Shown here: one piece after another, positions 1-64,000 of the stretch
Layout: every line of letters starts with the position of its first letter
Numbering within the stretch: position 1 is the first letter of the stretch
Assembly (NCBI RefSeq): GCF_000820185.1
Contig: NZ_CDCA01000011.1
Location: 1-64,000, forward strand
Source of the DNA: Aeromonas tecta
Lineage (GTDB): Bacteria; Pseudomonadota; Gammaproteobacteria; Enterobacterales; Aeromonadaceae
Direction: 5' to 3'
Length of the DNA: 64,000 nucleotides
Translations under genes and position numbers: made by a program
Notes under the pieces: model-generated
Told to the model about the DNA's origin: nothing
The model's database searches: none
What the model saw: only the letters and a program-made list of their open reading frames with translations

Positions 1-2781
1 TCCATCACCGGCACCAATGAAGCCCCCGATGCCAGAGACGATGGCCTCAGCAGCCAGCAGAGTGTCACCCTCGATGGGGAGAACTGGGAGACCAGCAGCG
101 ATATCAAGGTGGATTACTATGTCATCGATGCGACAACCGGATTGAAAGTCGCCGATGCCGAGAAGTCGGATTACACCGGTGACGGCAACCATCGCTTCGG
201 CGTGAAATCAGACATCGAACAACCTGGGGCTGATCAGGTACAGGCGGGACAGATTGGCTACCTGGACAGTGAAGACAAGAGCGAGGCCATGCGCTTTACC
301 TTCCAACAGGGGCAGGTCGCCAACCACGCCACCATCGATATCAAGAGCTTGTGGTCTGATCGTGCCAGTGGGGGTTGGGAGCCAGGTTGTGAGCGTGGTG
401 TCTGGAAGGTCTTCTACAAAGGAGAGCTGATCGCGAGCGGCATCTTTGAAGGCACTTCGGGTGGTAAGCAAACCCTCCAAATTGACGCCGGCGGCCGCTA
501 TTTCGACAGCATAGAGATGTCGGCGATTGGCTATAAAGATGGCATCGTCGATCCGCAAGGCTCCGAGTACTTTATCACCAAGGTCACGGCGGACCTGACC
601 CATTTCGATCAAGCATTCCAGACCAACGAGACCGGCAGCCTCTCCCTCGACGTGTTGAACAATGATTCGGATCCCAATCAGGATGAGATCAGCATCGTAG
701 AGGGCAGCTACCCGGACTACATTACCCTGGTGAATGGCAAGCTGTTCTTCGATGCAGCCAAATACCTGCAAACCTTGCCGGTGGGACAACGTGACTTGCG
801 CCCTGGAGAGGCCAAATCTATCGAGTTTGAATACAGCATCCGTGATACGCATGGGGCGACCGACAAGGCCAAAGTCAATGTCACCATCATTGGGGATCCC
901 CTCTCCGACGCGGCCCCGCTGCATGTAGAGTTGCAGGAAAGCGATCTGGGCAAGGGAAACCCGGCTCACAGCGAAGGCATGCTGCCCGGTGCCCATGAGG
1001 CGACCCCTCACACTTATCAGTTTGCCGCGCAACAGAGTGGTGCCGATGTCCACAGTGGTGGTAATTCCCTCAGCTATGAGGTCAGTCTGGATGGTCTGCA
1101 GCTGACTGGATTCATCATGGAAGGGGGGCAGAAGGTCAATGTGCTGGTTGCACAACTGGATCCGCAGAATGGCTCCTACCAGTTGGATCTCTTCAGGCCG
1201 CTGGATCATAGCCTCCCCGGCAAGGACCTGATCTCACTCCCCTTCGACATGAATATCCAGGTGGGAAATCAGCTGACCCAAGAGCAATTGATCGTCGATA
1301 TCGTCGACAGCGCCCCCAATCCGGTTTCCATCACCCATTCGGTCGGCGATGTGGCGCCACAGTCCAACTCCGTCATCATCGCGCTGGACATGTCCGGCTC
1401 GATGAATGACAACGTGCGCGATAGCAACGGTCAGTGGACAACCCGCTGGTCGATCTCCCAGCAGGCAATCAAGGCGATGTTCGCCCAATACGACAAGATG
1501 GGAGACGTACAGTTCAAAATTGCGACTCATGCGGGTTATCCGGACGGTCAAACTTCAGGCTGGCTGCACTCTCTGGACGATATCCAGAAATTCTTCGACA
1601 CCCTATCCCCGGCAGGCTGGACACCCTATTACCAGGCGCTGAACCAGGTCGACGCCATTCTGGGCAATCAGCAGGATCAGGTCGCCATGGAGGGTACCAA
1701 CAAACAGTTCTATTTCCTCTCCGATGGCGCCCCCTCTGACTTCGGCTATTGGGCCAGCGGTGCCTACAAATCCCAGGAAATACGTGAGCGGCTGATGAGT
1801 GGTATCAGCCCGGATGAGGTGGGCGGTGAGCAACATTATCAGGATCTGCTCAATGGCAGGGTATCGCCGACCAAGGCCGAGCAGTTCCTTATCCTGGGCG
1901 AATCCATGGATCACATCATGGATAAACACGGCCACCCCTTTGACAACATGAACATGCTGGCCATCGGCAAGAGTGCCTCACTCGAATATCTGGATCCGTT
2001 GGCAGGTAAGAATGGAACTGCCATACAGGTAGAAAATGATGCCGATGTCACCAGTATTCTGACCGAGTCAGTCCCGGGCCAGTTGCACGGTGATGTCACC
2101 CAGCACGCCATCGAGGGGGAATGGGTACAAAGCCTGCACTACGATGGCCGAACCTACTTCTATGACCAAGCCAAAGGCGGCATCTTCGTCCATAACAACG
2201 ATACCGAGAGCAAGGTGGTCGATGGCGCCAAGCTATCGCTTGATACGACCAACGGCAAACTGGTTCTAAATTTTGAAACAGGGCAATACGACTATCAGGC
2301 CAAAGATGTGCATGGCAATGGGCAGGACAAGTTCCTCTTCACCTTGCGAGATGGGGATGGCGATACTGCGGACACCGCTCTGGTTATCGACGTCACGGAT
2401 CTGCAAGGAGGTATCACCCCATCACCGCTCATGAATGAGGCGCCCACTGCGTTTGCACCGTCCGCCCGGTTCCTCGCGTCAGAGCAGCAAGATGAACTTA
2501 TCGAACTACCCGCCAACTATCCTCCTGCGGACTCAACCCACGCGGTGGAGAGCCTGACCACGACGGATCTGGTCATCCATGATCTGCTTGCCCATGATGA
2601 CATGGAGACTCTGCTCACACAGGTTGCACCGACCACTCAAGACTCGGGAAGTGTTGCCAACGCGTTGAGCAGCGTGACGACACCAGCGAACCTGGGGAGC
2701 GATATAGCCGATTTGAACAGTCATACCATGCCAAATCCGATATTGGATGAATTGCTGTCACAGCAGCAATTTATTCAGTAA
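1..2781 (+). CDS. C-terminal part of a large type-I-secreted adhesin/RTX-like protein with a VWA domain (5' end outside window)
   Basis: The frame is open from base 1, so the gene begins upstream; the GTG at 109 is only an internal codon. The first residues (SITGTNEAP) match the linker typical of VCBS/cadherin-like repeats of giant bacterial adhesins. A further Ig-like block with LDVLNNDSDPN follows near 650. A von Willebrand A domain with a complete MIDAS start (DMSGS, Asp codon at 1387) spans roughly 1370-2080. The stretch after it (DGDGDTADTALVIDVTD, about 2350-2400) resembles the repeats of type-I-secreted proteins. The gene ends at 2781 with a polar, low-complexity tail. No GGxGxDxxx calcium nonapeptides are visible in this part, although they usually lie near the C-terminus of RTX adhesins. 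Family knowledge suggests a surface-bound or secreted adhesin exported by a type I system; no exporter gene is visible downstream. Confidence 0.75.
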   Translation, partial: SITGTNEAPDARDDGLSSQQSVTLDGENWETSSDIKVDYYVIDATTGLKVADAEKSDYTGDGNHRFGVKSDIEQPGADQVQAGQIGYLDSEDKSEAMRFTFQQGQVANHATIDIKSLWSDRASGGWEPGCERGVWKVFYKGELIASGIFEGTSGGKQTLQIDAGGRYFDSIEMSAIGYKDGIVDPQGSEYFITKVTADLTHFDQAFQTNETGSLSLDVLNNDSDPNQDEISIVEGSYPDYITLVNGKLFFDAAKYLQTLPVGQRDLRPGEAKSIEFEYSIRDTHGATDKAKVNVTIIGDPLSDAAPLHVELQESDLGKGNPAHSEGMLPGAHEATPHTYQFAAQQSGADVHSGGNSLSYEVSLDGLQLTGFIMEGGQKVNVLVAQLDPQNGSYQLDLFRPLDHSLPGKDLISLPFDMNIQVGNQLTQEQLIVDIVDSAPNPVSITHSVGDVAPQSNSVIIALDMSGSMNDNVRDSNGQWTTRWSISQQAIKAMFAQYDKMGDVQFKIATHAGYPDGQTSGWLHSLDDIQKFFDTLSPAGWTPYYQALNQVDAILGNQQDQVAMEGTNKQFYFLSDGAPSDFGYWASGAYKSQEIRERLMSGISPDEVGGEQHYQDLLNGRVSPTKAEQFLILGESMDHIMDKHGHPFDNMNMLAIGKSASLEYLDPLAGKNGTAIQVENDADVTSILTESVPGQLHGDVTQHAIEGEWVQSLHYDGRTYFYDQAKGGIFVHNNDTESKVVDGAKLSLDTTNGKLVLNFETGQYDYQAKDVHGNGQDKFLFTLRDGDGDTADTALVIDVTDLQGGITPSPLMNEAPTAFAPSARFLASEQQDELIELPANYPPADSTHAVESLTTTDLVIHDLLAHDDMETLLTQVAPTTQDSGSVANALSSVTTPANLGSDIADLNSHTMPNPILDELLSQQQFIQ

Positions 2782-2791
2782 TCACCCATAT

Positions 2792-2823
2792 AACGGTCCC
2801 CTCCCTAATCGTTGGGGGCCGTT
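2792..2823 (+). terminator. Possible terminator after the adhesin gene
   Basis: Ten-base stem (AACGGTCCCC against GGGGGCCGTT, one G-U pair) with a 12-nt loop, 10 bp past the adhesin stop. No T-run follows, so intrinsic termination is uncertain. Confidence 0.45.
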
Positions 2824-2986
2824 GATATCAACCTGTCACCACCCCATCCCCGCTCGCACCCGGCGAAACAGCCGGCCGCTCACAGTTTCAGATCCGAATT
2901 CGACGTATCATTTCACCCTCGTCACCTCAAGATCAAAGAGGCGTGTTCTCCTGATACAACCTGAACTTAACTGCGAGCCGACCAAG

Positions 2987-4090
2987 ATGAAGCAGACTTT
3001 ACTCTCCCTGACCCTGGCCAGCCTGCTGGCACTGCCGGCGTTTCTCCCCTCCGCAGCCTGGGCTGCCCCGGTGCGCTCCCTGCAAAAAGAGCAGAATTAC
3101 GATCAGTACATCAGCAAGCGCCAGGTGGTGGATCAGCTGCTGGCGGATGCCTTGCACATCTTCAAGTCGCCAGCCCGCGTCTCGGACGCCGGTTTCACCG
3201 CCAAGATGCCGAGCAACATGGAGCTGGTCACCGAGCTGTTGCTGCAGGCCTATCAACTCGAGCCCTATCGCACCGACTTGCTGATCTCGGCGGCCAACGC
3301 CCAGATCTACAACGGCAACGTGGACAGGGCCATCAGCCTGTTCGAGCAGGCATTAGTCGCTGCGCCGGACGACCTGGATCTCAACACCTATCTCGCCACC
3401 TGGCAGCGTTTCAAGGGCAATCAGGCCAAGGCCGATGGCTATTTCAAGCGGGTGACTGAGCTCAATGGTGGGCGCGCCGCCGATCTGCAGCGCATCTTCG
3501 ACACGGTGGACAGGGTCAACTCCACCCCACTCAAGGAGCAGCAGGGACGGGGCGAGAAGAAGGGGCGCCGCGCCATCGTCACCCTGGGTTATGCCCTCAA
3601 TCCCGATGGCAGCATGCACGACATCCTGCTGGGGCGACTCGAAACCACCCGGGCGCTGGCCCAGGCCAACCCGGCGGCGCTGATCATCCTGACTGGCGGC
3701 GTGCCCCAGAACCGCCAGACCGAGGGCAAGCTGATGGCCGACTGGCTGGTGAAGAAGGGGATAGATCGCTCCCGTATCATCGAGGAGAACTACGCCACCA
3801 GCACGGTGGAGAACGCCCTCTACAGCGGTTATGCCCTCGCCCGTCACCAGATTGAGTACGCGACCCTGGTGAGTTCCGCCAGCCACGTGCGCCGGGGCCA
3901 GACCCTGCTGGAAATCGCCTGCTGGCAGAGCGGCCCGGCCGGGATCCAGATAGACAGTGTCAGCTACCCGGACAAGCCATTATCTAGCCTGGCCAAGGTG
4001 AGCGATGGCGAGCTGCTCGGCATCTACCGCGACGCCCTGCGCACCTATGGCCTCTGGAGCTATCGTTCGGCGCCACTGATCGAGCGTTGA
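2987..4090 (+). CDS. TPR-containing YdcF/DUF218 family envelope protein
   Basis: About 367 aa. The ATG at 2987 is preferred because it begins a clean signal peptide (MKQTLLSLTLASLLALPAFL, then an AWA|AP-like cleavage site). The frame is open further upstream to 2747, but that part has no coding character. The middle (roughly residues 50-160) is TPR-like and helical (DLLISAANAQIYNGNVDRAISLFEQAL). The C-terminal half is a DUF218 domain with the family hallmarks ALNPDGSMHDIL, ILTGGVPQ and EENYATSTVENA. DUF218 proteins such as E. coli SanA, ElyC and YdcF are linked to envelope integrity. A periplasmic role is inferred from the signal peptide; the substrate is unknown. Confidence 0.8.
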   Translation: MKQTLLSLTLASLLALPAFLPSAAWAAPVRSLQKEQNYDQYISKRQVVDQLLADALHIFKSPARVSDAGFTAKMPSNMELVTELLLQAYQLEPYRTDLLISAANAQIYNGNVDRAISLFEQALVAAPDDLDLNTYLATWQRFKGNQAKADGYFKRVTELNGGRAADLQRIFDTVDRVNSTPLKEQQGRGEKKGRRAIVTLGYALNPDGSMHDILLGRLETTRALAQANPAALIILTGGVPQNRQTEGKLMADWLVKKGIDRSRIIEENYATSTVENALYSGYALARHQIEYATLVSSASHVRRGQTLLEIACWQSGPAGIQIDSVSYPDKPLSSLAKVSDGELLGIYRDALRTYGLWSYRSAPLIER

Positions 4091-4109
4091 TCAGCAGCGT
4101 CTCGGGGCT

Positions 4110-4181
4110 CTGATCGCCCTGATCGCCCTGATCGCCCTGATCGCCCTGATCGCCCTGATCGCCCTGATCGCCCTGATCGCC
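4110..4181. repeat. Tandem array, 8 perfect copies of a 9-bp unit (CTGATCGCC)
   Basis: Eight uninterrupted identical 9-mers begin 20 bp after the DUF218 stop. The unit is a multiple of three, so it reads as a repeating Gly-Asp-Gln triplet in a minus-strand frame, but no start or Shine-Dalgarno signal supports translation. Perfect short arrays of this kind commonly change copy number by replication slippage. Confidence 0.97.
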
Positions 4182-4212
4182 ACAATTGTTAGGGCTAGGG
4201 CTAGCCATACCA

Positions 4213-4240
4213 CAGCAACCCGTCCACTGGCGGGTTGCTG
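4213..4240 (+). terminator. Hairpin downstream of the 9-bp array, possible terminator
   Basis: Perfect 10-bp stem CAGCAACCCG / CGGGTTGCTG around an 8-nt loop. It has no downstream T-run, so it may instead act as an mRNA 3'-end stabiliser for the DUF218 transcript. Confidence 0.45.
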
Positions 4241-4471
4241 CTATCGGGCCGTCCAGGCTACCCGCCGATTAGAGCCCCTGTCCGATCTTCCCTATGTTGC
4301 CCCTGCCTTTTATCGTCGATTTCCTTCCGTACCTTCCTCCCGCACTTTCCTTCCGCCAGAAAGCCCGATTGCCGGCGTGCGAATAACCTCTTCACATTCC
4401 GGCATATCTCAATTACCTCATTGATTCGCTGCTCTTTTTCTAAGAACCATAACTCATGACTGCTGTCTTCT

Positions 4472-4536
4472 CGTTCCTTCATTCCCCACCCTGTTTCGGG
4501 AAAAGATGTGCTCTCTATCACCCGAATGAAGGAACG
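4472..4536 (+). promoter_or_regulatory. 13-bp inverted repeat whose right arm contains the tauA ribosome binding site
   Basis: CGTTCCTTCATTC at 4472-4484 is the exact reverse complement of GAATGAAGGAACG at 4524-4536. The right arm carries the GAAGGAA that serves as tauA Shine-Dalgarno, just before the ATG at 4542. In RNA this 13-bp stem with a 39-nt loop would mask the tauA start. An overlapping frame from ATG 4456 has Cys codons at 4492 and 4507 inside the loop. A cysteine-responsive leader is possible, but that frame has no good ribosome binding site and runs into tauA to 4767. Confidence 0.5.
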
Positions 4537-4541
4537 GCATC

Positions 4542-5516
4542 ATGGCAGGAAAAGGAACTTCTCTCTGGCTGGCGGCGCTCGCTCTGGTCACACAATCGGC
4601 CCTGGCGGTCGAGGTCACCGTCGCTTACCAGACCTCGGCCGAGCCCGCCAAGGTCGCCCAGGCCGACAACACCTTCGCCAAGCAGAGCGGCGCCAAGGTG
4701 GACTGGCGCAAGTTTGACAGCGGCGCTAGCGTGGTGCGGGCGCTGGCCTCGGGCGACGTGCAGATAGGCAATATAGGCTCCAGCCCGCTGGCGGTGGCCG
4801 CGAGCCAGAATGTGCCCATCGAGGTGTTCCTGCTCGCCTCCAAGCTCGGCGAATCCGAGGCGCTGGTGGTGAAGCAAGGACTCGCTAACCCCCAGGATCT
4901 GGTGGGCAAACGCATCGCCGTGCCCTACAGCTCCACCACTCACTACAGCCTGCTGGCCGCCCTCAAGCACTGGGGCGTCGATCCGGCCAAGTTGCAGATA
5001 GTGAACCTGCAACCGCCGGCCATCATCGCCGCCTGGCAGCGCGGTGACATCGACGGGGCCTATGTGTGGGCGCCGGCCCTCAACCAGCTCGTCAAGGAGG
5101 GCAAGGTGCTGACCGACTCGGCTCAGGTGGGGCAATGGGGCGCACCGACCCTGGATGTCTGGGTGGTCCGCAAGGACTTCGCCAAGGCCCATCCCGAGGT
5201 GGTACAGGCCTTCGTCAACAGCACCCTGGCGGCCCAGCGCGGCTATCTGGACAATCCCGATAGCTGGCTGGCCAAGCCGGACAACCTCGACAAGCTGGCT
5301 CGCCTGAGCGGCGTGCCCGAGTCCGATGTGCCCGAGCTGGTCAAGGGCAACACCTACCTGGATGCCCGTGCCCAAAGCGCCGAGCTGAGCGGCCTGGTCA
5401 ACCAGACCATCATCGACACGGCCCGCTTCCTCAAGGCCCAGGGCAAGGTGCCAAGCGCCGCCGCCGACTACAGCCAGTTCGTGACCGACCGCTTCGTGAA
5501 GTCACTGCCCCAATAA
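4542..5516 (+). CDS. tauA: Taurine ABC transporter substrate-binding protein TauA
   Basis: 324 aa. It binds taurine in the periplasm and delivers it to TauBC. A signal peptide ([22 protein letters not shown]) precedes [20 protein letters not shown], which is nearly identical to recalled E. coli TauA, as are the runs [36 protein letters not shown] and [20 protein letters not shown]. The length equals the family norm. The start at 4542 is preceded by AAGGA at 4530-4534. It is the first gene of tauABCD, with tauB 16 bp downstream. In enterobacteria the operon is induced by sulfate or cysteine starvation through Cbl and CysB; no such site was identified here. Confidence 0.97.
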
Positions 5517-5532
5517 GCCACAGGAGACGATC

Positions 5533-6300
5533 ATGCTGCAGCTCTCTTATGTGTCAGCTGAGTACGCTAGCAGGAAGGTGCTCGACAACATCAGTCTCTG
5601 CCTCGAACCGGGGGAGTTGATGGTGGTGCTCGGTCCCTCCGGCTGCGGCAAGACTACCTTGCTCAACCTGGTGGCAGGCTTCGAGCCCTGCCATCAGGGC
5701 CAGATAAGCCTGGGGGGCGAGCGGGTGACGGGCCCTGGCGCCGAGCGCGGCGTGGTATTCCAGAGTGAGGGGTTACTTCCCTGGCGCAACGTGCAGGACA
5801 ACGTCGCCTTCGGTCTGCAACTGGCCGGGGTGCCCAAGGCCAGTCGCCATGAGCAGGCGCAAGCCCTGCTGCGCCAGGTGGGGTTGGAAGGGGCCGGCGA
5901 GCGCGCCATCTGGCAGCTCTCCGGCGGCCAGCGTCAGCGGGTCGGCATCGCCCGCGCCCTGGCGACCCAGCCGCAGCTGTTGTTGCTGGACGAGCCGTTT
6001 GGCGCACTGGACGCCTTCACCCGGGAGCAGATGCAGACCCTGCTATTGCGTTTGTGGCACCAGGGCCGCCGTCAGGTGCTGCTCATCACCCACGACATCG
6101 AGGAGGCGGTGTTTCTGGCAACCGATCTGGTGCTGCTCTCCCCCTCCCCCGGCCGGGTGATGGAGAGGCTCACCCTGAACTTCGGTCGCCGCTTCGCCGC
6201 GGGGGAACCCTGCCGCAGCATCAAATCCGATCCGGCCTTTATCGAGCGACGTGAGTACGTGCTCAGCCGGGTGTTCGAGCAGCGGGAGGCGTTCGCATGA
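5533..6300 (+). CDS. tauB: Taurine ABC transporter ATP-binding protein TauB
   Basis: 255 aa cytoplasmic ATPase of the taurine importer. The Walker A motif is GPSGCGKTT (around residue 37), the signature [15 protein letters not shown], the Walker [15 protein letters not shown], and the switch His lies in [15 protein letters not shown] good Shine-Dalgarno (CAGGAGA) precedes the ATG. Its stop overlaps the tauC start as ATGA at 6297-6300, so the two membrane-complex subunits are probably translationally coupled. Confidence 0.96.
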
Positions 6301-7124
6301 TAATGCTCCTCACCCGACAACTGCATCTTCGTGGGCGCGCCCTGCGCTGGCCGCTGCCACGGCGACTGAGCCTGAGTATCGCGACCCTAGTTGCCTTGCT
6401 GGCCCTCTGGTGGCTGGTGGCCCGCCTCGGCTGGATAGATCCGCTGTTCCTGCCGCCCCCGGCCCAGGTACTGGCCCAGCTCATCACCATTGCAGGGCCG
6501 CAGGGCTTTATGGACGCCACCCTGTGGCAGCATCTGGGGGCGAGCCTCGGCCGCATCCTGGTCGCATTGGCGGCGGCGGCGGTGTTTGGCATCGCGGCTG
6601 GCATCGCCATGGGGCTGAGCCCCACGGTGCGCGGGGTACTGGATCCCCTCATCGAGCTCTACCGGCCTGTGCCGCCGCTCGCCTACCTGCCGCTGATGGT
6701 GATCTGGTTTGGCATCGGCGAGACCGCCAAGGTGCTGCTCATCTATCTGGCCATCTTCGCCCCGGTGGCCATGGCGACCCTGGCCGGGGTGCAGAGCGCC
6801 CAGCCGGTGCGACTGCGGGCGGCCCGGGCACTCGGCGCCACCAGGGCGCAGGTGCTGTGGCACGTGATTCTGCCGGGGGCGCTGCCGGAGATCCTCACCG
6901 GGCTACGTATCGGCCTCGGGGTGGGCTGGTCGACTCTGGTGGCGGCCGAGTTGATTGCCGCCACTCGGGGCATGGGCTTTATGGTGCAATCTGCCGGCGA
7001 GTTTCTCGCCACCGATGTGGTGCTGGCAGGCATTCTGGTGATCGCGGTGATCGCCTTCGTATTGGAATTGGGGCTACGCGCATTGCAGCGCAGGCTGACA
7101 CCCTGGCATGGAGAAATACAATGA
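6297..7124 (+). CDS. tauC: Taurine ABC transporter permease TauC
   Basis: 275 aa inner-membrane permease of the binding-protein-dependent transport family. It has several hydrophobic segments ([20 protein letters not shown], then [19 protein letters not shown] and others). The cytoplasmic EAA loop reads [25 protein letters not shown]. The start overlaps tauB. The stop (7122-7124) overlaps an ATG at 7121 that opens a 43-residue decoy frame rather than tauD itself. The last 17 codons of tauC have a diverged second copy just before the real tauD start. Confidence 0.96.
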
Positions 7125-7288
7125 ATGACAAGCTGACCATCACACCGCTCGGCCCCCATGGTGAACGTCCAAATCGCCATCACACCGAAACTGGGTTGAC
7201 GCACATTGCCGCGCAGGCTGACGTCCCGACATCCCATGGAGAAAGACAATGAGCGACAAGCTGACCATCACACCGCTCGGGCCTCATA
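7071..7288 (+). repeat. Imperfect tandem duplication of the tauC end / tauD start junction
   Basis: The tauC 3' end, ribosome binding site and first 12-13 codons of tauD occur twice. Copy 1 runs about 7071-7160 and copy 2 about 7193-7288, the latter being the true tauD start. The coding part ACAAGCTGACCATCACACCG is identical in both copies, while the tauC-tail part has diverged and carries a 6-nt length difference. The ATG-to-ATG spacing is 128 bp. Confidence 0.9.
7121..7252 (+). CDS. Doubly coupled decoy mini-ORF between tauC and tauD
   Basis: 43 codons. The first 12 residues ([12 protein letters not shown]) copy the TauD N-terminus ([12 protein letters not shown]), and the last residues (HGERQ) copy the TauC C-terminus (HGEIQ). 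The ATG overlaps the tauC stop and its TGA (7250-7252) overlaps the tauD ATG (7249), so ribosomes could pass tauC to mini-ORF to tauD by successive ATGA re-initiation. It is probably a duplication relic. Whether the peptide matters is unknown; it may only set the TauD translation rate. Confidence 0.5.
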
Positions 7289-8100
7289 TCGGCGCCGAAA
7301 TTGCCGGCCTCACTCTGGCCGAGCCCCTGACCCAGGGCCAATTCGAGCAGCTCCACCGGGCGCTGCTCAAGTACCAAGTGCTGTTCCTGCGGGATCAGCC
7401 CATCACCCCAAGACAGCAGCGGGCGTTGGCGAATCGCTTCGGGGACTTGCACATCCACCCCGTCTATCCCCACAGCGAGGAGGCCGAGGAGATCATCGTG
7501 CTCGACACCCACGACGACAACCCGCCGGACAACGACAACTGGCACACCGACGTGACCTTTATCGAGACGCCGCCGGCGCTGGCCATCCTGGCTGCCAAGC
7601 AGTTGCCACCGAGCGGGGGCGATACCCTCTGGGCCAGCGGCATCGCGGCGCTGGCGGCCCTCTCCCCGCCGTTGCAGAAACTGCTGGCGGGGCTGGAGGC
7701 GGAGCACGACTTCACCAAGTCCTTCCCGGCCCATCGCCACAACGGCAGCGAGGAAGAGCGCCAGCGCTGGCAGGCGGCGGTGGCCAAGAACCCGCCCCTG
7801 CGCCACCCGGTGATCCGCACCCACCCGGTGAGCGGGCGGCAGGCGCTGTTCGTCAACGAGGGCTTTACCACCCGCTTGCCGGACTTGCCCGCCCGGGAGA
7901 GCGAGGCGCTGCTCGGTTTCCTGTTCGATCACATCACCCGCCCCGAGTTTCAGGTGCGCTGGCGCTGGCAGGAGAACGACATCGCCATCTGGGACAACCG
8001 TGTGACCCAGCACTATGCCAACGCCGACTACCTGCCGGCGCGGCGGGTGATGCATCGGGCCACCATCCTCGGGGACAAGCCCTTCTGGCGCGCGTCCTGA
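7249..8100 (+). CDS. tauD: Taurine dioxygenase TauD (2-oxoglutarate- and Fe(II)-dependent)
   Basis: 283 aa. It hydroxylates taurine at C1, releasing sulfite for cysteine synthesis and aminoacetaldehyde. The facial triad is visible: HTD in DNWHTDVTF (around residue 99) and the distal His in [10 protein letters not shown] (around residue 259), followed by the 2-oxoglutarate-binding Arg. Hallmarks [12 protein letters not shown] and [12 protein letters not shown] are conserved. The true start is 7249, with GGAG at 7238-7241 and full-length agreement with the family. The earlier ATG at 7121 belongs to the decoy frame and cannot read into tauD, because they are in different frames. Confidence 0.97.
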
Positions 8101-8127
8101 AGCACTGACATAGCGAGCGCCCATAAG

Positions 8128-8151
8128 AAAGCCCGCCGATTGGTGGGCTTT
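8128..8151. terminator. Bidirectional terminator between tauD and the DUF1428 gene
   Basis: Stem AAAGCCCGCC / GGTGGGCTTT with a 4-nt loop, flanked by A's on the left and T's on the right. It can end the tau operon (plus) and the DUF1428 transcript (minus). Confidence 0.85.
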
Positions 8152-8174
8152 TTGCGCGGCAGCAAAGGCCGGCG

Positions 8175-8543
8175 TCAGGCCTTGAACTCCAGCACGGGAT
8201 TGAAACCACCGTAGATCATGCGGGCGCCATCGAATGGCATCTGCTGATGCATGGGACTGGCCGGATCCATCCTCGGATCCTGCATCATCTTTTGCATCGC
8301 CTCGTCCCGGGTGGCCTTGTCCGGCCACTCCACCCAGGAGAAGACCACGGTCTCGTCTTCCTTGGCCGCCACGGCGCGGTAAAAATCGGTCTGCTTGCCA
8401 TGGGGTACGTCGTCTCCCCAGCACTCCAGCACCCGGGTCGCACCGAGCTCGAGGAAAATGGGATCTATGTATTTTGCATGCTCGATCATGGCCTGCTTGT
8501 TCGCCGTGGGCACGGCAATCACGAATCCATCTACGTATGACAT
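8175..8543 (-). CDS. DUF1428 (YbaA-like) family protein
   Basis: 122 aa, beginning MSYVDGFVIAVP from the ATG at 8543-8541 with GGAGAG upstream. The frame extends to 8618 but the extension has no support. The sequence (HAKYIDPIFLELGATRVLECWGDDVPHGKQTDF and WVEWPDKATRDEAMQKM) matches the YbaA/DUF1428 family of dimeric alpha-beta barrel-like cytoplasmic proteins of unknown function. It is probably monocistronic, running towards the terminator shared with tauD. Confidence 0.85.
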   Translation of the reverse strand: MSYVDGFVIAVPTANKQAMIEHAKYIDPIFLELGATRVLECWGDDVPHGKQTDFYRAVAAKEDETVVFSWVEWPDKATRDEAMQKMMQDPRMDPASPMHQQMPFDGARMIYGGFNPVLEFKA

Positions 8544-8618
8544 GAGACTCTCCTCCTTATTGAGGATCTCAGCATAGCAATGGGTGCCGCCCGCCGCGCC
8601 CTTCCGGCTACCGTCCAA

Positions 8619-9980
8619 TCAGGCGGCGATCAGCCGCTCCAGATCGCTGCGGCTCAGGTGTTTGGTATCCACCTTCACATAGAGGGAGCGCTCTTCGGCG
8701 ACCAGCAGCACGTCGCTCACCCCGTCGCAGGCGCGGATCTTCTGCTCCAGCGCCGCCGTGGCATCGACGCCCTCGGGCAGCAGGATGCGCAGACTGCTGA
8801 CATAGGGCGGCTCCTGCATGGTGAGGCTGACCCCGAGCCAGAGCAGCGCCAGCACGGCGCAGCTGCCAAATACCAGAGGTGCACCGCCAATGCTATAGAG
8901 CAGGCCACCCAGGCTGCCGCCGATGGCGACTCCGATAAACTGGCTGGTGGAGTAGACCCCCATGGCGGTGCCCTTGTAACCAGGGGGCGACTCCTTGCTG
9001 ATAAGCGATGGCAGCAATGCCTCCATCACGTTGAAACCGATGAAGAAGATCTGCAGTCCCAGGAGCAGACCCCAGAGCTGCAGTCCCGCCTGCCAGAGCA
9101 CCACTTCGGCGATGAGCATCACCAGCACGCAGAGCTGGAATACCTGTTTCATCTGCCGGCGCTTCTCGGCATAGAGGATGAAGGGCACGACGCTGACAAA
9201 AGCGATCAGCATGGTCACCAGATAGGCCTGCCACTGACTGTCTCGGGGCAAACCCGCCTGTTCGAGTAAAGGCGGCAGCGCCACGAAGCTCGACATCAAC
9301 AAGGTGTGCACGCAGAGGATGCCGAGGTTGAGTTTGAGCAGACGGGGATTGGCCAGCACGGTGCGGATCCCCCCCTTTACCAGCGCCGACTCACGGTTGA
9401 GCAGGTGGCTCGTCGGAGTGGGTACCCACCACAGGGTGATGCCGATCCCCCCCAGCGCCAGCAGAGCAATCATCCAGAACAGGCCGGACAAGCCCAGGGC
9501 GTGGGTGATGACGGGGCCGGTCACCATGGCGATGGCGAAGGTGATGCCAAAGCTCACCCCGATGAAGGCCATGGCCTTGGTGCGGTTCTGCTCGCGGGTG
9601 AGATCCGAGAGCAGCGCCATGACGGCGGCAGAGATGGCGCCGCTACCCTGCAGGGCGCGGCCGACGATGACGCCCCAGATGGAGTCGCTGAGGGCGGCGA
9701 TGACGGCGCCGAGGGCAAACATCAGCAGACCGCCGACGATCAGCGGCTTTCTGCCGATGCGATCGGAGAGCAGCCCGAACGGGATCTGGAACAGGGCCTG
9801 GGTCATGCCGTAGATGCCGATGGCCAGACCGATCAATGCCTCGGAGGCGCCCGCCAGGGACATGCCATAGGTGGTCAATACTGGCAGCACCATAAACATG
9901 CCGAGCATGCGTAGTGAGAAGACGGAGCCGAGCGCCCAGGTGGCGCGGCGCTCGCCCCTCGTCATGGTGAAATCATTCAT
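8619..9980 (-). CDS. yajR: MFS transporter YajR
   Basis: 453 aa, twelve-helix major facilitator. The motif-A loop is GLLSDRIGRKPLI. The cytoplasmic C-terminal tail (about residues 390-453, SSLRILLPEGVDATAALEQKI then VLLVAEERSLYVKVD) matches the ferredoxin-like YAM domain that distinguishes YajR from other drug:H+ antiporters. It lies downstream of cyoE, the same order as E. coli cyoABCDE-yajR. A terminator hairpin separates it from cyoE, so it probably has its own promoter. Substrate unknown. Confidence 0.93.
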   Translation of the reverse strand: MNDFTMTRGERRATWALGSVFSLRMLGMFMVLPVLTTYGMSLAGASEALIGLAIGIYGMTQALFQIPFGLLSDRIGRKPLIVGGLLMFALGAVIAALSDSIWGVIVGRALQGSGAISAAVMALLSDLTREQNRTKAMAFIGVSFGITFAIAMVTGPVITHALGLSGLFWMIALLALGGIGITLWWVPTPTSHLLNRESALVKGGIRTVLANPRLLKLNLGILCVHTLLMSSFVALPPLLEQAGLPRDSQWQAYLVTMLIAFVSVVPFILYAEKRRQMKQVFQLCVLVMLIAEVVLWQAGLQLWGLLLGLQIFFIGFNVMEALLPSLISKESPPGYKGTAMGVYSTSQFIGVAIGGSLGGLLYSIGGAPLVFGSCAVLALLWLGVSLTMQEPPYVSSLRILLPEGVDATAALEQKIRACDGVSDVLLVAEERSLYVKVDTKHLSRSDLERLIAA

Positions 9981-10087
9981 GATGGCCTCGATAGGTCAAA
10001 GAGAAGAGAGACTCAAAGGGCTGATGGCACAAGGCAGGCCACAGCCGACAAACTGGATAAACGCCCCGCAAGGGGGCCTCATAATAA

Positions 10088-10113
10088 CAGAGCCGGGAAA
10101 GTTCCCGGCTCTG
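10088..10113 (-). terminator. Terminator of the cyo operon
   Basis: An 11-bp stem (CAGAGCCGGGA / TCCCGGCTCTG) with a 4-nt loop. Reading on the minus strand it is followed by TTATTAT, downstream of the cyoE stop. Confidence 0.85.
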
Positions 10114-10169
10114 GATTCTACTGATTTTCCTGTGTCACATCACAACACCGGGCCCGGACTAACGGTGCC

Positions 10170-11060
10170 TCAGGGCAGCATGCTCACCAGCACCGGCGTC
10201 GCATCCGGCTGGAAGTCCACCGACATCATCACGCTCAGGCAGGTGATGGTGACGATGGAGAACATGAACAGCTTGCGGGCCCAGAGGGAGTCATCGACCG
10301 CCTGCTTGTAACCCGACAGCGCCATCCCCAACCACCAGACACTCACCGCGGTGGCGACGATCAGGTACTTGTAACCGGCGTAACCGCCGAGAAACAGCAT
10401 CAGGGTCGGCACCATAAAGGCCAGGATGTAAAGGGTGATGTGGTGTTTGGCCACGGAGATCCCCTTCACCACCGGCAACACCGGGATGTTGGCGGCCTGG
10501 TAATCCTTGAAGCGGAAGATGGCAATCGCATAGGAGTGCGGCATCTGCCACAGGCTGAAAATAGCCAGCAGGATCAGGGCACCGGAGTCGAACTGGCCGC
10601 TCACCGCGCAGTAGCCGATGACGGGTGGTGCGGCGCCGGAGAGGCTGCCGACCAGGGTGCCATAGACCGAATGGCGTTTCATGTAGAGGCTGTAGACCCC
10701 CACATAAACCAGGAAGCCCAGCACTGCCAGCAAGGCGGCCAACGGATTGGCCGCAAAGTAGAGCAGTGCAATGCCCGCAACGCCCAGCGCGCTCGCATAC
10801 CAGAGCGAGACGCCAGGGGCGATCAACCCCTTCACCAGGGCGCGGTTCTTGGTCCGCTCCATGATGCAGTCGATGTCCCGGTCGATGTAGTTGTTGAACA
10901 CACAGCCGGAGGCGACCACCAGTGACACCCCCACCATGGTCAGGATGAACAGGGGAACGTCCAGGCTCCCCTTCGAGGCCAGCAGGAAGCCTCCGATAAC
11001 CGAGATAAGGTTACCGAAGATGATGCCCGGCTTGGTCACTTGCAGGTATTGCTTCATCAT
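10170..11060 (-). CDS. cyoE: Protoheme IX farnesyltransferase (heme O synthase) CyoE
   Basis: 296 aa from the ATG at 11060, the same length as E. coli CyoE; GTG 11063 and ATG 11057 are alternatives. It is an integral-membrane UbiA-type prenyltransferase that adds farnesyl to heme B for the bo3 oxidase. The Asp-rich site is [18 protein letters not shown], and the second conserved region is [20 protein letters not shown]. It lies 13 bp after cyoD in the operon. A Cys replaces the usual residue in DIDxxMERT, outside the catalytic Asp set. Confidence 0.97.
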
Positions 11061-11073
11061 CACATCAACCCGC

Positions 11074-11409
11074 TTAGTGAATCATCATGTTGACGTTGAG
11101 GTTGTACATGATCCACAGGGAACCCACCACGACTATGGCGATGATGAGCACGGTAAACACCAGTGCTATCAGGTTCCAGCGCTCCTCTGACGAGGTGTTC
11201 ATGTGCAGGAAGTACGCCAGATGCACGAAGATCTGGATCACCGCCGTGGCCACCACAGTACCCAGCACCATGGCGTGGGAGGCGCTGCCGTCCATCACCA
11301 TCCAGAACGGGATCGCGGTCAGGATGACCGACAGCACGAAACCGATCAGATATGACTTGGCACTGCCGTGGCTGGCGCCGTGATTATCGACTGCTACGTG
11401 AGTACTCAT
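11074..11409 (-). CDS. cyoD: Cytochrome o ubiquinol oxidase subunit IV CyoD
   Basis: 111 aa with three hydrophobic helices ([65 protein letters not shown]). It is a small accessory subunit that helps assemble the CuB site of bo3 oxidase. The start codon directly abuts the cyoC stop. Confidence 0.95.
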
Positions 11410-12024
11410 TTACATTGCCCCCATCAGATAGACCACTGTGAAGACGCAGATCCACACCACGTCAAGGAAGTGCCAGAACAGGCTCAGGCACATCAGGCGA
11501 GTACGGTTGCGCTCGGTCAGCCCCTTCTTGGATACCAGCACCATCATCACGATGATCCAGATAAGACCACTGGTCACGTGGATACCGTGAGTACCGACCA
11601 GGGTGAAGAAGGCAGACAGGAACCCACTGCGCTGCGGACCGAAGCCCTCGGCGATCAGGTGATGGAACTCGTAGATTTCCATGGCGATGAAGCCGGCGCC
11701 GAGCAAGAAGGTTACCAGCAGCCAGCCGTTGACGGCCGCCACCTTGTTCTTGTTCATCGCCAGCATGCCGAAACCGAAGGTGATGGAGCTAAACAGCAGC
11801 AGCATGGTTTCGGCGAACACGAACGGCAGCTCGAAAATATCCTTGCCGCTCGGACCGCCGGCGGTGCCGTTGACCAGGACTGCATAGGTTGCGAACAGGG
11901 TCGCAAACAAGATGCAGTCACTCATCAGGTAGATCCAGAAACCGAACACCTTGGTGGCACCGGCATCATGGTGCCCATGATCGTCATGGGCGCCGTGAGT
12001 GTGATGTAGAACGTCAGTTGCCAT
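11410..12024 (-). CDS. cyoC: Cytochrome o ubiquinol oxidase subunit III CyoC
   Basis: 204 aa, five membrane segments, with an N-terminal His/Asp-rich stretch ([35 protein letters not shown]). Family hallmarks [14 protein letters not shown] and [19 protein letters not shown] are present. It belongs to the oxidase core, with 4 bp to cyoB upstream and abutting cyoD. Confidence 0.96.
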
Positions 12025-12028
12025 AGCG

Positions 12029-14005
12029 TCAGGCTACCTTGTTGATGTTGTCGAAATGCTGACCTTCGATGCGCTCGATCTCGTCAACTTGTACGTAGTA
12101 GTCCACATCCTCGTTGAAGCTGTGGATGATCCAGGTGGCTACCATGCCGACGAAGCCGGCGATGGCCATCCACCAGATGTGCCAGATCATGGCAAAGCCA
12201 AACACCACGCTGAGTGCGGCAATGACGACACCGGCACCGGAGTTCTTGGGCATGTGGATGGGGGCATACTGGGCCGGCTGGCGATAGGCGCTACCGTCCT
12301 CTTTCGCTTCCCAGAAGGCATCAAGACCCTTGATCTTCGGTTCGATGGCGAAGTTGTAGAACGGCGGCGGCGAGGAAGTCGCCCACTCCAGGGTACGGCC
12401 ACCCCAAGGATCGCCGGTCCAGTCACGGTTCTTCTCGCGGTCACGAATACTGACCACCACTTGAATCACCTGACACAAGACACCGATGGCAATCAGGCCG
12501 GCACCGCAAGCGGCCACCACCAGCCAACCGTGGAACTCGGGATCGATGTTCTGGCTGACCCGACGGGTCATGCCCATGAAGCCCAGCACATAGAGCGGCA
12601 TGAAGGCCACGAAGAAGCCGGTGATCCAGAACCAGAACGCACGCTTGCCCCAGACATCATCCAGCTTGAAGCCGAATGCCTTCGGGAACCAGTAGGTGAT
12701 ACCGGCGAAGCAACCGAACACGACGCCGCCGATGATGACGTTGTGGAAGTGGGCGATCAGGAACAGGCTGTTGTGCAGCACGAAGTTGGCGGCCGGTACC
12801 GAGAGCAGTACCCCGGTCATGCCACCGACGGTGAAGGTGATGATGAAGCCGACGGTCCACAACATGGGCGAGGTGAACTCGATGCGACCGCGATACATGG
12901 TGAACAGCCAGTTGAAGATCTTCACCCCGGTCGGGATGGAGATGATCATGGTGGTGATGCCGAAGAAGGCATTCACGTTGGCGCCGGATCCCATGGTGAA
13001 GAAGTGGTGCAACCAGACCACGAAGGAGAGCACGGTAATGGCCACGGTGGCCCACACCAGCGAGGTGTAACCGAACAGCTTCTTCTTGCAGAAGGTCGCC
13101 ACGATTTCGGAGAAGATCCCGAACACCGGCAGCACCAGGATATACACCTCGGGGTGACCCCAGGCCCAGATCAGGTTGATGTACATCATCATGTTGCCAC
13201 CCATGTCATTGGTAAAGAAATGGGTGCCGAGGTAACGGTCTGCGGTGAGCAGGGCGATGGTGACGGTCAGGATCGGGAAGGAGGCGATGATCAGGATGTT
13301 GGCGCAAAGAGCCGTCCAGGTGAACACCGGCAGACGCATCATGGTCATGCCAGGAGCACGCATCCTGATGATGGTGGCAAAGAAGTTGACACCGGTCAGC
13401 AGGGTACCCAGACCCGAGATCTGCAGACTCCAGATCCAATAATCGACCCCGACGCCCGGACTGAAGTCCACGCCCGACAAGGGCGGATAAGCCAGCCAAC
13501 CGGTCTGGGCGAATTCGCCGACCGCCAGGGAGACGTTGATCAGCACCACGGCCGCGGCGGTAAACCAGAAGCTCAGGTTGTTCAGGAAGGGGAAGGCGAC
13601 GTCACGGGCACCGATCTGCAACGGCACCACTATGTTCATCAAGCCGATCACCAGTGGCATGGCCACGAAGAAGATCATGATGACGCCGTGGGCGGTGAAG
13701 ATCTGGTCGTAGTGGTGCGGCGGCAGTATGCCTTCCCCACCGGCGGACGCCATGACCTGCTGGGTACGCATCATCACCGCATCGGCGAAGCCGCGCAGCA
13801 GCATGACCATCCCTAAGATGAGATACATGATACCGAGGCGCTTGTGATCCACCGAGGTGAACCACTCTTTCCACAGATATTGCCACTTGCCGAAATAGGT
13901 GATCAGCCCGGCGATCGCCAGCCCACCCAATATGATACCGGCTATCGTGACCATGATTATGGGTTCATGGTACGGGATAGCTTCGAGTGTTAACTTTCCA
14001 AACAT
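12029..14005 (-). CDS. cyoB: Cytochrome o ubiquinol oxidase subunit I CyoB
   Basis: 658 aa catalytic heme-copper subunit carrying low-spin heme b, heme o3 and CuB. Metal-ligand motifs are visible: [15 protein letters not shown] (heme b His), [14 protein letters not shown] (CuB His and the cross-linked Tyr), [10 protein letters not shown] (two CuB His) and [12 protein letters not shown] (heme ligands). It couples ubiquinol oxidation to proton pumping in the inner membrane. Length equals the family norm. Long frames on the opposite strand are codon-bias shadows. Confidence 0.98.
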
Positions 14006-14008
14006 CGA

Positions 14009-15037
14009 TTATTCCTCGGATCCTGCTTTCACACTCTTGTCATCCATCGGCATGGCCATGTGCCCGGCATGATCTTCATGCCCAGCCTCTGCCATGTCGC
14101 CGTGATCCATGTCGGCCATGTCCATCTCGTCGTCATGCTTGCCGGCAGCGTCGTGTTGCATGCCCTTGTGGTCAGCCGGTTTCATGTCACCCATGAACTT
14201 GTTGATCACGTTGACGAACAGCTTGGGATCAGCGCTCGCGAAGTACTCCACCGGGTGGTTTTCGCTCTTCTTCGCCAGCACATCGAACTCACCCATGGTG
14301 TTGAGCATCTTGGGAGACTGCTTGACCTTGGCAACCCAGGCATCAAATCCGGCTTGATCCGTTGTGGCGATGGCCTTGAACTTCATGCCGGAGAAACCGG
14401 CGCCGCTGTAGCTGCCCGAAATTCCCTTGTACTGACCCGCCTCGTTGGCAATCAGATGCAACTTGGTCTGCATCCCCGCCATGGCATAGATCTGACCACC
14501 CAGTTGCGGGATGAAGAAGGAGTTCATCACGGTGTCGGAGGTCACCCGGAAGTTGACCGGGGTATTGACCGGGAAGGCCAATTCGTTGACCGAGGCAATG
14601 CCCAGTTCCGGATAAACAAACAGCCATTTCCAGTCGAGGGAAATAACATCGACCTGGATCGGTTTGACGTCCGATACCAATGGTTTGTATGGGTCCAGTT
14701 CGTGGGAAGTTTTCCAGGTAATCACCGCCAGAATGGCGACAATAATGACGGGGACGGTCCAGACAACCGCTTCAATCTTGTTGGAGTGAGACCAATCCGG
14801 GGTATATTTGGCGGAGGTGTTGCTTGCTCTGTATTTACGAGCAAATGCCACCGTCATAATAATCACAGGAATCACTACAATTAACATCAGACCGAGTGCG
14901 GTTAATATTAGTGACTTCTGCTCCAGACCAACCTGCCCTTTGGGGCTCATCAGAGCCATGTCGCAGCCACTCAGCAAGCCAGTAGTCGCGATCAACAGCA
15001 AAGCGCCCAAGCCCCTCTGTACATCATAAGGTCTCAT
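14009..15037 (-). CDS. cyoA: Cytochrome o ubiquinol oxidase subunit II CyoA
   Basis: 342 aa lipoprotein with lipobox LLSGC near residue 25, two membrane helices, then a periplasmic cupredoxin fold without CuA ligands, as in quinol oxidases ([24 protein letters not shown]). The C-terminus, from about residue 285, is a tail rich in His, Met and Asp ([20 protein letters not shown]) that could bind metal. His/Met tails are known in enterobacterial CyoA. GAGGG lies about 8 nt before the ATG. It is the first gene of cyoABCDE. Confidence 0.96.
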
Positions 15038-15588
15038 GCAATACCCTCATCTTTTCAAGGCTTATTGGTATAATAAAAATGCAGCATTTTATTGCATCAG
15101 ACCGACATGTGAACAACATGAAAAATTAATCTGAAATATGTTTTTTGTTTGGTATGAAGATGCGCCAGATGTTAAATGCTTGACATCGACACTTTTTATA
15201 CAGCGACAAATTACAAATTCATCCTTTGTTGATTTCATTTCGATCCCTCTTCGAGCAACAACTGGGCAATAGTCGCATTTCCCCTTAATGTTGTCATGGT
15301 CAATATGACCACTTTTCCCTGCCAAATCTCTTTCCAGTACATTTATCAACCAATCAAACTTTGATCTGGTCATGGTAAATGATGAAATAAAATAATAATT
15401 AATTAATTAATCATACATCTGTGTGATTAACTTCCAGATGACGTTGATTGCAGACTCGAAAGTGACCCACGCTGTTCCAGTGGTTTCATCATTCATCAAA
15501 AAAAGTCTCCAACGGAGACCTTTAATTCATCGTTCGCTATTTCCATTCATACCAGGTTCAGCCATGGCAAGCGGGCCGCTTTACCGAC
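15038..15588. other. AT-rich intergenic region upstream of cyoA
   Basis: This 550-bp region is much lower in GC than its surroundings. It must hold the minus-strand cyo promoter. A TATTAT-like element (15069-15076 region, minus) and the short inverted repeat ATGCAGCAT at 15078-15086 are seen near the cyoA end. A run of TTAATTAATTAAT lies near 15398-15411. Apart from the doubtful 94-codon frame, no gene was recognised. Confidence 0.5.
15089..15373 (-). CDS. Possible small Cys-containing protein of unknown function
   Basis: 94 codons in an AT-rich stretch upstream of cyoA. The product carries a CDYC and a CRC motif separated by about 26 residues plus a terminal CC, which could bind metal. No clear Shine-Dalgarno precedes the ATG at 15373, and no family was recognised. 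Base composition is well below that of its neighbours. It may be a recently acquired gene, a relic, or a chance frame in the cyo upstream region. Confidence 0.3.
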   Translation of the reverse strand: MTRSKFDWLINVLERDLAGKSGHIDHDNIKGKCDYCPVVARRGIEMKSTKDEFVICRCIKSVDVKHLTSGASSYQTKNIFQINFSCCSHVGLMQ

Positions 15589-16032
15589 TCAGCGATGGGG
15601 ATGCTCCATCCGGGTCGCAACGGCAATCCGGTTCCAGGCATTGATGGTAACGACCTGCATCAGACACTGGGCCAGCAGGGTCTCGCCGAGCACCGCCAGT
15701 GCCTGTTCATAGGTCGCCTCACTCAACCCCTGTCCGGCGATCAGGGTTACCTCGTCGGTCAGGGCCAGCACGGCCCGCTCGCGCGCATCAAACAGCGGGG
15801 ATTCACGCCAGGCGGCCAGCGCCAGCAGGCGCTGCGGGCTTTCTTGCTGCTTCATTGCCACCTCGGCATGCATCTGGATGCAGTAAGCACAGCCGTTGAT
15901 CATGGAGGCTCGCAACTTGATGAGCTCCTTCAGCGCGGGAGGAATATCGCTGCCCCCGAGATAGGACTCGAGCCCCATCATGGCCTGAATGGCGGCGGGA
16001 GCTTGCTGGGCGAGCTGGATACGATCTGACAT
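15589..16032 (-). CDS. Carboxymuconolactone decarboxylase / AhpD-like alkylhydroperoxidase family protein
   Basis: 147 aa from the ATG at 16032, with AGGAG upstream; the longer frame to 16134 lacks a start signal. The active-site CxxC with following His is intact (NGCAYCIQMHAE), as in AhpD-type peroxidase-fold proteins that reduce peroxides through a dithiol. It is divergent from a LysR regulator 121 bp away, which suggests that regulator controls it. The substrate is unknown. Confidence 0.85.
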   Translation of the reverse strand: MSDRIQLAQQAPAAIQAMMGLESYLGGSDIPPALKELIKLRASMINGCAYCIQMHAEVAMKQQESPQRLLALAAWRESPLFDARERAVLALTDEVTLIAGQGLSEATYEQALAVLGETLLAQCLMQVVTINAWNRIAVATRMEHPHR

Positions 16033-16080
16033 GGTAAGACTCCTATTGCGAGATGCCCGTCGCGGGCGATGACGACATTG

Positions 16081-16100
16081 TTCATCTTCTCGTCGATGAA
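16081..16100. promoter_or_regulatory. Candidate LysR-type operator in a divergent promoter
   Basis: A 20-bp dyad TTCATC-N8-GATGAA sits midway between the AhpD-like gene and the LysR gene. It contains the T-N11-A pattern typical of LysR-regulator sites. Assignment is by position and symmetry only. Confidence 0.4.
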
Positions 16101-16153
16101 TAGAATATCGGCTAAACCTGCAACAGTTTTGCATTTACCGCAAAGGAGTGCCC

Positions 16154-17065
16154 ATGCTGGATCGCATTCGTATCCTGGCCCAGGTCGTTGAGTCCGGCAG
16201 CTTCTCCCGCGCCGCTCGCGCCCTCAATCTGGCCCCCTCCTCGGTGACGCGCACCATAGACACACTGGAACAACAGCTCGGGGTGCCGCTGTTCAAGCGC
16301 AGCACCCGCCAGTTGGTGCTGACCGAGCAGGGTGAGTACTTTCTCGCCCGCTCGGTGCGGCTGCTGGAGGAGGCCGATCAGCTGGTACAATCCCTCCAGC
16401 CCTTGCATGTAACGCCCCGAGGGCCATTGCGGGTCTCGGTGTTCGAGAGCTTCGGCGCGGCCTGGCTGGCACCGCAACTGCCCGCGTTTCTGGCCCGCTA
16501 CCCCGAGGTGCGACTGGAGATTGAACTGGACAATCGACTGGTGGATCTCGATGCCGATAACGTGGATGTGGCCGTTCGCATCGGGCGCCCGACCGACAGC
16601 AGCCTGCATGCCCGTCGACTGCTGGCCAACCGTACCCTGCTGGTCGCCTCCCCCGCCTATCTGGCGCAGCACGGCAAGCCCAGCCACCCCGATGAGCTGG
16701 CCAATCACAATTGCCTGATCCGTGGCCAGGGTCGCCAGCGCCAGCACTGGTATTTCAGCCGTGGGGCGGAGCGGCAAAGGGTCGCGGTGCAGGGCAATCT
16801 CGCCTCCATCGGTGGCACACCGCTGCTGTGCGCCGCCCAGGCGGGTTGCGGCCTGCTGTTGCTGTCGAGCTGGATGGTGCAGCAGGGGCTCGATAATGAC
16901 AGCCTGCAGCGGGTGTTGCCCGACTGGCAGGCCTCCCCCTATGAGGATCGCCACGACGAGATCTATGCGGTATTTCGCGGAGGTCGCTTCTTGAAACCCC
17001 AGACCCGGGCCTTTATCGACTTTCTGATAGAAGCGATCGTCCCCTTGCAGGGGGAGCCTCGCTGA
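16154..17065 (+). CDS. LysR-family transcriptional regulator
   Basis: 303 aa. ATG 16154 is chosen because AAAGGAG at 16142-16148 is an ideal Shine-Dalgarno; the upstream GTG at 16148 lies inside it. The N-terminal winged helix-turn-helix reads GSFSRAARALNLAPSSVTRTIDTLEQQLG, and the effector domain of the CrgA/AaeR-like subgroup follows (PRGPLRVSVFESFGAAWLAPQLPAFLARYPEVRLEIELDN broken across about residues 90-130). It is divergently paired with the AhpD-like gene, the probable target. Effector unknown. Confidence 0.88.
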   Translation: MLDRIRILAQVVESGSFSRAARALNLAPSSVTRTIDTLEQQLGVPLFKRSTRQLVLTEQGEYFLARSVRLLEEADQLVQSLQPLHVTPRGPLRVSVFESFGAAWLAPQLPAFLARYPEVRLEIELDNRLVDLDADNVDVAVRIGRPTDSSLHARRLLANRTLLVASPAYLAQHGKPSHPDELANHNCLIRGQGRQRQHWYFSRGAERQRVAVQGNLASIGGTPLLCAAQAGCGLLLLSSWMVQQGLDNDSLQRVLPDWQASPYEDRHDEIYAVFRGGRFLKPQTRAFIDFLIEAIVPLQGEPR

Positions 17066-17162
17066 CGGACGGGAGAGGTGGATTGCCTCGCCTCACCGGC
17101 AGTCACAATGATGGGGCGCAATGCCCGACGAGGGGAGCGGCAAGAAAGGGGATCGCCTGATA

Positions 17163-17195
17163 ACAAGAAGCCGGGCAGCGAGCCCGGCTTCTTGT
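17163..17195. terminator. Bidirectional terminator between the LysR gene and the DUF3634 gene
   Basis: Perfect 14-bp stem ACAAGAAGCCGGGC / GCCCGGCTTCTTGT with a 5-nt loop, lying between convergent genes. Confidence 0.8.
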
Positions 17196-17231
17196 CACCC
17201 CAATGGGGTCTTCGTTATCATTTCAATCCGC

Positions 17232-17561
17232 TTAATGGGGTTTTCGCCCCTCCGGCGCGGCTGAGCTGCTGCGATAGTCGCCATAGGGAAAGACGTTGCG
17301 CAGCCGCTGGGCTACCGGCTCAGGGATGGAGCGGGAAAACACCAGCCTGACGCCGCCGCCATCGCGCTGTCCCAGGATCCGGCCCCGTACCGGATCCTGA
17401 TGCAGGATCTGCTTGGCCTGAGCCAGGAAGGGCGCAGGGACTGTGCCCCGCTTCACCAGCACCTTGCCAGGGGCAAGCCGGATCTCGAACAGCGCGCCAC
17501 GCCCCAGCGTCATCAACCACCAGATCAGGGCTATCGCTACCAACAAAGACAACCAAGCCAT
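17232..17561 (-). CDS. DUF3634 family small membrane-anchored protein
   Basis: 109 aa with a single N-terminal hydrophobic helix (WLSLLVAIALIWWLMTL) and a short cytoplasmic or periplasmic domain (FEIRLAPGKVLVKRG, then IPEPVAQRLRNVFPY). It resembles the DUF3634 family of gammaproteobacteria, whose function is unknown. A strong AAGGAGGGA Shine-Dalgarno fixes the start. Confidence 0.75.
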   Translation of the reverse strand: MAWLSLLVAIALIWWLMTLGRGALFEIRLAPGKVLVKRGTVPAPFLAQAKQILHQDPVRGRILGQRDGGGVRLVFSRSIPEPVAQRLRNVFPYGDYRSSSAAPEGRKPH

Positions 17562-17661
17562 CCTTCCCTCCTTGCAGATCCCTATTTTCGTCAGTATAGG
17601 CCGCGCCGGCGGTCGATTATTTGGCGCCAGTCACGCTTTGCTCATCCCCCAGGCCGCTTCC

Positions 17662-18630
17662 TCAGCAGTCTTTGCCCCAGGCCACCAGCGTCTCGCGATA
17701 GAGCGCGAGCAGCGCCTGATCCCGCACCGCCACCCCGACTCGCTGGGCACGATGATCGGCCCACTCGTCATGGGGATGGGACTTGCCATCGAATTTTTGC
17801 AGGGTATGGCCGATGGCGGGGCCGCTATCGATGACCCGTACCGGCCCTTCTCGCAGAGTGAACAGGCCCGGATCTATCACGTAGGCGATGGCAGAAGGAT
17901 CGTGCACATGGCAGCCATCCAGGCCGATCCGCTCCGAATAGAAGCGCAGGTAGAAGCGGCTCACCTCCCACAGGAAACGGCCAGGCTCACCCGCCTCATC
18001 ACGCAGCGCATCGAGATAGCGACTGCTGAAGAAGCTTTGCTGGGTCACGTCCAGCCCGATGATCACCACCGGCCAATCGGCGGTGAAGACCGCATCCGCC
18101 GCCTCGGGATCGTCGTGGATATTAGCCTCGGCATAGGGGGTCACGTTGCCGCGATGACCGTTCACGCCAAAGGCACCTCCCATCACCACCACCTCTTTTA
18201 CCAGTTGGGTGATCTCCGGCGCCGCCTGCAACGCCAACGCCAGGTTGGTGAGGGGCCCTATGGTGACCAGGGTGATCTCACCGGGGGCGGCTTTGAGCGC
18301 CTCGACGATATATTGCCAGGCCGGGCGGGGATCCGCGCTGATGCTCACCTCCCCGGCCGTCACATCCCCAAAGCCGGTGGGGCCGTGTACGACTGTGGTC
18401 GGTCCCACAGGTTCCCGCAGCAGTGGCGCCGCGGCACCCTGGGCCACGTCGGCCTTCATGCCATATTTTTGCTTGAGCCAGAGCGCGTTGTGGGTGCCAT
18501 TTTCGATGGTGGCGTTGCCAAACACAGTAGTGATGGCGAGCAGGTCGATGGCGGGGTGCGCCTCGGCAAAGAGTATTGCCATGGCATCGTCGATGCCGGG
18601 ATCGGTATCCAGAATGATCTTGTGAGTCAT
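17662..18630 (-). CDS. Inosine/uridine-preferring nucleoside hydrolase
   Basis: 322 aa from the ATG at 18630 with GGAGG upstream. The N-terminal Ca2+-binding motif DTDPGIDDAMAI is the family signature. VVVMGGAF, ANIHDDPEAA and the active-site region HVHDPSAIAYVIDP are also conserved. These enzymes hydrolyse the N-glycosidic bond of ribonucleosides for salvage. The closest E. coli relatives would be RihA/RihB/RihC; the exact base preference cannot be read from sequence. Probably single-gene. Confidence 0.92.
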   Translation of the reverse strand: MTHKIILDTDPGIDDAMAILFAEAHPAIDLLAITTVFGNATIENGTHNALWLKQKYGMKADVAQGAAAPLLREPVGPTTVVHGPTGFGDVTAGEVSISADPRPAWQYIVEALKAAPGEITLVTIGPLTNLALALQAAPEITQLVKEVVVMGGAFGVNGHRGNVTPYAEANIHDDPEAADAVFTADWPVVIIGLDVTQQSFFSSRYLDALRDEAGEPGRFLWEVSRFYLRFYSERIGLDGCHVHDPSAIAYVIDPGLFTLREGPVRVIDSGPAIGHTLQKFDGKSHPHDEWADHRAQRVGVAVRDQALLALYRETLVAWGKDC

Positions 18631-18909
18631 GGGGCCTCCATACGACAGAACTGCCAGTGTAGCCGCCTCCCGCCCGTTTAACAGCGCCCGGATCACAGCC
18701 TCGCGGTTTCGTTGGCGCCTCCCCTGCCGGTTGCTGCCATTTTAAGCAAGCGCGGCGAATAAAAAGAGAGACATAACATTCACAGGGTCCGACTGTCGAG
18801 ATTATGGGCAACCGGACGGGTGCCAGCGGCCGATGCCTTGTGGGCGACTCCAGAGGATGGTATCACTGGCCCCTGCCCATTTATCTCAACCACCTGCCGA
18901 GGCACCATA

Positions 18910-19467
18910 GTGATCACCCTGATTAAAGAGTCTGACCAGCTGAAGATGCTCTGGAAGAACAAGCAGGGCACCACGGCCCAGATCCTCATCTCCCCCAAGG
19001 GGGCGACGCTGGACAAACTCGATTTTGATTACCGTCTGAGCTCGGCCCCCATCAAGGCCGCCGGCCCCTTCTCCAAGTTTCCCGGCTATCAACGCATCCT
19101 GCTGCCCATCAGCGGCGCTGGCTTCGTGCTCAACGGCCACCCTTACGCCACCCATGAGGCGGCCCATTTTGGTGGCGACGAGGAGACCCACTGCGAATTG
19201 CTGAAAAAAGAGGTGACGGATCTTGGGCTCATCTACCATCCCGAACGCATCAGCGCCAACGTGCGGGTGCTGAATGTCCCCTTTCCGCTGACCCTTACCC
19301 TGGAGGCTGACAAGACTTACCTCTGTCACCTGCTGAGCGGGCAGCTGGAGGTGCAAGGCCAAAGTGTCGCAGTCAACGAGACGCTGCTGGTCACGGCCGA
19401 GGAGAGCATCCGGCTGGAGTGCCAGAAGAAGACGACCATCGCCTTCTTTACCCTGCAGAGCCGATAA
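18910..19467 (+). CDS. HutD/Ves-family cupin protein
   Basis: 185 aa from the GTG at 18910 (VITLIKESDQLKMLWKNKQG), which has GAGG about 8 nt upstream; the frame is open back to 18820 without support. The pattern WKNxxGTTAQILISP...DYRLSSAPIKAAGPFSKFPGYQRIL...GAGFVLNG fits the HutD/Ves family, which has a bicupin fold and unclear activity. No hut genes are near, so a histidine-utilisation role is not supported here. Confidence 0.75.
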   Translation: MITLIKESDQLKMLWKNKQGTTAQILISPKGATLDKLDFDYRLSSAPIKAAGPFSKFPGYQRILLPISGAGFVLNGHPYATHEAAHFGGDEETHCELLKKEVTDLGLIYHPERISANVRVLNVPFPLTLTLEADKTYLCHLLSGQLEVQGQSVAVNETLLVTAEESIRLECQKKTTIAFFTLQSR

Positions 19468-19531
19468 CAGGAGCGGGCCGAAAAGACGATGGCCATTGCC
19501 TTCAAGGCCCAGTCTGGTCGTTAACAGGTAC

Positions 19532-19558
19532 AAAAAAGCCGGGTAGCCCGGCTTTTTT
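19532..19558. terminator. Bidirectional terminator between the HutD-like gene and azurin
   Basis: 12-bp stem AAAAAAGCCGGG / CCCGGCTTTTTT with a 3-nt loop, A-run and T-run on opposite sides. It serves both convergent genes. Confidence 0.92.
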
Positions 19559-19580
19559 CATGGCAATGCTGGCAAGCGAT

Positions 19581-20036
19581 TTAGCCGACCTTGAAGCTGC
19601 CCTTCATCATGGCGAAGTGGCCGGGGAAGGAGCAGAAGAAGGTGAGGTCTTTACCGGCAAGGCCGTCGGTCTTGAAGGTGACACTGGCACTCTCACCGCC
19701 GCCCACCAGCTTGGTGTGCGCCAGGATGCGGGCATCTTCCTTGGGCAGATAGTCGTGATCGGCACCGGCGCTCATGCCGGCGGTGGCCACGGCCTGGTAA
19801 TCGGCGGTGTTTGCCAGTACCCAGTTATGACCCATGGCGGTCACCGGCATCTTGCCCGTGTGATTGATGGTGACAGTCACTTCTTTGCAGGTGGCCGGCA
19901 CGCTCATCTCTTTGAGGTTGTACTGCATGGCATCATTGCCTTCAATGACCAATGCGCACTCATCGGCCAGGGCCGGGGCTGACATGCCCAATGCAGTCAG
20001 AGAGCCCAGAAACAGCAGGGTAATCGCCTTTTTCAT
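19581..20036 (-). CDS. azu: Azurin (periplasmic type I blue copper protein)
   Basis: About 151 aa. There are two adjacent ATGs (20039 and 20036); AAAGGAG is better spaced to 20036. The signal peptide ends ALA|DECALVIEGND. The type I copper ligands are all present: His in MGHNWVLA, then Cys-His-Met in FCSFPGHFAMM. Azurin shuttles single electrons between periplasmic redox partners, classically c-type cytochromes, nitrite reductase or peroxidase. No denitrification genes lie beside it. The convergent neighbour shares its terminator. Confidence 0.95.
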   Translation of the reverse strand: MKKAITLLFLGSLTALGMSAPALADECALVIEGNDAMQYNLKEMSVPATCKEVTVTINHTGKMPVTAMGHNWVLANTADYQAVATAGMSAGADHDYLPKEDARILAHTKLVGGGESASVTFKTDGLAGKDLTFFCSFPGHFAMMKGSFKVG

Positions 20037-20348
20037 CATCTTCTCCTTTGATTGGCAATAGATGGCAACACGCTTGCCTGAAAATCCGCGTCTGCGATGG
20101 GCAAAGATGCTGTCAAAATCGATGTTAATTGTACTCAACTGTTGTCAATCGACTATGGCTTTTGCTCAAAGCTGCGGACCAAGTCACCTGTTTGCCAGCA
20201 AGACCATTCAACTTTGGAACAGATCTGTCGGCTCTACATCCGCAACCGCTTAATTATTTCCGATCCCCCTGCGGGCAATGAACTCGTCAAGTCGCGGCGC
20301 CTTGGCTAAGCTTGCCCCCCTGCCGACCCATCCCCGCGAGAATTGACG
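20037..20348. other. Intergenic region between divergent azurin and apbE
   Basis: About 310 bp holding both promoters. TTGACA-like hexamers appear on the minus strand (TGTCAA on plus at 20111-20116 and 20143-20148), but no well-spaced -10 was identified. No gene or strong hairpin was seen. Confidence 0.4.
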
Positions 20349-21395
20349 ATGCGCCTTCCCTTCCCGGTCCCAAGCCAAACTGGCCTGCTGCTAACCCTGA
20401 TGCTGCTGTTGACCGCCTGCCAACCCAGCCCACCAACCCAGACCCGCATTCAGGGCAAGACCATGGGTACCTTCTACGTGGTGACGGTGAACGATGCCTT
20501 CCCGGGGGGCGAAGCGGCGCTGCAGCAAGAGGTGGATGCCCTGCTGGCACGGATGAACGAGGAGATCTCCACCTACGATCCGGGTTCGCTCATCTCCCGC
20601 TTCAATCAAGGGCCCGCCAACGAGCCCATGGTCATACCGACCAGCATGGCCAAAATTGTGCAACAGGGTATCGAGGCGGGACACCTCACCGGCGGCAAGC
20701 TGGATGTGACCGTGGGCCCGCTGGTCAATCTGTGGGGGTTCGGGCCGGACAAGCGTCCGCTTAAGCGGCCAACGGCCGAACAGATTGCCAAGGCCCGCAC
20801 CCGGGTTGGCATCGACAAGCTGAGCCTGACCAAACAGGGGGACAACTTCCTGCTCGGCAAATCCATCCCGGATCTCTACCTCGATCTCTCCACCCTGGGC
20901 GAGGGGGCCGCATCTGATGAGATAGCCACCTTGCTGGAGAGCAAGGGCGTTAACAACTACCTCATCGAAGTGGCGGGGGCGGTGCGCAGCCATGGCCACA
21001 ATAGCAAGGGCAACCCCTGGCGAGTGGCCATCGTCGAACCTTCTGACAACCCGGGAGCCATCGAAGATGTGGTGATCCCCAATGGCATGGCGCTCAGTAC
21101 CGCCGGCAGCTATCGCAACTATTACGAGCTCGATGGCGTGCGCTACTCCCACATCATCGACCCCGCCAGCGGCGCCCCCGTGACCCACAAGCTGGTCTCC
21201 GCCAGCGTGATCACCCCAACCGCGCTGGAGGCCGACGCCCTCGATACCGCGCTGATGGTAATGGGGCCTGAGCAGGCGCTGGCCTTCGCCAAAACACACC
21301 AGCTGGCGGTCTACCTCATCGTCAAGACGGCGCAAGGCTTTGAGGCCAGGTTCACTCCCCAATTCGCCCCCTATCTACAGCAAAAGACACCCTGA
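20349..21395 (+). CDS. apbE: FAD:protein FMN transferase (ApbE family lipoprotein)
   Basis: 348 aa. The ATG at 20349 follows a weak site (GAG); TTG 20343 is in frame but less likely. A lipoprotein signal with lipobox LLTAC ends near residue 24. Family motifs include GKTMGTFYVVTV, ISTYDPGSLISRFN, VGPLVNLWGFG and the terminal HIIDPASGAPVTH. The LDLSTLGEGAASDEIA stretch normally reads D(L/I)xAxxKGxAxD, so the usual Ala-Ile-Ala-Lys-Gly is replaced here by Ser-Thr-Leu-Gly-Glu-Gly. ApbE transfers FMN from FAD to Thr in targets such as NqrB/NqrC and RnfG. No target gene is adjacent. Confidence 0.88.
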   Translation: MRLPFPVPSQTGLLLTLMLLLTACQPSPPTQTRIQGKTMGTFYVVTVNDAFPGGEAALQQEVDALLARMNEEISTYDPGSLISRFNQGPANEPMVIPTSMAKIVQQGIEAGHLTGGKLDVTVGPLVNLWGFGPDKRPLKRPTAEQIAKARTRVGIDKLSLTKQGDNFLLGKSIPDLYLDLSTLGEGAASDEIATLLESKGVNNYLIEVAGAVRSHGHNSKGNPWRVAIVEPSDNPGAIEDVVIPNGMALSTAGSYRNYYELDGVRYSHIIDPASGAPVTHKLVSASVITPTALEADALDTALMVMGPEQALAFAKTHQLAVYLIVKTAQGFEARFTPQFAPYLQQKTP

Positions 21396-21565
21396 ACCGC
21401 CATTGCGAGGCCGGGCCTTCGCCACCTTGGCTGGGCGGCGTGAAAAACTGGTGCTGGCGCCGATTTGCGAGGGAAAGAGGGGGCAATTGCGCCATCGGAT
21501 TGCCTGTTTGCGGACTTTGGTGGCACACTTCCTCTACCCGCCCGTAGCGCCCTGACCCAAGACAG

Positions 21566-23212
21566 ATGCAGACACAGGATCCCGAGCCAGAGAAGAAAGC
21601 CCAGCCCAAGCCCAGACGTATTCTACTGGTCAACGAGCAGCGCTCCTTCCAGATGATGATGAAGGCGATGCTGATCAACATCGGCATCAACCGCATCACC
21701 TACATCAATTCGGCCGAAGAGGCGCGCCGTCGCTGCCAGAAAGAGTCCTTCGACATCTACCTGCTCGACTACGAGCTGGGGGCCGGCGAGAACGGTCGCC
21801 AGTTGCTCGAAAGCCTGCGGGATCAAAAGCTGATTCCCCCCCAGAGCGTGGTGATCATGGTCAGCAGCGACAGCTCGCGCGCCATGGTGCTGAGCGCCCT
21901 CGAGGCCGAGCCCGACGAATACCTGATGAAACCCTTCTCCCAGGAGCAGTTCTCGTTTCGCCTGAAACGCGCCCTCGCCCGCCGCCAGGCGCTGGAGAGC
22001 GTGTTCATCGCCCTCACCCAGAATGACTTGCCGTCCCTCATCGAGGCCTGCGCCACTCAGGCCGATGCGGCGCCCCGCTTTGCCAACTTCTGCCGCTGCC
22101 TGCAAGCCGACACCCAGCTCAAGCTCGGTCAGGCCAAGGAGGCCCGCAGCCTGATGCGTCAGCTGCTGGCCGGGCAGGAGAACAGCTGGGCCCGGCTCAC
22201 CCTGGGCAAGGCCTGCCACACCCTGGCGCTGTATGAAGAGGCGGTGAGCCACCTGCAGGCAACTCTCAAGAACGCCCCGCTGATGGTGGAGGCGCACCTC
22301 TGGCTGGCAGAATCCCAGCTGGCGCTCGGCAAGGGCGAACTCGCCCAACAGGAGCTCAGACGGGCGGTGGATATCTCGCCCCAGTCGGTGCAGCTCTCCC
22401 GTCGCCTGGCAGAAGTCTGCCTGCTGCGCCACGACTACGGCCAGGCCAAGGATGTGCTGCTGTCCCTCATCGACCTGTCGCGCAACTCCATCCACCGTAC
22501 CCCGCATTATCTCGGCGCCTACATCCAGACTCTCACCCTCTATGCGCTCAACAGCAACGACGGCTACCACATCGCCAATCTGCAAAAGCAGGTGAACTCG
22601 GCACTGTCACGGATCCGCGATTCGCTGATGATGGCGGAGTTCAACTATCCGGTGTTCGAGCAGATCTGCCAGGCCCGGGTCCAGATCGCCCTCGGCGAGT
22701 TGCTCAAGGGCAAGAAGATGCTCTATCGCGCCAACCAGAACTGGCTGGATCAACCCGATACCATGCCACCCGCCCTGCTCGGCGAGACCATACTGGCGCT
22801 CTATCAGCTCGGCGAATTCGAATATGCCGAAAGTCTGCAGGCATTGCTGGCAGAAGATGAGGATCGGCTACTCACCACCTGCATCCAGGTGACCCGGGAT
22901 GACAAGACGGTGCAGGAGCGCCGCCAGCGTTATCAGCAGCTCAACGACCTGGGCATCAAGTCCTACCAGAGCGGGGAATTGGAGCAGGCACTCGGCCACT
23001 TCCGGGAGGCGCTGCGCCGGGCGCCGGCCAATACCGGCGCCGCCCTCAACAAGATCCAGGTGCTGCTGCAACTGATGCAGAAGAATCGCAAGAGTCCGGA
23101 GTTCGGCGCCGAGTGCAAGGAGACCCTGGAGGTGCTGGAAGGCATCCCCTTGAATCCCGCCCAGCAGGATCGTTTCCGCAAGCTGCGCCAGGAATTTAAC
23201 CAGTTCAACTAG
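21566..23212 (+). CDS. Response-regulator receiver domain fused to TPR repeats
   Basis: 548 aa. The N-terminal receiver domain (about residues 17-140) has the phospho-acceptor Asp in DIYLLDYELGAGENG, a Ser/Thr position in VIMVSSDSS, and the conserved Lys-Pro in EYLMKPFSQEQF. Residues 150-540 are tetratricopeptide repeats (ARLTLGKACHTLALYEEAVSHLQ; AHLWLAESQLALGKGELAQQELRRAV; LGIKSYQSGELEQALGHFREAL). There is no DNA-binding or GGDEF/EAL output, so the signal is probably passed by protein-protein contact. No histidine kinase is adjacent. The start at 21566 has only a weak Shine-Dalgarno. Confidence 0.88.
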   Translation: MQTQDPEPEKKAQPKPRRILLVNEQRSFQMMMKAMLINIGINRITYINSAEEARRRCQKESFDIYLLDYELGAGENGRQLLESLRDQKLIPPQSVVIMVSSDSSRAMVLSALEAEPDEYLMKPFSQEQFSFRLKRALARRQALESVFIALTQNDLPSLIEACATQADAAPRFANFCRCLQADTQLKLGQAKEARSLMRQLLAGQENSWARLTLGKACHTLALYEEAVSHLQATLKNAPLMVEAHLWLAESQLALGKGELAQQELRRAVDISPQSVQLSRRLAEVCLLRHDYGQAKDVLLSLIDLSRNSIHRTPHYLGAYIQTLTLYALNSNDGYHIANLQKQVNSALSRIRDSLMMAEFNYPVFEQICQARVQIALGELLKGKKMLYRANQNWLDQPDTMPPALLGETILALYQLGEFEYAESLQALLAEDEDRLLTTCIQVTRDDKTVQERRQRYQQLNDLGIKSYQSGELEQALGHFREALRRAPANTGAALNKIQVLLQLMQKNRKSPEFGAECKETLEVLEGIPLNPAQQDRFRKLRQEFNQFN

Positions 23213-23271
23213 CCAGCTGACGCGGCGCCTCACCTATGCTGATACCAATCCAGCGAAGGAGGGGCAACAGC

Positions 23272-24234
23272 ATGGCGATGTGCCGATATCTGGTGGCGGA
23301 TGGCCGTCACTGCAGCGAAGAGGCCGGGGAGCATGAGCTGTGCCGCTGGCACAATCCCCAGGCCGATCATCAGTCCCCAGGCACTGCCCAGGCGCTGGAA
23401 AACTATGTGCGTCAAGGCGGTCTCTGCCACGGCCTGCAACTGGCCCGCGCCGAGCTGACCGGCCTCAATCTGGTAAACAAGCAAGCACCGCAAGGCTTTT
23501 TGCTCGAGCAGTGCAACTTCTATCGCGCCAATCTGCGCGGCGCCCACCTCTATGGCATCCGTTTTCACGGCGGCAGCCTGATGAAGGCCGATGTCAGCGA
23601 GGCCAGCCTGCACTGCGCCCAGTTGCACAACGTCAACCTGCTCGGCATCCGCTGGCAAAACACCCGGCTCGACAATCTGGATACCGGCAAGTACTTGATG
23701 CAGGAGCGCAAGGGCCGCAGCGAACGGGATCCCCGGCAGGCCAGCGTCTGGTTCAAGGAGGCCGAGGAGACCTACCGGGATCTGCGCAAAGCCTCGGAGG
23801 CGCAGGGCATCTTCACCATGTCCGGCCGCTACATCCAGCAGGAGCTCACCATGCGCCGGCTGCAGATGCCTTTTTTCTCCTACCAGCGTTTCGCTTCCTG
23901 GATAGTGGATCTCTTCTGCGGCTACGGAGAGGCCCCCATGCGGGTGGTACTCTTCTCCCTGCTGCTGATCCTCATCTGCAGCGTCTTCTACTTCTTCTTT
24001 GGCCTGAGCTTCAACGGCAACCACCTCATCTACCGGCCCGAGGCGAGCCTGGAGCAGAACGCCCTCTTCCTGCTTGAATGCCTCTACTACAGCGTGGTGA
24101 CCTTCACCACCCTAGGTTATGGCGACTTCACCCCCATCGGCCTGTCGCGGCTCTTCGCCGCCTTCGAGGCCTTCACCGGCAGCTTCACCCTGGCGCTGTT
24201 CGTGGTGGTGTTTGTCAAGAAAATGACCCGCTGA
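23272..24234 (+). CDS. Pentapeptide-repeat protein fused to a two-helix K+ channel pore
   Basis: 320 aa from the ATG at 23272, fixed by AAGGAGGGG just upstream. The N-terminus has a Cys/His cluster ([12 protein letters not shown]...HELCRWH) that could bind zinc. Residues about 60-150 are pentapeptide-like repeats ([44 protein letters not shown]). The C-terminal quarter has two membrane helices ([20 protein letters not shown] and [20 protein letters not shown]) around a pore loop with the potassium selectivity filter TTLGYGD. It is likely an inner-membrane ion channel with a cytoplasmic sensory module; the ligand is unknown. Confidence 0.85.
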
Positions 24235-24373
24235 GGGAGTCAAGTCGGGCCGCAGCGACCCGACCCGATTTACCCGGTCAGGGCAACGCGCATCGGCTCG
24301 GTCCCTGAACTTGCATCCACGGCGGATTCCTAGTCCAATAGCGACTAATAAAAACGACATGAGCATCTCAGAC

Positions 24374-25180
24374 ATGAAGATCATCTCTTTCAATATCAAT
24401 GGCCTGCGCGCCCGTTTTCATCAGCTGCAAGCTATCATCGACAAGCATCAGCCGGACGTGATCGGCCTGCAGGAGATCAAGGTGCACGACGACGCCTTCC
24501 CGGTGGCCGACGTGGAAGCCATGGGTTATCACGTGGTGTTCCATGGTCAGAAGGGTCATTACGGGGTGGCCATCATGAGCAAGCAGCCGCCACTCGAGGT
24601 GCAAAAAGGCTTCCCCACCGATCCCGAGGATGCCCAGCGCCGGATGATCATGGCCAGCTTCAAGCGTGAAGACGGCTCCATCATCAAGGTGATGAACGGC
24701 TATTTCCCCCAGGGCGAGAGTCAGGATCACGAGACCAAGTTCCCGGCCAAGCAGAAGTTCTATGAGGATCTGCAGCACTACCTGGAGACCCACCACACCC
24801 CGGACGATCAGCTGGTGCTGATCGGCGATGTCAACATCTCCCCCACCGATCTCGACATCGGCATCGGCGAGGCGAATCGCAAGCGCTGGCTGCGGGATGG
24901 CAAGTGCTCCTTCCTGCCTATCGAGCGCGAGTGGATGGAGCGCCTGAAAGGCTTCGGCCTGACCGACACCTTCCGCGCCGCCAACCCCACCGAGTGCGAG
25001 CGCTTCTCTTGGTTTGACTACCGCACCAAGGGCTTTGACGAGAACCGGGGCCTGCGCATCGATCTCATCATGGCGTCCAATGCACTCAAGGACAAAGTGA
25101 CCGAGACCGGCATCGACTACGAGCTGCGCGGCATCGAGAAGCCGTCCGATCACGCCCCCATCTGGGCCTGCTTTGCCTGA
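24374..25180 (+). CDS. xthA: Exonuclease III
   Basis: 268 aa from the ATG at 24374, exactly the E. coli XthA length ([14 protein letters not shown]); ATG 24359 would add five residues. It is the AP endonuclease and 3'-5' exonuclease of base excision repair. Catalytic motifs are visible: Asn in FNINGLRAR, Glu in [10 protein letters not shown], the Tyr region NGYFPQGES, Asp/Asn in [11 protein letters not shown], and Asp-His in KPSDHAPIW. Neither start has a strong ribosome binding site. Confidence 0.97.
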
Positions 25181-25187
25181 TATGTCT

Positions 25188-25214
25188 TAAGTGGGGGCGC
25201 CAGGCCCCCACTTA
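25188..25214 (+). terminator. Probable xthA terminator
   Basis: 11-bp stem TAAGTGGGGGC / GCCCCCACTTA with a 5-nt loop just past the xthA stop. The following bases are C-rich rather than T-rich, which lowers confidence. Confidence 0.55.
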
Positions 25215-25459
25215 TCCCCTCCCCGTCTTGCCTGTTTATCCCTTCGCCAGCCCTGTCACAGATTGTCGCGACCGCTTGCGCCGCCTCCTGCCGGAGCGGA
25301 CAACCCCCTGCCCCTGAAAGCTCCCGTTCAATTTTGTCACTCTATTATTAAAAAACCGTTGTATAGCAAAACGTTAAATGTGCAAACATGTCGTTAATAA
25401 TGCTCGTTGATAATAAAATGACACGCAGCCAGCGTGGCCCCACCGGCAGGAGTGTGAAG

Positions 25460-26659
25460 ATGAAGGTTCCAGGGATCAGGAAAGAGACATTCAAACGTGG
25501 TTGCATGGCCCTGGCACTGGCCAGCGGGCTGGTTGGCTGTGGTGATAGCAAGGATGGCAATGCCCAGGCGATGCCCCAGGTACCCGTGGTGGTCGCCGAG
25601 GTGGTCCCGGCCGATGTGCCCTTCACCACCGAAGTGGTCGGTGAAACCGCCGGCTTTCGCGAGATAGAGGTGCGCTCCCGGGTGGGGGGCATACTGCTCA
25701 AACGCACCTATGTGGAAGGGCAACCGGTCAAGGCCAATCAGGAGCTGTTCCTGATCGATCCTGCCCCCTATCAGGCCGCACTGGAGCAGTCTCAGGGCAG
25801 CCTGGCCCAGGAGCAAGCCCGTCTCAACAAGGCCCGCGCCGACAGGGAGCGGATCATCCCCCTCTATAAACGCCAGGTGGTGAGCCGCAAGGACTACGAC
25901 GACACCATCGCCAACTATGAGGCGGCCGTGGCCTCCCTGCAGGCGGCCCAGGCCCAGGTGAAAGAGGCCGCGCTCAACCTCGGCTACACCCAGGTCACGG
26001 CCCCCATCGATGGCATGGCGAGCAAGAGCTCCCAGTCCGAGGGCAGCCTCATCTCCACCAGCGGTGACAATGGCCTGCTGACCACCATCACCCAGTTCGA
26101 TCCCCTCTATGTGAACTTCTCTTATTCGGAGCAGGATCGGCTCATCTTCGACAACTACATCAAGAGTGGCCAGGTCAAAGCCAACACCGATGCCAACTGG
26201 CGCACCCATATCCGCTTGACCGACGGCTCCGTCTATCCCCAGCCGGGTCATCTCAACTTCTCCGACAACAGGGTCGACCCACAGACCGGCACCATACGCG
26301 CCCGCGCCATCTTCGATAACAAGCAGGGAGCCCTGTTGCCCGGCCAGTTCGTGCGCATGACCATCGAACTGGGGGTGCGCAAGAACGCCATCCTGGTGCC
26401 GTCCCGCGCCATAGTGCAATCCCAAGCCGATCGCATGGTGATGGTGGTCAATAGCGACAACAAGGTCGAGCCCCGGGTGGTCAAACTGGAACAGGGCATC
26501 GAGGACAAGGTGCTGGTCACCAGCGGCCTCAAGGCGGGGGAAAAATACGTGGTCGAGGGGCTGATGAAGGCCCGTCCCGGCGCCCTGGTCAAGCCTGTCT
26601 CCGCCGAGCAGATGCAAGCCATCACCGCCAAGGTCATCGATCACAGCGCCGGCAAATAA
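25460..26659 (+). CDS. RND efflux periplasmic adaptor (AcrA/MexA type)
   Basis: 399 aa. The ATG at 25460 is preferred over upstream in-frame ATGs because GGCAGGAG lies just before it and a lipoprotein signal follows (lipobox LVGC). The barrel-sandwich halves (EVRSRVGGILLKRTYVEGQPVKANQ, split by a coiled coil QGSLAQEQARLNKARADRERI) and beta-barrel/MP domains follow the AcrA layout. It bridges the inner-membrane pump encoded 9 bp downstream to a TolC-type channel. No outer-membrane gene is in this operon. Upstream, two CGTTAA repeats flank a short dyad (25372-25396) that could be a repressor site. Confidence 0.93.
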   Translation: MKVPGIRKETFKRGCMALALASGLVGCGDSKDGNAQAMPQVPVVVAEVVPADVPFTTEVVGETAGFREIEVRSRVGGILLKRTYVEGQPVKANQELFLIDPAPYQAALEQSQGSLAQEQARLNKARADRERIIPLYKRQVVSRKDYDDTIANYEAAVASLQAAQAQVKEAALNLGYTQVTAPIDGMASKSSQSEGSLISTSGDNGLLTTITQFDPLYVNFSYSEQDRLIFDNYIKSGQVKANTDANWRTHIRLTDGSVYPQPGHLNFSDNRVDPQTGTIRARAIFDNKQGALLPGQFVRMTIELGVRKNAILVPSRAIVQSQADRMVMVVNSDNKVEPRVVKLEQGIEDKVLVTSGLKAGEKYVVEGLMKARPGALVKPVSAEQMQAITAKVIDHSAGK

Positions 26660-26668
26660 GGAGTTCGT

Positions 26669-29600
26669 ATGTTTTCCAAGTTCTTCATCGAACGCCCCAT
26701 CTTTGCCAGCGTGATCTCGATCATCATAGTACTGGCTGGGTTGGCCGCGATGCGCTCCCTCTCCATCGAGCAGTATCCGCAGATAACCCCGCCCGTGGTG
26801 CAGGTCACGGCCTACTACTCGGGCGCCACTCCCGAGGTCATCTCCCAGACGGTCGCCGCCCCCATCGAGCAGCAGATCAACGGCGTCGAGGACATGATCT
26901 ACATGCAGTCCGGATCCGCTTCCAACGGCCAGATGAACCTGAACGTCTACTTCAGCATCGGTACGGATCCGGATCAGGCCACCATCAACGTCAACAACCG
27001 GGTCTCGGCCGCCATGGCCCAGCTGCCCGACGACGTGAAGCAGCAGGGGGTGACGGTACGCAAGAAATCCACCTCCATCCTGCAGGTGATCACCCTGGAG
27101 TCGCCAGAGGGGGCCTTTGATACCACCTATCTCTCCAACTACGCCCTGCTCAACATCATCGATGAGCTCAAGCGTATCCCCGGGGTCGGTGATACCACCC
27201 TGTTTGGCGGCACCGACTACGCCATGCGCATCTGGCTGCGGCCGGACCGGCTGGCCCAGCTCAGCCTGACCACCAGCGATGTGGTGAATGCCATTCGTGA
27301 GCAGAACACCCAGTTCGCGGCCGGCAAGATAGGGGCCCAACCCACCTCTGCCCCCATCGATTTCACCTACACGGTGCAGACCAAGGGGCGTCTCGAGGCG
27401 GTGAGCGAGTTCCAGAACATCATCATTCGCTCCATGCCGGACGGATCCAAGATCCGGGTCAAAGATGTCGCCAGGGTCGAGCTCGGGGGCAAGGACTATG
27501 ACGTGACCGCCAAGGCCAACGGCAAGCAGGCCATCGGTATCGCCATCTACCTGCAACCCGGTGCCAATGCGGTCGCGGTGTCGGATCAGATCAACAGCAC
27601 CATGACCGCCCTCAAGACGCGCTTCCCCCAGGGAATGGAGTACCGGATCCCCTACGACACCACCGAGTTCGTGAAGATCTCCATCGAGGAGGTGGTACAC
27701 ACCCTGATCGAGGCGATCATCCTGGTGTTCTGCGTGGTCTATCTGTTCCTGCAGAACCTGCGCGCCACCCTGATCCCCTGTATCGCGGTGCCGGTATCGC
27801 TGATCGGGACCTTCGCCGGCATGTTGGTGCTGGGTTTCTCCATCAATCTGCTGACCCTGTTCGGCATGGTGCTCGCCATCGGCATCGTGGTGGATGACGC
27901 CATAGTGGTGTTGGAAAACGTCGAGCGGATCATGCAGGAGAAGAAGTGCTCCCCGAAAGAGGCCGCCATCCTCGCCATGCAGGAGGTGTCCGGCCCCGTG
28001 GTCGCCATCGTGCTGGTGCTGTGCGCCGTGTTCCTGCCGGTCGCCTTCATGGGCGGCATGACCGGGGTGATGTACAAGCAGTTCGCCATCACCATCGCCG
28101 TCTCCGTGACCATCTCGGGGCTGGTGGCGCTGACCCTCTCCCCCGCCCTGTGCGCCATCCTGCTCAAGGAGGGACACCATAAACCGGCGCGCTTCTTCGT
28201 CTGGTTCAACGCCCAGTTTGACAAGCTGACCTCCCGCTATGTGCGCGGGGTCGCCTTCCTCAACCGCCGGGTCGGCGTCGCCTTTACCATCATCCTGTTC
28301 ATCCTGGCCGGGGTCTATGTGCTCTTGATGAAGGTGCCCGGCGCCCTGGTGCCCGACGAGGATCAGGGGTATCTCATCTCCTCGGTCATGTTGCCGGACG
28401 CCGCCGCCCTCACCCGTACCCAAACCGTCGCGGATCAGTTTGACAAGATAGCCATGGCCAACCCCAACGTGCAGGACGTGGTCACCTTCTCGGGCTTTGA
28501 CATACTGTCGAGCGCCATCATCAGCAACCGGGGCCTGAGTTTCATCACCCTCAAGGACTGGGGCGAGCGGCAGGGCGAGGGGCAGGACTCCTTCTCCCTG
28601 GCCAAGACCCTGCAAGGGCTCAGCGTCATGGGACAGTCCGATGGCGTGGTCGCCTCCTTCAACCCGCCCCCCATCCAGGGCATGTCCACCACCGGCGGAC
28701 TGGAAGGCTATCTGCAAGATAGGGGATCGGGTGATACCAAGGCCTTCGCCGTCGAGGTGGATCGCCTGCTGGAAGCGGCCAAACAGCGGCCAGAACTTGC
28801 CAGTGTCACCACCACCTACCGGGCCAACGTGCCCCAGGTGTTCCTGGATCTGGACCGGGAGAAAGCCAAGGCGCTGGGGCTGCCCATCAACGCGGTGTTT
28901 GACACCATGCAGGCCACCTTCGGTCAGGTCTACGTCAACGACTTCAACCAGTTCGGTCGTACTTACCGGGTCCAGTTGCAGTCCGAGGCGGATTACCGGG
29001 CCCACAAGAGTGACATTCGCAACGTCTATGTCCGCTCCGACAAGGGCGACATGATCCCCCTCACCAGCCTGGTGACGGTGCGCGATGCCACCGGCCCCGA
29101 GCTGGTCGAGCGCTTCAACATCTTCCCGGCGGCCAAGATCATGGCGCAACCGGCACCGGGCTACAGCTCGGGTCAGGCCATCGCCGCGCTGGAGCAGGTA
29201 GCTGACGAGACCCTCGGCAACGAAGCCAAGCTAGAGTGGACGGGCTCTGCCTATCAGGAGAAAGAGGCGGCAGGCAGTGCCGGCACCGCCTTTGGCTTTG
29301 GCATCATCATGGTGTTCCTGATCCTGGCGGCCCAGTACGAACGCTGGACCCTGCCCTTCGCGGTCATCACGGCGGTGCCCTTCGCCCTGTTTGGCGCCCT
29401 GTTCGCCACCTGGGCGGTGGGACTCACCAACAACGTCTACTTCCAGATAGGGCTGGTGACCCTGGTCGGCCTTGCGGCGAAGAACGCCATCCTCATCGTC
29501 GAGTTTGCGGTGATGAAGCACGAAGAAGGGATGAGCCTGCTGGAATCGGCGCTGGAGGCGGCGCGACTGCGTTTTCGTCCCATCGTCATGACCTCGCTCG

Positions 29601-29797
29601 CCTTCATCCTCGGCTGTGTGCCGCTGGTCACCTCGAGCGGTGCCGGCGCCGCCAGTCGGCACGCCCTCGGCTGGCCGGTCATCGGCGGCATGTTGGCGGC
29701 TACCTTCATCGCCATCTTCTTCATCCCGCTGTTCTTCCGCCTCATCATGCGGCGATCGGAGCAAAAGGCCGCCAAGGCCCACGAAGAGAAACACTGA
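26669..29797 (+). CDS. RND multidrug efflux pump (AcrB/MexB type)
   Basis: 1042 aa inner-membrane proton-driven transporter of the HAE1 class. The paired proton-relay Asp residues lie in [14 protein letters not shown] (about residues 409-410), with the partner Lys in [14 protein letters not shown]. Signature blocks are [35 protein letters not shown] and [20 protein letters not shown] broken around residue 670. GGAG lies before the ATG, 9 bp after the adaptor. It resembles Aeromonas AheB-like and E. coli AcrB pumps; drug range cannot be read from sequence. Confidence 0.95.
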
Positions 29798-29803
29798 GAC
29801 TGA

Positions 29804-29829
29804 CAAGCCCCCGCCCATGCGGGGGCTTG
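29804..29829 (+). terminator. Terminator of the AcrAB-type operon
   Basis: 11-bp stem CAAGCCCCCGC / GCGGGGGCTTG with a 4-nt loop, 7 bp after the pump stop codon. Only a modest T content follows. Confidence 0.8.
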
Positions 29830-29954
29830 CTTATGGGGCCGCTAGCCTGATTTTTCATGGGTTTTCTGCCTGGCATCAGTGACAATCTCGCCGCGTCACC
29901 GCTCCAAGTCCCTGTCTGCCATCACATATTAGGTATGTCTATTCGTGCCAAACC

Positions 29955-29985
29955 TTGACCTTCTCCTTTAGGTAAGGTTTACATT
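29955..29985 (+). promoter_or_regulatory. CueR-type (MerR family) copper-responsive promoter
   Basis: TTGACC (-35, 29955-29960) and TACATT (-10, 29980-29985) are separated by 19 bp, the over-long spacer typical of MerR-family activators. The spacer holds the dyad ACCTT...AAGGT (29958-29962 and 29974-29978), closely resembling the recalled E. coli copA promoter (TTGACCTTCCCC...GGAAGGTTTA). It directly precedes the Met/His/Cys-rich protein and cusBAF. No cueR gene is in the window. Confidence 0.85.
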
Positions 29986-30013
29986 CGGCACATCCGTCAC
30001 AGGGAAGCCGCCC

Positions 30014-30484
30014 ATGTTGTCATCGAGATTGCCCACAGAGCTCATCGCCCGGCTGTTGCTGGCGCTGGTGCTCGTCTGCAATCTGACCCTGTGCATCAGC
30101 TGGCATGGCTCGGCGGCGGCAGAGGATGCCGCGCCCCAAGCGACCCAAATGCTGGCCATGGCCGACATGGCCGACATGGCCGATGCCCCCGCAGTCATGC
30201 AGGGGCTCCCCTGCCACGATGCCGGCAGCGGACAAACCGGTGCCAGCATGAGTCAGGGTGACTGCCAGATGCACGGCGGCCTCACCTCCCCCGGAGGGGC
30301 TGGTATGCCCTTGCTGGCGGCGCTGCTCACCCTGTTTGCCCTCCCCTTGCTGATCATGCCACGCCTTGGCGCCCTCGATGCGTCACTGGATCAGTGGCTG
30401 CGTGACCCCTTGCTGCGCCTGCGCGGCGCCCATCCCCCCTCCTGGCCCAGACGGCATCTGATGCTCTCTGTGCTGCGCCATTAG
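30014..30484 (+). CDS. Unknown Met/His/Cys-rich membrane protein, first gene of the copper-efflux operon
   Basis: 156 aa, family not recognised. It has an N-terminal hydrophobic segment (LLLALVLVCNLTLCISWHG), then a probable periplasmic loop rich in possible metal ligands (MLAMADMADMADAPAVM, GLPCHDAG, MSQGDCQMHGG). A second helix (PLLAALLTLFALPLLIM) and a basic C-terminal tail follow. ADM is repeated through a 9-bp DNA repeat. It sits 29 bp after the CueR-type promoter and 304 bp before cusB. A copper sensor, chaperone or assembly role is an inference from ligands and context only. Confidence 0.7.
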   Translation: MLSSRLPTELIARLLLALVLVCNLTLCISWHGSAAAEDAAPQATQMLAMADMADMADAPAVMQGLPCHDAGSGQTGASMSQGDCQMHGGLTSPGGAGMPLLAALLTLFALPLLIMPRLGALDASLDQWLRDPLLRLRGAHPPSWPRRHLMLSVLRH

Positions 30485-30788
30485 AAACATCTTCTCCCGC
30501 TAGCCAGTGCGATGGTTTTTCCATTGCCATAAACGACTTGCAGCAGACGATTATGTTGCTACAGCCACGTTTATCGCCTACTTCTGCTAGTGGCCAAGCC
30601 TGTTCTGTGTGATGTCGGCGCCTAAAGCCCGCACCTATCGCACCGACGGCTTGCCCGTTCGCCACTTGCAGCAGCCCGGCGGCCTGACACAAGAGAAGAT
30701 GTACCATGTCATCAGCCAAGATGTTTGCGCACCCAAGCGCCCCCTCCTCCCGCACTGTCTGCCTGCAGACTCGCGCCGGAGGCCTGTT
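30485..30788 (+). other. 304-bp spacer between the unknown copper protein and cusB
   Basis: No full gene is seen. The cusB frame stays open back to 30609, but that extension is Arg/Pro-rich and lacks a ribosome binding site. No terminator hairpin was found, so read-through from the CueR-type promoter is plausible. An outer-membrane CusC-type gene, usual in such operons, is absent here. Confidence 0.5.
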
Positions 30789-32300
30789 ATGAACAAGACC
30801 CTGATCCTGTCTACCCTGCTGCTTGCCCTCGGGGCCGGCGGCGGTTATCTCGCTGCCAGACACCTGCCCGGCGAGGGTGCCAGCGCCGAGAAACAGCCCC
30901 TCTATTGGGTCAACCCCATGGATCCGCGCGATCGGCGTGACGGCCCCGCCAAGGACAACATGGGGATGGACTTTATCCCCGTCTTTGAGGAGAAACAGGG
31001 GGGATCGCCGGGTACCGTCACCATCAGCCCCCAGATCCAGCAGAACCTGGGGGTGCGGCTCGCCAAAGTAGAGCGACTGCCCGTCCACCAGCAGATCGAG
31101 ACTGTGGGTTACGTGGGCTATGACGAGGATCGGCTGGAGGCCATCAACGCCCGCATGGCGGGCTGGATCCGCACCCTGGCCATCAAGAGCGAGGGGCAAA
31201 AAGTGGCGAAGGGCAGCCTTATCTATGAGCTCTATGCACCGGATCTGGTCAATGCCCAGCACGAATACCTGCTGGCCCTCAATACCAGCAACCCACTGCT
31301 GCTGCGCGCCGCCGAAGGCAAGCTGAAATCCCTGCAGGTGCCGGCGGATCAGATTGCCGCCCTCAAGCGCACCCGTCAGGTGAGCGAAACCATCCGCATC
31401 TATGCCCCGAGCAGCGGCTATGTGTCTGAGCTGAAAGTGCGCGAGGGCCAGTATGTAGAGCCCGCCGCCGCCCTGTTCAACATCAGCACCCTCAAGCAGG
31501 TGTGGGTGAGCGCCGAGGTGTTCGAGCGCCAGGCCGCCCAGCTCAAGGTCGGGGATCCGGTCAGCATGACCCTGGACTACGCCCCCGGCCGCCAGTGGCA
31601 GGGCCGGGTGGATTACCTCTACCCCACCCTGGACGCGGTGACCCGCACCCTCAAGGTACGGCTGCGTTTCAATAACCCGAACGAGTTCTTGAAACCCAAC
31701 ATGTTCGCCAAGGTGAGCATTCGCAGCGGCAGCGGCGCGCCGCAGACCCTGGTGCCGAGTGAAGCGGTGATCCGCACCGGCAGCCAGGACCGACTGGTGC
31801 TGGCGCTGGGGGATGGCGGCTTCAAGTCGGTGGCGGTGACGCTCGGCCCCCAGTTCGGTGACAAGGTCGCCATCCAGAGCGGGGTCGAACCCGGTGATGA
31901 GATAGTCAGCTCGGCGCAATTTTTGCTCGACTCGGAATCGGCCATCGATTCGGACTTCCAGCGCATGACGGCGGTGCGGCCCCAGCAGGTCTGGACTCAG
32001 GGGGAGATCCAGACCCTGGACATGGCAAGCCGAGTTTTAAGCGTCAGTCACCAGCCGATCCCGGAATGGCAGTGGCCCGCCATGGAGATGGACTTCACCG
32101 TCGCCGACGGGGTCGATATGGGGCAGTTGAAGCAGGGTCAGGCCCTGCACCTGCAGGTCGAGCAAGAAGGAGATGAGTACAGGATCGTCAATATCCATGT
32201 CGAGGATGGCGACGCAGCCCCTGCCAAAGCTGAGATGAGCGACATGCCGGACATGAAAGGCATGGATCACAGCCAGCACGATATGGGGGATAAATCATGA
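30789..32300 (+). CDS. cusB: Copper/silver efflux periplasmic adaptor CusB-like, with extra metal-binding domains
   Basis: 503 aa from the ATG at 30789 (GGAGG upstream). Order: N-terminal membrane anchor; a short heavy-metal-binding domain (YWVNPMDPRDRRDGPAKDNMGMDFIPV, written over residues about 37-65); the adaptor hairpin and lipoyl/beta-barrel domains; a CusF-like domain near residues 415-480 (WPAMEMDFTVADG); and a terminal Met/His tail (MPDMKGMDHSQHDMGD). E. coli CusB is about 407 aa; the extra length is the fused CusF-like domain and tail. The stop at 32298-32300 overlaps the ATG of a decoy mini-ORF, not cusA itself. Confidence 0.9.
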   Translation: MNKTLILSTLLLALGAGGGYLAARHLPGEGASAEKQPLYWVNPMDPRDRRDGPAKDNMGMDFIPVFEEKQGGSPGTVTISPQIQQNLGVRLAKVERLPVHQQIETVGYVGYDEDRLEAINARMAGWIRTLAIKSEGQKVAKGSLIYELYAPDLVNAQHEYLLALNTSNPLLLRAAEGKLKSLQVPADQIAALKRTRQVSETIRIYAPSSGYVSELKVREGQYVEPAAALFNISTLKQVWVSAEVFERQAAQLKVGDPVSMTLDYAPGRQWQGRVDYLYPTLDAVTRTLKVRLRFNNPNEFLKPNMFAKVSIRSGSGAPQTLVPSEAVIRTGSQDRLVLALGDGGFKSVAVTLGPQFGDKVAIQSGVEPGDEIVSSAQFLLDSESAIDSDFQRMTAVRPQQVWTQGEIQTLDMASRVLSVSHQPIPEWQWPAMEMDFTVADGVDMGQLKQGQALHLQVEQEGDEYRIVNIHVEDGDAAPAKAEMSDMPDMKGMDHSQHDMGDKS

Positions 32301-32380
32301 TCCCCGCTATCATTCGCTGCTTTGTCGGCCCTCACATTCTGCCGCTGGCGCCCTATCAAGCGAGAGGTGCCAAGCCATGA
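32297..32380 (+). CDS. Doubly coupled decoy mini-ORF between cusB and cusA
   Basis: 27 codons. The N-terminus (MIPAIIRCFVG) is a diverged copy of the CusA N-terminus (MIPSIIRWSVG). Its ATG overlaps the cusB stop (ATGA at 32297-32300) and its TGA (32378-32380) overlaps the cusA ATG (32377). The ATG spacing is 80 bp. This is the same design as at tauC-tauD and suggests a duplicated start region converted into a relay for re-initiating ribosomes. No function is established. Confidence 0.5.
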   Translation: MIPAIIRCFVGPHILPLAPYQARGAKP

Positions 32381-35300
32381 TCCCTTCCATCATTCGCTGG
32401 TCCGTCGGCAACCGCTTCCTGGTGCTGCTGCTCACCCTGATGTTGACCGCCTGGGGGCTCTGGTCGGTCAAGCAGACCCCGGTGGATGCCTTGCCGGATC
32501 TCTCCGACGTGCAGGTGATCATCAAGACTTCCTACCCAGGCCAGGCGCCCCAGGTGGTGGAGGATCAGGTCACCTACCCGCTCACCACCGCCATACTGGC
32601 GGTGCCGGGGGCTACCACGGTGCGCGGCTACTCCTTCTTCGGCGACTCCTTCGTCTACGTGCTGTTTGACGACAGCACGGATCTCTACTGGGCTCGGGCT
32701 CGGGTGCTGGAGTACCTGAGCCAGGTGGCACCTAGCCTGCCCGCCTCCGCCCGCCCCCAGCTCGGCCCGGATGCCACCGGGGTGGGCTGGGTCTATCAGT
32801 ACGCCCTGGTGGACAAAACAGGCAAGCACGATCTCAGCGAACTCACCTCCCTGCAGAACTGGTTTTTGAAATACGAGCTGCAAACGGTAAATGGCGTCTC
32901 CGAGGTCGCCACCGTCGGCGGCATGGTGCGCCAGTACCAGGTGCGGGTCGATCCGGACAAGCTGCGCGCCTACGGCATCCCCCTTTCGCTGATCCAGACC
33001 GCCATCGAGATGGGCAACCAGGAGACAGGCGCCTCCGTCATCGAGATGGCGGAAGCAGAATATATGGTGCGCTCGAATGGCTATCTGAAGAGTGTCGAGG
33101 ATCTGAAACAGATACCCCTTGGCACCAATGTGCGGGGCGCGCCCTTGCTGCTCGGTGACGTAGCAGATGTGGTTACCGGCCCACAGAGTCGACGCGGCCT
33201 CGCCGAGCTCAACGGTGAGGGAGAAGTGGTGGGCGGCATCATCGTCATGCGCTACGGCGAGAATGCCCAGCACACCATAGACGGGGTCAAGGCTCGGCTC
33301 GCCGAGCTCAAGAGCAGCCTGCCGGACGGGGTGGAAGTGGTGACTGTGTATGACAGATCCGATCTCATCCAGCGTGCCATCGACAACCTCTCCGGCAAGC
33401 TCATCGAGGAGTTCGCCGTGGTGGTGCTGGTCTGCCTCGCCTTCCTGTTCCACTTGCGCTCATCCCTGGTGGTGGTGATCTCCCTGCCCATCGCCATCCT
33501 GGTCGCCTTCATCGTCATGCATCTGCAGGGGATCAACGCCAACATCATGTCCCTCGGCGGTATCGCCATCGCAATCGGCGCCATGGTGGATGGCGCCATC
33601 GTGATGATAGAGAACGTGCATAAGCACATGGAGCGGGAGGCGCTCACCGACAAGAATCGTTGGCGGATCATCGTCGAGGCGAGCATCGAGGTGGGGCCCG
33701 CCATCTTCTTCTCCCTGCTCATCATCACCATGAGCTTCCTGCCGGTGTTCGCGCTGGAGGCCCAGGAGGGACGAATGTTCCATCCGCTGGCCTACACCAA
33801 GACCTACGCCATGGCGGCGGCGGCCGGGCTCTCCATTACCCTGGTGCCAGTATTGATGGGGTACTTTATCCGCGGCAGAGTCTTGCCCGAGCAGGCCAAC
33901 CCCCTCAACCGGGGTTTAAGTAACGCTTACATCCCCCTGCTCAACACCGTGCTGGCGCGCCCCAAGACCACGCTCGCCGCCGCCCTGGTGGTGACTGTGG
34001 TGGGCTTCTGGCCGCTCAACTATCTCGGCTCCGAGTTTATACCGCCGTTCGATGAGGGGGACATCATGTACATGCCCACCACGGCGGCGAACATCTCGGT
34101 GGGCAAGGCGCGGGAGATCCTGCAACAGACCGACAAGCTCATTCGCACCGTGCCCGAGGTGCAGAACGTGTTTGGCAAGGCGGGCCGCGCCGACTCCGCC
34201 ACCGATCCCGCCGATCTGGTGATGATGGAGACCAGCATCCAGCTCAAACCCCGCGATCAGTGGCGCCCCGGCATGACCCCGGAAAAACTCAAAGAGGAGC
34301 TCGACTCCCTCATCCGCTTCCCCGGCCTCACCAACGCCTGGGTGCCTCCCATCAAGACCCGCATCGACATGCTGGCCACCGGTATCAAGACTCCGGTTGG
34401 CATCAAGATAGCGGGGCCGGATCTCAAGGTCATTCAGGGCCTCGGCCAACAGCTGGAGCAGATCGTCGGCAAGGTGCAGGGGGCATCGTCCGTCTACGCC
34501 GAGCGGGTGGCCGGTGGTCGCTACGTCAAGGTAGATATCGACAGGCTCAAAGCAGCGCGCTATGGCCTCAACATCGCCGAGGTGCAGGCGGTGCTCGCCA
34601 CCGCAGTGGGCGGCATGGACGTGGGCCAGACCATAGAGGGGCGCGAACGCTATCCTATCAACCTGCGCTACCCCCAGAGCTACCGCGATTCGGTAGCCAG
34701 CCTGGAGCTCTTGCCGCTGGTGACCCCCAAAGGAGAGCGCATCGCCCTGGCGGACGTGGCCCGAGTCTATATCAGCGACGAGGCCCCCATGCTGCGTAGC
34801 GAAAACGCCCGCCTCAACGGCTGGGTCTACGTGGATATCCGGGATAGGGACATCGGCTCCTTCGTGGCCGAGGCCAGGGCCGAGGTGGACAAGCAACTGG
34901 TGTTGCCGGCGGGCTACGCCCTCAGCTGGTCCGGGCAGTACGAATACATGGAGCGGGCCAAGGCGCGCCTCGCCTATGTGGTGCCGCTGACGTTCGCCAT
35001 CATAGTACTGCTGCTCTATCTGGCGTTTCGCCGTTTCCAGGAGGTGCTGCTTATCCTCACCACCCTGCCGCTGGCAGTAGTCGGGGGGATCTGGACCGTC
35101 TGGCTGCTGGACTTCAACCTCTCGGTGGCGGTCGGTGTGGGCTTTATCGCCCTGGCCGGAGTGGCGGTGGAGACCGGCGTCCTGATGCTGGTCTACCTCA
35201 ACCACGCCTGGGACGATCTGGTCGCCCGCGGCAAGCCCACCCTGCAAGGCCTGCACGACGCCGTCATTCAGGGCGCGGCCCTGCGCCTGCGCCCCAAGAT

Positions 35301-35496
35301 GATGACGGTGGTGACCATCATCGCCGGCCTCTTGCCCATCATGTGGAGCCACGGCACCGGCTCCGAGGTGATGCAGCGCATCGCCGCCCCCATGATAGGC
35401 GGTATGGTGACGGCGCTGGTGTTGACCCTGCTGGTGCTGCCCGCGGCCTTCTATCTGTGGCGCAAACGCAACCTGGCGTCCGAGCAGGCCGACTGA
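32377..35496 (+). CDS. cusA: Copper/silver RND efflux pump CusA
   Basis: 1039 aa inner-membrane HME-class transporter. The three Met residues that bind Cu(I)/Ag(I) in E. coli CusA (M573, M623, M672) align with residues about 566 (MYMPTT), 616 (LVMMETS) and 665 (RIDMLATG), with identical spacing. The proton-relay Asp lies in GAMVDGAIVMIENVHKHME. NTPVDALPDLSDVQVIIKTSYPGQAPQ-like opening and ELNGEGEVVGG blocks match the family. Shine-Dalgarno GAGAGGTG lies inside the decoy frame. Confidence 0.96.
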   Translation: MIPSIIRWSVGNRFLVLLLTLMLTAWGLWSVKQTPVDALPDLSDVQVIIKTSYPGQAPQVVEDQVTYPLTTAILAVPGATTVRGYSFFGDSFVYVLFDDSTDLYWARARVLEYLSQVAPSLPASARPQLGPDATGVGWVYQYALVDKTGKHDLSELTSLQNWFLKYELQTVNGVSEVATVGGMVRQYQVRVDPDKLRAYGIPLSLIQTAIEMGNQETGASVIEMAEAEYMVRSNGYLKSVEDLKQIPLGTNVRGAPLLLGDVADVVTGPQSRRGLAELNGEGEVVGGIIVMRYGENAQHTIDGVKARLAELKSSLPDGVEVVTVYDRSDLIQRAIDNLSGKLIEEFAVVVLVCLAFLFHLRSSLVVVISLPIAILVAFIVMHLQGINANIMSLGGIAIAIGAMVDGAIVMIENVHKHMEREALTDKNRWRIIVEASIEVGPAIFFSLLIITMSFLPVFALEAQEGRMFHPLAYTKTYAMAAAAGLSITLVPVLMGYFIRGRVLPEQANPLNRGLSNAYIPLLNTVLARPKTTLAAALVVTVVGFWPLNYLGSEFIPPFDEGDIMYMPTTAANISVGKAREILQQTDKLIRTVPEVQNVFGKAGRADSATDPADLVMMETSIQLKPRDQWRPGMTPEKLKEELDSLIRFPGLTNAWVPPIKTRIDMLATGIKTPVGIKIAGPDLKVIQGLGQQLEQIVGKVQGASSVYAERVAGGRYVKVDIDRLKAARYGLNIAEVQAVLATAVGGMDVGQTIEGRERYPINLRYPQSYRDSVASLELLPLVTPKGERIALADVARVYISDEAPMLRSENARLNGWVYVDIRDRDIGSFVAEARAEVDKQLVLPAGYALSWSGQYEYMERAKARLAYVVPLTFAIIVLLLYLAFRRFQEVLLILTTLPLAVVGGIWTVWLLDFNLSVAVGVGFIALAGVAVETGVLMLVYLNHAWDDLVARGKPTLQGLHDAVIQGAALRLRPKMMTVVTIIAGLLPIMWSHGTGSEVMQRIAAPMIGGMVTALVLTLLVLPAAFYLWRKRNLASEQAD

Positions 35497-35544
35497 TCCG
35501 AATTCACAACCAATACAGAATCAACGACTTTTAAGGAAAACATC

Positions 35545-35892
35545 ATGCACATCAAAACATTGACCCTGACCCTGCTGCTCGGCCTCGCCTCTATTCAAGC
35601 CCAAGCCGAGATGACCATGAGCCACGAGGGGCACGATATGTCCCAGATGGAAGGGATGGAGATGGGCGACACGACCATGACCAAGGGGGTCATCAGCCGC
35701 ATCGACGTCGCCAATGGCAAGGTCGGGATCAAGCACGAGGCCATCAGCAATCTCAAGATGCCTCCCATGACCATGACCTTCCGGGTGGCAGATCCGGCCC
35801 TGCTGGAAGGATTCAAAGTCGGGGATGCGGTCAACTTCCACGCCGAGAACCCGGCCGGCAAGCTGACGGTAACCAAGCTGCAGAGGCAGTAA
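35545..35892 (+). CDS. cusF: Periplasmic copper chaperone CusF-like
   Basis: 115 aa with a signal peptide ending AQA|EMTMSHEGH and a Met/His-rich linker, then the small beta-barrel of CusF (GVISRIDVANGKVGIKHEAI...MTMTF). E. coli CusF binds Cu(I) with one His, two Met and a stacking Trp in NWPEMTM. Here the stretch reads LKMPPMTM, so His and both Met are kept while Trp becomes Met. The gene closes the operon, 48 bp after cusA, and would hand metal to CusB. Confidence 0.9.
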   Translation: MHIKTLTLTLLLGLASIQAQAEMTMSHEGHDMSQMEGMEMGDTTMTKGVISRIDVANGKVGIKHEAISNLKMPPMTMTFRVADPALLEGFKVGDAVNFHAENPAGKLTVTKLQRQ

Positions 35893-35910
35893 ACCGACCG
35901 AGGTAAAAAT

Positions 35911-35959
35911 GGGATATGAGAGCTGTGCTGGTGCCACCTTTCATATCCCTTTCTTTATT
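35911..35959 (+). terminator. Terminator of the copper-efflux operon
   Basis: GGGATATGA (35911-35919) pairs with TCATATCCC (35941-35949) across a 21-nt loop, followed by TTTCTTTATT. It lies 18 bp after the cusF stop. Confidence 0.7.
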
Positions 35960-36318
35960 CCTGATGCCTCCCCGGCATGCTTGACACCACGCTGCCGATA
36001 TATGGCCAAACATCCGAATTATTATTCGAATACGACACTGATAGACAGATTAGATATCAATCTGCATCCCCTCTCCTGCATTTAAAACTCCGACATAACA
36101 CTGACAACAAAGTTAATAAAAAGCTTGTCAGCCATTCAGTTTATATTCAGCAAAAAATGACCATCTCCCCTTACTATCGAGGCTCCTATTCGTAACAGGA
36201 GATTAACAAAACCAATTACATCAAACGTTCGACCCCTCATTAAATATAACCCTGTATGAGAGCAAGGATATTGCTTTCGGCTCTACTGCGCTCTTGTAGA
36301 GATAGATAAGGATATTAT
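35960..36318. other. AT-rich region upstream of the GH18 gene
   Basis: About 360 bp of low GC with short dyads CGAAT-TATT-ATTCG (36015-36028) and AGATT-N7-AATCT (36047-36063), which may be regulator sites. It ends in a clear Shine-Dalgarno (AAGGA, near 36308). No gene was recognised. Confidence 0.5.
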
Positions 36319-37854
36319 ATGAAAAAGCCTATACTGTTCGGTGCTATTGCGGCGCTGGCCACCACTAGCGCGATGGCGCAGCCCCCGGAGATCGCCGCTT
36401 ATTATTTGAGTGGGCCCGATGTGCCTACCGGCATCCCTGCCTATTACGCCTCATTGAATAATCTGGAGGCCATGAGTCAGCAGGTCGCCAGTCAGAAGAG
36501 CAATTTCAATAAACTGGTGCTGTCGTTCGTTCAGCCCAGCTTGGTCAATTACACGCAAAATGATCTGGCCTGTACCGGATTATTCGGTTATGTCTGTGAC
36601 ACTGCCACCGTCAATAAAAAATCGAAAGATAATAAATCCACCGCCGATTTTTCCCAGCTCAAGGAGATCATCAACACCTTCAAGCTGCACGGGGTGGAGA
36701 CTTATATCGCCGTCGGGGGCTGGAACTTCAGCTGCATCCCGGAATACTACGATGTCACCGCGGGCAAGGTGAATGCCTGTGGCCCAGCCGGGGAGAAATA
36801 TGACTCCTTCCCCAATCCGGGCCCCAGCAATCGCTTCGACAATCCGATCTCCGGCCAGGCCGCGGATCAGGCCTATCGAAACGTGGTGCAGCTGGCCAGC
36901 GATCTCGGCGTGGCGGGTATCGATCTGGACTACGAAGAGTTCTGGCACGCGGACCTCAACGCCTACAGCTGGCGCCTGACGCCGGATTCGGTGCAGACAC
37001 CTGCCAGCAATCCGGAGTACCTCGACACCGCCGAGCTGATGAGCCAGGGCAAGGGACCGCTTATCTATAACAACGACATGCAGATAGATTCCGATCAACT
37101 GGCCTACCCCAGGATCATGCCGGACACGGTCGACAAGTTTGCGGCCATACTGGGCTCTCTCTACAGCGCCATCAATGCCATCAACCCTGAGCTGGCACTG
37201 AGTACGGCGGCGCCGGCAACCGGCGGGCTCCCCAATATGTCGGCCAACTGGGGCAGCAATGCCCACACCAGCCACACCTATGGCGGTGCTTGGTGGGGCG
37301 GCAACCTGTATGGCCTCATCTACAACACCGCCCTGCAATATCCGGATAAGATCGACCGGCTCAGCAGCATAGGCATCATGTCCTATGACTTGAGCGAAAC
37401 GGATTGTGGCGGGGATACCAATATTCCCTGCGATCTGGCGGGGCAGGTTGATTATTATTACGGTTCCTTCTTCAGCTGGTTGAAATCTGGCGATACCCTG
37501 CGCCCAGGACATGCACTGATAAAAGGATCCCCCAGTTATGCAACCGCATCAATTCAACCACAGAAGTTGTTGATTGCCCCACCTATTACAGTCGGCTTTG
37601 AAGTGGGCAGACCGGCCACCGGCAATTTAGTGCTGAGCAAAGAGCTGCTCAATGATATCGCAAGCCGCACTGCCAAATATTCCCCCTCCGGCATGATCAT
37701 GTGGGATCTCTATAAAGACAAGCGTCATGATGAACCCATGGGCAGTTGGGACCCTGACTGGGCTCGCCCCAATGACGTATTGACCGTCACCTGTGACTTC
37801 ATGGGATTAAAGGGCGAGCAATATGACTGTGCCAGCACGGTACCCAATCCCTGA
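36319..37854 (+). CDS. Secreted glycoside hydrolase family 18 (chitinase-like) protein
   Basis: 511 aa with a signal peptide (MKKPILFGAIAALATTSAMA|QPPE) for export. GH18 hallmarks are present: the beta-3 motif VETYIAVGGWNFS, the catalytic motif AGIDLDYEEF with the acid Glu and its two preceding Asp, and a late Trp (SGMIMWDLYKD). The consensus DxxDxDxE has Ala in place of the first Asp. No chitin-binding or fibronectin domain is visible. It could be a chitinase or a related GlcNAc-polymer hydrolase; activity is likely but unproven. Transcribed alone, from an AT-rich upstream region. Confidence 0.8.
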   Translation: MKKPILFGAIAALATTSAMAQPPEIAAYYLSGPDVPTGIPAYYASLNNLEAMSQQVASQKSNFNKLVLSFVQPSLVNYTQNDLACTGLFGYVCDTATVNKKSKDNKSTADFSQLKEIINTFKLHGVETYIAVGGWNFSCIPEYYDVTAGKVNACGPAGEKYDSFPNPGPSNRFDNPISGQAADQAYRNVVQLASDLGVAGIDLDYEEFWHADLNAYSWRLTPDSVQTPASNPEYLDTAELMSQGKGPLIYNNDMQIDSDQLAYPRIMPDTVDKFAAILGSLYSAINAINPELALSTAAPATGGLPNMSANWGSNAHTSHTYGGAWWGGNLYGLIYNTALQYPDKIDRLSSIGIMSYDLSETDCGGDTNIPCDLAGQVDYYYGSFFSWLKSGDTLRPGHALIKGSPSYATASIQPQKLLIAPPITVGFEVGRPATGNLVLSKELLNDIASRTAKYSPSGMIMWDLYKDKRHDEPMGSWDPDWARPNDVLTVTCDFMGLKGEQYDCASTVPNP

Positions 37855-37885
37855 TACGGAGACAGTCGATATAGAATAAACGAAA

Positions 37886-37912
37886 CATGCCGGTACGCCT
37901 TGCGCCGGCATG
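37886..37912 (+). terminator. Possible terminator of the GH18 gene
   Basis: 8-bp stem CATGCCGG / CCGGCATG with an 11-nt loop, 32 bp after the stop; no T-run. Confidence 0.4.
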
Positions 37913-38018
37913 CTGCCGTCATAGATTCACGCTCGCCCATATGATTGCCGGTTTATTGATGACAATCCCTGATCCGATTTCCCCAAGCAGGAAAATGAAA
38001 TAATGGCGCAATAAAAAT

Positions 38019-38037
38019 GGGCAGGTCTAGCCTGCCC
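38019..38037 (-). terminator. Terminator of the PLP-decarboxylase gene
   Basis: 7-bp stem GGGCAGG / CCTGCCC with a 5-nt loop. On the minus strand it is followed by ATTTTTATT, a good intrinsic terminator. Confidence 0.85.
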
Positions 38038-38068
38038 AAATCTATTATGCCGGATGAGCGCTTCGCCA

Positions 38069-39763
38069 TCAGCCGCGAATATGCTCGATAAAGGCATCTA
38101 TCTGCTCGCGGCCGCAGACCGGATTCATAAAGACCGCCTTCTCGCCGGCGATGTAGGAGTACTTGCCGCGCTCGTCGTATTCCGAATGCGCTACCGCCTC
38201 CACCCAGTTGGTGAAGAGCCCCACCTTGCCACGATGCTTGAACAGGTCGCGGTGATAATCGGTATTGCGTTGCAGCCGTGCCTTGTAGGCGGGATCGGCG
38301 CTGCGGGCCAGCTCGAAGGCGAACTCGGCTTCCGGATCGCTCACCCACTCAGGGTTGTAGATCTTGAAGCCCACGCTCGGCCCCTGGTTCTCCTGAGCCA
38401 CCAGTTTGACGTTGCCAAGCTGGCTCAGGCGGAAGCGGAAGTAGTTCGCGTTCTGCAGACAGTGGGCCAGCACGGTGCGATAACCCTCCACCCCCATGTA
38501 GTTGAGGGCCGCATAGGCGCCGAACAGGCCGCTCGCCCCACGGGAACACTCGATGGTGGACTGCAGATGGGTCTGGCCCTGGATGTCCCGCTCGAAGTAG
38601 GAGAAGTTTTCCGGATCGTTCTCCATCGCCTTGAGGTCATCCTGCTCTTTTATCATCACCAGGCTGGAGGTGTAGGGCACATAGCCCCACTTCTGGAAGT
38701 CGACGGTGAAGGAGTCGGCGTATTTCAACTCGGCGAAGCGTGCCACGTTGCGCTCAATCCCCGCCAGGGTGGCGGCGTTGATGGCGAGGGGGTTGGCGGC
38801 AAAGTCGTAATCCAGGAAGAAGATCATCGACCAACCGATGGCGGCATCCACGTGGATATGGGGCTTGACCGCCACCTCGAAGCGCTCGCACAGACGATCT
38901 CGCAGTTCCACCACGGGTTTGACCTGATCCACCCCGAAGGTGTCGGTGGTGCCCATGGTGAGCATGATGGTGGGGACCACGTGTTTGAGGGCAAAACAGG
39001 CGGTCAAGGTGCGTTCGAGATCCACCAGATCGATGTCGTTGTTCTCACCGACCTGGATACGAATGGTCTTGTTCTCGATATCCACCCCGAGCAGGGAGAG
39101 GTTGGTGATGTTGGAGTAGTGGCCGCCCTGGGAGTTGATGATGCGGTAATCCTGATAGTGACCGAGCCCCTTGTGCTTGGCCTCCGGCAGGCTCTTGCGA
39201 ATGCCGAGCAGATAGCCGTAGAGGTTACAAAAGGTCCCCCCCTGGGTGAAGATGCCGGTGGCGCGATGGGGATCATAGCCCGCCAGCAGGGCTATCTGGC
39301 GCACCACCTTCTTCTCGAGCTCCTCGGCCACCCCGGCGTACTCGGAGTAGACCAGGTTGGGGTTCGCGAGGATGCCCATCTGGGCGCCGTAGATGGCGGG
39401 ATCCGCCGACATGGTGATGACATTCTCGACGCTGGAGGGGTTCTCCCAGTCTTTGGAGAGGGCGCCGGCAAACAGCAGCTCCGTCATGGGCTCGCCTGGC
39501 GTGCGCATAGCCTGTGGCACCGGCATGGTTTCGCAGAGATCCGCGAGGCGGGCACGGCCATCCGGCCAGGCATTGAGGCGCGCATCCGGCGCCAGCCCGC
39601 GGGCACGAAACTCGTTGAGGGTGGCGAAGCCGGGATCACGAAACACAGGCCAGAGCTCGGGATTGCGGGAGAAGTAATGGGCCTTGACGGTGGCGAAGCG
39701 GGCGGAGAATTCGGGGGAGACGGCGTTGACGCCGTCATCTTTCAGATAAACCAGGTCACTCAT
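38069..39763 (-). CDS. Group II PLP-dependent amino-acid decarboxylase (glutamate-decarboxylase fold; possibly PanP-type aspartate 1-decarboxylase)
   Basis: 564 aa from the ATG at 39763 (MSDLVYLKDDGVNAVS); the frame stays open to 39832, and neither start has a strong Shine-Dalgarno. PLP-enzyme features: FTQGGTFCNLYG (phosphate region), HIHVDAAIGW (Asp that pairs the PLP nitrogen), and the Schiff-base Lys in SFTVDFQKWGYVPYTSS. A family of this size in Vibrio and Aeromonas is annotated as PanP, which makes beta-alanine for CoA; that assignment rests on general resemblance. Substrate cannot be proven from sequence. Confidence 0.8.
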   Translation of the reverse strand: MSDLVYLKDDGVNAVSPEFSARFATVKAHYFSRNPELWPVFRDPGFATLNEFRARGLAPDARLNAWPDGRARLADLCETMPVPQAMRTPGEPMTELLFAGALSKDWENPSSVENVITMSADPAIYGAQMGILANPNLVYSEYAGVAEELEKKVVRQIALLAGYDPHRATGIFTQGGTFCNLYGYLLGIRKSLPEAKHKGLGHYQDYRIINSQGGHYSNITNLSLLGVDIENKTIRIQVGENNDIDLVDLERTLTACFALKHVVPTIMLTMGTTDTFGVDQVKPVVELRDRLCERFEVAVKPHIHVDAAIGWSMIFFLDYDFAANPLAINAATLAGIERNVARFAELKYADSFTVDFQKWGYVPYTSSLVMIKEQDDLKAMENDPENFSYFERDIQGQTHLQSTIECSRGASGLFGAYAALNYMGVEGYRTVLAHCLQNANYFRFRLSQLGNVKLVAQENQGPSVGFKIYNPEWVSDPEAEFAFELARSADPAYKARLQRNTDYHRDLFKHRGKVGLFTNWVEAVAHSEYDERGKYSYIAGEKAVFMNPVCGREQIDAFIEHIRG

Positions 39764-39998
39764 TTTTATACCATTTAGTACTGCAGAGGTGCCCCGGTTA
39801 TACCCCTCAGGTCGCATTTGAAACAGCGACAATAACTAATGGCCTGCCCTACTTTTTATCATGATCCAGACGGGGTAAGGGCTGACCGGAAGGTCGCCGT
39901 TCTGGCCCGCTCCCGTTTCGTGATCCCGCTCCCATCCGCCGTTATGCAGCGCAGGAGCGGGTAACCCAGCGGATCTAGCACAATACCGAGCACAGCTC

Positions 39999-41015
39999 CT
40001 AGCGCAGCGCCGCTACCAGCCAGTTCTCGAGTTCAGCCAGCTCGGCCGCCTGAGTCGGGAAGTCGTGCTTGAGTTCTACGAACAGAGCTCCTACCGCCTC
40101 GGGTCGGTAAACTATCCCCGAAAGCCGCTCGGCCAGGACATCCAGCGGCGCCGGCTCCAGGCTGTCGCTGAAGATCTGCACCCGGCCGATAATCCCTTTC
40201 TCCACATCGAAGTGCAGCTCCACCCCACCCCAGCCGAAGCGCTCGTCCAGCTGATGGGCGAAGGCCGGTGCATGGCCAAAGTTCCATTCCCAACTGCGCT
40301 GGCGGGCGAAGGTCTCGGCAAAGCCGGGCAAGTCTGGCAGCTGTTCGGGGGAGATATGCTCTGGCAAGGCCCGCTCACCATAGTGGGTGAAGAAGGCCTC
40401 GCTCAGTGCCTGCACCACCTGCTCATGACTGATCCCCGGCAGCAATTCACTCAGGTTGGCGACCCGGCTGCGCACCGAGGTGATGCCCTTGGCCGCCAGC
40501 TTCTTGGGATCCGGATTGAGGTAGTTGGCGAGCCGGCTGAGATCGGCGTCCAGCAATAGAGTGCCGTGATGAAAGCCGCGATCGAGGGTCTCCCGGTAGG
40601 CAGAGCCGGACACCTTGCGATCCCCGTCCGGGGTCGCCACCAGCAGATCGTTGCGCCCCGAAGCGAAGGCCTCCACTCCGAGCCGTTTCAGGGCGTCCAG
40701 CACGATGGCGGTGGAGAGGCTCTTGTCGTAGCCCGGCTTGCCCGCCATGAAGGTGAAGCAGCTGTTGCCAAGATCGTGGAACACGGCGCCACCGCCGCTG
40801 CTGCGCCGAGCCAGAGTCACCCCATCCTCTTCCATGCGGCGGGTGTTGCACTCCTTCCAGGGATTCTGGGCGCGGCCAATCACCACCGTATTGGCGTTGC
40901 GCCACAGGAACAGCACCCGCTGGCGCGGGTCCATCTGACGGAAGATACACTCCTCCACCGCCAGGTTGAACAGGGGATCGTGAGAGTCAGAGATAAGCAG
41001 GCGCAGGGAGGGCAT
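39999..41015 (-). CDS. lplA: Lipoate-protein ligase A
   Basis: 338 aa from the ATG at 41015, the same length as E. coli LplA; a TTG at 41021 is in frame. It adenylates free lipoate and attaches it to E2/GcvH lysines. Motifs: [21 protein letters not shown] (lipoate/ATP loop), RNDLLV and the catalytic [12 protein letters not shown] region, plus [20 protein letters not shown]-terminal accessory domain completes the fold. It lies upstream of the PLP decarboxylase on the same strand with a 235-bp gap containing CCCGCTCC/GGAGCGGG inverted repeats. Confidence 0.96.
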
Positions 41016-41108
41016 GGGCAAGCCTTGTCAAAGCAATGGGGTTCCGATATTACCATCTTCCGCCGCGGGATGGGTTTTCGCCCCCACACAGGATTCACTC
41101 ACCCTATC

Positions 41109-41543
41109 TCAAGGCTGGGCGCCTTGGCGCAATATGGGCCATGCCTTGTCGACCAGCAGGACGCCGGCCACCATGGCGGCCACGAACAGCCAGATCAGGG
41201 GCTGGCCGCCACTGACAAGGCTCAGGGCCGGGCCCGGGCAGATCCCGGCCATGCCCCAGCCGATGCCGAACAGCGCGGCACCGCCGAGCAAGCGTCTATC
41301 TAATCGCTGGGACTGGGCTGGCGGATAAGGTTCCCCTAACAGGCTCTGGCGATGGGGCCGCACTAGGTAGAAATATCCCGGCATAAACACCAGCAGTGCG
41401 CCTCCCATCACGAAGGCGAGGCTGGGATCCCAGGCTCCCGTCACATCGAGAAAGCCCAGCACCCTGGCGGGATCCACCATACCGGAGATAGCGAGACCGA
41501 GCCCGAACAGCAGGCCGGATAACAGGCTGATAAGCAGTTGCAT
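41109..41543 (-). CDS. YeeE/YedE family half-transporter, second gene (PmpB-like)
   Basis: 144 aa, starting MQLLISLLSGLLFGLGLAISG at 41543 with AGGGAG upstream. It has about four hydrophobic helices and the family motif ISGMVDPARVLGFLD, with a conserved Cys in GMAGICPGPALS. YeeE/YedE proteins import thiosulfate or related sulfur species; two half-size members together equal one full-length YeeE. The partner gene lies 11 bp upstream. Confidence 0.85.
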   Translation of the reverse strand: MQLLISLLSGLLFGLGLAISGMVDPARVLGFLDVTGAWDPSLAFVMGGALLVFMPGYFYLVRPHRQSLLGEPYPPAQSQRLDRRLLGGAALFGIGWGMAGICPGPALSLVSGGQPLIWLFVAAMVAGVLLVDKAWPILRQGAQP

Positions 41544-41554
41544 GATGGCTCCCT

Positions 41555-41968
41555 TCACAGCAGGTGGTGGCTGACAAACACGGTGAGTACCGCGGTGGCC
41601 ATAAAAGTACAGGTGGCAACCAGAGAGCGGCGCGACAGTCGTCCCACCCCGCAGATGCCGTGGCCGCTGGTGCAGCCGTTGCCAAGACGGGTTCCTATCC
41701 CTACCAGCAGCCCTGCCACCATCACCCAGGGCCAGGGGGGCAGCACCGCCAGGATCGGCAGGCTTGCCCAACCGAGACTAAATGCCAGCAGACTGCCCAT
41801 CCCCAGTCCCAGCAGGAACAGCCAGCGCCAGGCATCTTTGTGTTGCAGGGCACCGCCCAAGATGCCGCTGATCCCGGCGACCCGGCCGTTGAACAGCATC
41901 AGCAGCAGGGCAGAGAGCCCGACCAGCATGCCGCCCCCCAGGGCAAACAGCCATTGGCTTTCAAACAT
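41555..41968 (-). CDS. YeeE/YedE family half-transporter, first gene (PmpA-like)
   Basis: 137 aa with four hydrophobic helices and the family signature [20 protein letters not shown], whose Cys is thought to relay sulfur through the channel. GAGGAA precedes the ATG. It is operonic with the second half-gene. Sulfur-compound import is family knowledge; the exact species is not known. Two ATTAGCAA repeats upstream may bind its regulator. Confidence 0.85.
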
Positions 41969-41995
41969 AGCGATTCCTCACGGGATGGGACCTTA

Positions 41996-42056
41996 CATTA
42001 GCAACTTCTTATGTTCGTTCATTCTACGATCCCACTAAACATTAGCAATCCCTAAT
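41996..42056 (-). promoter_or_regulatory. Candidate operator repeats upstream of the YeeE/YedE pair
   Basis: CATTAGCAA occurs at 41996-42004 and again at 42040-42048, 44 bp apart (about four helical turns). The second copy opens a dyad ATTAG-N6-CTAAT (42041-42056). Repeats of this type ahead of sulfur-import genes are compatible with an ArsR-type sulfide/persulfide sensor, but no such regulator is adjacent. Confidence 0.45.
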
Positions 42057-42438
42057 TTATGATATTCACCACAATCGGAAGGCTCAGATGATGAGGCGAT
42101 CTGCCGCGGCGGGCCTTGCCAACGAACTTGTATCCGGATGTTACGAACAGAGGAGAAGGCTTTACCTTGGCGGCGGGGATGGGTACCATTTGGCCGTTAA
42201 TCAACAGCGGAGACCATCAGTGGGCAATTCATCAAGTGACAGTTGCAGGCCGACCCAGCGCGTCGGCACTCAGGTCGCGAGATAGCCGCAGGTCTTCCTC
42301 TGCCGCACTCTCGCAAACCTGCGAGAAGCGGAAATCCACTCCCCTCTTCTCTCTTTTTACACTTGACGTCAGGTGACGCCGCTCAATAACGGCGGACATC
42401 TTGCCTGCATAGTTTCTGCTTCCCACAAGGAGGCTGCT
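42057..42438. other. Intergenic region between the YeeE pair and the ACT-like gene
   Basis: About 380 bp holding divergent promoters. A 7-bp hairpin TCTCGCA-AACC-TGCGAGA lies at 42309-42326, followed by a pyrimidine-rich stretch with TTTTT near 42355, which could be a leader structure for the downstream plus-strand genes. Short frames from 42088 and 42116 have no recognisable product. Confidence 0.4.
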
Positions 42439-42813
42439 ATGCGCTTTGTTTCAACTTTGTCTGTATCGACACATGCCCACCCTCTGCGGAGCTGGTTTGG
42501 CCGTGGCGTGTTGCCACGCTGGTTGCGGGGCAGAGCCCAGCGTCACCACTATCGCCTGCAGATCCGTTGTCTGGATCGCGCCGACATGGAGCAGGTACTG
42601 GGCATGGTGGCTCATACCCTGCAACCGGCCGGGCTCAGCCCGCGCCAGTCCATAAGGCCAGGCCGGCACGGGGGGCGGGAGCTGGTGCTCAACCTGCTCT
42701 GCACCCCGCCCCAGCGTCGCTATCTGGTGCAGTTCGTGCATCAGGTCGGCGCAGACCACCCCGTGCGTTGGGAGCTGCGGCCGCGACGCGATGAGCAGTC
42801 AGTGCTCGATTAA
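42439..42813 (+). CDS. Small stand-alone protein resembling the MgtC C-terminal (ACT-like) domain
   Basis: 124 aa from the ATG at 42439 (AAGGAGG upstream). After a basic N-terminus the protein has a strand-helix-strand pattern (HHYRLQIRCLDRADMEQVLGMVAHTL...GRELVLNLLCTPPQRRYLVQFVHQVG, broken over residues 40-115), similar in layout to the soluble ACT-like domain at the end of MgtC proteins. No membrane segment is present. The next gene on the same strand, 216 bp on, is an MgtC/SapB protein. A partner or regulatory role is inferred. Confidence 0.6.
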   Translation: MRFVSTLSVSTHAHPLRSWFGRGVLPRWLRGRAQRHHYRLQIRCLDRADMEQVLGMVAHTLQPAGLSPRQSIRPGRHGGRELVLNLLCTPPQRRYLVQFVHQVGADHPVRWELRPRRDEQSVLD

Positions 42814-43029
42814 GTCGGCGGAGCCAACGAGGTTGGCCCCGCTCACTCTGTCCCTTACACTTGTTCGCCGCTCAGTGGGAGCCTGAGCGCAAGGCGCGGT
42901 TCGACGTGTGCTCATATTGATTTCCAGCGATGACCTTCACCCCTTTTTGCACGTCATTCATCAACGCATCCAGCAAGATGTTCCATCTTCTGTTCTCGAA
43001 GGTCATCACGCAGCCATAAGGAGTACGCC

Positions 43030-43758
43030 ATGAGAATGTGGCAACAAATAGACATGCTTTCCCTGCTCGACACCCTGGCCAGCCTGCTGCTGGCCTTCGT
43101 GTTGGGCAGCCTGGTGGGGTTGGAGCGCCAGTATCGCCAGCGCACCGCCGGCCTTCGCACCAACGTGCTGGTCGCCGTGGGCGCGGCCCTGTTCGTCAAC
43201 CTGGCCCAGCGCATCTATGACCTGCACGGTGGCACCTACGGGGTGGTCCATGTGGTGGCCTATATCGTCTCCGGCATCGGCTTTCTCGGCGCCGGTGTCA
43301 TCATGCGGGAATCCGGCAACATCCGCGGCATCAACACCGCCGCAACCCTGTGGGGTGTCGCGGCCGTCGGCGCGGCCAGCGGGGCCGGCCTCGCCATGGA
43401 AGCCATCCTCGGCGCCCTGTTCGTGCTGGCCGCTAACACTCTGCTTCGCCCCCTGGTCAATCAGATCAACCGTCATCCGGTGGACAATACCGATACCGAG
43501 GTGACCTACAAGGTCACCGCCCTCATCCGCCGCACCCACCAGAAGGAGATGCTGCCCTGGCTGGAGAAGATGCTGGAGCAGGCCAACTACCCCTTGAGCG
43601 AGCTCGATATCGAGCCGTTCGGGGAACATGATCTGGAGATCTCGGCGGTGCTGCTCGCCACCTCCATCGACGGTGATGAACTGGATGCCCTGATGAAGAC
43701 CCTCGGCGAACACCCCCGTATCAAGCAGATCTTCTGGCGCACCAGCACCATGGATTGA
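43030..43758 (+). CDS. MgtC/SapB family membrane protein
   Basis: 242 aa from the ATG at 43030 (AAGGAG upstream). Four to five N-terminal helices carry family motifs GSLVGLERQYRQRTAGLRTNVLV, SGIGFLGAGVIM and GINTAATLWG. The C-terminal ~85 residues form a soluble domain (VTYKVTALIRRTHQKEMLPWLEKML). MgtC supports growth at low Mg2+ and virulence in Salmonella by acting on the F-type ATPase and other proteins; E. coli YhiD is a relative. It is probably co-transcribed with the ACT-like gene. Confidence 0.88.
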   Translation: MRMWQQIDMLSLLDTLASLLLAFVLGSLVGLERQYRQRTAGLRTNVLVAVGAALFVNLAQRIYDLHGGTYGVVHVVAYIVSGIGFLGAGVIMRESGNIRGINTAATLWGVAAVGAASGAGLAMEAILGALFVLAANTLLRPLVNQINRHPVDNTDTEVTYKVTALIRRTHQKEMLPWLEKMLEQANYPLSELDIEPFGEHDLEISAVLLATSIDGDELDALMKTLGEHPRIKQIFWRTSTMD

Positions 43759-43811
43759 AGAGTGGGAACCCGCAGGCTGTCGGATGAGGATCCCAGCGCC
43801 CAGCAGATAAA

Positions 43812-43841
43812 AAGAAAGCCGGCCCTGGGGCCGGCTTTCTT
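43812..43841. terminator. Bidirectional terminator between the MgtC-like gene and dnaJ
   Basis: 13-bp stem AAGAAAGCCGGCC / GGCCGGCTTTCTT with a 4-nt loop, A-rich on the left and T-containing on the right, between convergent genes. Confidence 0.9.
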
Positions 43842-43864
43842 GCATCACGCGGATTGCGCTTCGC

Positions 43865-45007
43865 TTATTTGGTCAGATCGTCGAAGAAGCGTTTCACCCC
43901 TTCGAAGAAACCTTCCGATTTTGGCTTGTGGGTCTTGGCGGCGGCGCCGCTGAAAGACTCGTCCAGCTGGCGCAGCAGATCTTTCTGGGTCTCGGTCAGC
44001 TTGACCGGCGTCTCGATCACCACCTTGCACATCAGATCGCCAACCTGGCCGGAGCGCACGGACTTGACGCCCTTGCCCCGCAGACGGAACAGCTTGCCGG
44101 TCTGGGTTTCCGGGGTGACCTTGAGCTTGACCCGGCCATCCAGGGTCGGCACTTCAATCTCGCCGCCAAGGGCCGCGGTGGTGAAGCTGATGGGCACTTC
44201 GCAGTAGAGATCGTTGCCATCACGCACGAAGATTTCGTGCTCCTTGACGTGGACCTGTACGTACAGATCCCCTGCCGATGCGCCCGCTTCCCCCGCTTCC
44301 CCTTCACCGGAGAGACGGATACGGTCGCCGGTATCGACCCCGGCCGGGATCTTGACCGACAGGGTCTTGGTCTTCTGGTAGCGGCCTTCACCGTGGCACT
44401 TGCGGCACGGATCCTTGATGATCTTGCCGCGGCCATGACAGTGCGGACAGGCTTGCTGCACCGCGAAGAAGCCCTGGCGCATCTGCACCTGGCCTGCGCC
44501 GTGGCAGGTCGGACAGGTATGGGCGGAGCTCCCGGTGTGGGCACCGGAGCCGTTGCAGACCTCGCAGTGGACCTGAGTCGGGATCTTGATCTCCTTGGAG
44601 ACCCCGCGCACCGCCTCTTCCAGCGTCAACTCCATGTTGTAACGCAGATCCGAGCCCCGGGCCGGGCCACGACGACCACCGCCACTGCGGCCACCAAAGA
44701 TGTCGCCAAAGATATCGCCGAACGCATCACCAAAGTCGGCACCGCCGCCAAAGCCACCGTGGCCACCGCCACCCTGGCTCTGATCCACCCCGGCATGACC
44801 GTACTGGTCATAGCGGGCGCGCAGGTTCTCGTCGGTCAATACCTCGTAGGCTTCCTTGACCTCTTTGAACTTCTCTTCCGAGGCGGCATCCCCCTGGTTA
44901 CGGTCGGGGTGATACTTCATCGCCAGACGCTTATACGCCTTCTTGATCTCGCGCTCATCGGCACCTTTCGATACCCCAAGCACTTCGTAGAAATCGCGCT
45001 TCGACAT
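43865..45007 (-). CDS. dnaJ: Chaperone protein DnaJ
   Basis: 380 aa from the ATG at 45007 ([16 protein letters not shown]); the ATG at 45013 sits too close to the AGGA Shine-Dalgarno. Order: J-domain with HPD (YHPDRNQGD); Gly/Phe-rich linker; four CxxCxGxG zinc repeats ([32 protein letters not shown]); and substrate-binding C-domains. It stimulates DnaK ATPase and delivers unfolded clients. A 113-bp spacer with two hairpins separates it from dnaK. Confidence 0.97.
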
Positions 45008-45040
45008 ACTCATCCTGTTGCTATATCAGCAGTTACGCAG

Positions 45041-45066
45041 ACGGGCGTTGGTTACCCAACGCCCGT
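45041..45066 (-). promoter_or_regulatory. Strong hairpin in the dnaK-dnaJ spacer (dnaJ-proximal)
   Basis: Perfect 11-bp stem ACGGGCGTTGG / CCAACGCCCGT with loop TTAC, without a following T-run on the minus strand. It may be an mRNA stability element or partial attenuator that sets the dnaK:dnaJ ratio. Confidence 0.6.
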
Positions 45067-45087
45067 GAAATCATTGACCAAGCCGAT

Positions 45088-45107
45088 GGGCAGCGCGAAC
45101 GCTGCCC
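45088..45107 (-). promoter_or_regulatory. Second hairpin in the dnaK-dnaJ spacer (dnaK-proximal)
   Basis: Perfect 8-bp stem GGGCAGCG / CGCTGCCC with a 4-nt loop that reads UUCG in the minus-strand RNA. It lies 14 nt after the dnaK stop and could protect the dnaK mRNA 3' end. Confidence 0.6.
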
Positions 45108-45120
45108 GGTTGGGTACGGC

Positions 45121-47043
45121 TTATTTTTTGTCGTCTTTCACTTCTTCGAACTCGGCATCGACCACGTCGTCTTCGCCCTTGGCGGAAGAAGTCTGACCGG
45201 CATCAGCGGCGCCTGCTTGACCCTGAGCCTGCTGCTGAGCAATCTCCATCAGCTTCTGGGACGCTTCCAGCAGAGCCTGCTGCTTGGCCTCGATGGCGGC
45301 CTTGTCGTCACCCTTGAGGGCGCTTTCCAGCTCGGACATCGCGGTCTCGATCTTGGTCTTCTCGTCGGCAGGCAGGGCGTCACCGGCTTCGGCGACTTGC
45401 TTGCGGACAGAGTGGACCAGACCGTCAGCCTGGTTGCGGGTCTGCACCAGCTCTTCAAACTTCTTGTCTTCGGCCGCGTTGGCTTCCGCCTCGCGTACCA
45501 TGCGTTCGATCTCCTCGTCAGACAGACCGGAAGAAGCCTGGATGGTGATCTTCTGCTCCTTGTTGGTCTCCTTGTCTTTGGCGGAGACGTGCAGAATACC
45601 ATTCGCATCGATATCGAAGGTCACTTCGATCTGCGGCAGACCGCGCTGCGCCGGACGGATGCCTTCCAGGTTGAACTGGCCCAGGGACTTGTTGTCGCTG
45701 GCGCGCTTGCGCTCACCCTGCAGCACGTGAATGGTCACGGCAGACTGGTTGTCTTCGGCGGTGGAGAACACCTGGGACTTCTTGGTCGGAATAGTGGTGT
45801 TCTTCTCGATCAGCGCAGTCATCACGCTACCCATGGTTTCGATACCCAGGGAAAGCGGGGTCACGTCCAGCAGCAGTACGTCGGTCTTCTCACCGGACAG
45901 TACGGCGCCCTGGATAGCAGCACCCATGGCCACGGCTTCGTCCGGGTTGACGTCTTTGCGCGGTTCTTTGCCGAAGAAGTCAGCCACGGTCTTCTGAACC
46001 AGCGGCATACGGGTCTGACCACCCACCAGGATGACGTCGTCGATCTCGCCAACGGCCAGACCGGAGTCTTTCAGGGCGACACGAACCGGCTCCAGGGAGT
46101 CTTTCACCATGTCTTCCACCAGGGATTCCAGCTTGGCGCGGGTCACCTTGATGTTCATGTGTTTCGGACCGGTGGCATCTGCGGTGATGTACGGCAGGTT
46201 CACGTCGGTCTGCTGAGCGGAAGAGAGCTCAATCTTGGCTTTCTCGGCGGCATCTTTCAGACGCTGCAGGGCCAGCTGGTCGTTGCGCAGGTCGATGCCC
46301 TGCTCACGCTTGAACTCGTCAACCAAGTAGTTGATGACACGGTTGTCGAAGTCTTCACCACCCAGGTGGGTGTTACCGTTAGTTGCCAGTACTTCGAAGG
46401 TGGTTTCACCTTCCACTTCGTCGATCTCGATGATGGAGATATCGAAGGTACCGCCACCCAGGTCATAGACCGCAACCTTGCGCTCACCCTTGACCTTGTT
46501 CACGCCGTAGGCGAAAGCTGCGGCGGTCGGCTCGTTGATGATGCGCTTGACGTCCAGACCGGCGATGCGACCGGCATCCTTGGTAGCCTGACGCTGGGCG
46601 TCGTTGAAGTAGGCCGGTACAGTGATAACCGCTTCGGTCACCGGCTCGCCCAGGTAATCCTCGGCGGTCTTCTTCATTTTCTTCAGCACTTCGGCAGAGA
46701 TCTGCGGCGGTGCCATTTTCTTGCCTTTCACTTCGACCCAGGCGTCACCATTGTCAGCCTTAGCGATGGCATACGGCATGATCTTCAGATCACGCTGTAC
46801 TTCTTCATCTTCGAAACGACGGCCGATCAGACGCTTGATTGCAAACAGCGTGTTCTTCGGGTTGGTGATAGCCTGACGCTTAGCCGGCTGACCAACCAGG
46901 ATTTCGCCGTCATCGGCATAGGCAATGATGGACGGAGTAGTACGGTCGCCTTCCGCGTTCTCGATCACGCGAGCATTATCGCCATCCAGAATAGCGACAC
47001 AGGAGTTGGTAGTACCCAGGTCAATACCGATGATTTTACCCAT
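45121..47043 (-). CDS. dnaK: Molecular chaperone DnaK (Hsp70)
   Basis: 640 aa from the ATG at 47043 ([18 protein letters not shown]), with GGAG upstream; the longer frame to 47058 is not used. ATPase-domain motifs [19 protein letters not shown] and [10 protein letters not shown] are followed by the linker [14 protein letters not shown], the substrate domain and the acidic EEVKDDKK tail. It folds and disaggregates client proteins with DnaJ and GrpE and controls sigma-32. Its own sigma-32 promoter lies about 160 bp upstream. Confidence 0.98.
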
Positions 47044-47201
47044 TTGACGAATCTCCAAATACTTTGAATAAACTGGCGAGGTGCTCGCCTTAATACGTTA
47101 ACGGCTAGGTGGGGCCTGCCACTGTGGCTTTCAAGCTCCCGGCATCAATTTCTTGTCACTGTGAAGTGCAATCGGAGTGTGCCGCCGTGGCCTTGCCACC
47201 T

Positions 47202-47229
47202 ATATGGGGTCGTAAGCGCGCGCTTCAAG
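47202..47229 (-). promoter_or_regulatory. Consensus sigma-32 heat-shock promoter of dnaK
   Basis: On the minus strand: CTTGAA (-35, 47229-47224), a 14-bp spacer, then CCCCATAT (-10, 47209-47202). This matches the sigma-32 consensus CTTGAA-N13-15-CCCCATnT completely. Confidence 0.93.
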
Positions 47230-47306
47230 CCCCGCATATAAAAAACCGTACCAACTGTGTCGACGGCGGCGATCTTTCAGCCTATTTGCCACCGACACCA
47301 ATAAAA

Positions 47307-47326
47307 AGCCCGCCGAGCGGCGGGCT
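47307..47326 (-). terminator. Terminator of grpE
   Basis: 8-bp stem AGCCCGCC / GGCGGGCT with a 4-nt loop. On the minus strand it is followed by TTTTAT, 16 bp after the grpE stop and before the dnaK promoter. Confidence 0.9.
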
Positions 47327-47342
47327 CTATAGGGGATGAGTC

Positions 47343-47918
47343 TCAGGCAGGTGCCTTGGAGACCATCACCATGGCCGGGCGGATGACCCGACCGTTGAGC
47401 TCGTAGCCCTTCTGCATCACGGCGATGACGGTGTTCGGCGCCAGCTCGGCGTTTTCAACCATGCTCATCGCCTGATGGGCATTGGGATCAAACGGCTGGT
47501 TCTGCGGATCCAGCGCCACCAGACCGAACTTGGCCACCCCGCCTTGCATGGCTTTGAGGGTCAGTTCCACCCCTTCGATCATGGGCTTGAGGGTCTCGTT
47601 CTCTTTGTCGGCGAGTTCGATGGCACGTTCCAGGTTGTCCAGCACCGGCAACAGCTCGGCGGCAAACTTCTCCAGCGCGAACTTGTGCGCCTTCTCCACG
47701 TCCTGAGCGGCGCGGCGACGCAGGTTTTCCATCTCGGCGACGGCACGCACGGCGCGCTCACGCTCGTCGGCAGCCGCTTGTTGCGCCGCCTCCAACTGGG
47801 CTTCCAGTTCGGCAATGCGGGACTGCTCGGCTGTCACTTCACTGTCTACATCGGTCGGCTCGACTGGCTGGGCTTCTACTTGCTCCATCGCTTCAACCTT
47901 TTGTTCTTCGTGGTTCAT
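47343..47918 (-). CDS. grpE: Nucleotide exchange factor GrpE
   Basis: 191 aa. It has an acidic, disordered N-terminus, a long coiled coil (about residues 30-90, [20 protein letters not shown]...[21 protein letters not shown]) and a beta-domain with the signature [44 protein letters not shown], broken here over residues 143-188. It releases ADP from DnaK. GGAG precedes the ATG. It has its own terminator and promoter, so it is adjacent to but not obligately co-transcribed with dnaK. Confidence 0.97.
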
Positions 47919-47960
47919 GACATCTCCAATATTCAGGGGTTACTTCGATCAATGCCGCTA

Positions 47961-47988
47961 TTATGGGGACGCAGCCCCCGCTTTCAAG
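47961..47988 (-). promoter_or_regulatory. Consensus sigma-32 heat-shock promoter of grpE
   Basis: On the minus strand: CTTGAA (-35, 47988-47983), a 14-bp spacer, then CCCCATAA (-10, 47968-47961), 43 bp before the grpE start codon. Confidence 0.92.
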
Positions 47989-48139
47989 GGGTAAAGGCCA
48001 TGTCATGGTCAATGACCTGCGTCAGTCGGCAATTTAGCCGCTTTTCGGCGCCGGATCCGCCGAGCCGGCATGGTGGCAGACAAATCCCCACCAAAGCGCG
48101 GTATACTCCCCTCAATACTCATCCCAGACCCGACAACCT

Positions 48140-49024
48140 ATGGATTCTCCGTTCAAAACCATCGCCCTGATCGGCAAACCCCATCATGAAGGTGCCAACC
48201 AGACCCTCAGCGGCCTCTATCAATACCTGAGCAGCCGTGGCTTTCGGGTGCTGCTCGAGAGTCGGGTCGCCCACACCCTCGGCGTGCTCTGTGATGACGT
48301 GATGGATCTGGTGCAGCTTGGGGAACAGGCGGATCTGGCCATCGTGGTCGGTGGTGATGGCAACATGCTGGGGGCGGCGCGGGTGTTGTCCCGCTTCGAT
48401 GTGGCGGTGATCGGGGTGAATCGCGGCAACCTCGGTTTCCTGACCGATCTCTCGCCGCAAGATTATCTGCTGCCGCTGGAGCAGGTGCTGTCCGGCCACT
48501 TCAAGAGCGAGCATCGCTTCCTGCTGGAGGCCGCGGTCTATCGCCACGGCGAGCGCAAGTCGAGCAATCTGGCGGTGAACGAGGCGGTACTGCACCCGGG
48601 CAAGATAGCCCACATGATCGAGTTCGAGGTCTATATCGATGGCAGCTTCATGTACAGCCAGCGCTCGGACGGCATCATAGTCGCCACCCCGACTGGCTCC
48701 ACCGCCTATTCGCTGTCGGCGGGGGGCGCCATCCTCACCCCCAAGCTCAACGCCATCACGCTCGTTCCCATGTTCCCGCACACCCTGAGCAGCCGCCCCA
48801 TCGTGCTGGACGCCGACAGCGAGGTGCGTTTGCTGGTCTCCCCCGACAACCAGGACGATGCCATGCAGGTCAGCTGCGACGGCCAGGTCACTCTGGCGGT
48901 GCACCCGGGGGACGAGATCCTCATCAAGAAGAGCAGCCACAAGCTGCACCTGGTTCATCCGCTCGATTACAGCTACTTCCACGTGCTGCGCAACAAGCTC
49001 GGCTGGGGCAGCAAGCTGTTCTGA
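48140..49024 (+). CDS. nadK: NAD+ kinase
   Basis: 294 aa cytosolic enzyme that phosphorylates NAD+ to NADP+. Motifs: GGDGN in [15 protein letters not shown] (catalytic Asp), the Gly-rich [13 protein letters not shown], the NEAV region, and [14 protein letters not shown]. Length equals the E. coli enzyme. It is divergent from grpE, the same neighbourhood as in E. coli (grpE-nadK-recN). The ribosome binding site is weak. Confidence 0.97.
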
Positions 49025-49062
49025 TAACAAGGGGCCAGCGTAGAGCTGGTCAACCCCAGCAC

Positions 49063-50235
49063 CTATATCTCGCCCGTATCGACCAGCCTGAGCCGCTCAG
49101 GCCCGGGCGCAAATTGCACCCCGTTGCGCCCGTTCTGCTTGACCCGATACATGGCCGCATCCGCCCTGCCCAGCAGATGTTCCAGATCCGCTCTGTCGGC
49201 CGGAGCACAGACGCCGCCGACGCTGACCGTAACCCCCGCGCAGGGCGGGCAGGCGCCCTGGGCGGAGCGCAACTCGATCTGAGAGCGGATCCGGTCGCAA
49301 ATAGAGAGCGCATCATGTTCATTCACCCCCGGCATGATGATGGCAAACTCTTCCCCGCCGATCCGGCCGATGAGGTCATCCTTGCGCGACTCGGACAGCA
49401 GGATCTGCGCCACGAAGCGGATCACCTCATCCCCGCAGTGATGGCCAAAGTTATCGTTGACCAGCTTGAAGTGATCGATGTCGAGCACCACCACGCTCAG
49501 CGGCAACTCCTGCACCTCCCCTTCCTGGCAGTAACGATGCGCCTGCTTGAACAGCCCTCGCCGATTGAGCAGATCGGTGAGCGGATCCCGCTCCGACAGG
49601 GCGGTCAGCTCGCTCTCCGTCTCGATATAGGCCACCAGCGGTAACAGCAGCACAGAACCGACTGTCAAGATCATGTGCATGAAGAAGACGGCGTCGAGCA
49701 GCCACGCCTCGGTACCCGCTGCCTTGATGAGCAGGGCAATGCCCTGGCTCAGCAGCACCACGAAGTGGACCAGATAGATGCAGGAGACGATACAGAGTAC
49801 CCGTTGCCGATGGCGACTAAGGGAGAAAATGAGGCAGGCACACCACAGATAGAGGGCAGACTCCATGCAGGCCAACACCAGCCGGACTTCGATCTGGGTG
49901 GCCAGGATGCCATAACCGAGCAGCAGCAGAACCACGACACGTCGGGTGATGCGCACAGCGGGCGGCTTGTCATAGAGGGCGTAAAATCCGGCCAGCAGCA
50001 GTAGCACGCTGACGAGCGAGACCAGCCCGCCAAAGAAGAATCCCCACGCTGGGTGGCGCGTCAGAATGCCGAGACTGAGCAGCAGGATGGACAACGAGAA
50101 GGCAAAGGCCGACAGCGACCAGAGCAGGAAATTTCGCCGCCCCGGCTTGACCTGATGGATAAACAGCATGAGTGACGCCGACATCAGGTTGATTGCCAGC
50201 GAGAGCAACAACAGGGTCGGCGTGTGGATAATCAT
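49063..50235 (-). CDS. Membrane-bound diguanylate cyclase (GGDEF protein)
   Basis: 390 aa. About eight N-terminal hydrophobic helices (residues 1-205) form a membrane sensor of unrecognised type. The C-terminal GGDEF domain (about residues 215-380) has an intact active site (IGRIGGEEFAII) and the allosteric inhibitory site RxxD five residues before it (RKDDLIGRIGGEEF), so it should make c-di-GMP and be feedback-inhibited. The substrate-binding DIDHFKLVNDNFGHHCGDEVI block is complete. AAGGA precedes the ATG. It is inserted between nadK and recN, convergent with nadK. Confidence 0.92.
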   Translation of the reverse strand: MIIHTPTLLLLSLAINLMSASLMLFIHQVKPGRRNFLLWSLSAFAFSLSILLLSLGILTRHPAWGFFFGGLVSLVSVLLLLAGFYALYDKPPAVRITRRVVVLLLLGYGILATQIEVRLVLACMESALYLWCACLIFSLSRHRQRVLCIVSCIYLVHFVVLLSQGIALLIKAAGTEAWLLDAVFFMHMILTVGSVLLLPLVAYIETESELTALSERDPLTDLLNRRGLFKQAHRYCQEGEVQELPLSVVVLDIDHFKLVNDNFGHHCGDEVIRFVAQILLSESRKDDLIGRIGGEEFAIIMPGVNEHDALSICDRIRSQIELRSAQGACPPCAGVTVSVGGVCAPADRADLEHLLGRADAAMYRVKQNGRNGVQFAPGPERLRLVDTGEI

Positions 50236-50426
50236 GGCTTGTCCTTAACGTGGGGCCGGGCTCCGGTGCCCGCCGGCCTGCTCCTCTGAGCCCGTTGCCG
50301 GTGGCGTGGGCAAACAGCGCTGCGCAGCCCAGCCTCTATCATAGCGCCTTATCAATAGGCCATGACTCGGCTCCCATTCCCTTGAACCGGCATTCACCCC
50401 CTCGCCATGTATAAACATCCAGTATA

Positions 50427-50446
50427 TACTGTTCAAACGTACAGTA
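50427..50446. promoter_or_regulatory. LexA (SOS) box upstream of recN
   Basis: TACTGTTCAAACGTACAGTA keeps the CTGT-N8-ACAG core and flanking TA of the gammaproteobacterial LexA site. It lies 26 bp before the recN start, where it would overlap the promoter. Confidence 0.93.
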
Positions 50447-50471
50447 ATTTGAGTCTACACAGGATGAGACC

Positions 50472-52136
50472 ATGCTGAGCCAACTGACCATCACCAACTT
50501 CGCTATCGTCAAATTTCTCGAACTCGATCTGCAAGCCGGCATGACCTGCATCACAGGCGAGACCGGGGCAGGCAAATCCATTGCCATCGACGCACTCGGC
50601 CTCTGTCTGGGCGAGCGGGCCGAAGCAAGCATGGTGCGACCCGGTAGCGACAAGACGGAGGTCAGTGCCCGCTTCCTGCTGGACGGCAACCCGGCGGCCC
50701 GTGCCTGGCTCACCGCCAATGAGCTGGAAAACGAGGGAGAATGCATAGTACGACGCGTGCTCTCCGCCGAGGGTCGCTCGCGCAGCTACATCAACGGGGT
50801 GCCCGTGCCGCTGGTGCAGCTCAAGAGCCTGGGGCAATTGCTGGTCAACGTACACGGCCAGCACGCCCATCAGTTGCTGCTCAAGCCCGATTACCAGCTC
50901 GCCCTGCTAGACGGTTACGCCGGCCACCATCTGCTGCTGGACGAAGTACGTCATCACTATCAGCAGTGGCGCCAGCTGCAAAATGAGCTCAATCGACTCA
51001 AGGCCGAGCAGCAGCAGCGCGAGGCGCGTCGCCAGCTGATCGAGTACCAGGTGCAGGAACTGGATGAATTCGCCCTGCAACCGGGGGAATTTGAAACCAT
51101 AGAGGAAGAACACCAGCGCCTCGCCAACGGTACCGAACTGATGCAGGAGTGTGGCGCCTGCCTCGACCTGCTCTATGACAACGACGAGACCACCATCGCC
51201 GGCCTGCTGCAGGTTGCGGTAGACAGGGCAGAAAGCCTGGTCGGGATGGACAGCCGTCTTGGCAACGTGCTCGGCATGCTCAACGAAGCCTTGATCGGCG
51301 TGCAGGAGAGCCATAGCGAGCTGCGCAGTTATCTCGATCAGCTGGAGCTGGATCCCGAGCGTTTCAACGAGCTGGAGGCACGCCTCTCCAAGGCCATCAA
51401 CCTGGCGCGCAAACACCATGTCAAACCGGCCGAGCTGGCCCTGCACCATCAGGATCTGGCCAGCGATCTCGCCCGTCTCAACTCGGATGAGGAGCGGCTG
51501 GAGGGGATGGAAGATGAGCTGGCTCAGGCGCGCACCGCCTTCGTGCAGGCGGCAGAGGTGCTGAGCCAGAGTCGTCAGCGCTATGCCAAAGAACTCGGCG
51601 CCAAGGTGACCAGCAGCATGCACGAGCTGGCCATGCCGGATGGCCGCTTCGCCATCGAGGTGCGCCCCGATGCCCAGAGCAGCCTGTCGCCACTCGGCAT
51701 CGATCGGGTGGAATTTATGGTCACCACCAACCCGGGCCAGCCGATCCAGCCGCTCGGCAAGGTCGCCTCCGGCGGGGAGCTGTCGCGCATCAGCCTCGCC
51801 ATCGTGGTGATCAGTGCCCGCAAGATCTCGACACCGACCCTCATCTTCGATGAAGTGGACGTGGGGATCAGCGGCCCGACCGCAGCCGTGGTCGGCCGCC
51901 TGCTGCGCCAGCTCGGCGAGTCCACTCAGGTGATGGTGGTTACTCACCTGCCCCAGGTCGCCGGCAAGGGCCACCAGCACATGGTGGTCAGCAAGCATAC
52001 CGATGGCAAGACCACCGAGACCCAGATGCAGGCACTCAATCCCAAGGCCCGTCTGAACGAACTGGCGCGCCTGCTCGGTGGCGATCAGATCACCGACAAC
52101 ACCTTGGCCAATGCCCGCGAGCTGCTCGCCTCCTGA
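50472..52136 (+). CDS. recN: DNA repair protein RecN
   Basis: 554 aa SMC-like protein that tethers DNA at double-strand breaks. Walker A GETGAGKS (about residue 35), a long central coiled coil (QQWRQLQNELNRLKAEQQQREARRQL, broken over residues 160-370), the ABC signature KVASGGELSRISLAI, and Walker B TLIFDEVDVGISG. It is SOS-regulated, as shown by the LexA box. AGGA lies before the ATG. Confidence 0.97.
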   Translation: MLSQLTITNFAIVKFLELDLQAGMTCITGETGAGKSIAIDALGLCLGERAEASMVRPGSDKTEVSARFLLDGNPAARAWLTANELENEGECIVRRVLSAEGRSRSYINGVPVPLVQLKSLGQLLVNVHGQHAHQLLLKPDYQLALLDGYAGHHLLLDEVRHHYQQWRQLQNELNRLKAEQQQREARRQLIEYQVQELDEFALQPGEFETIEEEHQRLANGTELMQECGACLDLLYDNDETTIAGLLQVAVDRAESLVGMDSRLGNVLGMLNEALIGVQESHSELRSYLDQLELDPERFNELEARLSKAINLARKHHVKPAELALHHQDLASDLARLNSDEERLEGMEDELAQARTAFVQAAEVLSQSRQRYAKELGAKVTSSMHELAMPDGRFAIEVRPDAQSSLSPLGIDRVEFMVTTNPGQPIQPLGKVASGGELSRISLAIVVISARKISTPTLIFDEVDVGISGPTAAVVGRLLRQLGESTQVMVVTHLPQVAGKGHQHMVVSKHTDGKTTETQMQALNPKARLNELARLLGGDQITDNTLANARELLAS

Positions 52137-52146
52137 CATCCCGAGC

Positions 52147-52168
52147 GGGAGGGGGTCAGTCCCCTCCC
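52147..52168 (+). terminator. Possible recN terminator
   Basis: 8-bp stem GGGAGGGG / CCCCTCCC with a 6-nt loop, 10 bp after the recN stop; no T-run follows. Confidence 0.5.
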
Positions 52169-52419
52169 ACCGGCTCACAACGACATATTTGACTGCACAT
52201 TCATCATTTAACAGCGCTGTTCATCTACTGAAATACCACCAATAGTCATAACCCCTCATACGAGCAGCAACAGGCCATATTGATCCCGTGTCGGCCTGAC
52301 AGTAGAGTGAGTCGGTAAAGGCGATGACTCACCCCCGCGCCCACCCTATACTCCTCTTTACCCTGGCTTGGCCTCCTATCAGGCTGTCAAAGCGCCAACC
52401 CCGACATCAGGACTCCCCC

Positions 52420-53301
52420 ATGCTTCATGTGTTTGGTCACAAGAACCCCGACAGCGACAGCATCTGCACCGCGCTGGTCACCGCCGACTGGCTCAATGGC
52501 CAGGGTCGCCCCGCCCAGGCCTTCGCCCTCGGCACCCCCATCGCCGAAACCCGCTTCATCCTGGAGACGGCAGGGGTCGAGGCGCCGCCCGTGCTCACTG
52601 GCAGTGTGGCCGACAAGCCGGTCTTTCTGGTGGATTTCAGCGAGCTGGAGCAAGGGCCGGACGGGCTGGCTGATGCCGATGTGCAGGGACTTATCGACCA
52701 TCACCGCATCGGCACCCTGATCACCCGCGGCCCGCTCGATGCCTGGGTCAGGGCGGTCGGTTGCAGCGCCACCGTGTTGCTGGAGCTGATGGGCTATGAC
52801 GGTTTGTCCCGTGCCCAGGCTCGGCTACTGCTGGGCGCCATCGTCAGCGACACCTTCAACTTCACCTCCCCCACCACCACGGCGCAGGACAAGAGTGCGG
52901 TCGAGAGGCTGTTGCCCATCGCCGAGCTCGAGCTGGCCCCCTTTGCCCAGACTCTGCTGGAGCGCCGCACCCAGCTCGGAGACGCCCCCCTGAGCGAGGC
53001 GCTCGTCGCCGACGAGAAGGCGTATCAGATAGCGGGCCACTCCCTGATGGTCAGCCAGATCTGCGTGATGAATCCGGCAGAGATCCTGGCCCGCAAGGAT
53101 GAGCTGCAACGCGCCATGCAGGATCGGCTGAGATCCGAAAAGCTGGATGCCTATGTGCTGATGCTGACCGATCTCGCCAAGGGGAACAGCCAACTCTTCT
53201 TCGCCAGCAACGGCATCTTGCCAGCGGACCCGGTCCGGCTGGACGGCGCCGTCAGCCGCAAGAAAGAAGGACTACCCTGGCTCGCCAGCCACTTCGCCTG
53301 A
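52420..53301 (+). CDS. Manganese-dependent inorganic pyrophosphatase (family II, DHH)
   Basis: 293 aa from the ATG at 52420 with AGGA upstream. The N-terminal DHH domain has GHKNPDSDSICTA (metal ligands His, Asp, Asp), VDFSE and the signature LIDHHRIG. The C-terminal DHHA2 domain ends SRKKEGLPWL, with the substrate-binding Arg-Lys-Lys. It hydrolyses pyrophosphate with Mn2+ or Co2+. Family II enzymes are best known in Firmicutes but occur in Vibrio-like gammaproteobacteria. Confidence 0.92.
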   Translation: MLHVFGHKNPDSDSICTALVTADWLNGQGRPAQAFALGTPIAETRFILETAGVEAPPVLTGSVADKPVFLVDFSELEQGPDGLADADVQGLIDHHRIGTLITRGPLDAWVRAVGCSATVLLELMGYDGLSRAQARLLLGAIVSDTFNFTSPTTTAQDKSAVERLLPIAELELAPFAQTLLERRTQLGDAPLSEALVADEKAYQIAGHSLMVSQICVMNPAEILARKDELQRAMQDRLRSEKLDAYVLMLTDLAKGNSQLFFASNGILPADPVRLDGAVSRKKEGLPWLASHFA

Positions 53302-53624
53302 CCAGAGTTCTGGCGTACATAGCCGTACAGACCTGACTCACCTTCTTTGCTCTCACTCGCACCACGCCCTCATGCCATCGGCATGAGGGCTATCGGTATC
53401 ACATCGAATCCATCCGCAACTAAAACATAACAATTCCTTCATTTTCCATTCAACTCAATCTGTTATGATGATGTAAACGGATCCGTTGCGCCGTGCTTAT
53501 TCTGACAAGGAGTGACGCTGGAAAGCATAAAACGGGTTCGTTTGAACTGATATTTCGCGGGTTCTGGATGATGCAGGCGAGTGCCTCCTTCCCCTTGACC
53601 CGCACCTGCCAAGGAGAACTGCTT
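53302..53624 (+). other. Intergenic region upstream of the universal stress gene
   Basis: A hairpin (53366-53390) closes the pyrophosphatase gene. An extended -10 (TGTTATGAT, 53461-53469) and the palindrome ACGGATCCGT (53477-53486) follow, then a long leader to AAGGAG at 53611. No second gene is seen, although the downstream frame is open to 53493. Confidence 0.5.
53366..53390 (+). terminator. Possible pyrophosphatase-gene terminator
   Basis: Perfect 11-bp stem GCCCTCATGCC / GGCATGAGGGC with a 3-nt loop; weak T content afterwards. Confidence 0.55.
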
Positions 53625-54065
53625 ATGACCCCGACCAATATAGTGTTGTTGCTGGAAGGCAAGGATTACGAGCAGGAGACGCTGGCCAAGGCCAGTCAGC
53701 TGGCACAAGCCATGGGGGCTGAGCTGACCCTGTTGCACCTGACTCACAGCAGCAAAATACGCCAACGCAGCCTGTCACTGTCCCAGGAGGAGCGCAGTGC
53801 CCAGGGAACCCTGGATGCCAAGGCCACCATCAGCCAACTCATCACCCAGCTGCGCCACCCGGTGGATTACCAGTGTCTGGTGGTGGATGAGGTGGTATCG
53901 GATCTGAAACGCTGGTTGGCCGCTCACCCCATGGATCTGCTGCTCATTGGCAGCCGTCACCACTGGATGGAAGGATCCCTGGCTCGGCTGCTCATCTACA
54001 AACTGCCCATCGATATCCAGATCTGCCACGAGCCCTATGCCGAACAGCTCAAGGCCGTCGGTTAA
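53625..54065 (+). CDS. Universal stress protein (UspA family)
   Basis: 146 aa from the ATG at 53625, fixed by AAGGAG at 53611-53616. The Rossmann-like USP fold is seen in NIVLLLEGKDYEQETLAKASQLAQAMGAELTLLH and in DLLLIGSRHHWMEG. The C-terminal nucleotide-binding pattern G-2x-G-9x-G(S/T) is not intact (SRHHWMEGSLARLLIY), so ATP binding is doubtful, as in the UspA subgroup. Its role in stress survival is family knowledge. Confidence 0.82.
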   Translation: MTPTNIVLLLEGKDYEQETLAKASQLAQAMGAELTLLHLTHSSKIRQRSLSLSQEERSAQGTLDAKATISQLITQLRHPVDYQCLVVDEVVSDLKRWLAAHPMDLLLIGSRHHWMEGSLARLLIYKLPIDIQICHEPYAEQLKAVG

Positions 54066-54085
54066 TCGGTTGGTGCATCTTCCAG

Positions 54086-54110
54086 GGCCCGCTCCATCAG
54101 CGGGCCTTTA
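54086..54110 (+). terminator. Terminator of the universal stress gene
   Basis: 8-bp stem GGCCCGCT / AGCGGGCC with a 5-nt loop followed by TTTATTTG. Confidence 0.85.
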
Positions 54111-54316
54111 TTTGCCTCTCTGCCTCGTTTCAATCCGATGTCACTGACGCCGCCCCCCTTCTCAGCTCCTCACATACGCCAGCCCCTCGGCCTGAGTCGC
54201 CCGTTAATAACAATTTCATCTACATGATTTCTTACACATTGCTTGCTGTTGTTTAAGCCCCGTTTGCTGCAGGATATTGCCCTTGCACGCCGTCGCACGT
54301 TTCGTTCAGGTGATAA

Positions 54317-55480
54317 ATGAAAATACTCCCCAAGCAGGGCAAGCTCGCTCTGCTCGTCCTCGTACTGCTAGCCATCATCGTCTGGCTGGCATGGCCCAGT
54401 AAAACCCCGACCCCGGTGCTGAGTGCATCTGTCACCCGTCAGGACGTGGAGCAGACGGTGCTGGCCAGCGGCGTCCTGCAGGCCATCGAACAGGTGGACG
54501 TGGGTGCCCAGGTCTCGGGCCAGGTCACCTATCTCGCCGTCGAGGCCGGGCAACAGGTCAAGCAGGGGGATCTGCTGGCAGAGATTGACCCATTGATCGC
54601 CCAGAACAACTTAAAGACCGCGGAAGCAGACTTGGCCAGCCGCCGCGCCCAGCTCAAGATCAAGCAGGCGCAGCTCAAGCAAAACGATCTGGCCTGGCGT
54701 CGTCAGCAGCAGATGTTCAAGCAGGAGGCGAGCTCGCGCGCCGATCTGGAAAGCGCCGAGGCGCAGCTGGCGGTCACCAGGGCTGAGTTGCAAAGCGCCC
54801 AGGCCGATATCGACAGTGCCGTCATCAAGGTGGATCGCACCAAGACCGAGCTTGGCTACAACCGTATTCAGGCCCCCATGGACGGGACCGTGGTCTCCAT
54901 CGTGACCCGTCAGGGCCAGACCCTGGCCGCCAGCCAGACGGTACCAACCCTGCTCAAGCTCGCCGACCTGGAGACCATGACGGTCAAGGCCCAGATCTCC
55001 GAGGCCGATGTCAGCAAGGTCAGGGCCGGCATGCCGGTTTACTTCACCCTGATTGGGGATCCGGATACCCGTTATCACGCCACCCTGCGCACCGTCGAGC
55101 TGGCGCCCACCAACATCAACGAGCTGAGTTCCAGCACCACGGCAACCAGTAATGCGGCCGTCTACTACTATGCCCTGTTCGATGTGCCCAACCCAGACCA
55201 TCAGCTGCGGGTCGCCATGACCACCCAGGTCACCATAGTGCTGGGTGAACGCAAGCAGGTGTTGGCCATCCCGCAGACCGCGCTCGGCAAGAAGCTGGGG
55301 GACAACGAATATGAAGTCACCCTGCTCACCGACGATGAGCAAAAAGAGACCCGCCGCATCCAGACCGGCATGAAGGATGACATCAAGATTGAGGTGGTGA
55401 GCGGGCTGCAGGAGCATGACAAGGTCACCCTGGAGCAGGGCAAGCCGGTCCACGGCGATGACATGGAGGTGATGCCGTGA
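54317..55480 (+). CDS. macA: Macrolide-type ABC exporter periplasmic adaptor MacA
   Basis: 387 aa. One N-terminal membrane helix (LALLVLVLLAIIVWLAW), then lipoyl halves around a long coiled coil (KTAEADLASRRAQLKIKQAQLKQND...), a beta-barrel, and an MP domain, as in E. coli MacA. It links MacB to an outer-membrane channel. The stop overlaps the macB GTG start (GTGA, 55477-55480). It is the first gene of a three-gene exporter operon. Confidence 0.93.
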   Translation: MKILPKQGKLALLVLVLLAIIVWLAWPSKTPTPVLSASVTRQDVEQTVLASGVLQAIEQVDVGAQVSGQVTYLAVEAGQQVKQGDLLAEIDPLIAQNNLKTAEADLASRRAQLKIKQAQLKQNDLAWRRQQQMFKQEASSRADLESAEAQLAVTRAELQSAQADIDSAVIKVDRTKTELGYNRIQAPMDGTVVSIVTRQGQTLAASQTVPTLLKLADLETMTVKAQISEADVSKVRAGMPVYFTLIGDPDTRYHATLRTVELAPTNINELSSSTTATSNAAVYYYALFDVPNPDHQLRVAMTTQVTIVLGERKQVLAIPQTALGKKLGDNEYEVTLLTDDEQKETRRIQTGMKDDIKIEVVSGLQEHDKVTLEQGKPVHGDDMEVMP

Positions 55481-57639
55481 GTGAGCCCCTGATCCGGCTC
55501 AAGGGGATAGAGCGGCGCTACCAGAGCGGAGAGCAGGAAGTGACAGTGCTGCATCCGCTGGACCTGACCATAGCGGCGGGAGAAATGGTCGCCATCGTCG
55601 GCGCCTCCGGCTCGGGCAAATCCACCCTGATGAACCTGCTGGGTTGCCTCGACAGGCCGAGCGCGGGTCAATACCTGTTTCGCGGCCAGGACACCGCCAG
55701 TCTGGATGCCCTCGCCCTGGCCCGGCTGCGCTGTCACCACTTCGGCTTCATCTTCCAGCGCTATCACCTGTTGCCGCATCTCGATGCCGCCGCCAACGTG
55801 GAGATCCCGGCCATCTACGCCGGCATGCCACGCCCCGTGCGCCAGGCTCGTGCCCGCACCCTGCTCGCGCGCCTCGGCTTGAGCGATCGCAGCCATCACA
55901 GACCGGGCCAGCTCTCCGGTGGCCAGCAGCAGCGGGTCAGTATCGCCCGTGCGTTGGCCAATGGCGGCGAGGTGATCCTGGCCGATGAGCCCACCGGCGC
56001 CCTCGACAGCCACAGCGGCAAGGAGGTGATGGCCATCTTGAAAGAGCTGCATGCCCAGGGCCACACCATCATACTGGTGACCCACGACATGGCAGTGGCC
56101 AACCACGCCGATCGCATCATCACCCTGCGCGATGGGCGGGTGGTAGAAGACAGCGGCCAGTCCGCAAAGAGCGCCAACCACAACGATCGGATCGACACCC
56201 TGCCCGATGGCCGGGTGGTAGAAGACAGCGGCCAGTCAGCAAAGAGCGCCAACTACACCGATCGGATCGACACCCTGCGCGATAAGCGGGTGGAGCAAGA
56301 CAGCGCGCAGCAGGTGACGCCCTCCCGTCCGACCGCACTGCCAACGCCCCAGACCGATGGTCAGCCGGCAAGTACGCCTAACCAGAGCCCGGCGACCGCC
56401 GCCGCGCCGAACACAGTGTTCACCGCCAAGAGCGGCAGCAAGGGCTGGGATCGCTATCGAGAGGCGGGCCGCATGGCCCTGCATGCCATGCTGGCCCACC
56501 GTATGCGCACCTTCCTCACCATGCTTGGCATCATCATCGGCATCGCCGCCGTGGTCAGCGTGGTTGCCCTCGGCCAGGGTGCACGCGCCAAGGTGATCAA
56601 CGACATCAATGCCATGGGCACCAATACCATCGATATCTTCCCCGGCAAGGATTGGGGGGATGAGAAGGCGGCCAGCATCCAGACCCTGAACGAGCGGGAT
56701 CTCGACGCCCTGCTCGGCCAACCCTATCTGGAAGGGGCCAGCCCCCAGATTGCAACCTCGGGTCAGCTGCGTTATCGCAACAAGACCAGCAGCGGCAACG
56801 TGGTCGGGGTCGGCAGCGACTTCTTCCGGGTCAAGGGCATGACCCTCACCCAGGGCCGCCTACTCGATGCACGGGATATCCAGAGTCGGACGGCGGTGGC
56901 CGTGGTGGACGGCAAGACCATCGAGAGCCTGCTCGGCAAGGTGAACCCCATCGGCCAGGTGGTGCTGGTCGGCACCCTACCGGTGCGCATCATCGGCGTG
57001 GTAGCGCAGGAGACCGGCTTTGGCCGCAGCAGTCAGTCGGTCACCGTCTGGCTGCCCTACAGCGCCGTGATGAGCCGCCTCATCTCCCAGAACCATTTCA
57101 GCCAGATCACCATCCGGGTCAAGGACGGGATCCAGCCCGCCCTGGCCGAGCAGGCCGCGGTGGCGCTGCTCACCCAACGCCACGGGGTGAAGGACTTCTT
57201 CACCTTCAGCAGCGACAGCATCATCAAGTCGGTGGAAAAGACCACCGCCACCATGACGTTGCTGGTCTCCGCCATCGCGGTGATCTCGCTCATCGTCGGC
57301 GGGGTCGGGGTGATGAACATCATGCTGGTGTCGGTGGTAGAGCGCACCCGGGAGATCGGCATCCGCATCGCGGTGGGCGCGCGCCAGTCCGACATTTTGC
57401 AGCAATTTCTGATCGAGGCGGTGATGGTCAGCCTGCTGGGCGGCCTACTCGGCATCGGCCTCGCCCTGCTCATCAGCCTCGTCTTCTCACTGTTCGTGGA
57501 GAGCTTCCAGATGCACTTCTCACTCTTCTCCATTCTGATGGCCTTTGGCTGCTCCTCGCTCATCGGGATCCTGTTTGGCTACCTGCCGGCCCGCAATGCG
57601 GCCCGGCTCGATCCGGTCGAGGCGCTGGCGAGGGAATGA
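55477..57639 (+). CDS. macB: ABC exporter MacB with an expanded, repeat-bearing linker
   Basis: 720 aa, against about 648 in E. coli. The N-terminal ATPase has Walker [10 protein letters not shown], signature [15 protein letters not shown], Walker [13 protein letters not shown] and switch His [11 protein letters not shown] linker of about 110 residues contains three 25-residue repeats (56110-56334), then a four-helix FtsX-type membrane part with a large periplasmic domain between helices 1 and 2. The start is GTG, overlapping macA. It exports macrolides, toxins or lipopeptides in relatives; the substrate here is unknown. Confidence 0.94.
56110..56334 (+). repeat. Three 75-bp in-frame tandem repeats inside macB
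   Basis: Units begin at 56110, 56185 and 56260. The first two are nearly identical ([23 protein letters not shown]), and the third diverges after about 45 bp ([18 protein letters not shown]). Each unit repeats the last strand of the ATPase domain plus linker, adding about 50 residues without breaking the frame. Confidence 0.95.
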
Positions 57640-59009
57640 TGATGCACAAACTATCCACACTGGGGCTCTGCCTCGCCGCCAGCCTGACCTTGAGTGCCTG
57701 CAGCCAGCAGAGCAGTTACCACAGACCCGAGCTTAGCGTGGCACCGAACTGGCAGCAGGCCAGCGAGGGGCTCACCCAGCAGCAGGCAGGCCTCTGGTGG
57801 CAAGGATTTAACGATCCCGCCCTCGACCGGCTGGTGACGGCCGTGCTGGCCGCCAACCCGGACATGCAGGTAGCGGGGCTCAAGTTGAAAAACGCCCTGC
57901 TCGGCGCCGATCTGGCCGATACCAACCGCACCCCCTCGGTCAACGCCAGCATCGGGGTCACCGGCAACAAGAACATGAAGGATGGCAGTGCCAGCAGCAA
58001 CCTGGGACCCTCCCTCACCCTAGGCTACGAGGTGGATCTGTGGGGCAAGCTGGCCTCTGTGCGGGATCAGGCAAGCTGGGAGGCGCAGGCCAGCGAGCAG
58101 GATCTGGCGGCCACCCGGCTGATGCTCATTGGCAAGGCGCTGGAGCAATACTGGCAGCTGGCCTACCTCGGCTCGGCCATCACCCTCGGCGAGCGTCAGC
58201 TGGCCAACTACAGCCGCGCCGAACAGCTGACCCAGGCCAAATATGCTGCCGGCGCCATCACCCGGCTCGATCTGGTGCAGGCCAGCCAGCAGAAGGCTGG
58301 CAAGCAGGCGGAGCTAGCCTCCCTCATCTTGCAGCGGGAACAGGCTGGCAATGCCCTGCGCCTGCTGCTCGGTCGCAGCAGCGGTCCGCTGGAATTTGCC
58401 CCGACCGCGCTGACGACGACCCCCATCCCGACGCTGGCGGTCGGCATTCCGGCCGACGTGCTGGCCCGCCGCCCCGATGTGCGCGCCGCCGAGCTGCGCC
58501 TTCGCAAGACCCTGGCCAGGGGAGATGAGATCCGCACCGGTTTTTATCCCTCCCTGAACCTGACCGGCAGTGCCAGCACCACCTCGGATACCCTGACCCA
58601 GGTGCTGAGTAACCCGGTGGGCACCCTGGGGGCGACCCTGGCCCTGCCCTTCCTCGAGTACAACAAGACCAGGCTCAGCATCGCCAGCTCCGAGCTCGAT
58701 TACCAGATAGCCGAAACCGAGTTTCGCAAGCAACTCTACGGCGCCCTGCTGGAGGTGGAAGATGGCTTGGCGGCTCGCCATCAGGGCGAGCAACGGCTGC
58801 ACTATCTGGCGCAGCAGCTGGGTTATGCGAAGGAGGCGGAGCGACTGGCCCAGGCGCGGTTCCAGGCCGGTGCCACCGGGGTGCAACCCTGGCTGGATGA
58901 GCAAAACAGGCTGTGGGATGCCGAGCTGAGCCTGCTGGCCCAACAGCAGAGCCAGCTCAATACCATGGCCGGGATCTACAAGGCGCTGGGGGGCAGCGAT
59001 CGGGGGTAA
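57636..59009 (+). CDS. Outer-membrane efflux lipoprotein (NodT/OprM type, TolC-like)
   Basis: 457 aa. Three ATGs run together (57636, 57639, 57642); the first overlaps the macB stop. The lipobox is SLTLSAC. TolC-fold motifs are duplicated: WWQGFNDPALDRLVTAVLAANPD, GYEVDLWGKLASVRDQA, AKYAAGAITRLDLVQA, VLARRPDVRAAE and AQARFQAGATG. It provides the outer-membrane channel for MacAB, and possibly for the AcrAB-type and Cus pumps of this window, which lack their own. Confidence 0.93.
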   Translation: MMMHKLSTLGLCLAASLTLSACSQQSSYHRPELSVAPNWQQASEGLTQQQAGLWWQGFNDPALDRLVTAVLAANPDMQVAGLKLKNALLGADLADTNRTPSVNASIGVTGNKNMKDGSASSNLGPSLTLGYEVDLWGKLASVRDQASWEAQASEQDLAATRLMLIGKALEQYWQLAYLGSAITLGERQLANYSRAEQLTQAKYAAGAITRLDLVQASQQKAGKQAELASLILQREQAGNALRLLLGRSSGPLEFAPTALTTTPIPTLAVGIPADVLARRPDVRAAELRLRKTLARGDEIRTGFYPSLNLTGSASTTSDTLTQVLSNPVGTLGATLALPFLEYNKTRLSIASSELDYQIAETEFRKQLYGALLEVEDGLAARHQGEQRLHYLAQQLGYAKEAERLAQARFQAGATGVQPWLDEQNRLWDAELSLLAQQQSQLNTMAGIYKALGGSDRG

Positions 59010-59040
59010 CGGGGCTCTTGCGTGCACATCATCCGCAGAG

Positions 59041-59063
59041 AGGGGGAATATTCCCCCTTTTTT
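59041..59063 (+). terminator. Terminator of the macAB-channel operon
   Basis: Palindromic AGGGGGAATATTCCCCCT followed by TTTTT, 31 bp after the channel gene stop. Confidence 0.9.
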
Positions 59064-59092
59064 CTTGCCGATTTCTTGTTCACAAAGCAATT

Positions 59093-59111
59093 GATAATAG
59101 TTTTCATTTGC
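59093..59111. promoter_or_regulatory. Fur box upstream of the siderophore-interacting protein gene
   Basis: GATAATAGTTTTCATTTGC matches 13 of 19 positions of the Fur consensus, including the GATAAT and TCATT halves, 38 bp before the start codon. Iron repression is therefore expected. Confidence 0.75.
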
Positions 59112-59148
59112 CTGAAAATGAGCGCCATTGCCTGTCAGGAGTACTCAT

Positions 59149-59955
59149 ATGTCACAGCCCGTCCCGGCCAATCGCCCTCGCCTGCTCACCGTCAAACATG
59201 TTCATGATGTGGGCCCGCACCTGCGCCGACTCTGTCTGACCAGCCCGGAACTGGCAGATTATCCCTTCAGTTGTGGCGGCGCCCACATCAAGATCATGCT
59301 GCCCCAGGCTGGGCAACAACATATCGTGCTGCCAACACCGGGTCCCAAGGGGCCTCGCTGGGAAGACTCGAGCCAGAAACCCATCATCCGTACCTTTACC
59401 GTCCGCGCCTTTCGCCGTGAGGCGCTGGAGCTGGATATCGACTTCGCCCTGCATGGCGACATCGGCCCCGCCAGCCGCTTTGCCCTGCATGCCAAGCCCG
59501 GCGATCAGTTAGGCATCTCGGGCCCCGGTGGCCCGGATCCCATGCTGCAAGTGGCCGAACACTATTACATGGTGGGGGATCTCACCTCCCTGCCCGCCAT
59601 CAGCGCCATGGCCGAGGCCATGCCTGCCGAGGCTCAGGGTCATATCGCCCTGCTGGTACCCCATCAGGAAGATGTGCAGGATCTGTCGCTGCCAAGCGGG
59701 GTCAGTCTGCGCTGGTTTGTCGGCTCTCCCGAGCAAACCGAGCCCCTGGTGAGCTATTTCACCGCCCTGCCCATGGCGTCGGAGCAGAGCTATTTCTGGT
59801 TCGGCGGGGAAGAGGGGCTGGTGGTACCGCTGCGTCGTCATGTCAGGCGAACCCTGGACGTCGACCGCCAGCGGGTCTATGCGGTGCCCTACTGGCGCAG
59901 CGGCAAGGATGAAGATGCCTATCATCAGGACAGGCACGTGGTGATGGACAGCTGA
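59149..59955 (+). CDS. Siderophore-interacting protein (ferric-siderophore reductase, ViuB/SIP family)
   Basis: 268 aa from the ATG at 59149 with CAGGAG upstream. The N-terminal FAD domain carries the flavin motif PIIRTFTVRAF (R-x-Y/F-T/S) and the HGDIGPASRFA stretch. A NAD(P)H-binding SIP domain follows (YYMVGDLTSLPAISAMAEAM, SYFWFGGEEG). The enzyme reduces cytosolic ferric siderophores to release iron. It is preceded by a Fur box and the terminator of the exporter operon, so it forms its own iron-regulated unit. Confidence 0.9.
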   Translation: MSQPVPANRPRLLTVKHVHDVGPHLRRLCLTSPELADYPFSCGGAHIKIMLPQAGQQHIVLPTPGPKGPRWEDSSQKPIIRTFTVRAFRREALELDIDFALHGDIGPASRFALHAKPGDQLGISGPGGPDPMLQVAEHYYMVGDLTSLPAISAMAEAMPAEAQGHIALLVPHQEDVQDLSLPSGVSLRWFVGSPEQTEPLVSYFTALPMASEQSYFWFGGEEGLVVPLRRHVRRTLDVDRQRVYAVPYWRSGKDEDAYHQDRHVVMDS

Positions 59956-60097
59956 CAGACTCTATTTTCCCTATATAAATCAGGTCTATCGCTCATAAGT
60001 GTCAGGCCTGATTGCAATCTGGTTTCCACTCTTTTTTTCCCCTCCCCCCCATCTTGGTGATCTCCTCACCAGCGCTTGCATTCCCGATAGACAACAA

Positions 60098-60116
60098 GAT
60101 AATGATAATCACTCTC
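60098..60116. promoter_or_regulatory. Strong Fur box upstream of the DAHP synthase gene
   Basis: GATAATGATAATCACTCTC matches 17 of 19 positions of the Fur consensus GATAATGATAATCATTATC, 98 bp before the start codon. Confidence 0.88.
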
Positions 60117-60213
60117 AATAAAGTGATGTGTCATTGCGCCCTAACCCCCTGAGACTCAGGGGCCGGATCCACAAGCACCTCATTCACCCCCCAGGTACAG
60201 CAAGGTAATCCAG

Positions 60214-61320
60214 ATGGCAGTTTTGAATTCGGTAATGCGCGCCTTCGCGGTTGAGGCTCTCCCCACTCCTGCCGACCTGTTGGCACTGCACCCTTGCCCT
60301 GACGACATGGCGGGGCAGATTGAGCGGCACCGTCATCAGGTTCGTCAGATCCTGACCGGAGCAGACGATCGGTTGCTGGTGGTAGTCGGCCCCTGCTCCA
60401 TCCACGATCCCCTCGCCGCGCTCGATTATGCGCGGCGCCTGGCGAGGCTCGCGGTGGAATATCAGGACCGCCTGCTGATCGTGATGCGCACCTATTTCGA
60501 GAAGCCCCGCACCACGGTCGGCTGGAAGGGGTTGGTATTCGATCCCCATCTCGATGGCAGCAACGACATCGGCCAGGGCCTGCGGCTGGCACGCCAGCTG
60601 CTGCTCGACATCAACCAGCTGGGGCTGGCCACCGCCACCGAGTTCCTCGATACCACCAGCTTCCTCTACCTAGCCGATCTCATCAGCTGGGGCGCCATAG
60701 GGGCGCGTACCACCGAATCCCAGGTGCACCGGCAGCTCGCCTCGGCCCTGCCCTGTCCCGTTGGCTTCAAGAACGGCACCGACGGCAACATCCGGGTGGC
60801 TATCGACGCCATCCAGGCCAGCGAGGCGTCCCACTTGTTTACCGCGCCCGGTAGCCAGGGCGGCATCGTCGTTATCAAGAGTGAAGGCAACCCGAGCGGG
60901 CACATCATCTTGCGTGGCGGTACACTCCCGAACTACCACCAGAGCGACGTGGAAGAGGCGGCCGAGCGACTGGCACGCCAGGGGCTCAACCATCGCCTGA
61001 TGGTGGATTGCAGCCACGGCAACAGCCAGAAGCAGCACAAGAACCAGATAAGGGTCGCTGGCGAGCTCTGCCGTCAGCTGAGCGAGGGGAGCGACGCCGT
61101 CGCCGCCGTCATGGTCGAGAGCTTCTTGCAAGGAGGCAGCCAGAAACCGGCGCCGCTGAGCGAGCTGCAATACGGCCTGTCGGTCACCGACGCCTGCCTG
61201 TGCTGGGATGACAGCCAGACGCTGCTGACCATGCTGGCCGAGGCGGTCGAGGCTCGTCGCCATGCCAACAAGTGCTCACCAAAGCCCATCCGCAATAAAG
61301 ATACCCAGCCAGTCAGTTAA
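60214..61320 (+). CDS. 3-deoxy-7-phosphoheptulonate (DAHP) synthase, class I, Fur-regulated
   Basis: 368 aa from the ATG at 60214. It condenses phosphoenolpyruvate and erythrose 4-phosphate, the first step to chorismate. Motifs: VVGPCSIHDPLAA, RTYFEKPRTTVGWKGL, GARTTESQVHRQLASAL, GFKNGTDGN, LRGG and the metal-site VDCSHGNS. The AroF/G/H-type length fits. The Fur box upstream instead of a TyrR or Trp site suggests it boosts chorismate for a catecholate siderophore under iron starvation (inference). The neighbouring siderophore reductase supports this. Confidence 0.93.
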   Translation: MAVLNSVMRAFAVEALPTPADLLALHPCPDDMAGQIERHRHQVRQILTGADDRLLVVVGPCSIHDPLAALDYARRLARLAVEYQDRLLIVMRTYFEKPRTTVGWKGLVFDPHLDGSNDIGQGLRLARQLLLDINQLGLATATEFLDTTSFLYLADLISWGAIGARTTESQVHRQLASALPCPVGFKNGTDGNIRVAIDAIQASEASHLFTAPGSQGGIVVIKSEGNPSGHIILRGGTLPNYHQSDVEEAAERLARQGLNHRLMVDCSHGNSQKQHKNQIRVAGELCRQLSEGSDAVAAVMVESFLQGGSQKPAPLSELQYGLSVTDACLCWDDSQTLLTMLAEAVEARRHANKCSPKPIRNKDTQPVS

Positions 61321-61340
61321 TCTGGGGCCTATTTATCAGC

Positions 61341-61362
61341 ACGGGGCCGCCATAGGCCCCGT
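61341..61362 (+). terminator. Probable terminator of the DAHP synthase gene
   Basis: 8-bp stem ACGGGGCC / GGCCCCGT with a 6-nt loop, 20 bp after the stop; followed by ATTACG rather than a T-run. Confidence 0.6.
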
Positions 61363-61755
61363 ATTACGACCCTTGTCCAAGTCCTGATAACATCAATATG
61401 CTTTGATACTTGGGTGTCAAATAGACCAGAGATAACGAAATAAAATAGAATTGCCCACTCTTCTGGTTTCCCATGTGAAACGAGAGGTGATCCTCAGAGA
61501 GGAGTGCAACTAATCATCTGCTATTTCATCACACCGCACCGCCCCCCAATTTGTCATACCGACGCCACCCACGATAACAAATGGGCTATATGAGTCCTCG
61601 CTAAATTGCAGATGAGGGAAGCTTGAATGAGGGGGAGATAGCTTACTGTCGATGGCAGTCTTTTCTTATTGCCCTATGGTAGCCATGGCTATTTCAGATT
61701 TGCACACAAGTTCCCTCTACAAGCAACCGCCATCTTTTCACCGAATGTTACAAAT
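61363..61755. other. AT-rich intergenic region between DAHP synthase and hns
   Basis: About 390 bp of low GC between two terminators, so probably untranscribed by the flanking genes. No reading frame, repeat or RNA gene was recognised. A small RNA cannot be excluded. Confidence 0.4.
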
Positions 61756-61784
61756 AATAATGCCGCCCAGAAGGCGGCATTATT
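61756..61784 (-). terminator. Terminator of hns
   Basis: 12-bp stem AATAATGCCGCC / GGCGGCATTATT with a 5-nt loop. On the minus strand it is followed by ATTTG, 18 bp after the hns stop. Confidence 0.9.
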
Positions 61785-61802
61785 GATGATCAGGCTGAAT
61801 GC

Positions 61803-62210
61803 TTAGATCAGGAAATCATTCAGATCCTTGCCCAGCGCAACTTGCTCGGCAATGGCTTTAGGCATACGGCCCTGACCGGTCCAGGTTTTTTCCTGGCCAT
61901 CTTCCTGATACTTGTACTTGGCCGGACGCGGAGCACGCTTGCTCTTGGCGGCGCCAGTGGCGGCCGGAGCGGCTACGCTGCCGATCAGCTCACGCGGGTC
62001 GATACCAGCTTGCTGCAGCATCTCGGTGAACTCGCTCAGCTTGCGCTGACGCTCTTCCTGCTCGGCACGCTCTTGTTCAACAGACTCGGCACGCTCGTTA
62101 TATACCAAGTCAAACTTTTCTTTCGCTTCTTGCAGTTGCTCAAACGGCAGTTCACGAATGGCAGCGCGCAAGCTGCGAATGTTCAGCAGAACTTTCAGAA
62201 ACTCGTTCAT
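61803..62210 (-). CDS. hns: H-NS family nucleoid-structuring protein
   Basis: 135 aa. The N-terminal helical oligomerisation domain (about residues 1-70: LLNIRSLRAAIRELPFEQLQEAKEKFDLVYNE broken) and a Pro/Ala linker lead to the C-terminal AT-hook-like DNA-binding motif TWTGQGRMPKAI (E. coli TWTGQGRTPAVI). It silences AT-rich and acquired DNA. GAGGAAG precedes the ATG. It is monocistronic with a strong terminator. Confidence 0.93.
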   Translation of the reverse strand: MNEFLKVLLNIRSLRAAIRELPFEQLQEAKEKFDLVYNERAESVEQERAEQEERQRKLSEFTEMLQQAGIDPRELIGSVAAPAATGAAKSKRAPRPAKYKYQEDGQEKTWTGQGRMPKAIAEQVALGKDLNDFLI

Positions 62211-62630
62211 TACTTCCTCACAGAATTATTTTTGTATGTCACAGGGATAGCACAGTTTGAGAATAGCATGGCGACTCGATAACAACATAATCATTTTATA
62301 ATCCACTCCAGATTTTTGACAACCTCATGACGCTTATTTGTTGTCGTTAATTCATGCTGTTGCATTAAATGAAAAACAGGACATGCAGACATTATTTTCC
62401 TGCTGCATTTGTTAACCGCGGCCAACGCCCCATCCGGGGTTTCCATCGATGTCAGCATTCTAAGGGCAGCAGCCAAAGCCGGAATATGACAGAGCATCAG
62501 GTCTTCATTGGCTCACCGCCATGAGCCTCTGATGTACACCTAATTGCTGTCTGAATGAAAATAGACCGGGCACGGTACCGACATAACCCCTCGGCGCTGA
62601 ACCCGATCTCCCTGCTCGTCAACGTGGCAC
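62211..62630. other. Intergenic region upstream of hns and downstream of dsdC
   Basis: About 420 bp, AT-rich next to hns (62220-62350), where hns promoter and autoregulatory sites are expected. Short frames on the minus strand (for example 62291-62497) have no recognisable product. No dsdC terminator hairpin was identified. Confidence 0.4.
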
Positions 62631-63563
62631 CTATGCCTGAGCGCTGATCCAGTCGATAAAGGCCTGGATCTTGGGACACTGGCGATTGGGGAGTGTGGCT
62701 AGGTAATACCGCTGCTCGCAGCGCACTTCCTTGCCCGGGAAAGGGGCCACCAGCTCATTGCGCTCCAGCCGCTGGCGCACCAGATTCTGGCGGCCCATGG
62801 CCACCCCCGCATGATTCATGGCGGCGATGATGGCCAAGTCGGAGCGATCAAACCCCATGCTCGACTGACAGGACTCGAGGGAGATGCCGGATTGACGGGC
62901 CCAGCTCCCCCACTCGTCGGTGTCCGAGTCATGGCCCCAAGCTTGCCTGTCGTGCAGCAAACGGCAGCGTGGCAGATTGTCCGGGTTATTTAGCAGTTGA
63001 TGCTGCTTCGCATATTCCGGGCTGCACACCGGCACCATGTATTCATCCATCAGCGGATGAATGGCGAGCCGCTCCGGCATCTTGTCATCAAAATAGAGTG
63101 TCACGTCGATGCCATAACCGTGCAGGTTGATGTTCTCGTTGCCGGTCATGATGTTGAGATCGATCTGGGGATGCAGGCGGGAGAAATCTGCGAGCCTCGG
63201 CACCAGCCAGCACTGGGCGATGGAGGGGCGAGAATAGACGGTCAGGGAGCCTGACAGCTCCTGATGCTTGATCTCCAGGATCTCCTGATTGATGAACTCA
63301 AGGGACGACTTGAGCGCCCAGAAGACACGCTGTCCCTCCGCCGTCAGCTCCACCCTGCGATGAAAACGCTGGAACAGCTTGAAACCGAGCTCTTCCTCGA
63401 GGGCGCTTATTCTGTGGCTTACCGCACTCGGGCTGAGCGCCAGTTCATCCGCCGCGAGGGCAAAGGAGCAGTGACGGGCCGCCGCCTCGAAGGTGTGCAG
63501 CTTGGCGAGCTGATAGCCATTGAGCAGCTTGTTTCTCGGCACATAGTGCTCTTCGGTATACAT
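62631..63563 (-). CDS. dsdC: D-serine deaminase transcriptional activator DsdC (LysR family)
   Basis: 310 aa. N-terminal helix-turn-helix region HTFEAAARHCSFALAADELALSPSAVSHRI and the run GSLTVYSRPSIAQCWLVP are nearly identical to recalled E. coli DsdC, as are LLHDRQAWGHDS and GFDRSDLAIIAAMNHAGVAMGR. DsdC activates dsdXA in response to D-serine. It is divergent from dsdX, the E. coli arrangement. Confidence 0.95.
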   Translation of the reverse strand: MYTEEHYVPRNKLLNGYQLAKLHTFEAAARHCSFALAADELALSPSAVSHRISALEEELGFKLFQRFHRRVELTAEGQRVFWALKSSLEFINQEILEIKHQELSGSLTVYSRPSIAQCWLVPRLADFSRLHPQIDLNIMTGNENINLHGYGIDVTLYFDDKMPERLAIHPLMDEYMVPVCSPEYAKQHQLLNNPDNLPRCRLLHDRQAWGHDSDTDEWGSWARQSGISLESCQSSMGFDRSDLAIIAAMNHAGVAMGRQNLVRQRLERNELVAPFPGKEVRCEQRYYLATLPNRQCPKIQAFIDWISAQA

Positions 63564-63793
63564 CCGTCGTCCTCCTCATCGGGCCAGGATCGGCGTCATC
63601 ATATCCCGACAAGCTCGACTTAGGATGCTTATACCGAATCCAAATCACAAAATCATGGCTAAATGTGATGAATGTGGCAGCTTTGCATCAATCCAGTTCA
63701 TCCAATACGCCATTTTCATCATTTGTCAGCCCCCCGCCATTTTCGTTCAATAAGTGCCTACATCATCACTCATCATCCATGTCGGGGCGCAGT

Positions 63794-64000
63794 ATGAATT
63801 CTGAAGTGTGGGTCGTCGGTACCTTGCTGACTAGCATCATCCTGATCGTCTTCACCATAGTGAAGGGCAAAGTACATCCCTTCCTCGCCCTGCTGCTGGC
63901 GAGCTTCTATGTCGGCACCATGATGGGGATGAACCCGGTCAAGATGGTCAATGCCATGGAAGAAGGCATAGGCGGCACCCTGGGCTTTCTCGCCGCCGTC
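63794..64000 (+). CDS. dsdX: D-serine/gluconate-type permease DsdX (5' part, runs off the window)
   Basis: 69 codons visible, beginning MNSEVWVVGTLLTSIILIV, close to E. coli DsdX (MHSQIWVVSTLLISIVLIV). HPFLALLLASFYVGTMMGM and GIGGTLGFLAAV are the first two membrane segments of the GntP permease family. It imports D-serine. dsdA, the deaminase, would be expected beyond the right edge. The ribosome binding site is weak. Confidence 0.95.
   Translation, partial: MNSEVWVVGTLLTSIILIVFTIVKGKVHPFLALLLASFYVGTMMGMNPVKMVNAMEEGIGGTLGFLAAV

Follow-up and report, generated by a model that had tools for sequence, protein, structure and literature searches.

Why should a short open reading frame (ORF), opening like the next gene and closing like the previous one, stand between the two genes of an operon at two unrelated junctions of Aeromonas tecta? 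Both cases lie in one window, i.e. the whole stretch of 64,000 nt that was analysed, at the tauC-tauD and the cusB-cusA junctions. An earlier note had given the spacings between the decoy ATG and the true ATG as 128 and 80, both equal to 2 modulo 3, and both the coordinates and the phase are borne out. In this paper, we describe these ORFs (hereafter relays), their recurrence in the genus, and the process that could have formed and kept them.

Relays at two junctions of the window

All coordinates given here are on the forward strand. The tauC-like ABC permease gene (PF00528; 6297..7124) shares its TGA with the start of the relay, in an ATGA at 7121. The tau relay (7121..7252) has 43 codons and an ATGA overlap at each end; its stop lies within the ATGA of the tauD-like dioxygenase gene (PF02668; 7249..8100), the true start of which is the ATG at 7249, giving the spacing of 128. 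Shine-Dalgarno (SD)-like GGAG motifs are found in the sequence 5' of the relay start (7110..7113) and, within the relay, 5' of tauD (7238..7241). Alignment identifies a tandem duplication, with copy 1, composed of the tauC tail and the tauD head, at 7036..7158 and copy 2 at 7159..7305 (limits approximate), the offsets being 123 and 128 on the two sides of a 5-nt indel. The flanks anchored at the two starts are identical at 33/37 positions. Between aligned tau copies, the indels (2, 5, 6 and 13 nt) add up to triplets, the reading frame in the middle of the relay varies from species to species, and one tau relay, that of the congener G010, runs 12 nt past the true start.

At the second junction, the cusB-like gene with a C-terminal CusF domain (PF16576 and PF11604; 30609..32300, start codon as given by the ORF finder) likewise shares its TGA with a relay start, in an ATGA at 32297. 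The cus relay (32297..32380), of 27 codons, has an ATGA overlap at each end, a head like cusA and a tail like the end of cusB, and it is again the ORF of the first copy in a tandem duplication at the start region. Its stop lies within the ATGA of the cusA-like RND transporter gene (PF00873; 32377..35496, true start at 32377), so that the spacing is 80, and the start-anchored flanks are identical at 25/37 positions. SD-like motifs in the sequence are GGGGGA (32285..32290) 5' of the relay start and GAGGTG (32364..32369), within the relay, 5' of cusA. In single-sequence RNA folds around the starts, the SD of cusA is mostly paired and that of tauD partly open.

A cus relay of 26-27 codons is present in 23 of the 36 junctions examined; L047 (chance ATGA in the cusB tail) and L059 (a run of N) are left out of the cus relays. 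Its dN/dS is 0.74 in frame versus 0.61 and 0.78 in the shifted frames; being so close to the shifted-frame values, it reveals no purifying selection on the amino acids of the cus relay. The relay peptide has no recognisable function. The absence of stops from the cus relays has a probability of 0.035, which becomes 0.20 with the ends fixed and at most 0.48 at half branch lengths, and we have set it aside as too weak by itself to prove selection. Relays were also looked for in 78 cusB-cusA loci from outside Aeromonas, and none of the 77 with a measurable upstream stop had a stop codon beginning more than 22 nt 5' of the start. Start duplications in the 78 loci affected 3 of 1220 genes, against 1 in a null draw, and only one of these three is not a coding repeat.

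Recurrence and phase across Aeromonas

The suggestion that the same architecture arose at unrelated operon junctions is upheld, and for several of them: 65 relays were read in Aeromonas genomes, at four gene pairs and in five junction forms, and duplication-derived relays are a recurrent class in this genus. Small-molecule stress operons, to which the earlier note assigned its two cases, are not a general feature, as other junctions precede genes of the LytTR response regulator, 4HBT thioesterase, FtsW/RodA, LptF/G, OppC and PilN families. The relay joins the head of the downstream gene to the tail of the upstream gene, and at every step the stop and the start overlap or lie a few nt apart. 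Relays at the other junctions have 15 codons and up, and two relays in series were observed in all five junction forms. An SD-like run of at least 4 (match to the anti-SD complement) precedes 56/65 relay starts and 55/65 next starts. Left out of these counts are L060, L068 and L069; L210 of A. dhakensis (spacing 77) is outside the hop count, the thioesterase loci L330-L333 are unclassified, and the relay of L328 is counted, the upstream gene end there being unmeasurable.

All 65 relay hops are in the required phase, and 64 of them close exactly at the junction's own overlap. The phase of 2 modulo 3 had been put forward as the only one that closes; this holds for overlaps of 4 and 7 nt and fails at the 11-nt overlap, where the closing phase is 1 modulo 3. 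The general rule is that the spacing plus the offset of the upstream stop equals 0 modulo 3, and a single gene pair illustrates it in two clades, one with an 11-nt overlap and 1 modulo 3, the other with a 4-nt overlap and 2 modulo 3. Counted as locus-spacing states, 15/15 are in phase, over five junction forms and two different required phases; since the 65 hops and the 15 states share descent, (1/3)^15 would exaggerate the case. As judged from these comparisons, the closing phase is what has been preserved and the relay product is not, since the cus peptides are unconstrained and the non-triplet indels of tau total triplets.

Genome scans for start duplications

The scans covered samples, namely 1.2 Mb of G010 and 0.4 Mb of G015 together with the window and a further 80 kb from the genome to which the window belongs, with gene starts from a simple purpose-made caller that at times misplaces them. 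As a null, every gene start was set against the upstream region of a different gene; matches numbered 0, 0, 0, 0 and 1 of 658 genes in five draws, and 0/985 in each of four draws.

The phase bias that the earlier note had asked to be sought in genomes is present as far as these samples go. In G010, 9/9 duplications at coupled junctions close between -10 and +13 nt relative to the true start, versus 5/20 at other starts (Fisher p 2e-4), with only six of the nine stopping on an exact copy of the upstream stop. The coupled class was cut off at 30 nt; at 31 nt the count becomes 9/10 by admitting event 1120753, just beyond the cut-off, with its upstream stop 31 nt off and its relay ending at -13. 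Events 418902 and 745935 were classed as uncoupled, the best pair in each lying well away from the upstream stop; taken as coupled, they would give 11/11 versus 3/18. When closure in shifted frames is allowed, the product probability for the nine coupled events is 0.0016. A further G010 site, 328652, shows an ATGA and exact closure with 21/37 identities, under the threshold.

Tandem duplications are many in G010, at starts, gene ends and intergenic sites, and duplication is therefore not special to starts; a start-specific mechanism was accordingly rejected. They are rare in G015 (1/340 genes), and none was found among the 67 genes of G000 C38 at the same threshold. Weaker matches, possibly due to chance, were seen in C38 (23/37, end at +22) and G015 (25/37, end at -4).

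A probable filter on random duplications

The earlier note had offered a duplication mechanism at starts or selection for a relay as alternatives. Both duplication and selection seem to act together, and the tie to starts falls away. We consider it likely that duplications span junctions at random and that selection for termination-reinitiation then filters them. What the sequences establish is the origin by duplication, the phase, the recurrence and the unconstrained cus peptide. A short tandem duplication over an operon junction would copy the end of the upstream gene together with the beginning of the downstream one, leaving both flanking proteins unbroken and moving the true start about 45-130 nt from the upstream stop, beyond the reach of termination-reinitiation. 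Only with an in-phase length would the ORF of the first copy enter the frame of the copied tail and terminate at the true start, on the stop that was copied with that tail; a ribosome could then pass from the upstream gene through the relay into the downstream gene. Out-of-phase copies would be purged, and later indels would survive only with the net phase restored. Recurrent duplication would thus be the raw material and phase selection the filter, a filter that the published steep fall of termination-reinitiation with distance would explain (PMC6728339, PMC10666635); in the latter report, a 38-nt gap in E. coli cost two gene pairs 80-90% of their reinitiation and a third pair all of it. We infer both translation of the relay and selection on the coupling itself.

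Selection might instead favour unbroken translation as a guard against transcriptional polarity or against the decay of an untranslated gap, and not the hand-over of ribosomes to the next start. In-phase relays do leave almost no untranslated gap, and instability is described for E. coli transcripts in which long stretches are untranslated (PMC10666635). The gaps at stake, however, would measure no more than about 45-130 nt, and 64/65 hops stop precisely on the copied overlap and not just near it, so that we regard this as unlikely. It is more improbable still that the duplications are neutral and that the phase pattern reflects few ancestral events, chance and the choice of loci. Relays in one locus do share descent, the kinase-regulator loci taken were the best-scoring ones, and G010 events are few, but the in-phase record extends over all 15 spacing states, the tau indels net to triplets, and coupled and other events differ within the one genome of G010. 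Conserved small proteins or sensing leader peptides, with their sequence kept, are the least credible of these readings: the presence of the cus relay in 23 of 36 junctions, at 26-27 codons, would suit them, whereas its dN/dS close to that of shifted frames, the changing frame of the tau relay middle and the varying relay lengths speak against them.

If random duplication and phase selection are indeed at work, the phase of neutral-looking duplications would show, for each gene pair and from sequence alone, where coupled translation is needed. Much more tentatively, Aeromonas junctions may be dynamic, with tandem duplications of ~45-130 bp repeatedly inserting, extending and excising relay cistrons under phase selection; the number of relays would then be an evolvable dial that sets the expression of neighbouring genes relative to each other. 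The resemblance of a relay start to a true gene start is also a hazard for annotation.

Comparison with known systems

The earlier note knew of no described class of this kind, but the relay architecture is already known, being alike in the mycobacterial interspersed repetitive units (MIRUs) and in synthetic bicistronic designs. Termination-reinitiation pairs (ATGA, TGATG) resemble the relay ends, with their 4-nt overlaps and the SD in the upstream ORF (PMC6728339, PMC10666635); Aeromonas, in contrast, interposes an extra cistron without a conserved product, at times two in series. MIRUs, for example at senX3-regX3, are short ORFs at an operon junction, coupled to the next gene with a -4 nt spacing (PMC12548453) and sometimes tandem; they are described as dispersed and apparently mobile. 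The Aeromonas relay is likewise a short ORF overlapping both flanking genes. For a two-component operon, MIRU units of 77 and 53 bp are on record (PMC4213456), and both of these lengths again equal 2 modulo 3; that they are shared is probably a coincidence. The Aeromonas relay differs in being derived from its own flanks and not from an unrelated insert. Neither of the two relays of the window has dispersed copies in its own genome: the cus relay matched, besides itself and its tandem partner, only at E 0.2-0.4, and the tau relay itself, its two flanking copies and one site at E 0.6. On the dynamic reading of the junctions, which we hold only tentatively, MIRUs could share such beginnings before becoming mobile. 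If duplication and phase selection are at work as proposed above, they would provide a local, non-mobile path to MIRU-like cistrons; in the open-licence literature, we found no description of such relays originating by local duplication. In the bicistronic design (BCD) of synthetic biology, a short leader ORF overlaps the start of the target gene, whose SD it contains. The Aeromonas relays are similar in holding the next gene's SD within the relay in the 55/65 hops noted above, and they differ in being natural, in lying within operons and in having been made by duplication.

Relays at operon junctions of the window and its genome

Tandem duplications of the start region are found at two operon junctions in the window, and each forms a relay, i.e. 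a short ORF running from the stop overlap of the upstream gene to the true start overlap of the next gene. The tau relay ORF (43 codons, 7121-7252, + strand) has its first ATG in the ATGA at the end of tauC (7121) and its stop in the ATGA of tauD; the cus relay ORF (27 codons, 32297-32380, + strand) likewise begins in the ATGA at the end of cusB (32297) and terminates within that of cusA. In both, the relay head is a copy of the head of the downstream gene, and the relay end repeats the upstream gene's tail, an SD-like run included. The spacings between relay ATG and true ATG given in the earlier note, 128 (tauD) and 80 (cusA), were read again at these junctions. Two further gene pairs, found via scans of the congener G010, also carry relays in the window's own genome: a histidine kinase-LytTR regulator pair (Pfam; spacing 80) and an aromatic amino acid lyase-4HBT thioesterase pair (spacing 52).

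The cusB gene (30609-32300) encodes a CusF-like copper-binding domain fused C-terminally (residues 461-530), followed by a Met/His-rich tail. Elsewhere in the window, a 75-bp repeat occurs three times in frame (56140-56330) within the ORF 55477-57639.

Distribution of the relays in Aeromonas

Thirty-seven genomes belong to the window's genus and were taken as Aeromonas, since the closest named loci are from Aeromonas dhakensis (CusA identity 94%) and A. cavernicola. All 37 have a CusA match, and 36 cus junctions from 35 genomes were read, that of G025 containing a run of N. The cus relay is present in 23 genomes, with a spacing of 77 in 18, of 80 in four including the window's, and with two relays in series (77 then 80) in G035. 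The 12 junctions without a relay comprise 10 direct ATGA overlaps and two other spacings in the distant congeners G030 and G028. One of the 10 direct overlaps belongs to a second, very divergent cusB-cusA pair in G019, which lies on a long branch and was possibly acquired. The tree of the flanking cusB and cusA sequences fits either a relay that goes back almost to the base of the main clade and was cleanly lost several times, or interspecies exchange. Outside the genus, none of 77 measurable cusB-cusA junctions has a relay-like stop-to-start distance.

TauD orthologues occur in 17 genomes, whose junctions were all read; 12 are direct and five contain relays, with spacings of 128 (window), 131, 110 and 83, and of 110 twice in series in G024. 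In one alignment, the tau copies are set apart by indels (2, 5, 6 and 13 nt) whose lengths add up to multiples of three, so that the window relay and the G012 relay read their middle parts in different frames, yet the window relay closes on tauD. Such a trace is what would be expected if selection acted on the closing phase rather than the peptide, and it comes from this single alignment. Several congeners also have TauD-family matches with one internal in-frame stop (L018, L019, L020, L024, L030).

The kinase-regulator pair, with a 7-nt overlap, is matched in 32 of the 37 genomes. Relays with spacings of 53, 80 or 83 are present in 20/20 loci fetched, four with two in series; this is a favoured sample, since these loci are the best-scoring of the 32. 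By match coordinates alone, relay-like lengths are seen in G015, G020, G031 and G033 and a longer one in G036, and six genomes (G003, G008, G021, G024, G026, G035) look direct; the distant G030 was placed in neither group. The lyase-thioesterase pair is matched in 23/37 genomes. Of 20 loci fetched, five have relays at an 11-nt overlap, every spacing (46, 52, 106 or 109) being 1 mod 3, and four have relays at a 4-nt overlap, where the spacings (113 or 116) are 2 mod 3 throughout; another seven lack a relay and four were left unclassified. Which phase is found thus depends on the overlap at the host junction; the earlier view of 2 mod 3 as the only closing phase holds at the 4- and 7-nt overlaps and fails at the 11-nt one.

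Closing phase and origin by tandem duplication

Altogether 65 hops, or single relay steps, were collected (cus 24, tau 6, kinase-regulator 24, thioesterase 6 and 5). The required phase is found in 65/65, and closure is exact at the junction's own overlap in 64/65, the exception being the G010 tau relay, which extends 12 nt beyond the usual end, at a tauD that begins ATGC. All 15 distinct locus-spacing states are in phase, though they are non-independent, as relays within a locus share descent.

In G010, 24 of the 985 genes called over 1.2 Mb have a start-anchored duplication, defined by at least 25 of 37 matching flank positions, and one or more of the 24 are coding repeats. The count is 1/340 in the congener G015 and, outside the genus, 1/248 (G123), 0/171 (G114) and 1/160 (G112, a coding repeat); for these five genomes the null draws gave none. 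It is 2/47 in the window and 0/67 in another 80 kb of its genome. At a threshold of 23, G010 has 29 events. Nine of them are coupled, meaning that no more than 30 nt separate the upstream stop from the first copy. Closure within -10 to +13 nt of the true start is seen in 9/9 coupled events versus 5/20 others (Fisher p = 2e-4), and in 9/10 when the cut-off is raised to 31 nt. Among the nine, six terminate precisely at the copied upstream stop and three nearby (+1, +4, -4); with closure in shifted frames weighed, the product probability for all nine is 0.0016.

A scan for tandem loci of any kind (period 40-320) gave 87 in 1.2 Mb of G010: 12 intragenic, 29 at gene ends, 18 intergenic, 17 at starts and 11 spanning an end and a start. 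The others have 14 in 0.4 Mb (G015, 8 intragenic), 15 in 0.4 Mb (G123, 10), 2 in 0.2 Mb (G114, 0) and 7 in 0.2 Mb (G112, 4). Intragenic periods are all multiples of three, those at starts, at ends and between genes are mixed, and those of end-plus-start loci are 0, 1 and 2 mod 3 in 1, 3 and 7 cases; duplication itself therefore looks random, with survival set by what gets broken. A junction-spanning duplication leaves both proteins intact and pulls stop and start apart. Non-intragenic duplications number 75 in G010 (C1:1-1200000; L070-L089, L110-L129, L150-L169) versus 6 in 0.4 Mb of G015, an excess that perhaps reflects a lineage-specific duplication rate.

Peptide constraint and putative translational coupling

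Across the 24 cus relays, dN/dS is 0.74 in frame and 0.61 and 0.78 in the shifted frames, and raw pN/pS is 0.81 versus 0.10 for the first codons of cusA; judged from these ratios, the predicted peptide of the cus relays shows no constraint. Neutral simulation would place a stop in 5.9 of the 24 relays, with 3.5% of runs stop-free, or in 2.7 with 20% stop-free when conserved ends are fixed; halved branch lengths raise the stop-free runs to 18% and 48%. Because such runs are this frequent, the lack of stops by itself is weak evidence.

In a study of E. coli, a 38-nt gap lowered reinitiation by 80-90% in two gene pairs and abolished it in a third (PMC10666635). Two genes driven 45-130 nt apart by a junction duplication would be expected to lose their coupling, except where the gap is taken up by an ORF. 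We infer from sequence a stepwise process, in which the ribosome would terminate at the upstream stop, restart on the relay, terminate again at its end and restart on the downstream gene. Anti-SD-complement runs of at least 4 lie upstream of 56/65 relay starts and 55/65 next starts.

Comparison with known systems

The relay architecture is already described, since a 2025 review reports short ORFs that hand ribosomes to a coupled gene, as well as MIRUs, seemingly mobile repeats whose insertion sites are start codons, at a spacing of -4 nt (PMC12548453), and the senX3-regX3 gap holds 77- and 53-bp units (PMC4213456). Local duplication as the source of a relay was not found in the open-licence papers searched. 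The mycobacterial two-component operon thus described has MIRUs of 77 and 53 bp, and Aeromonas has relays of 53 in a two-component operon (L294-L313) and of 77 before cusA; the shared lengths are probably a coincidence of allowed lengths. Unlike MIRUs, the Aeromonas relays are made from their own flanks, and the two tested, tau and cus, are not dispersed in the genome. We file the relays as elements that would work like MIRUs and yet are not MIRUs.
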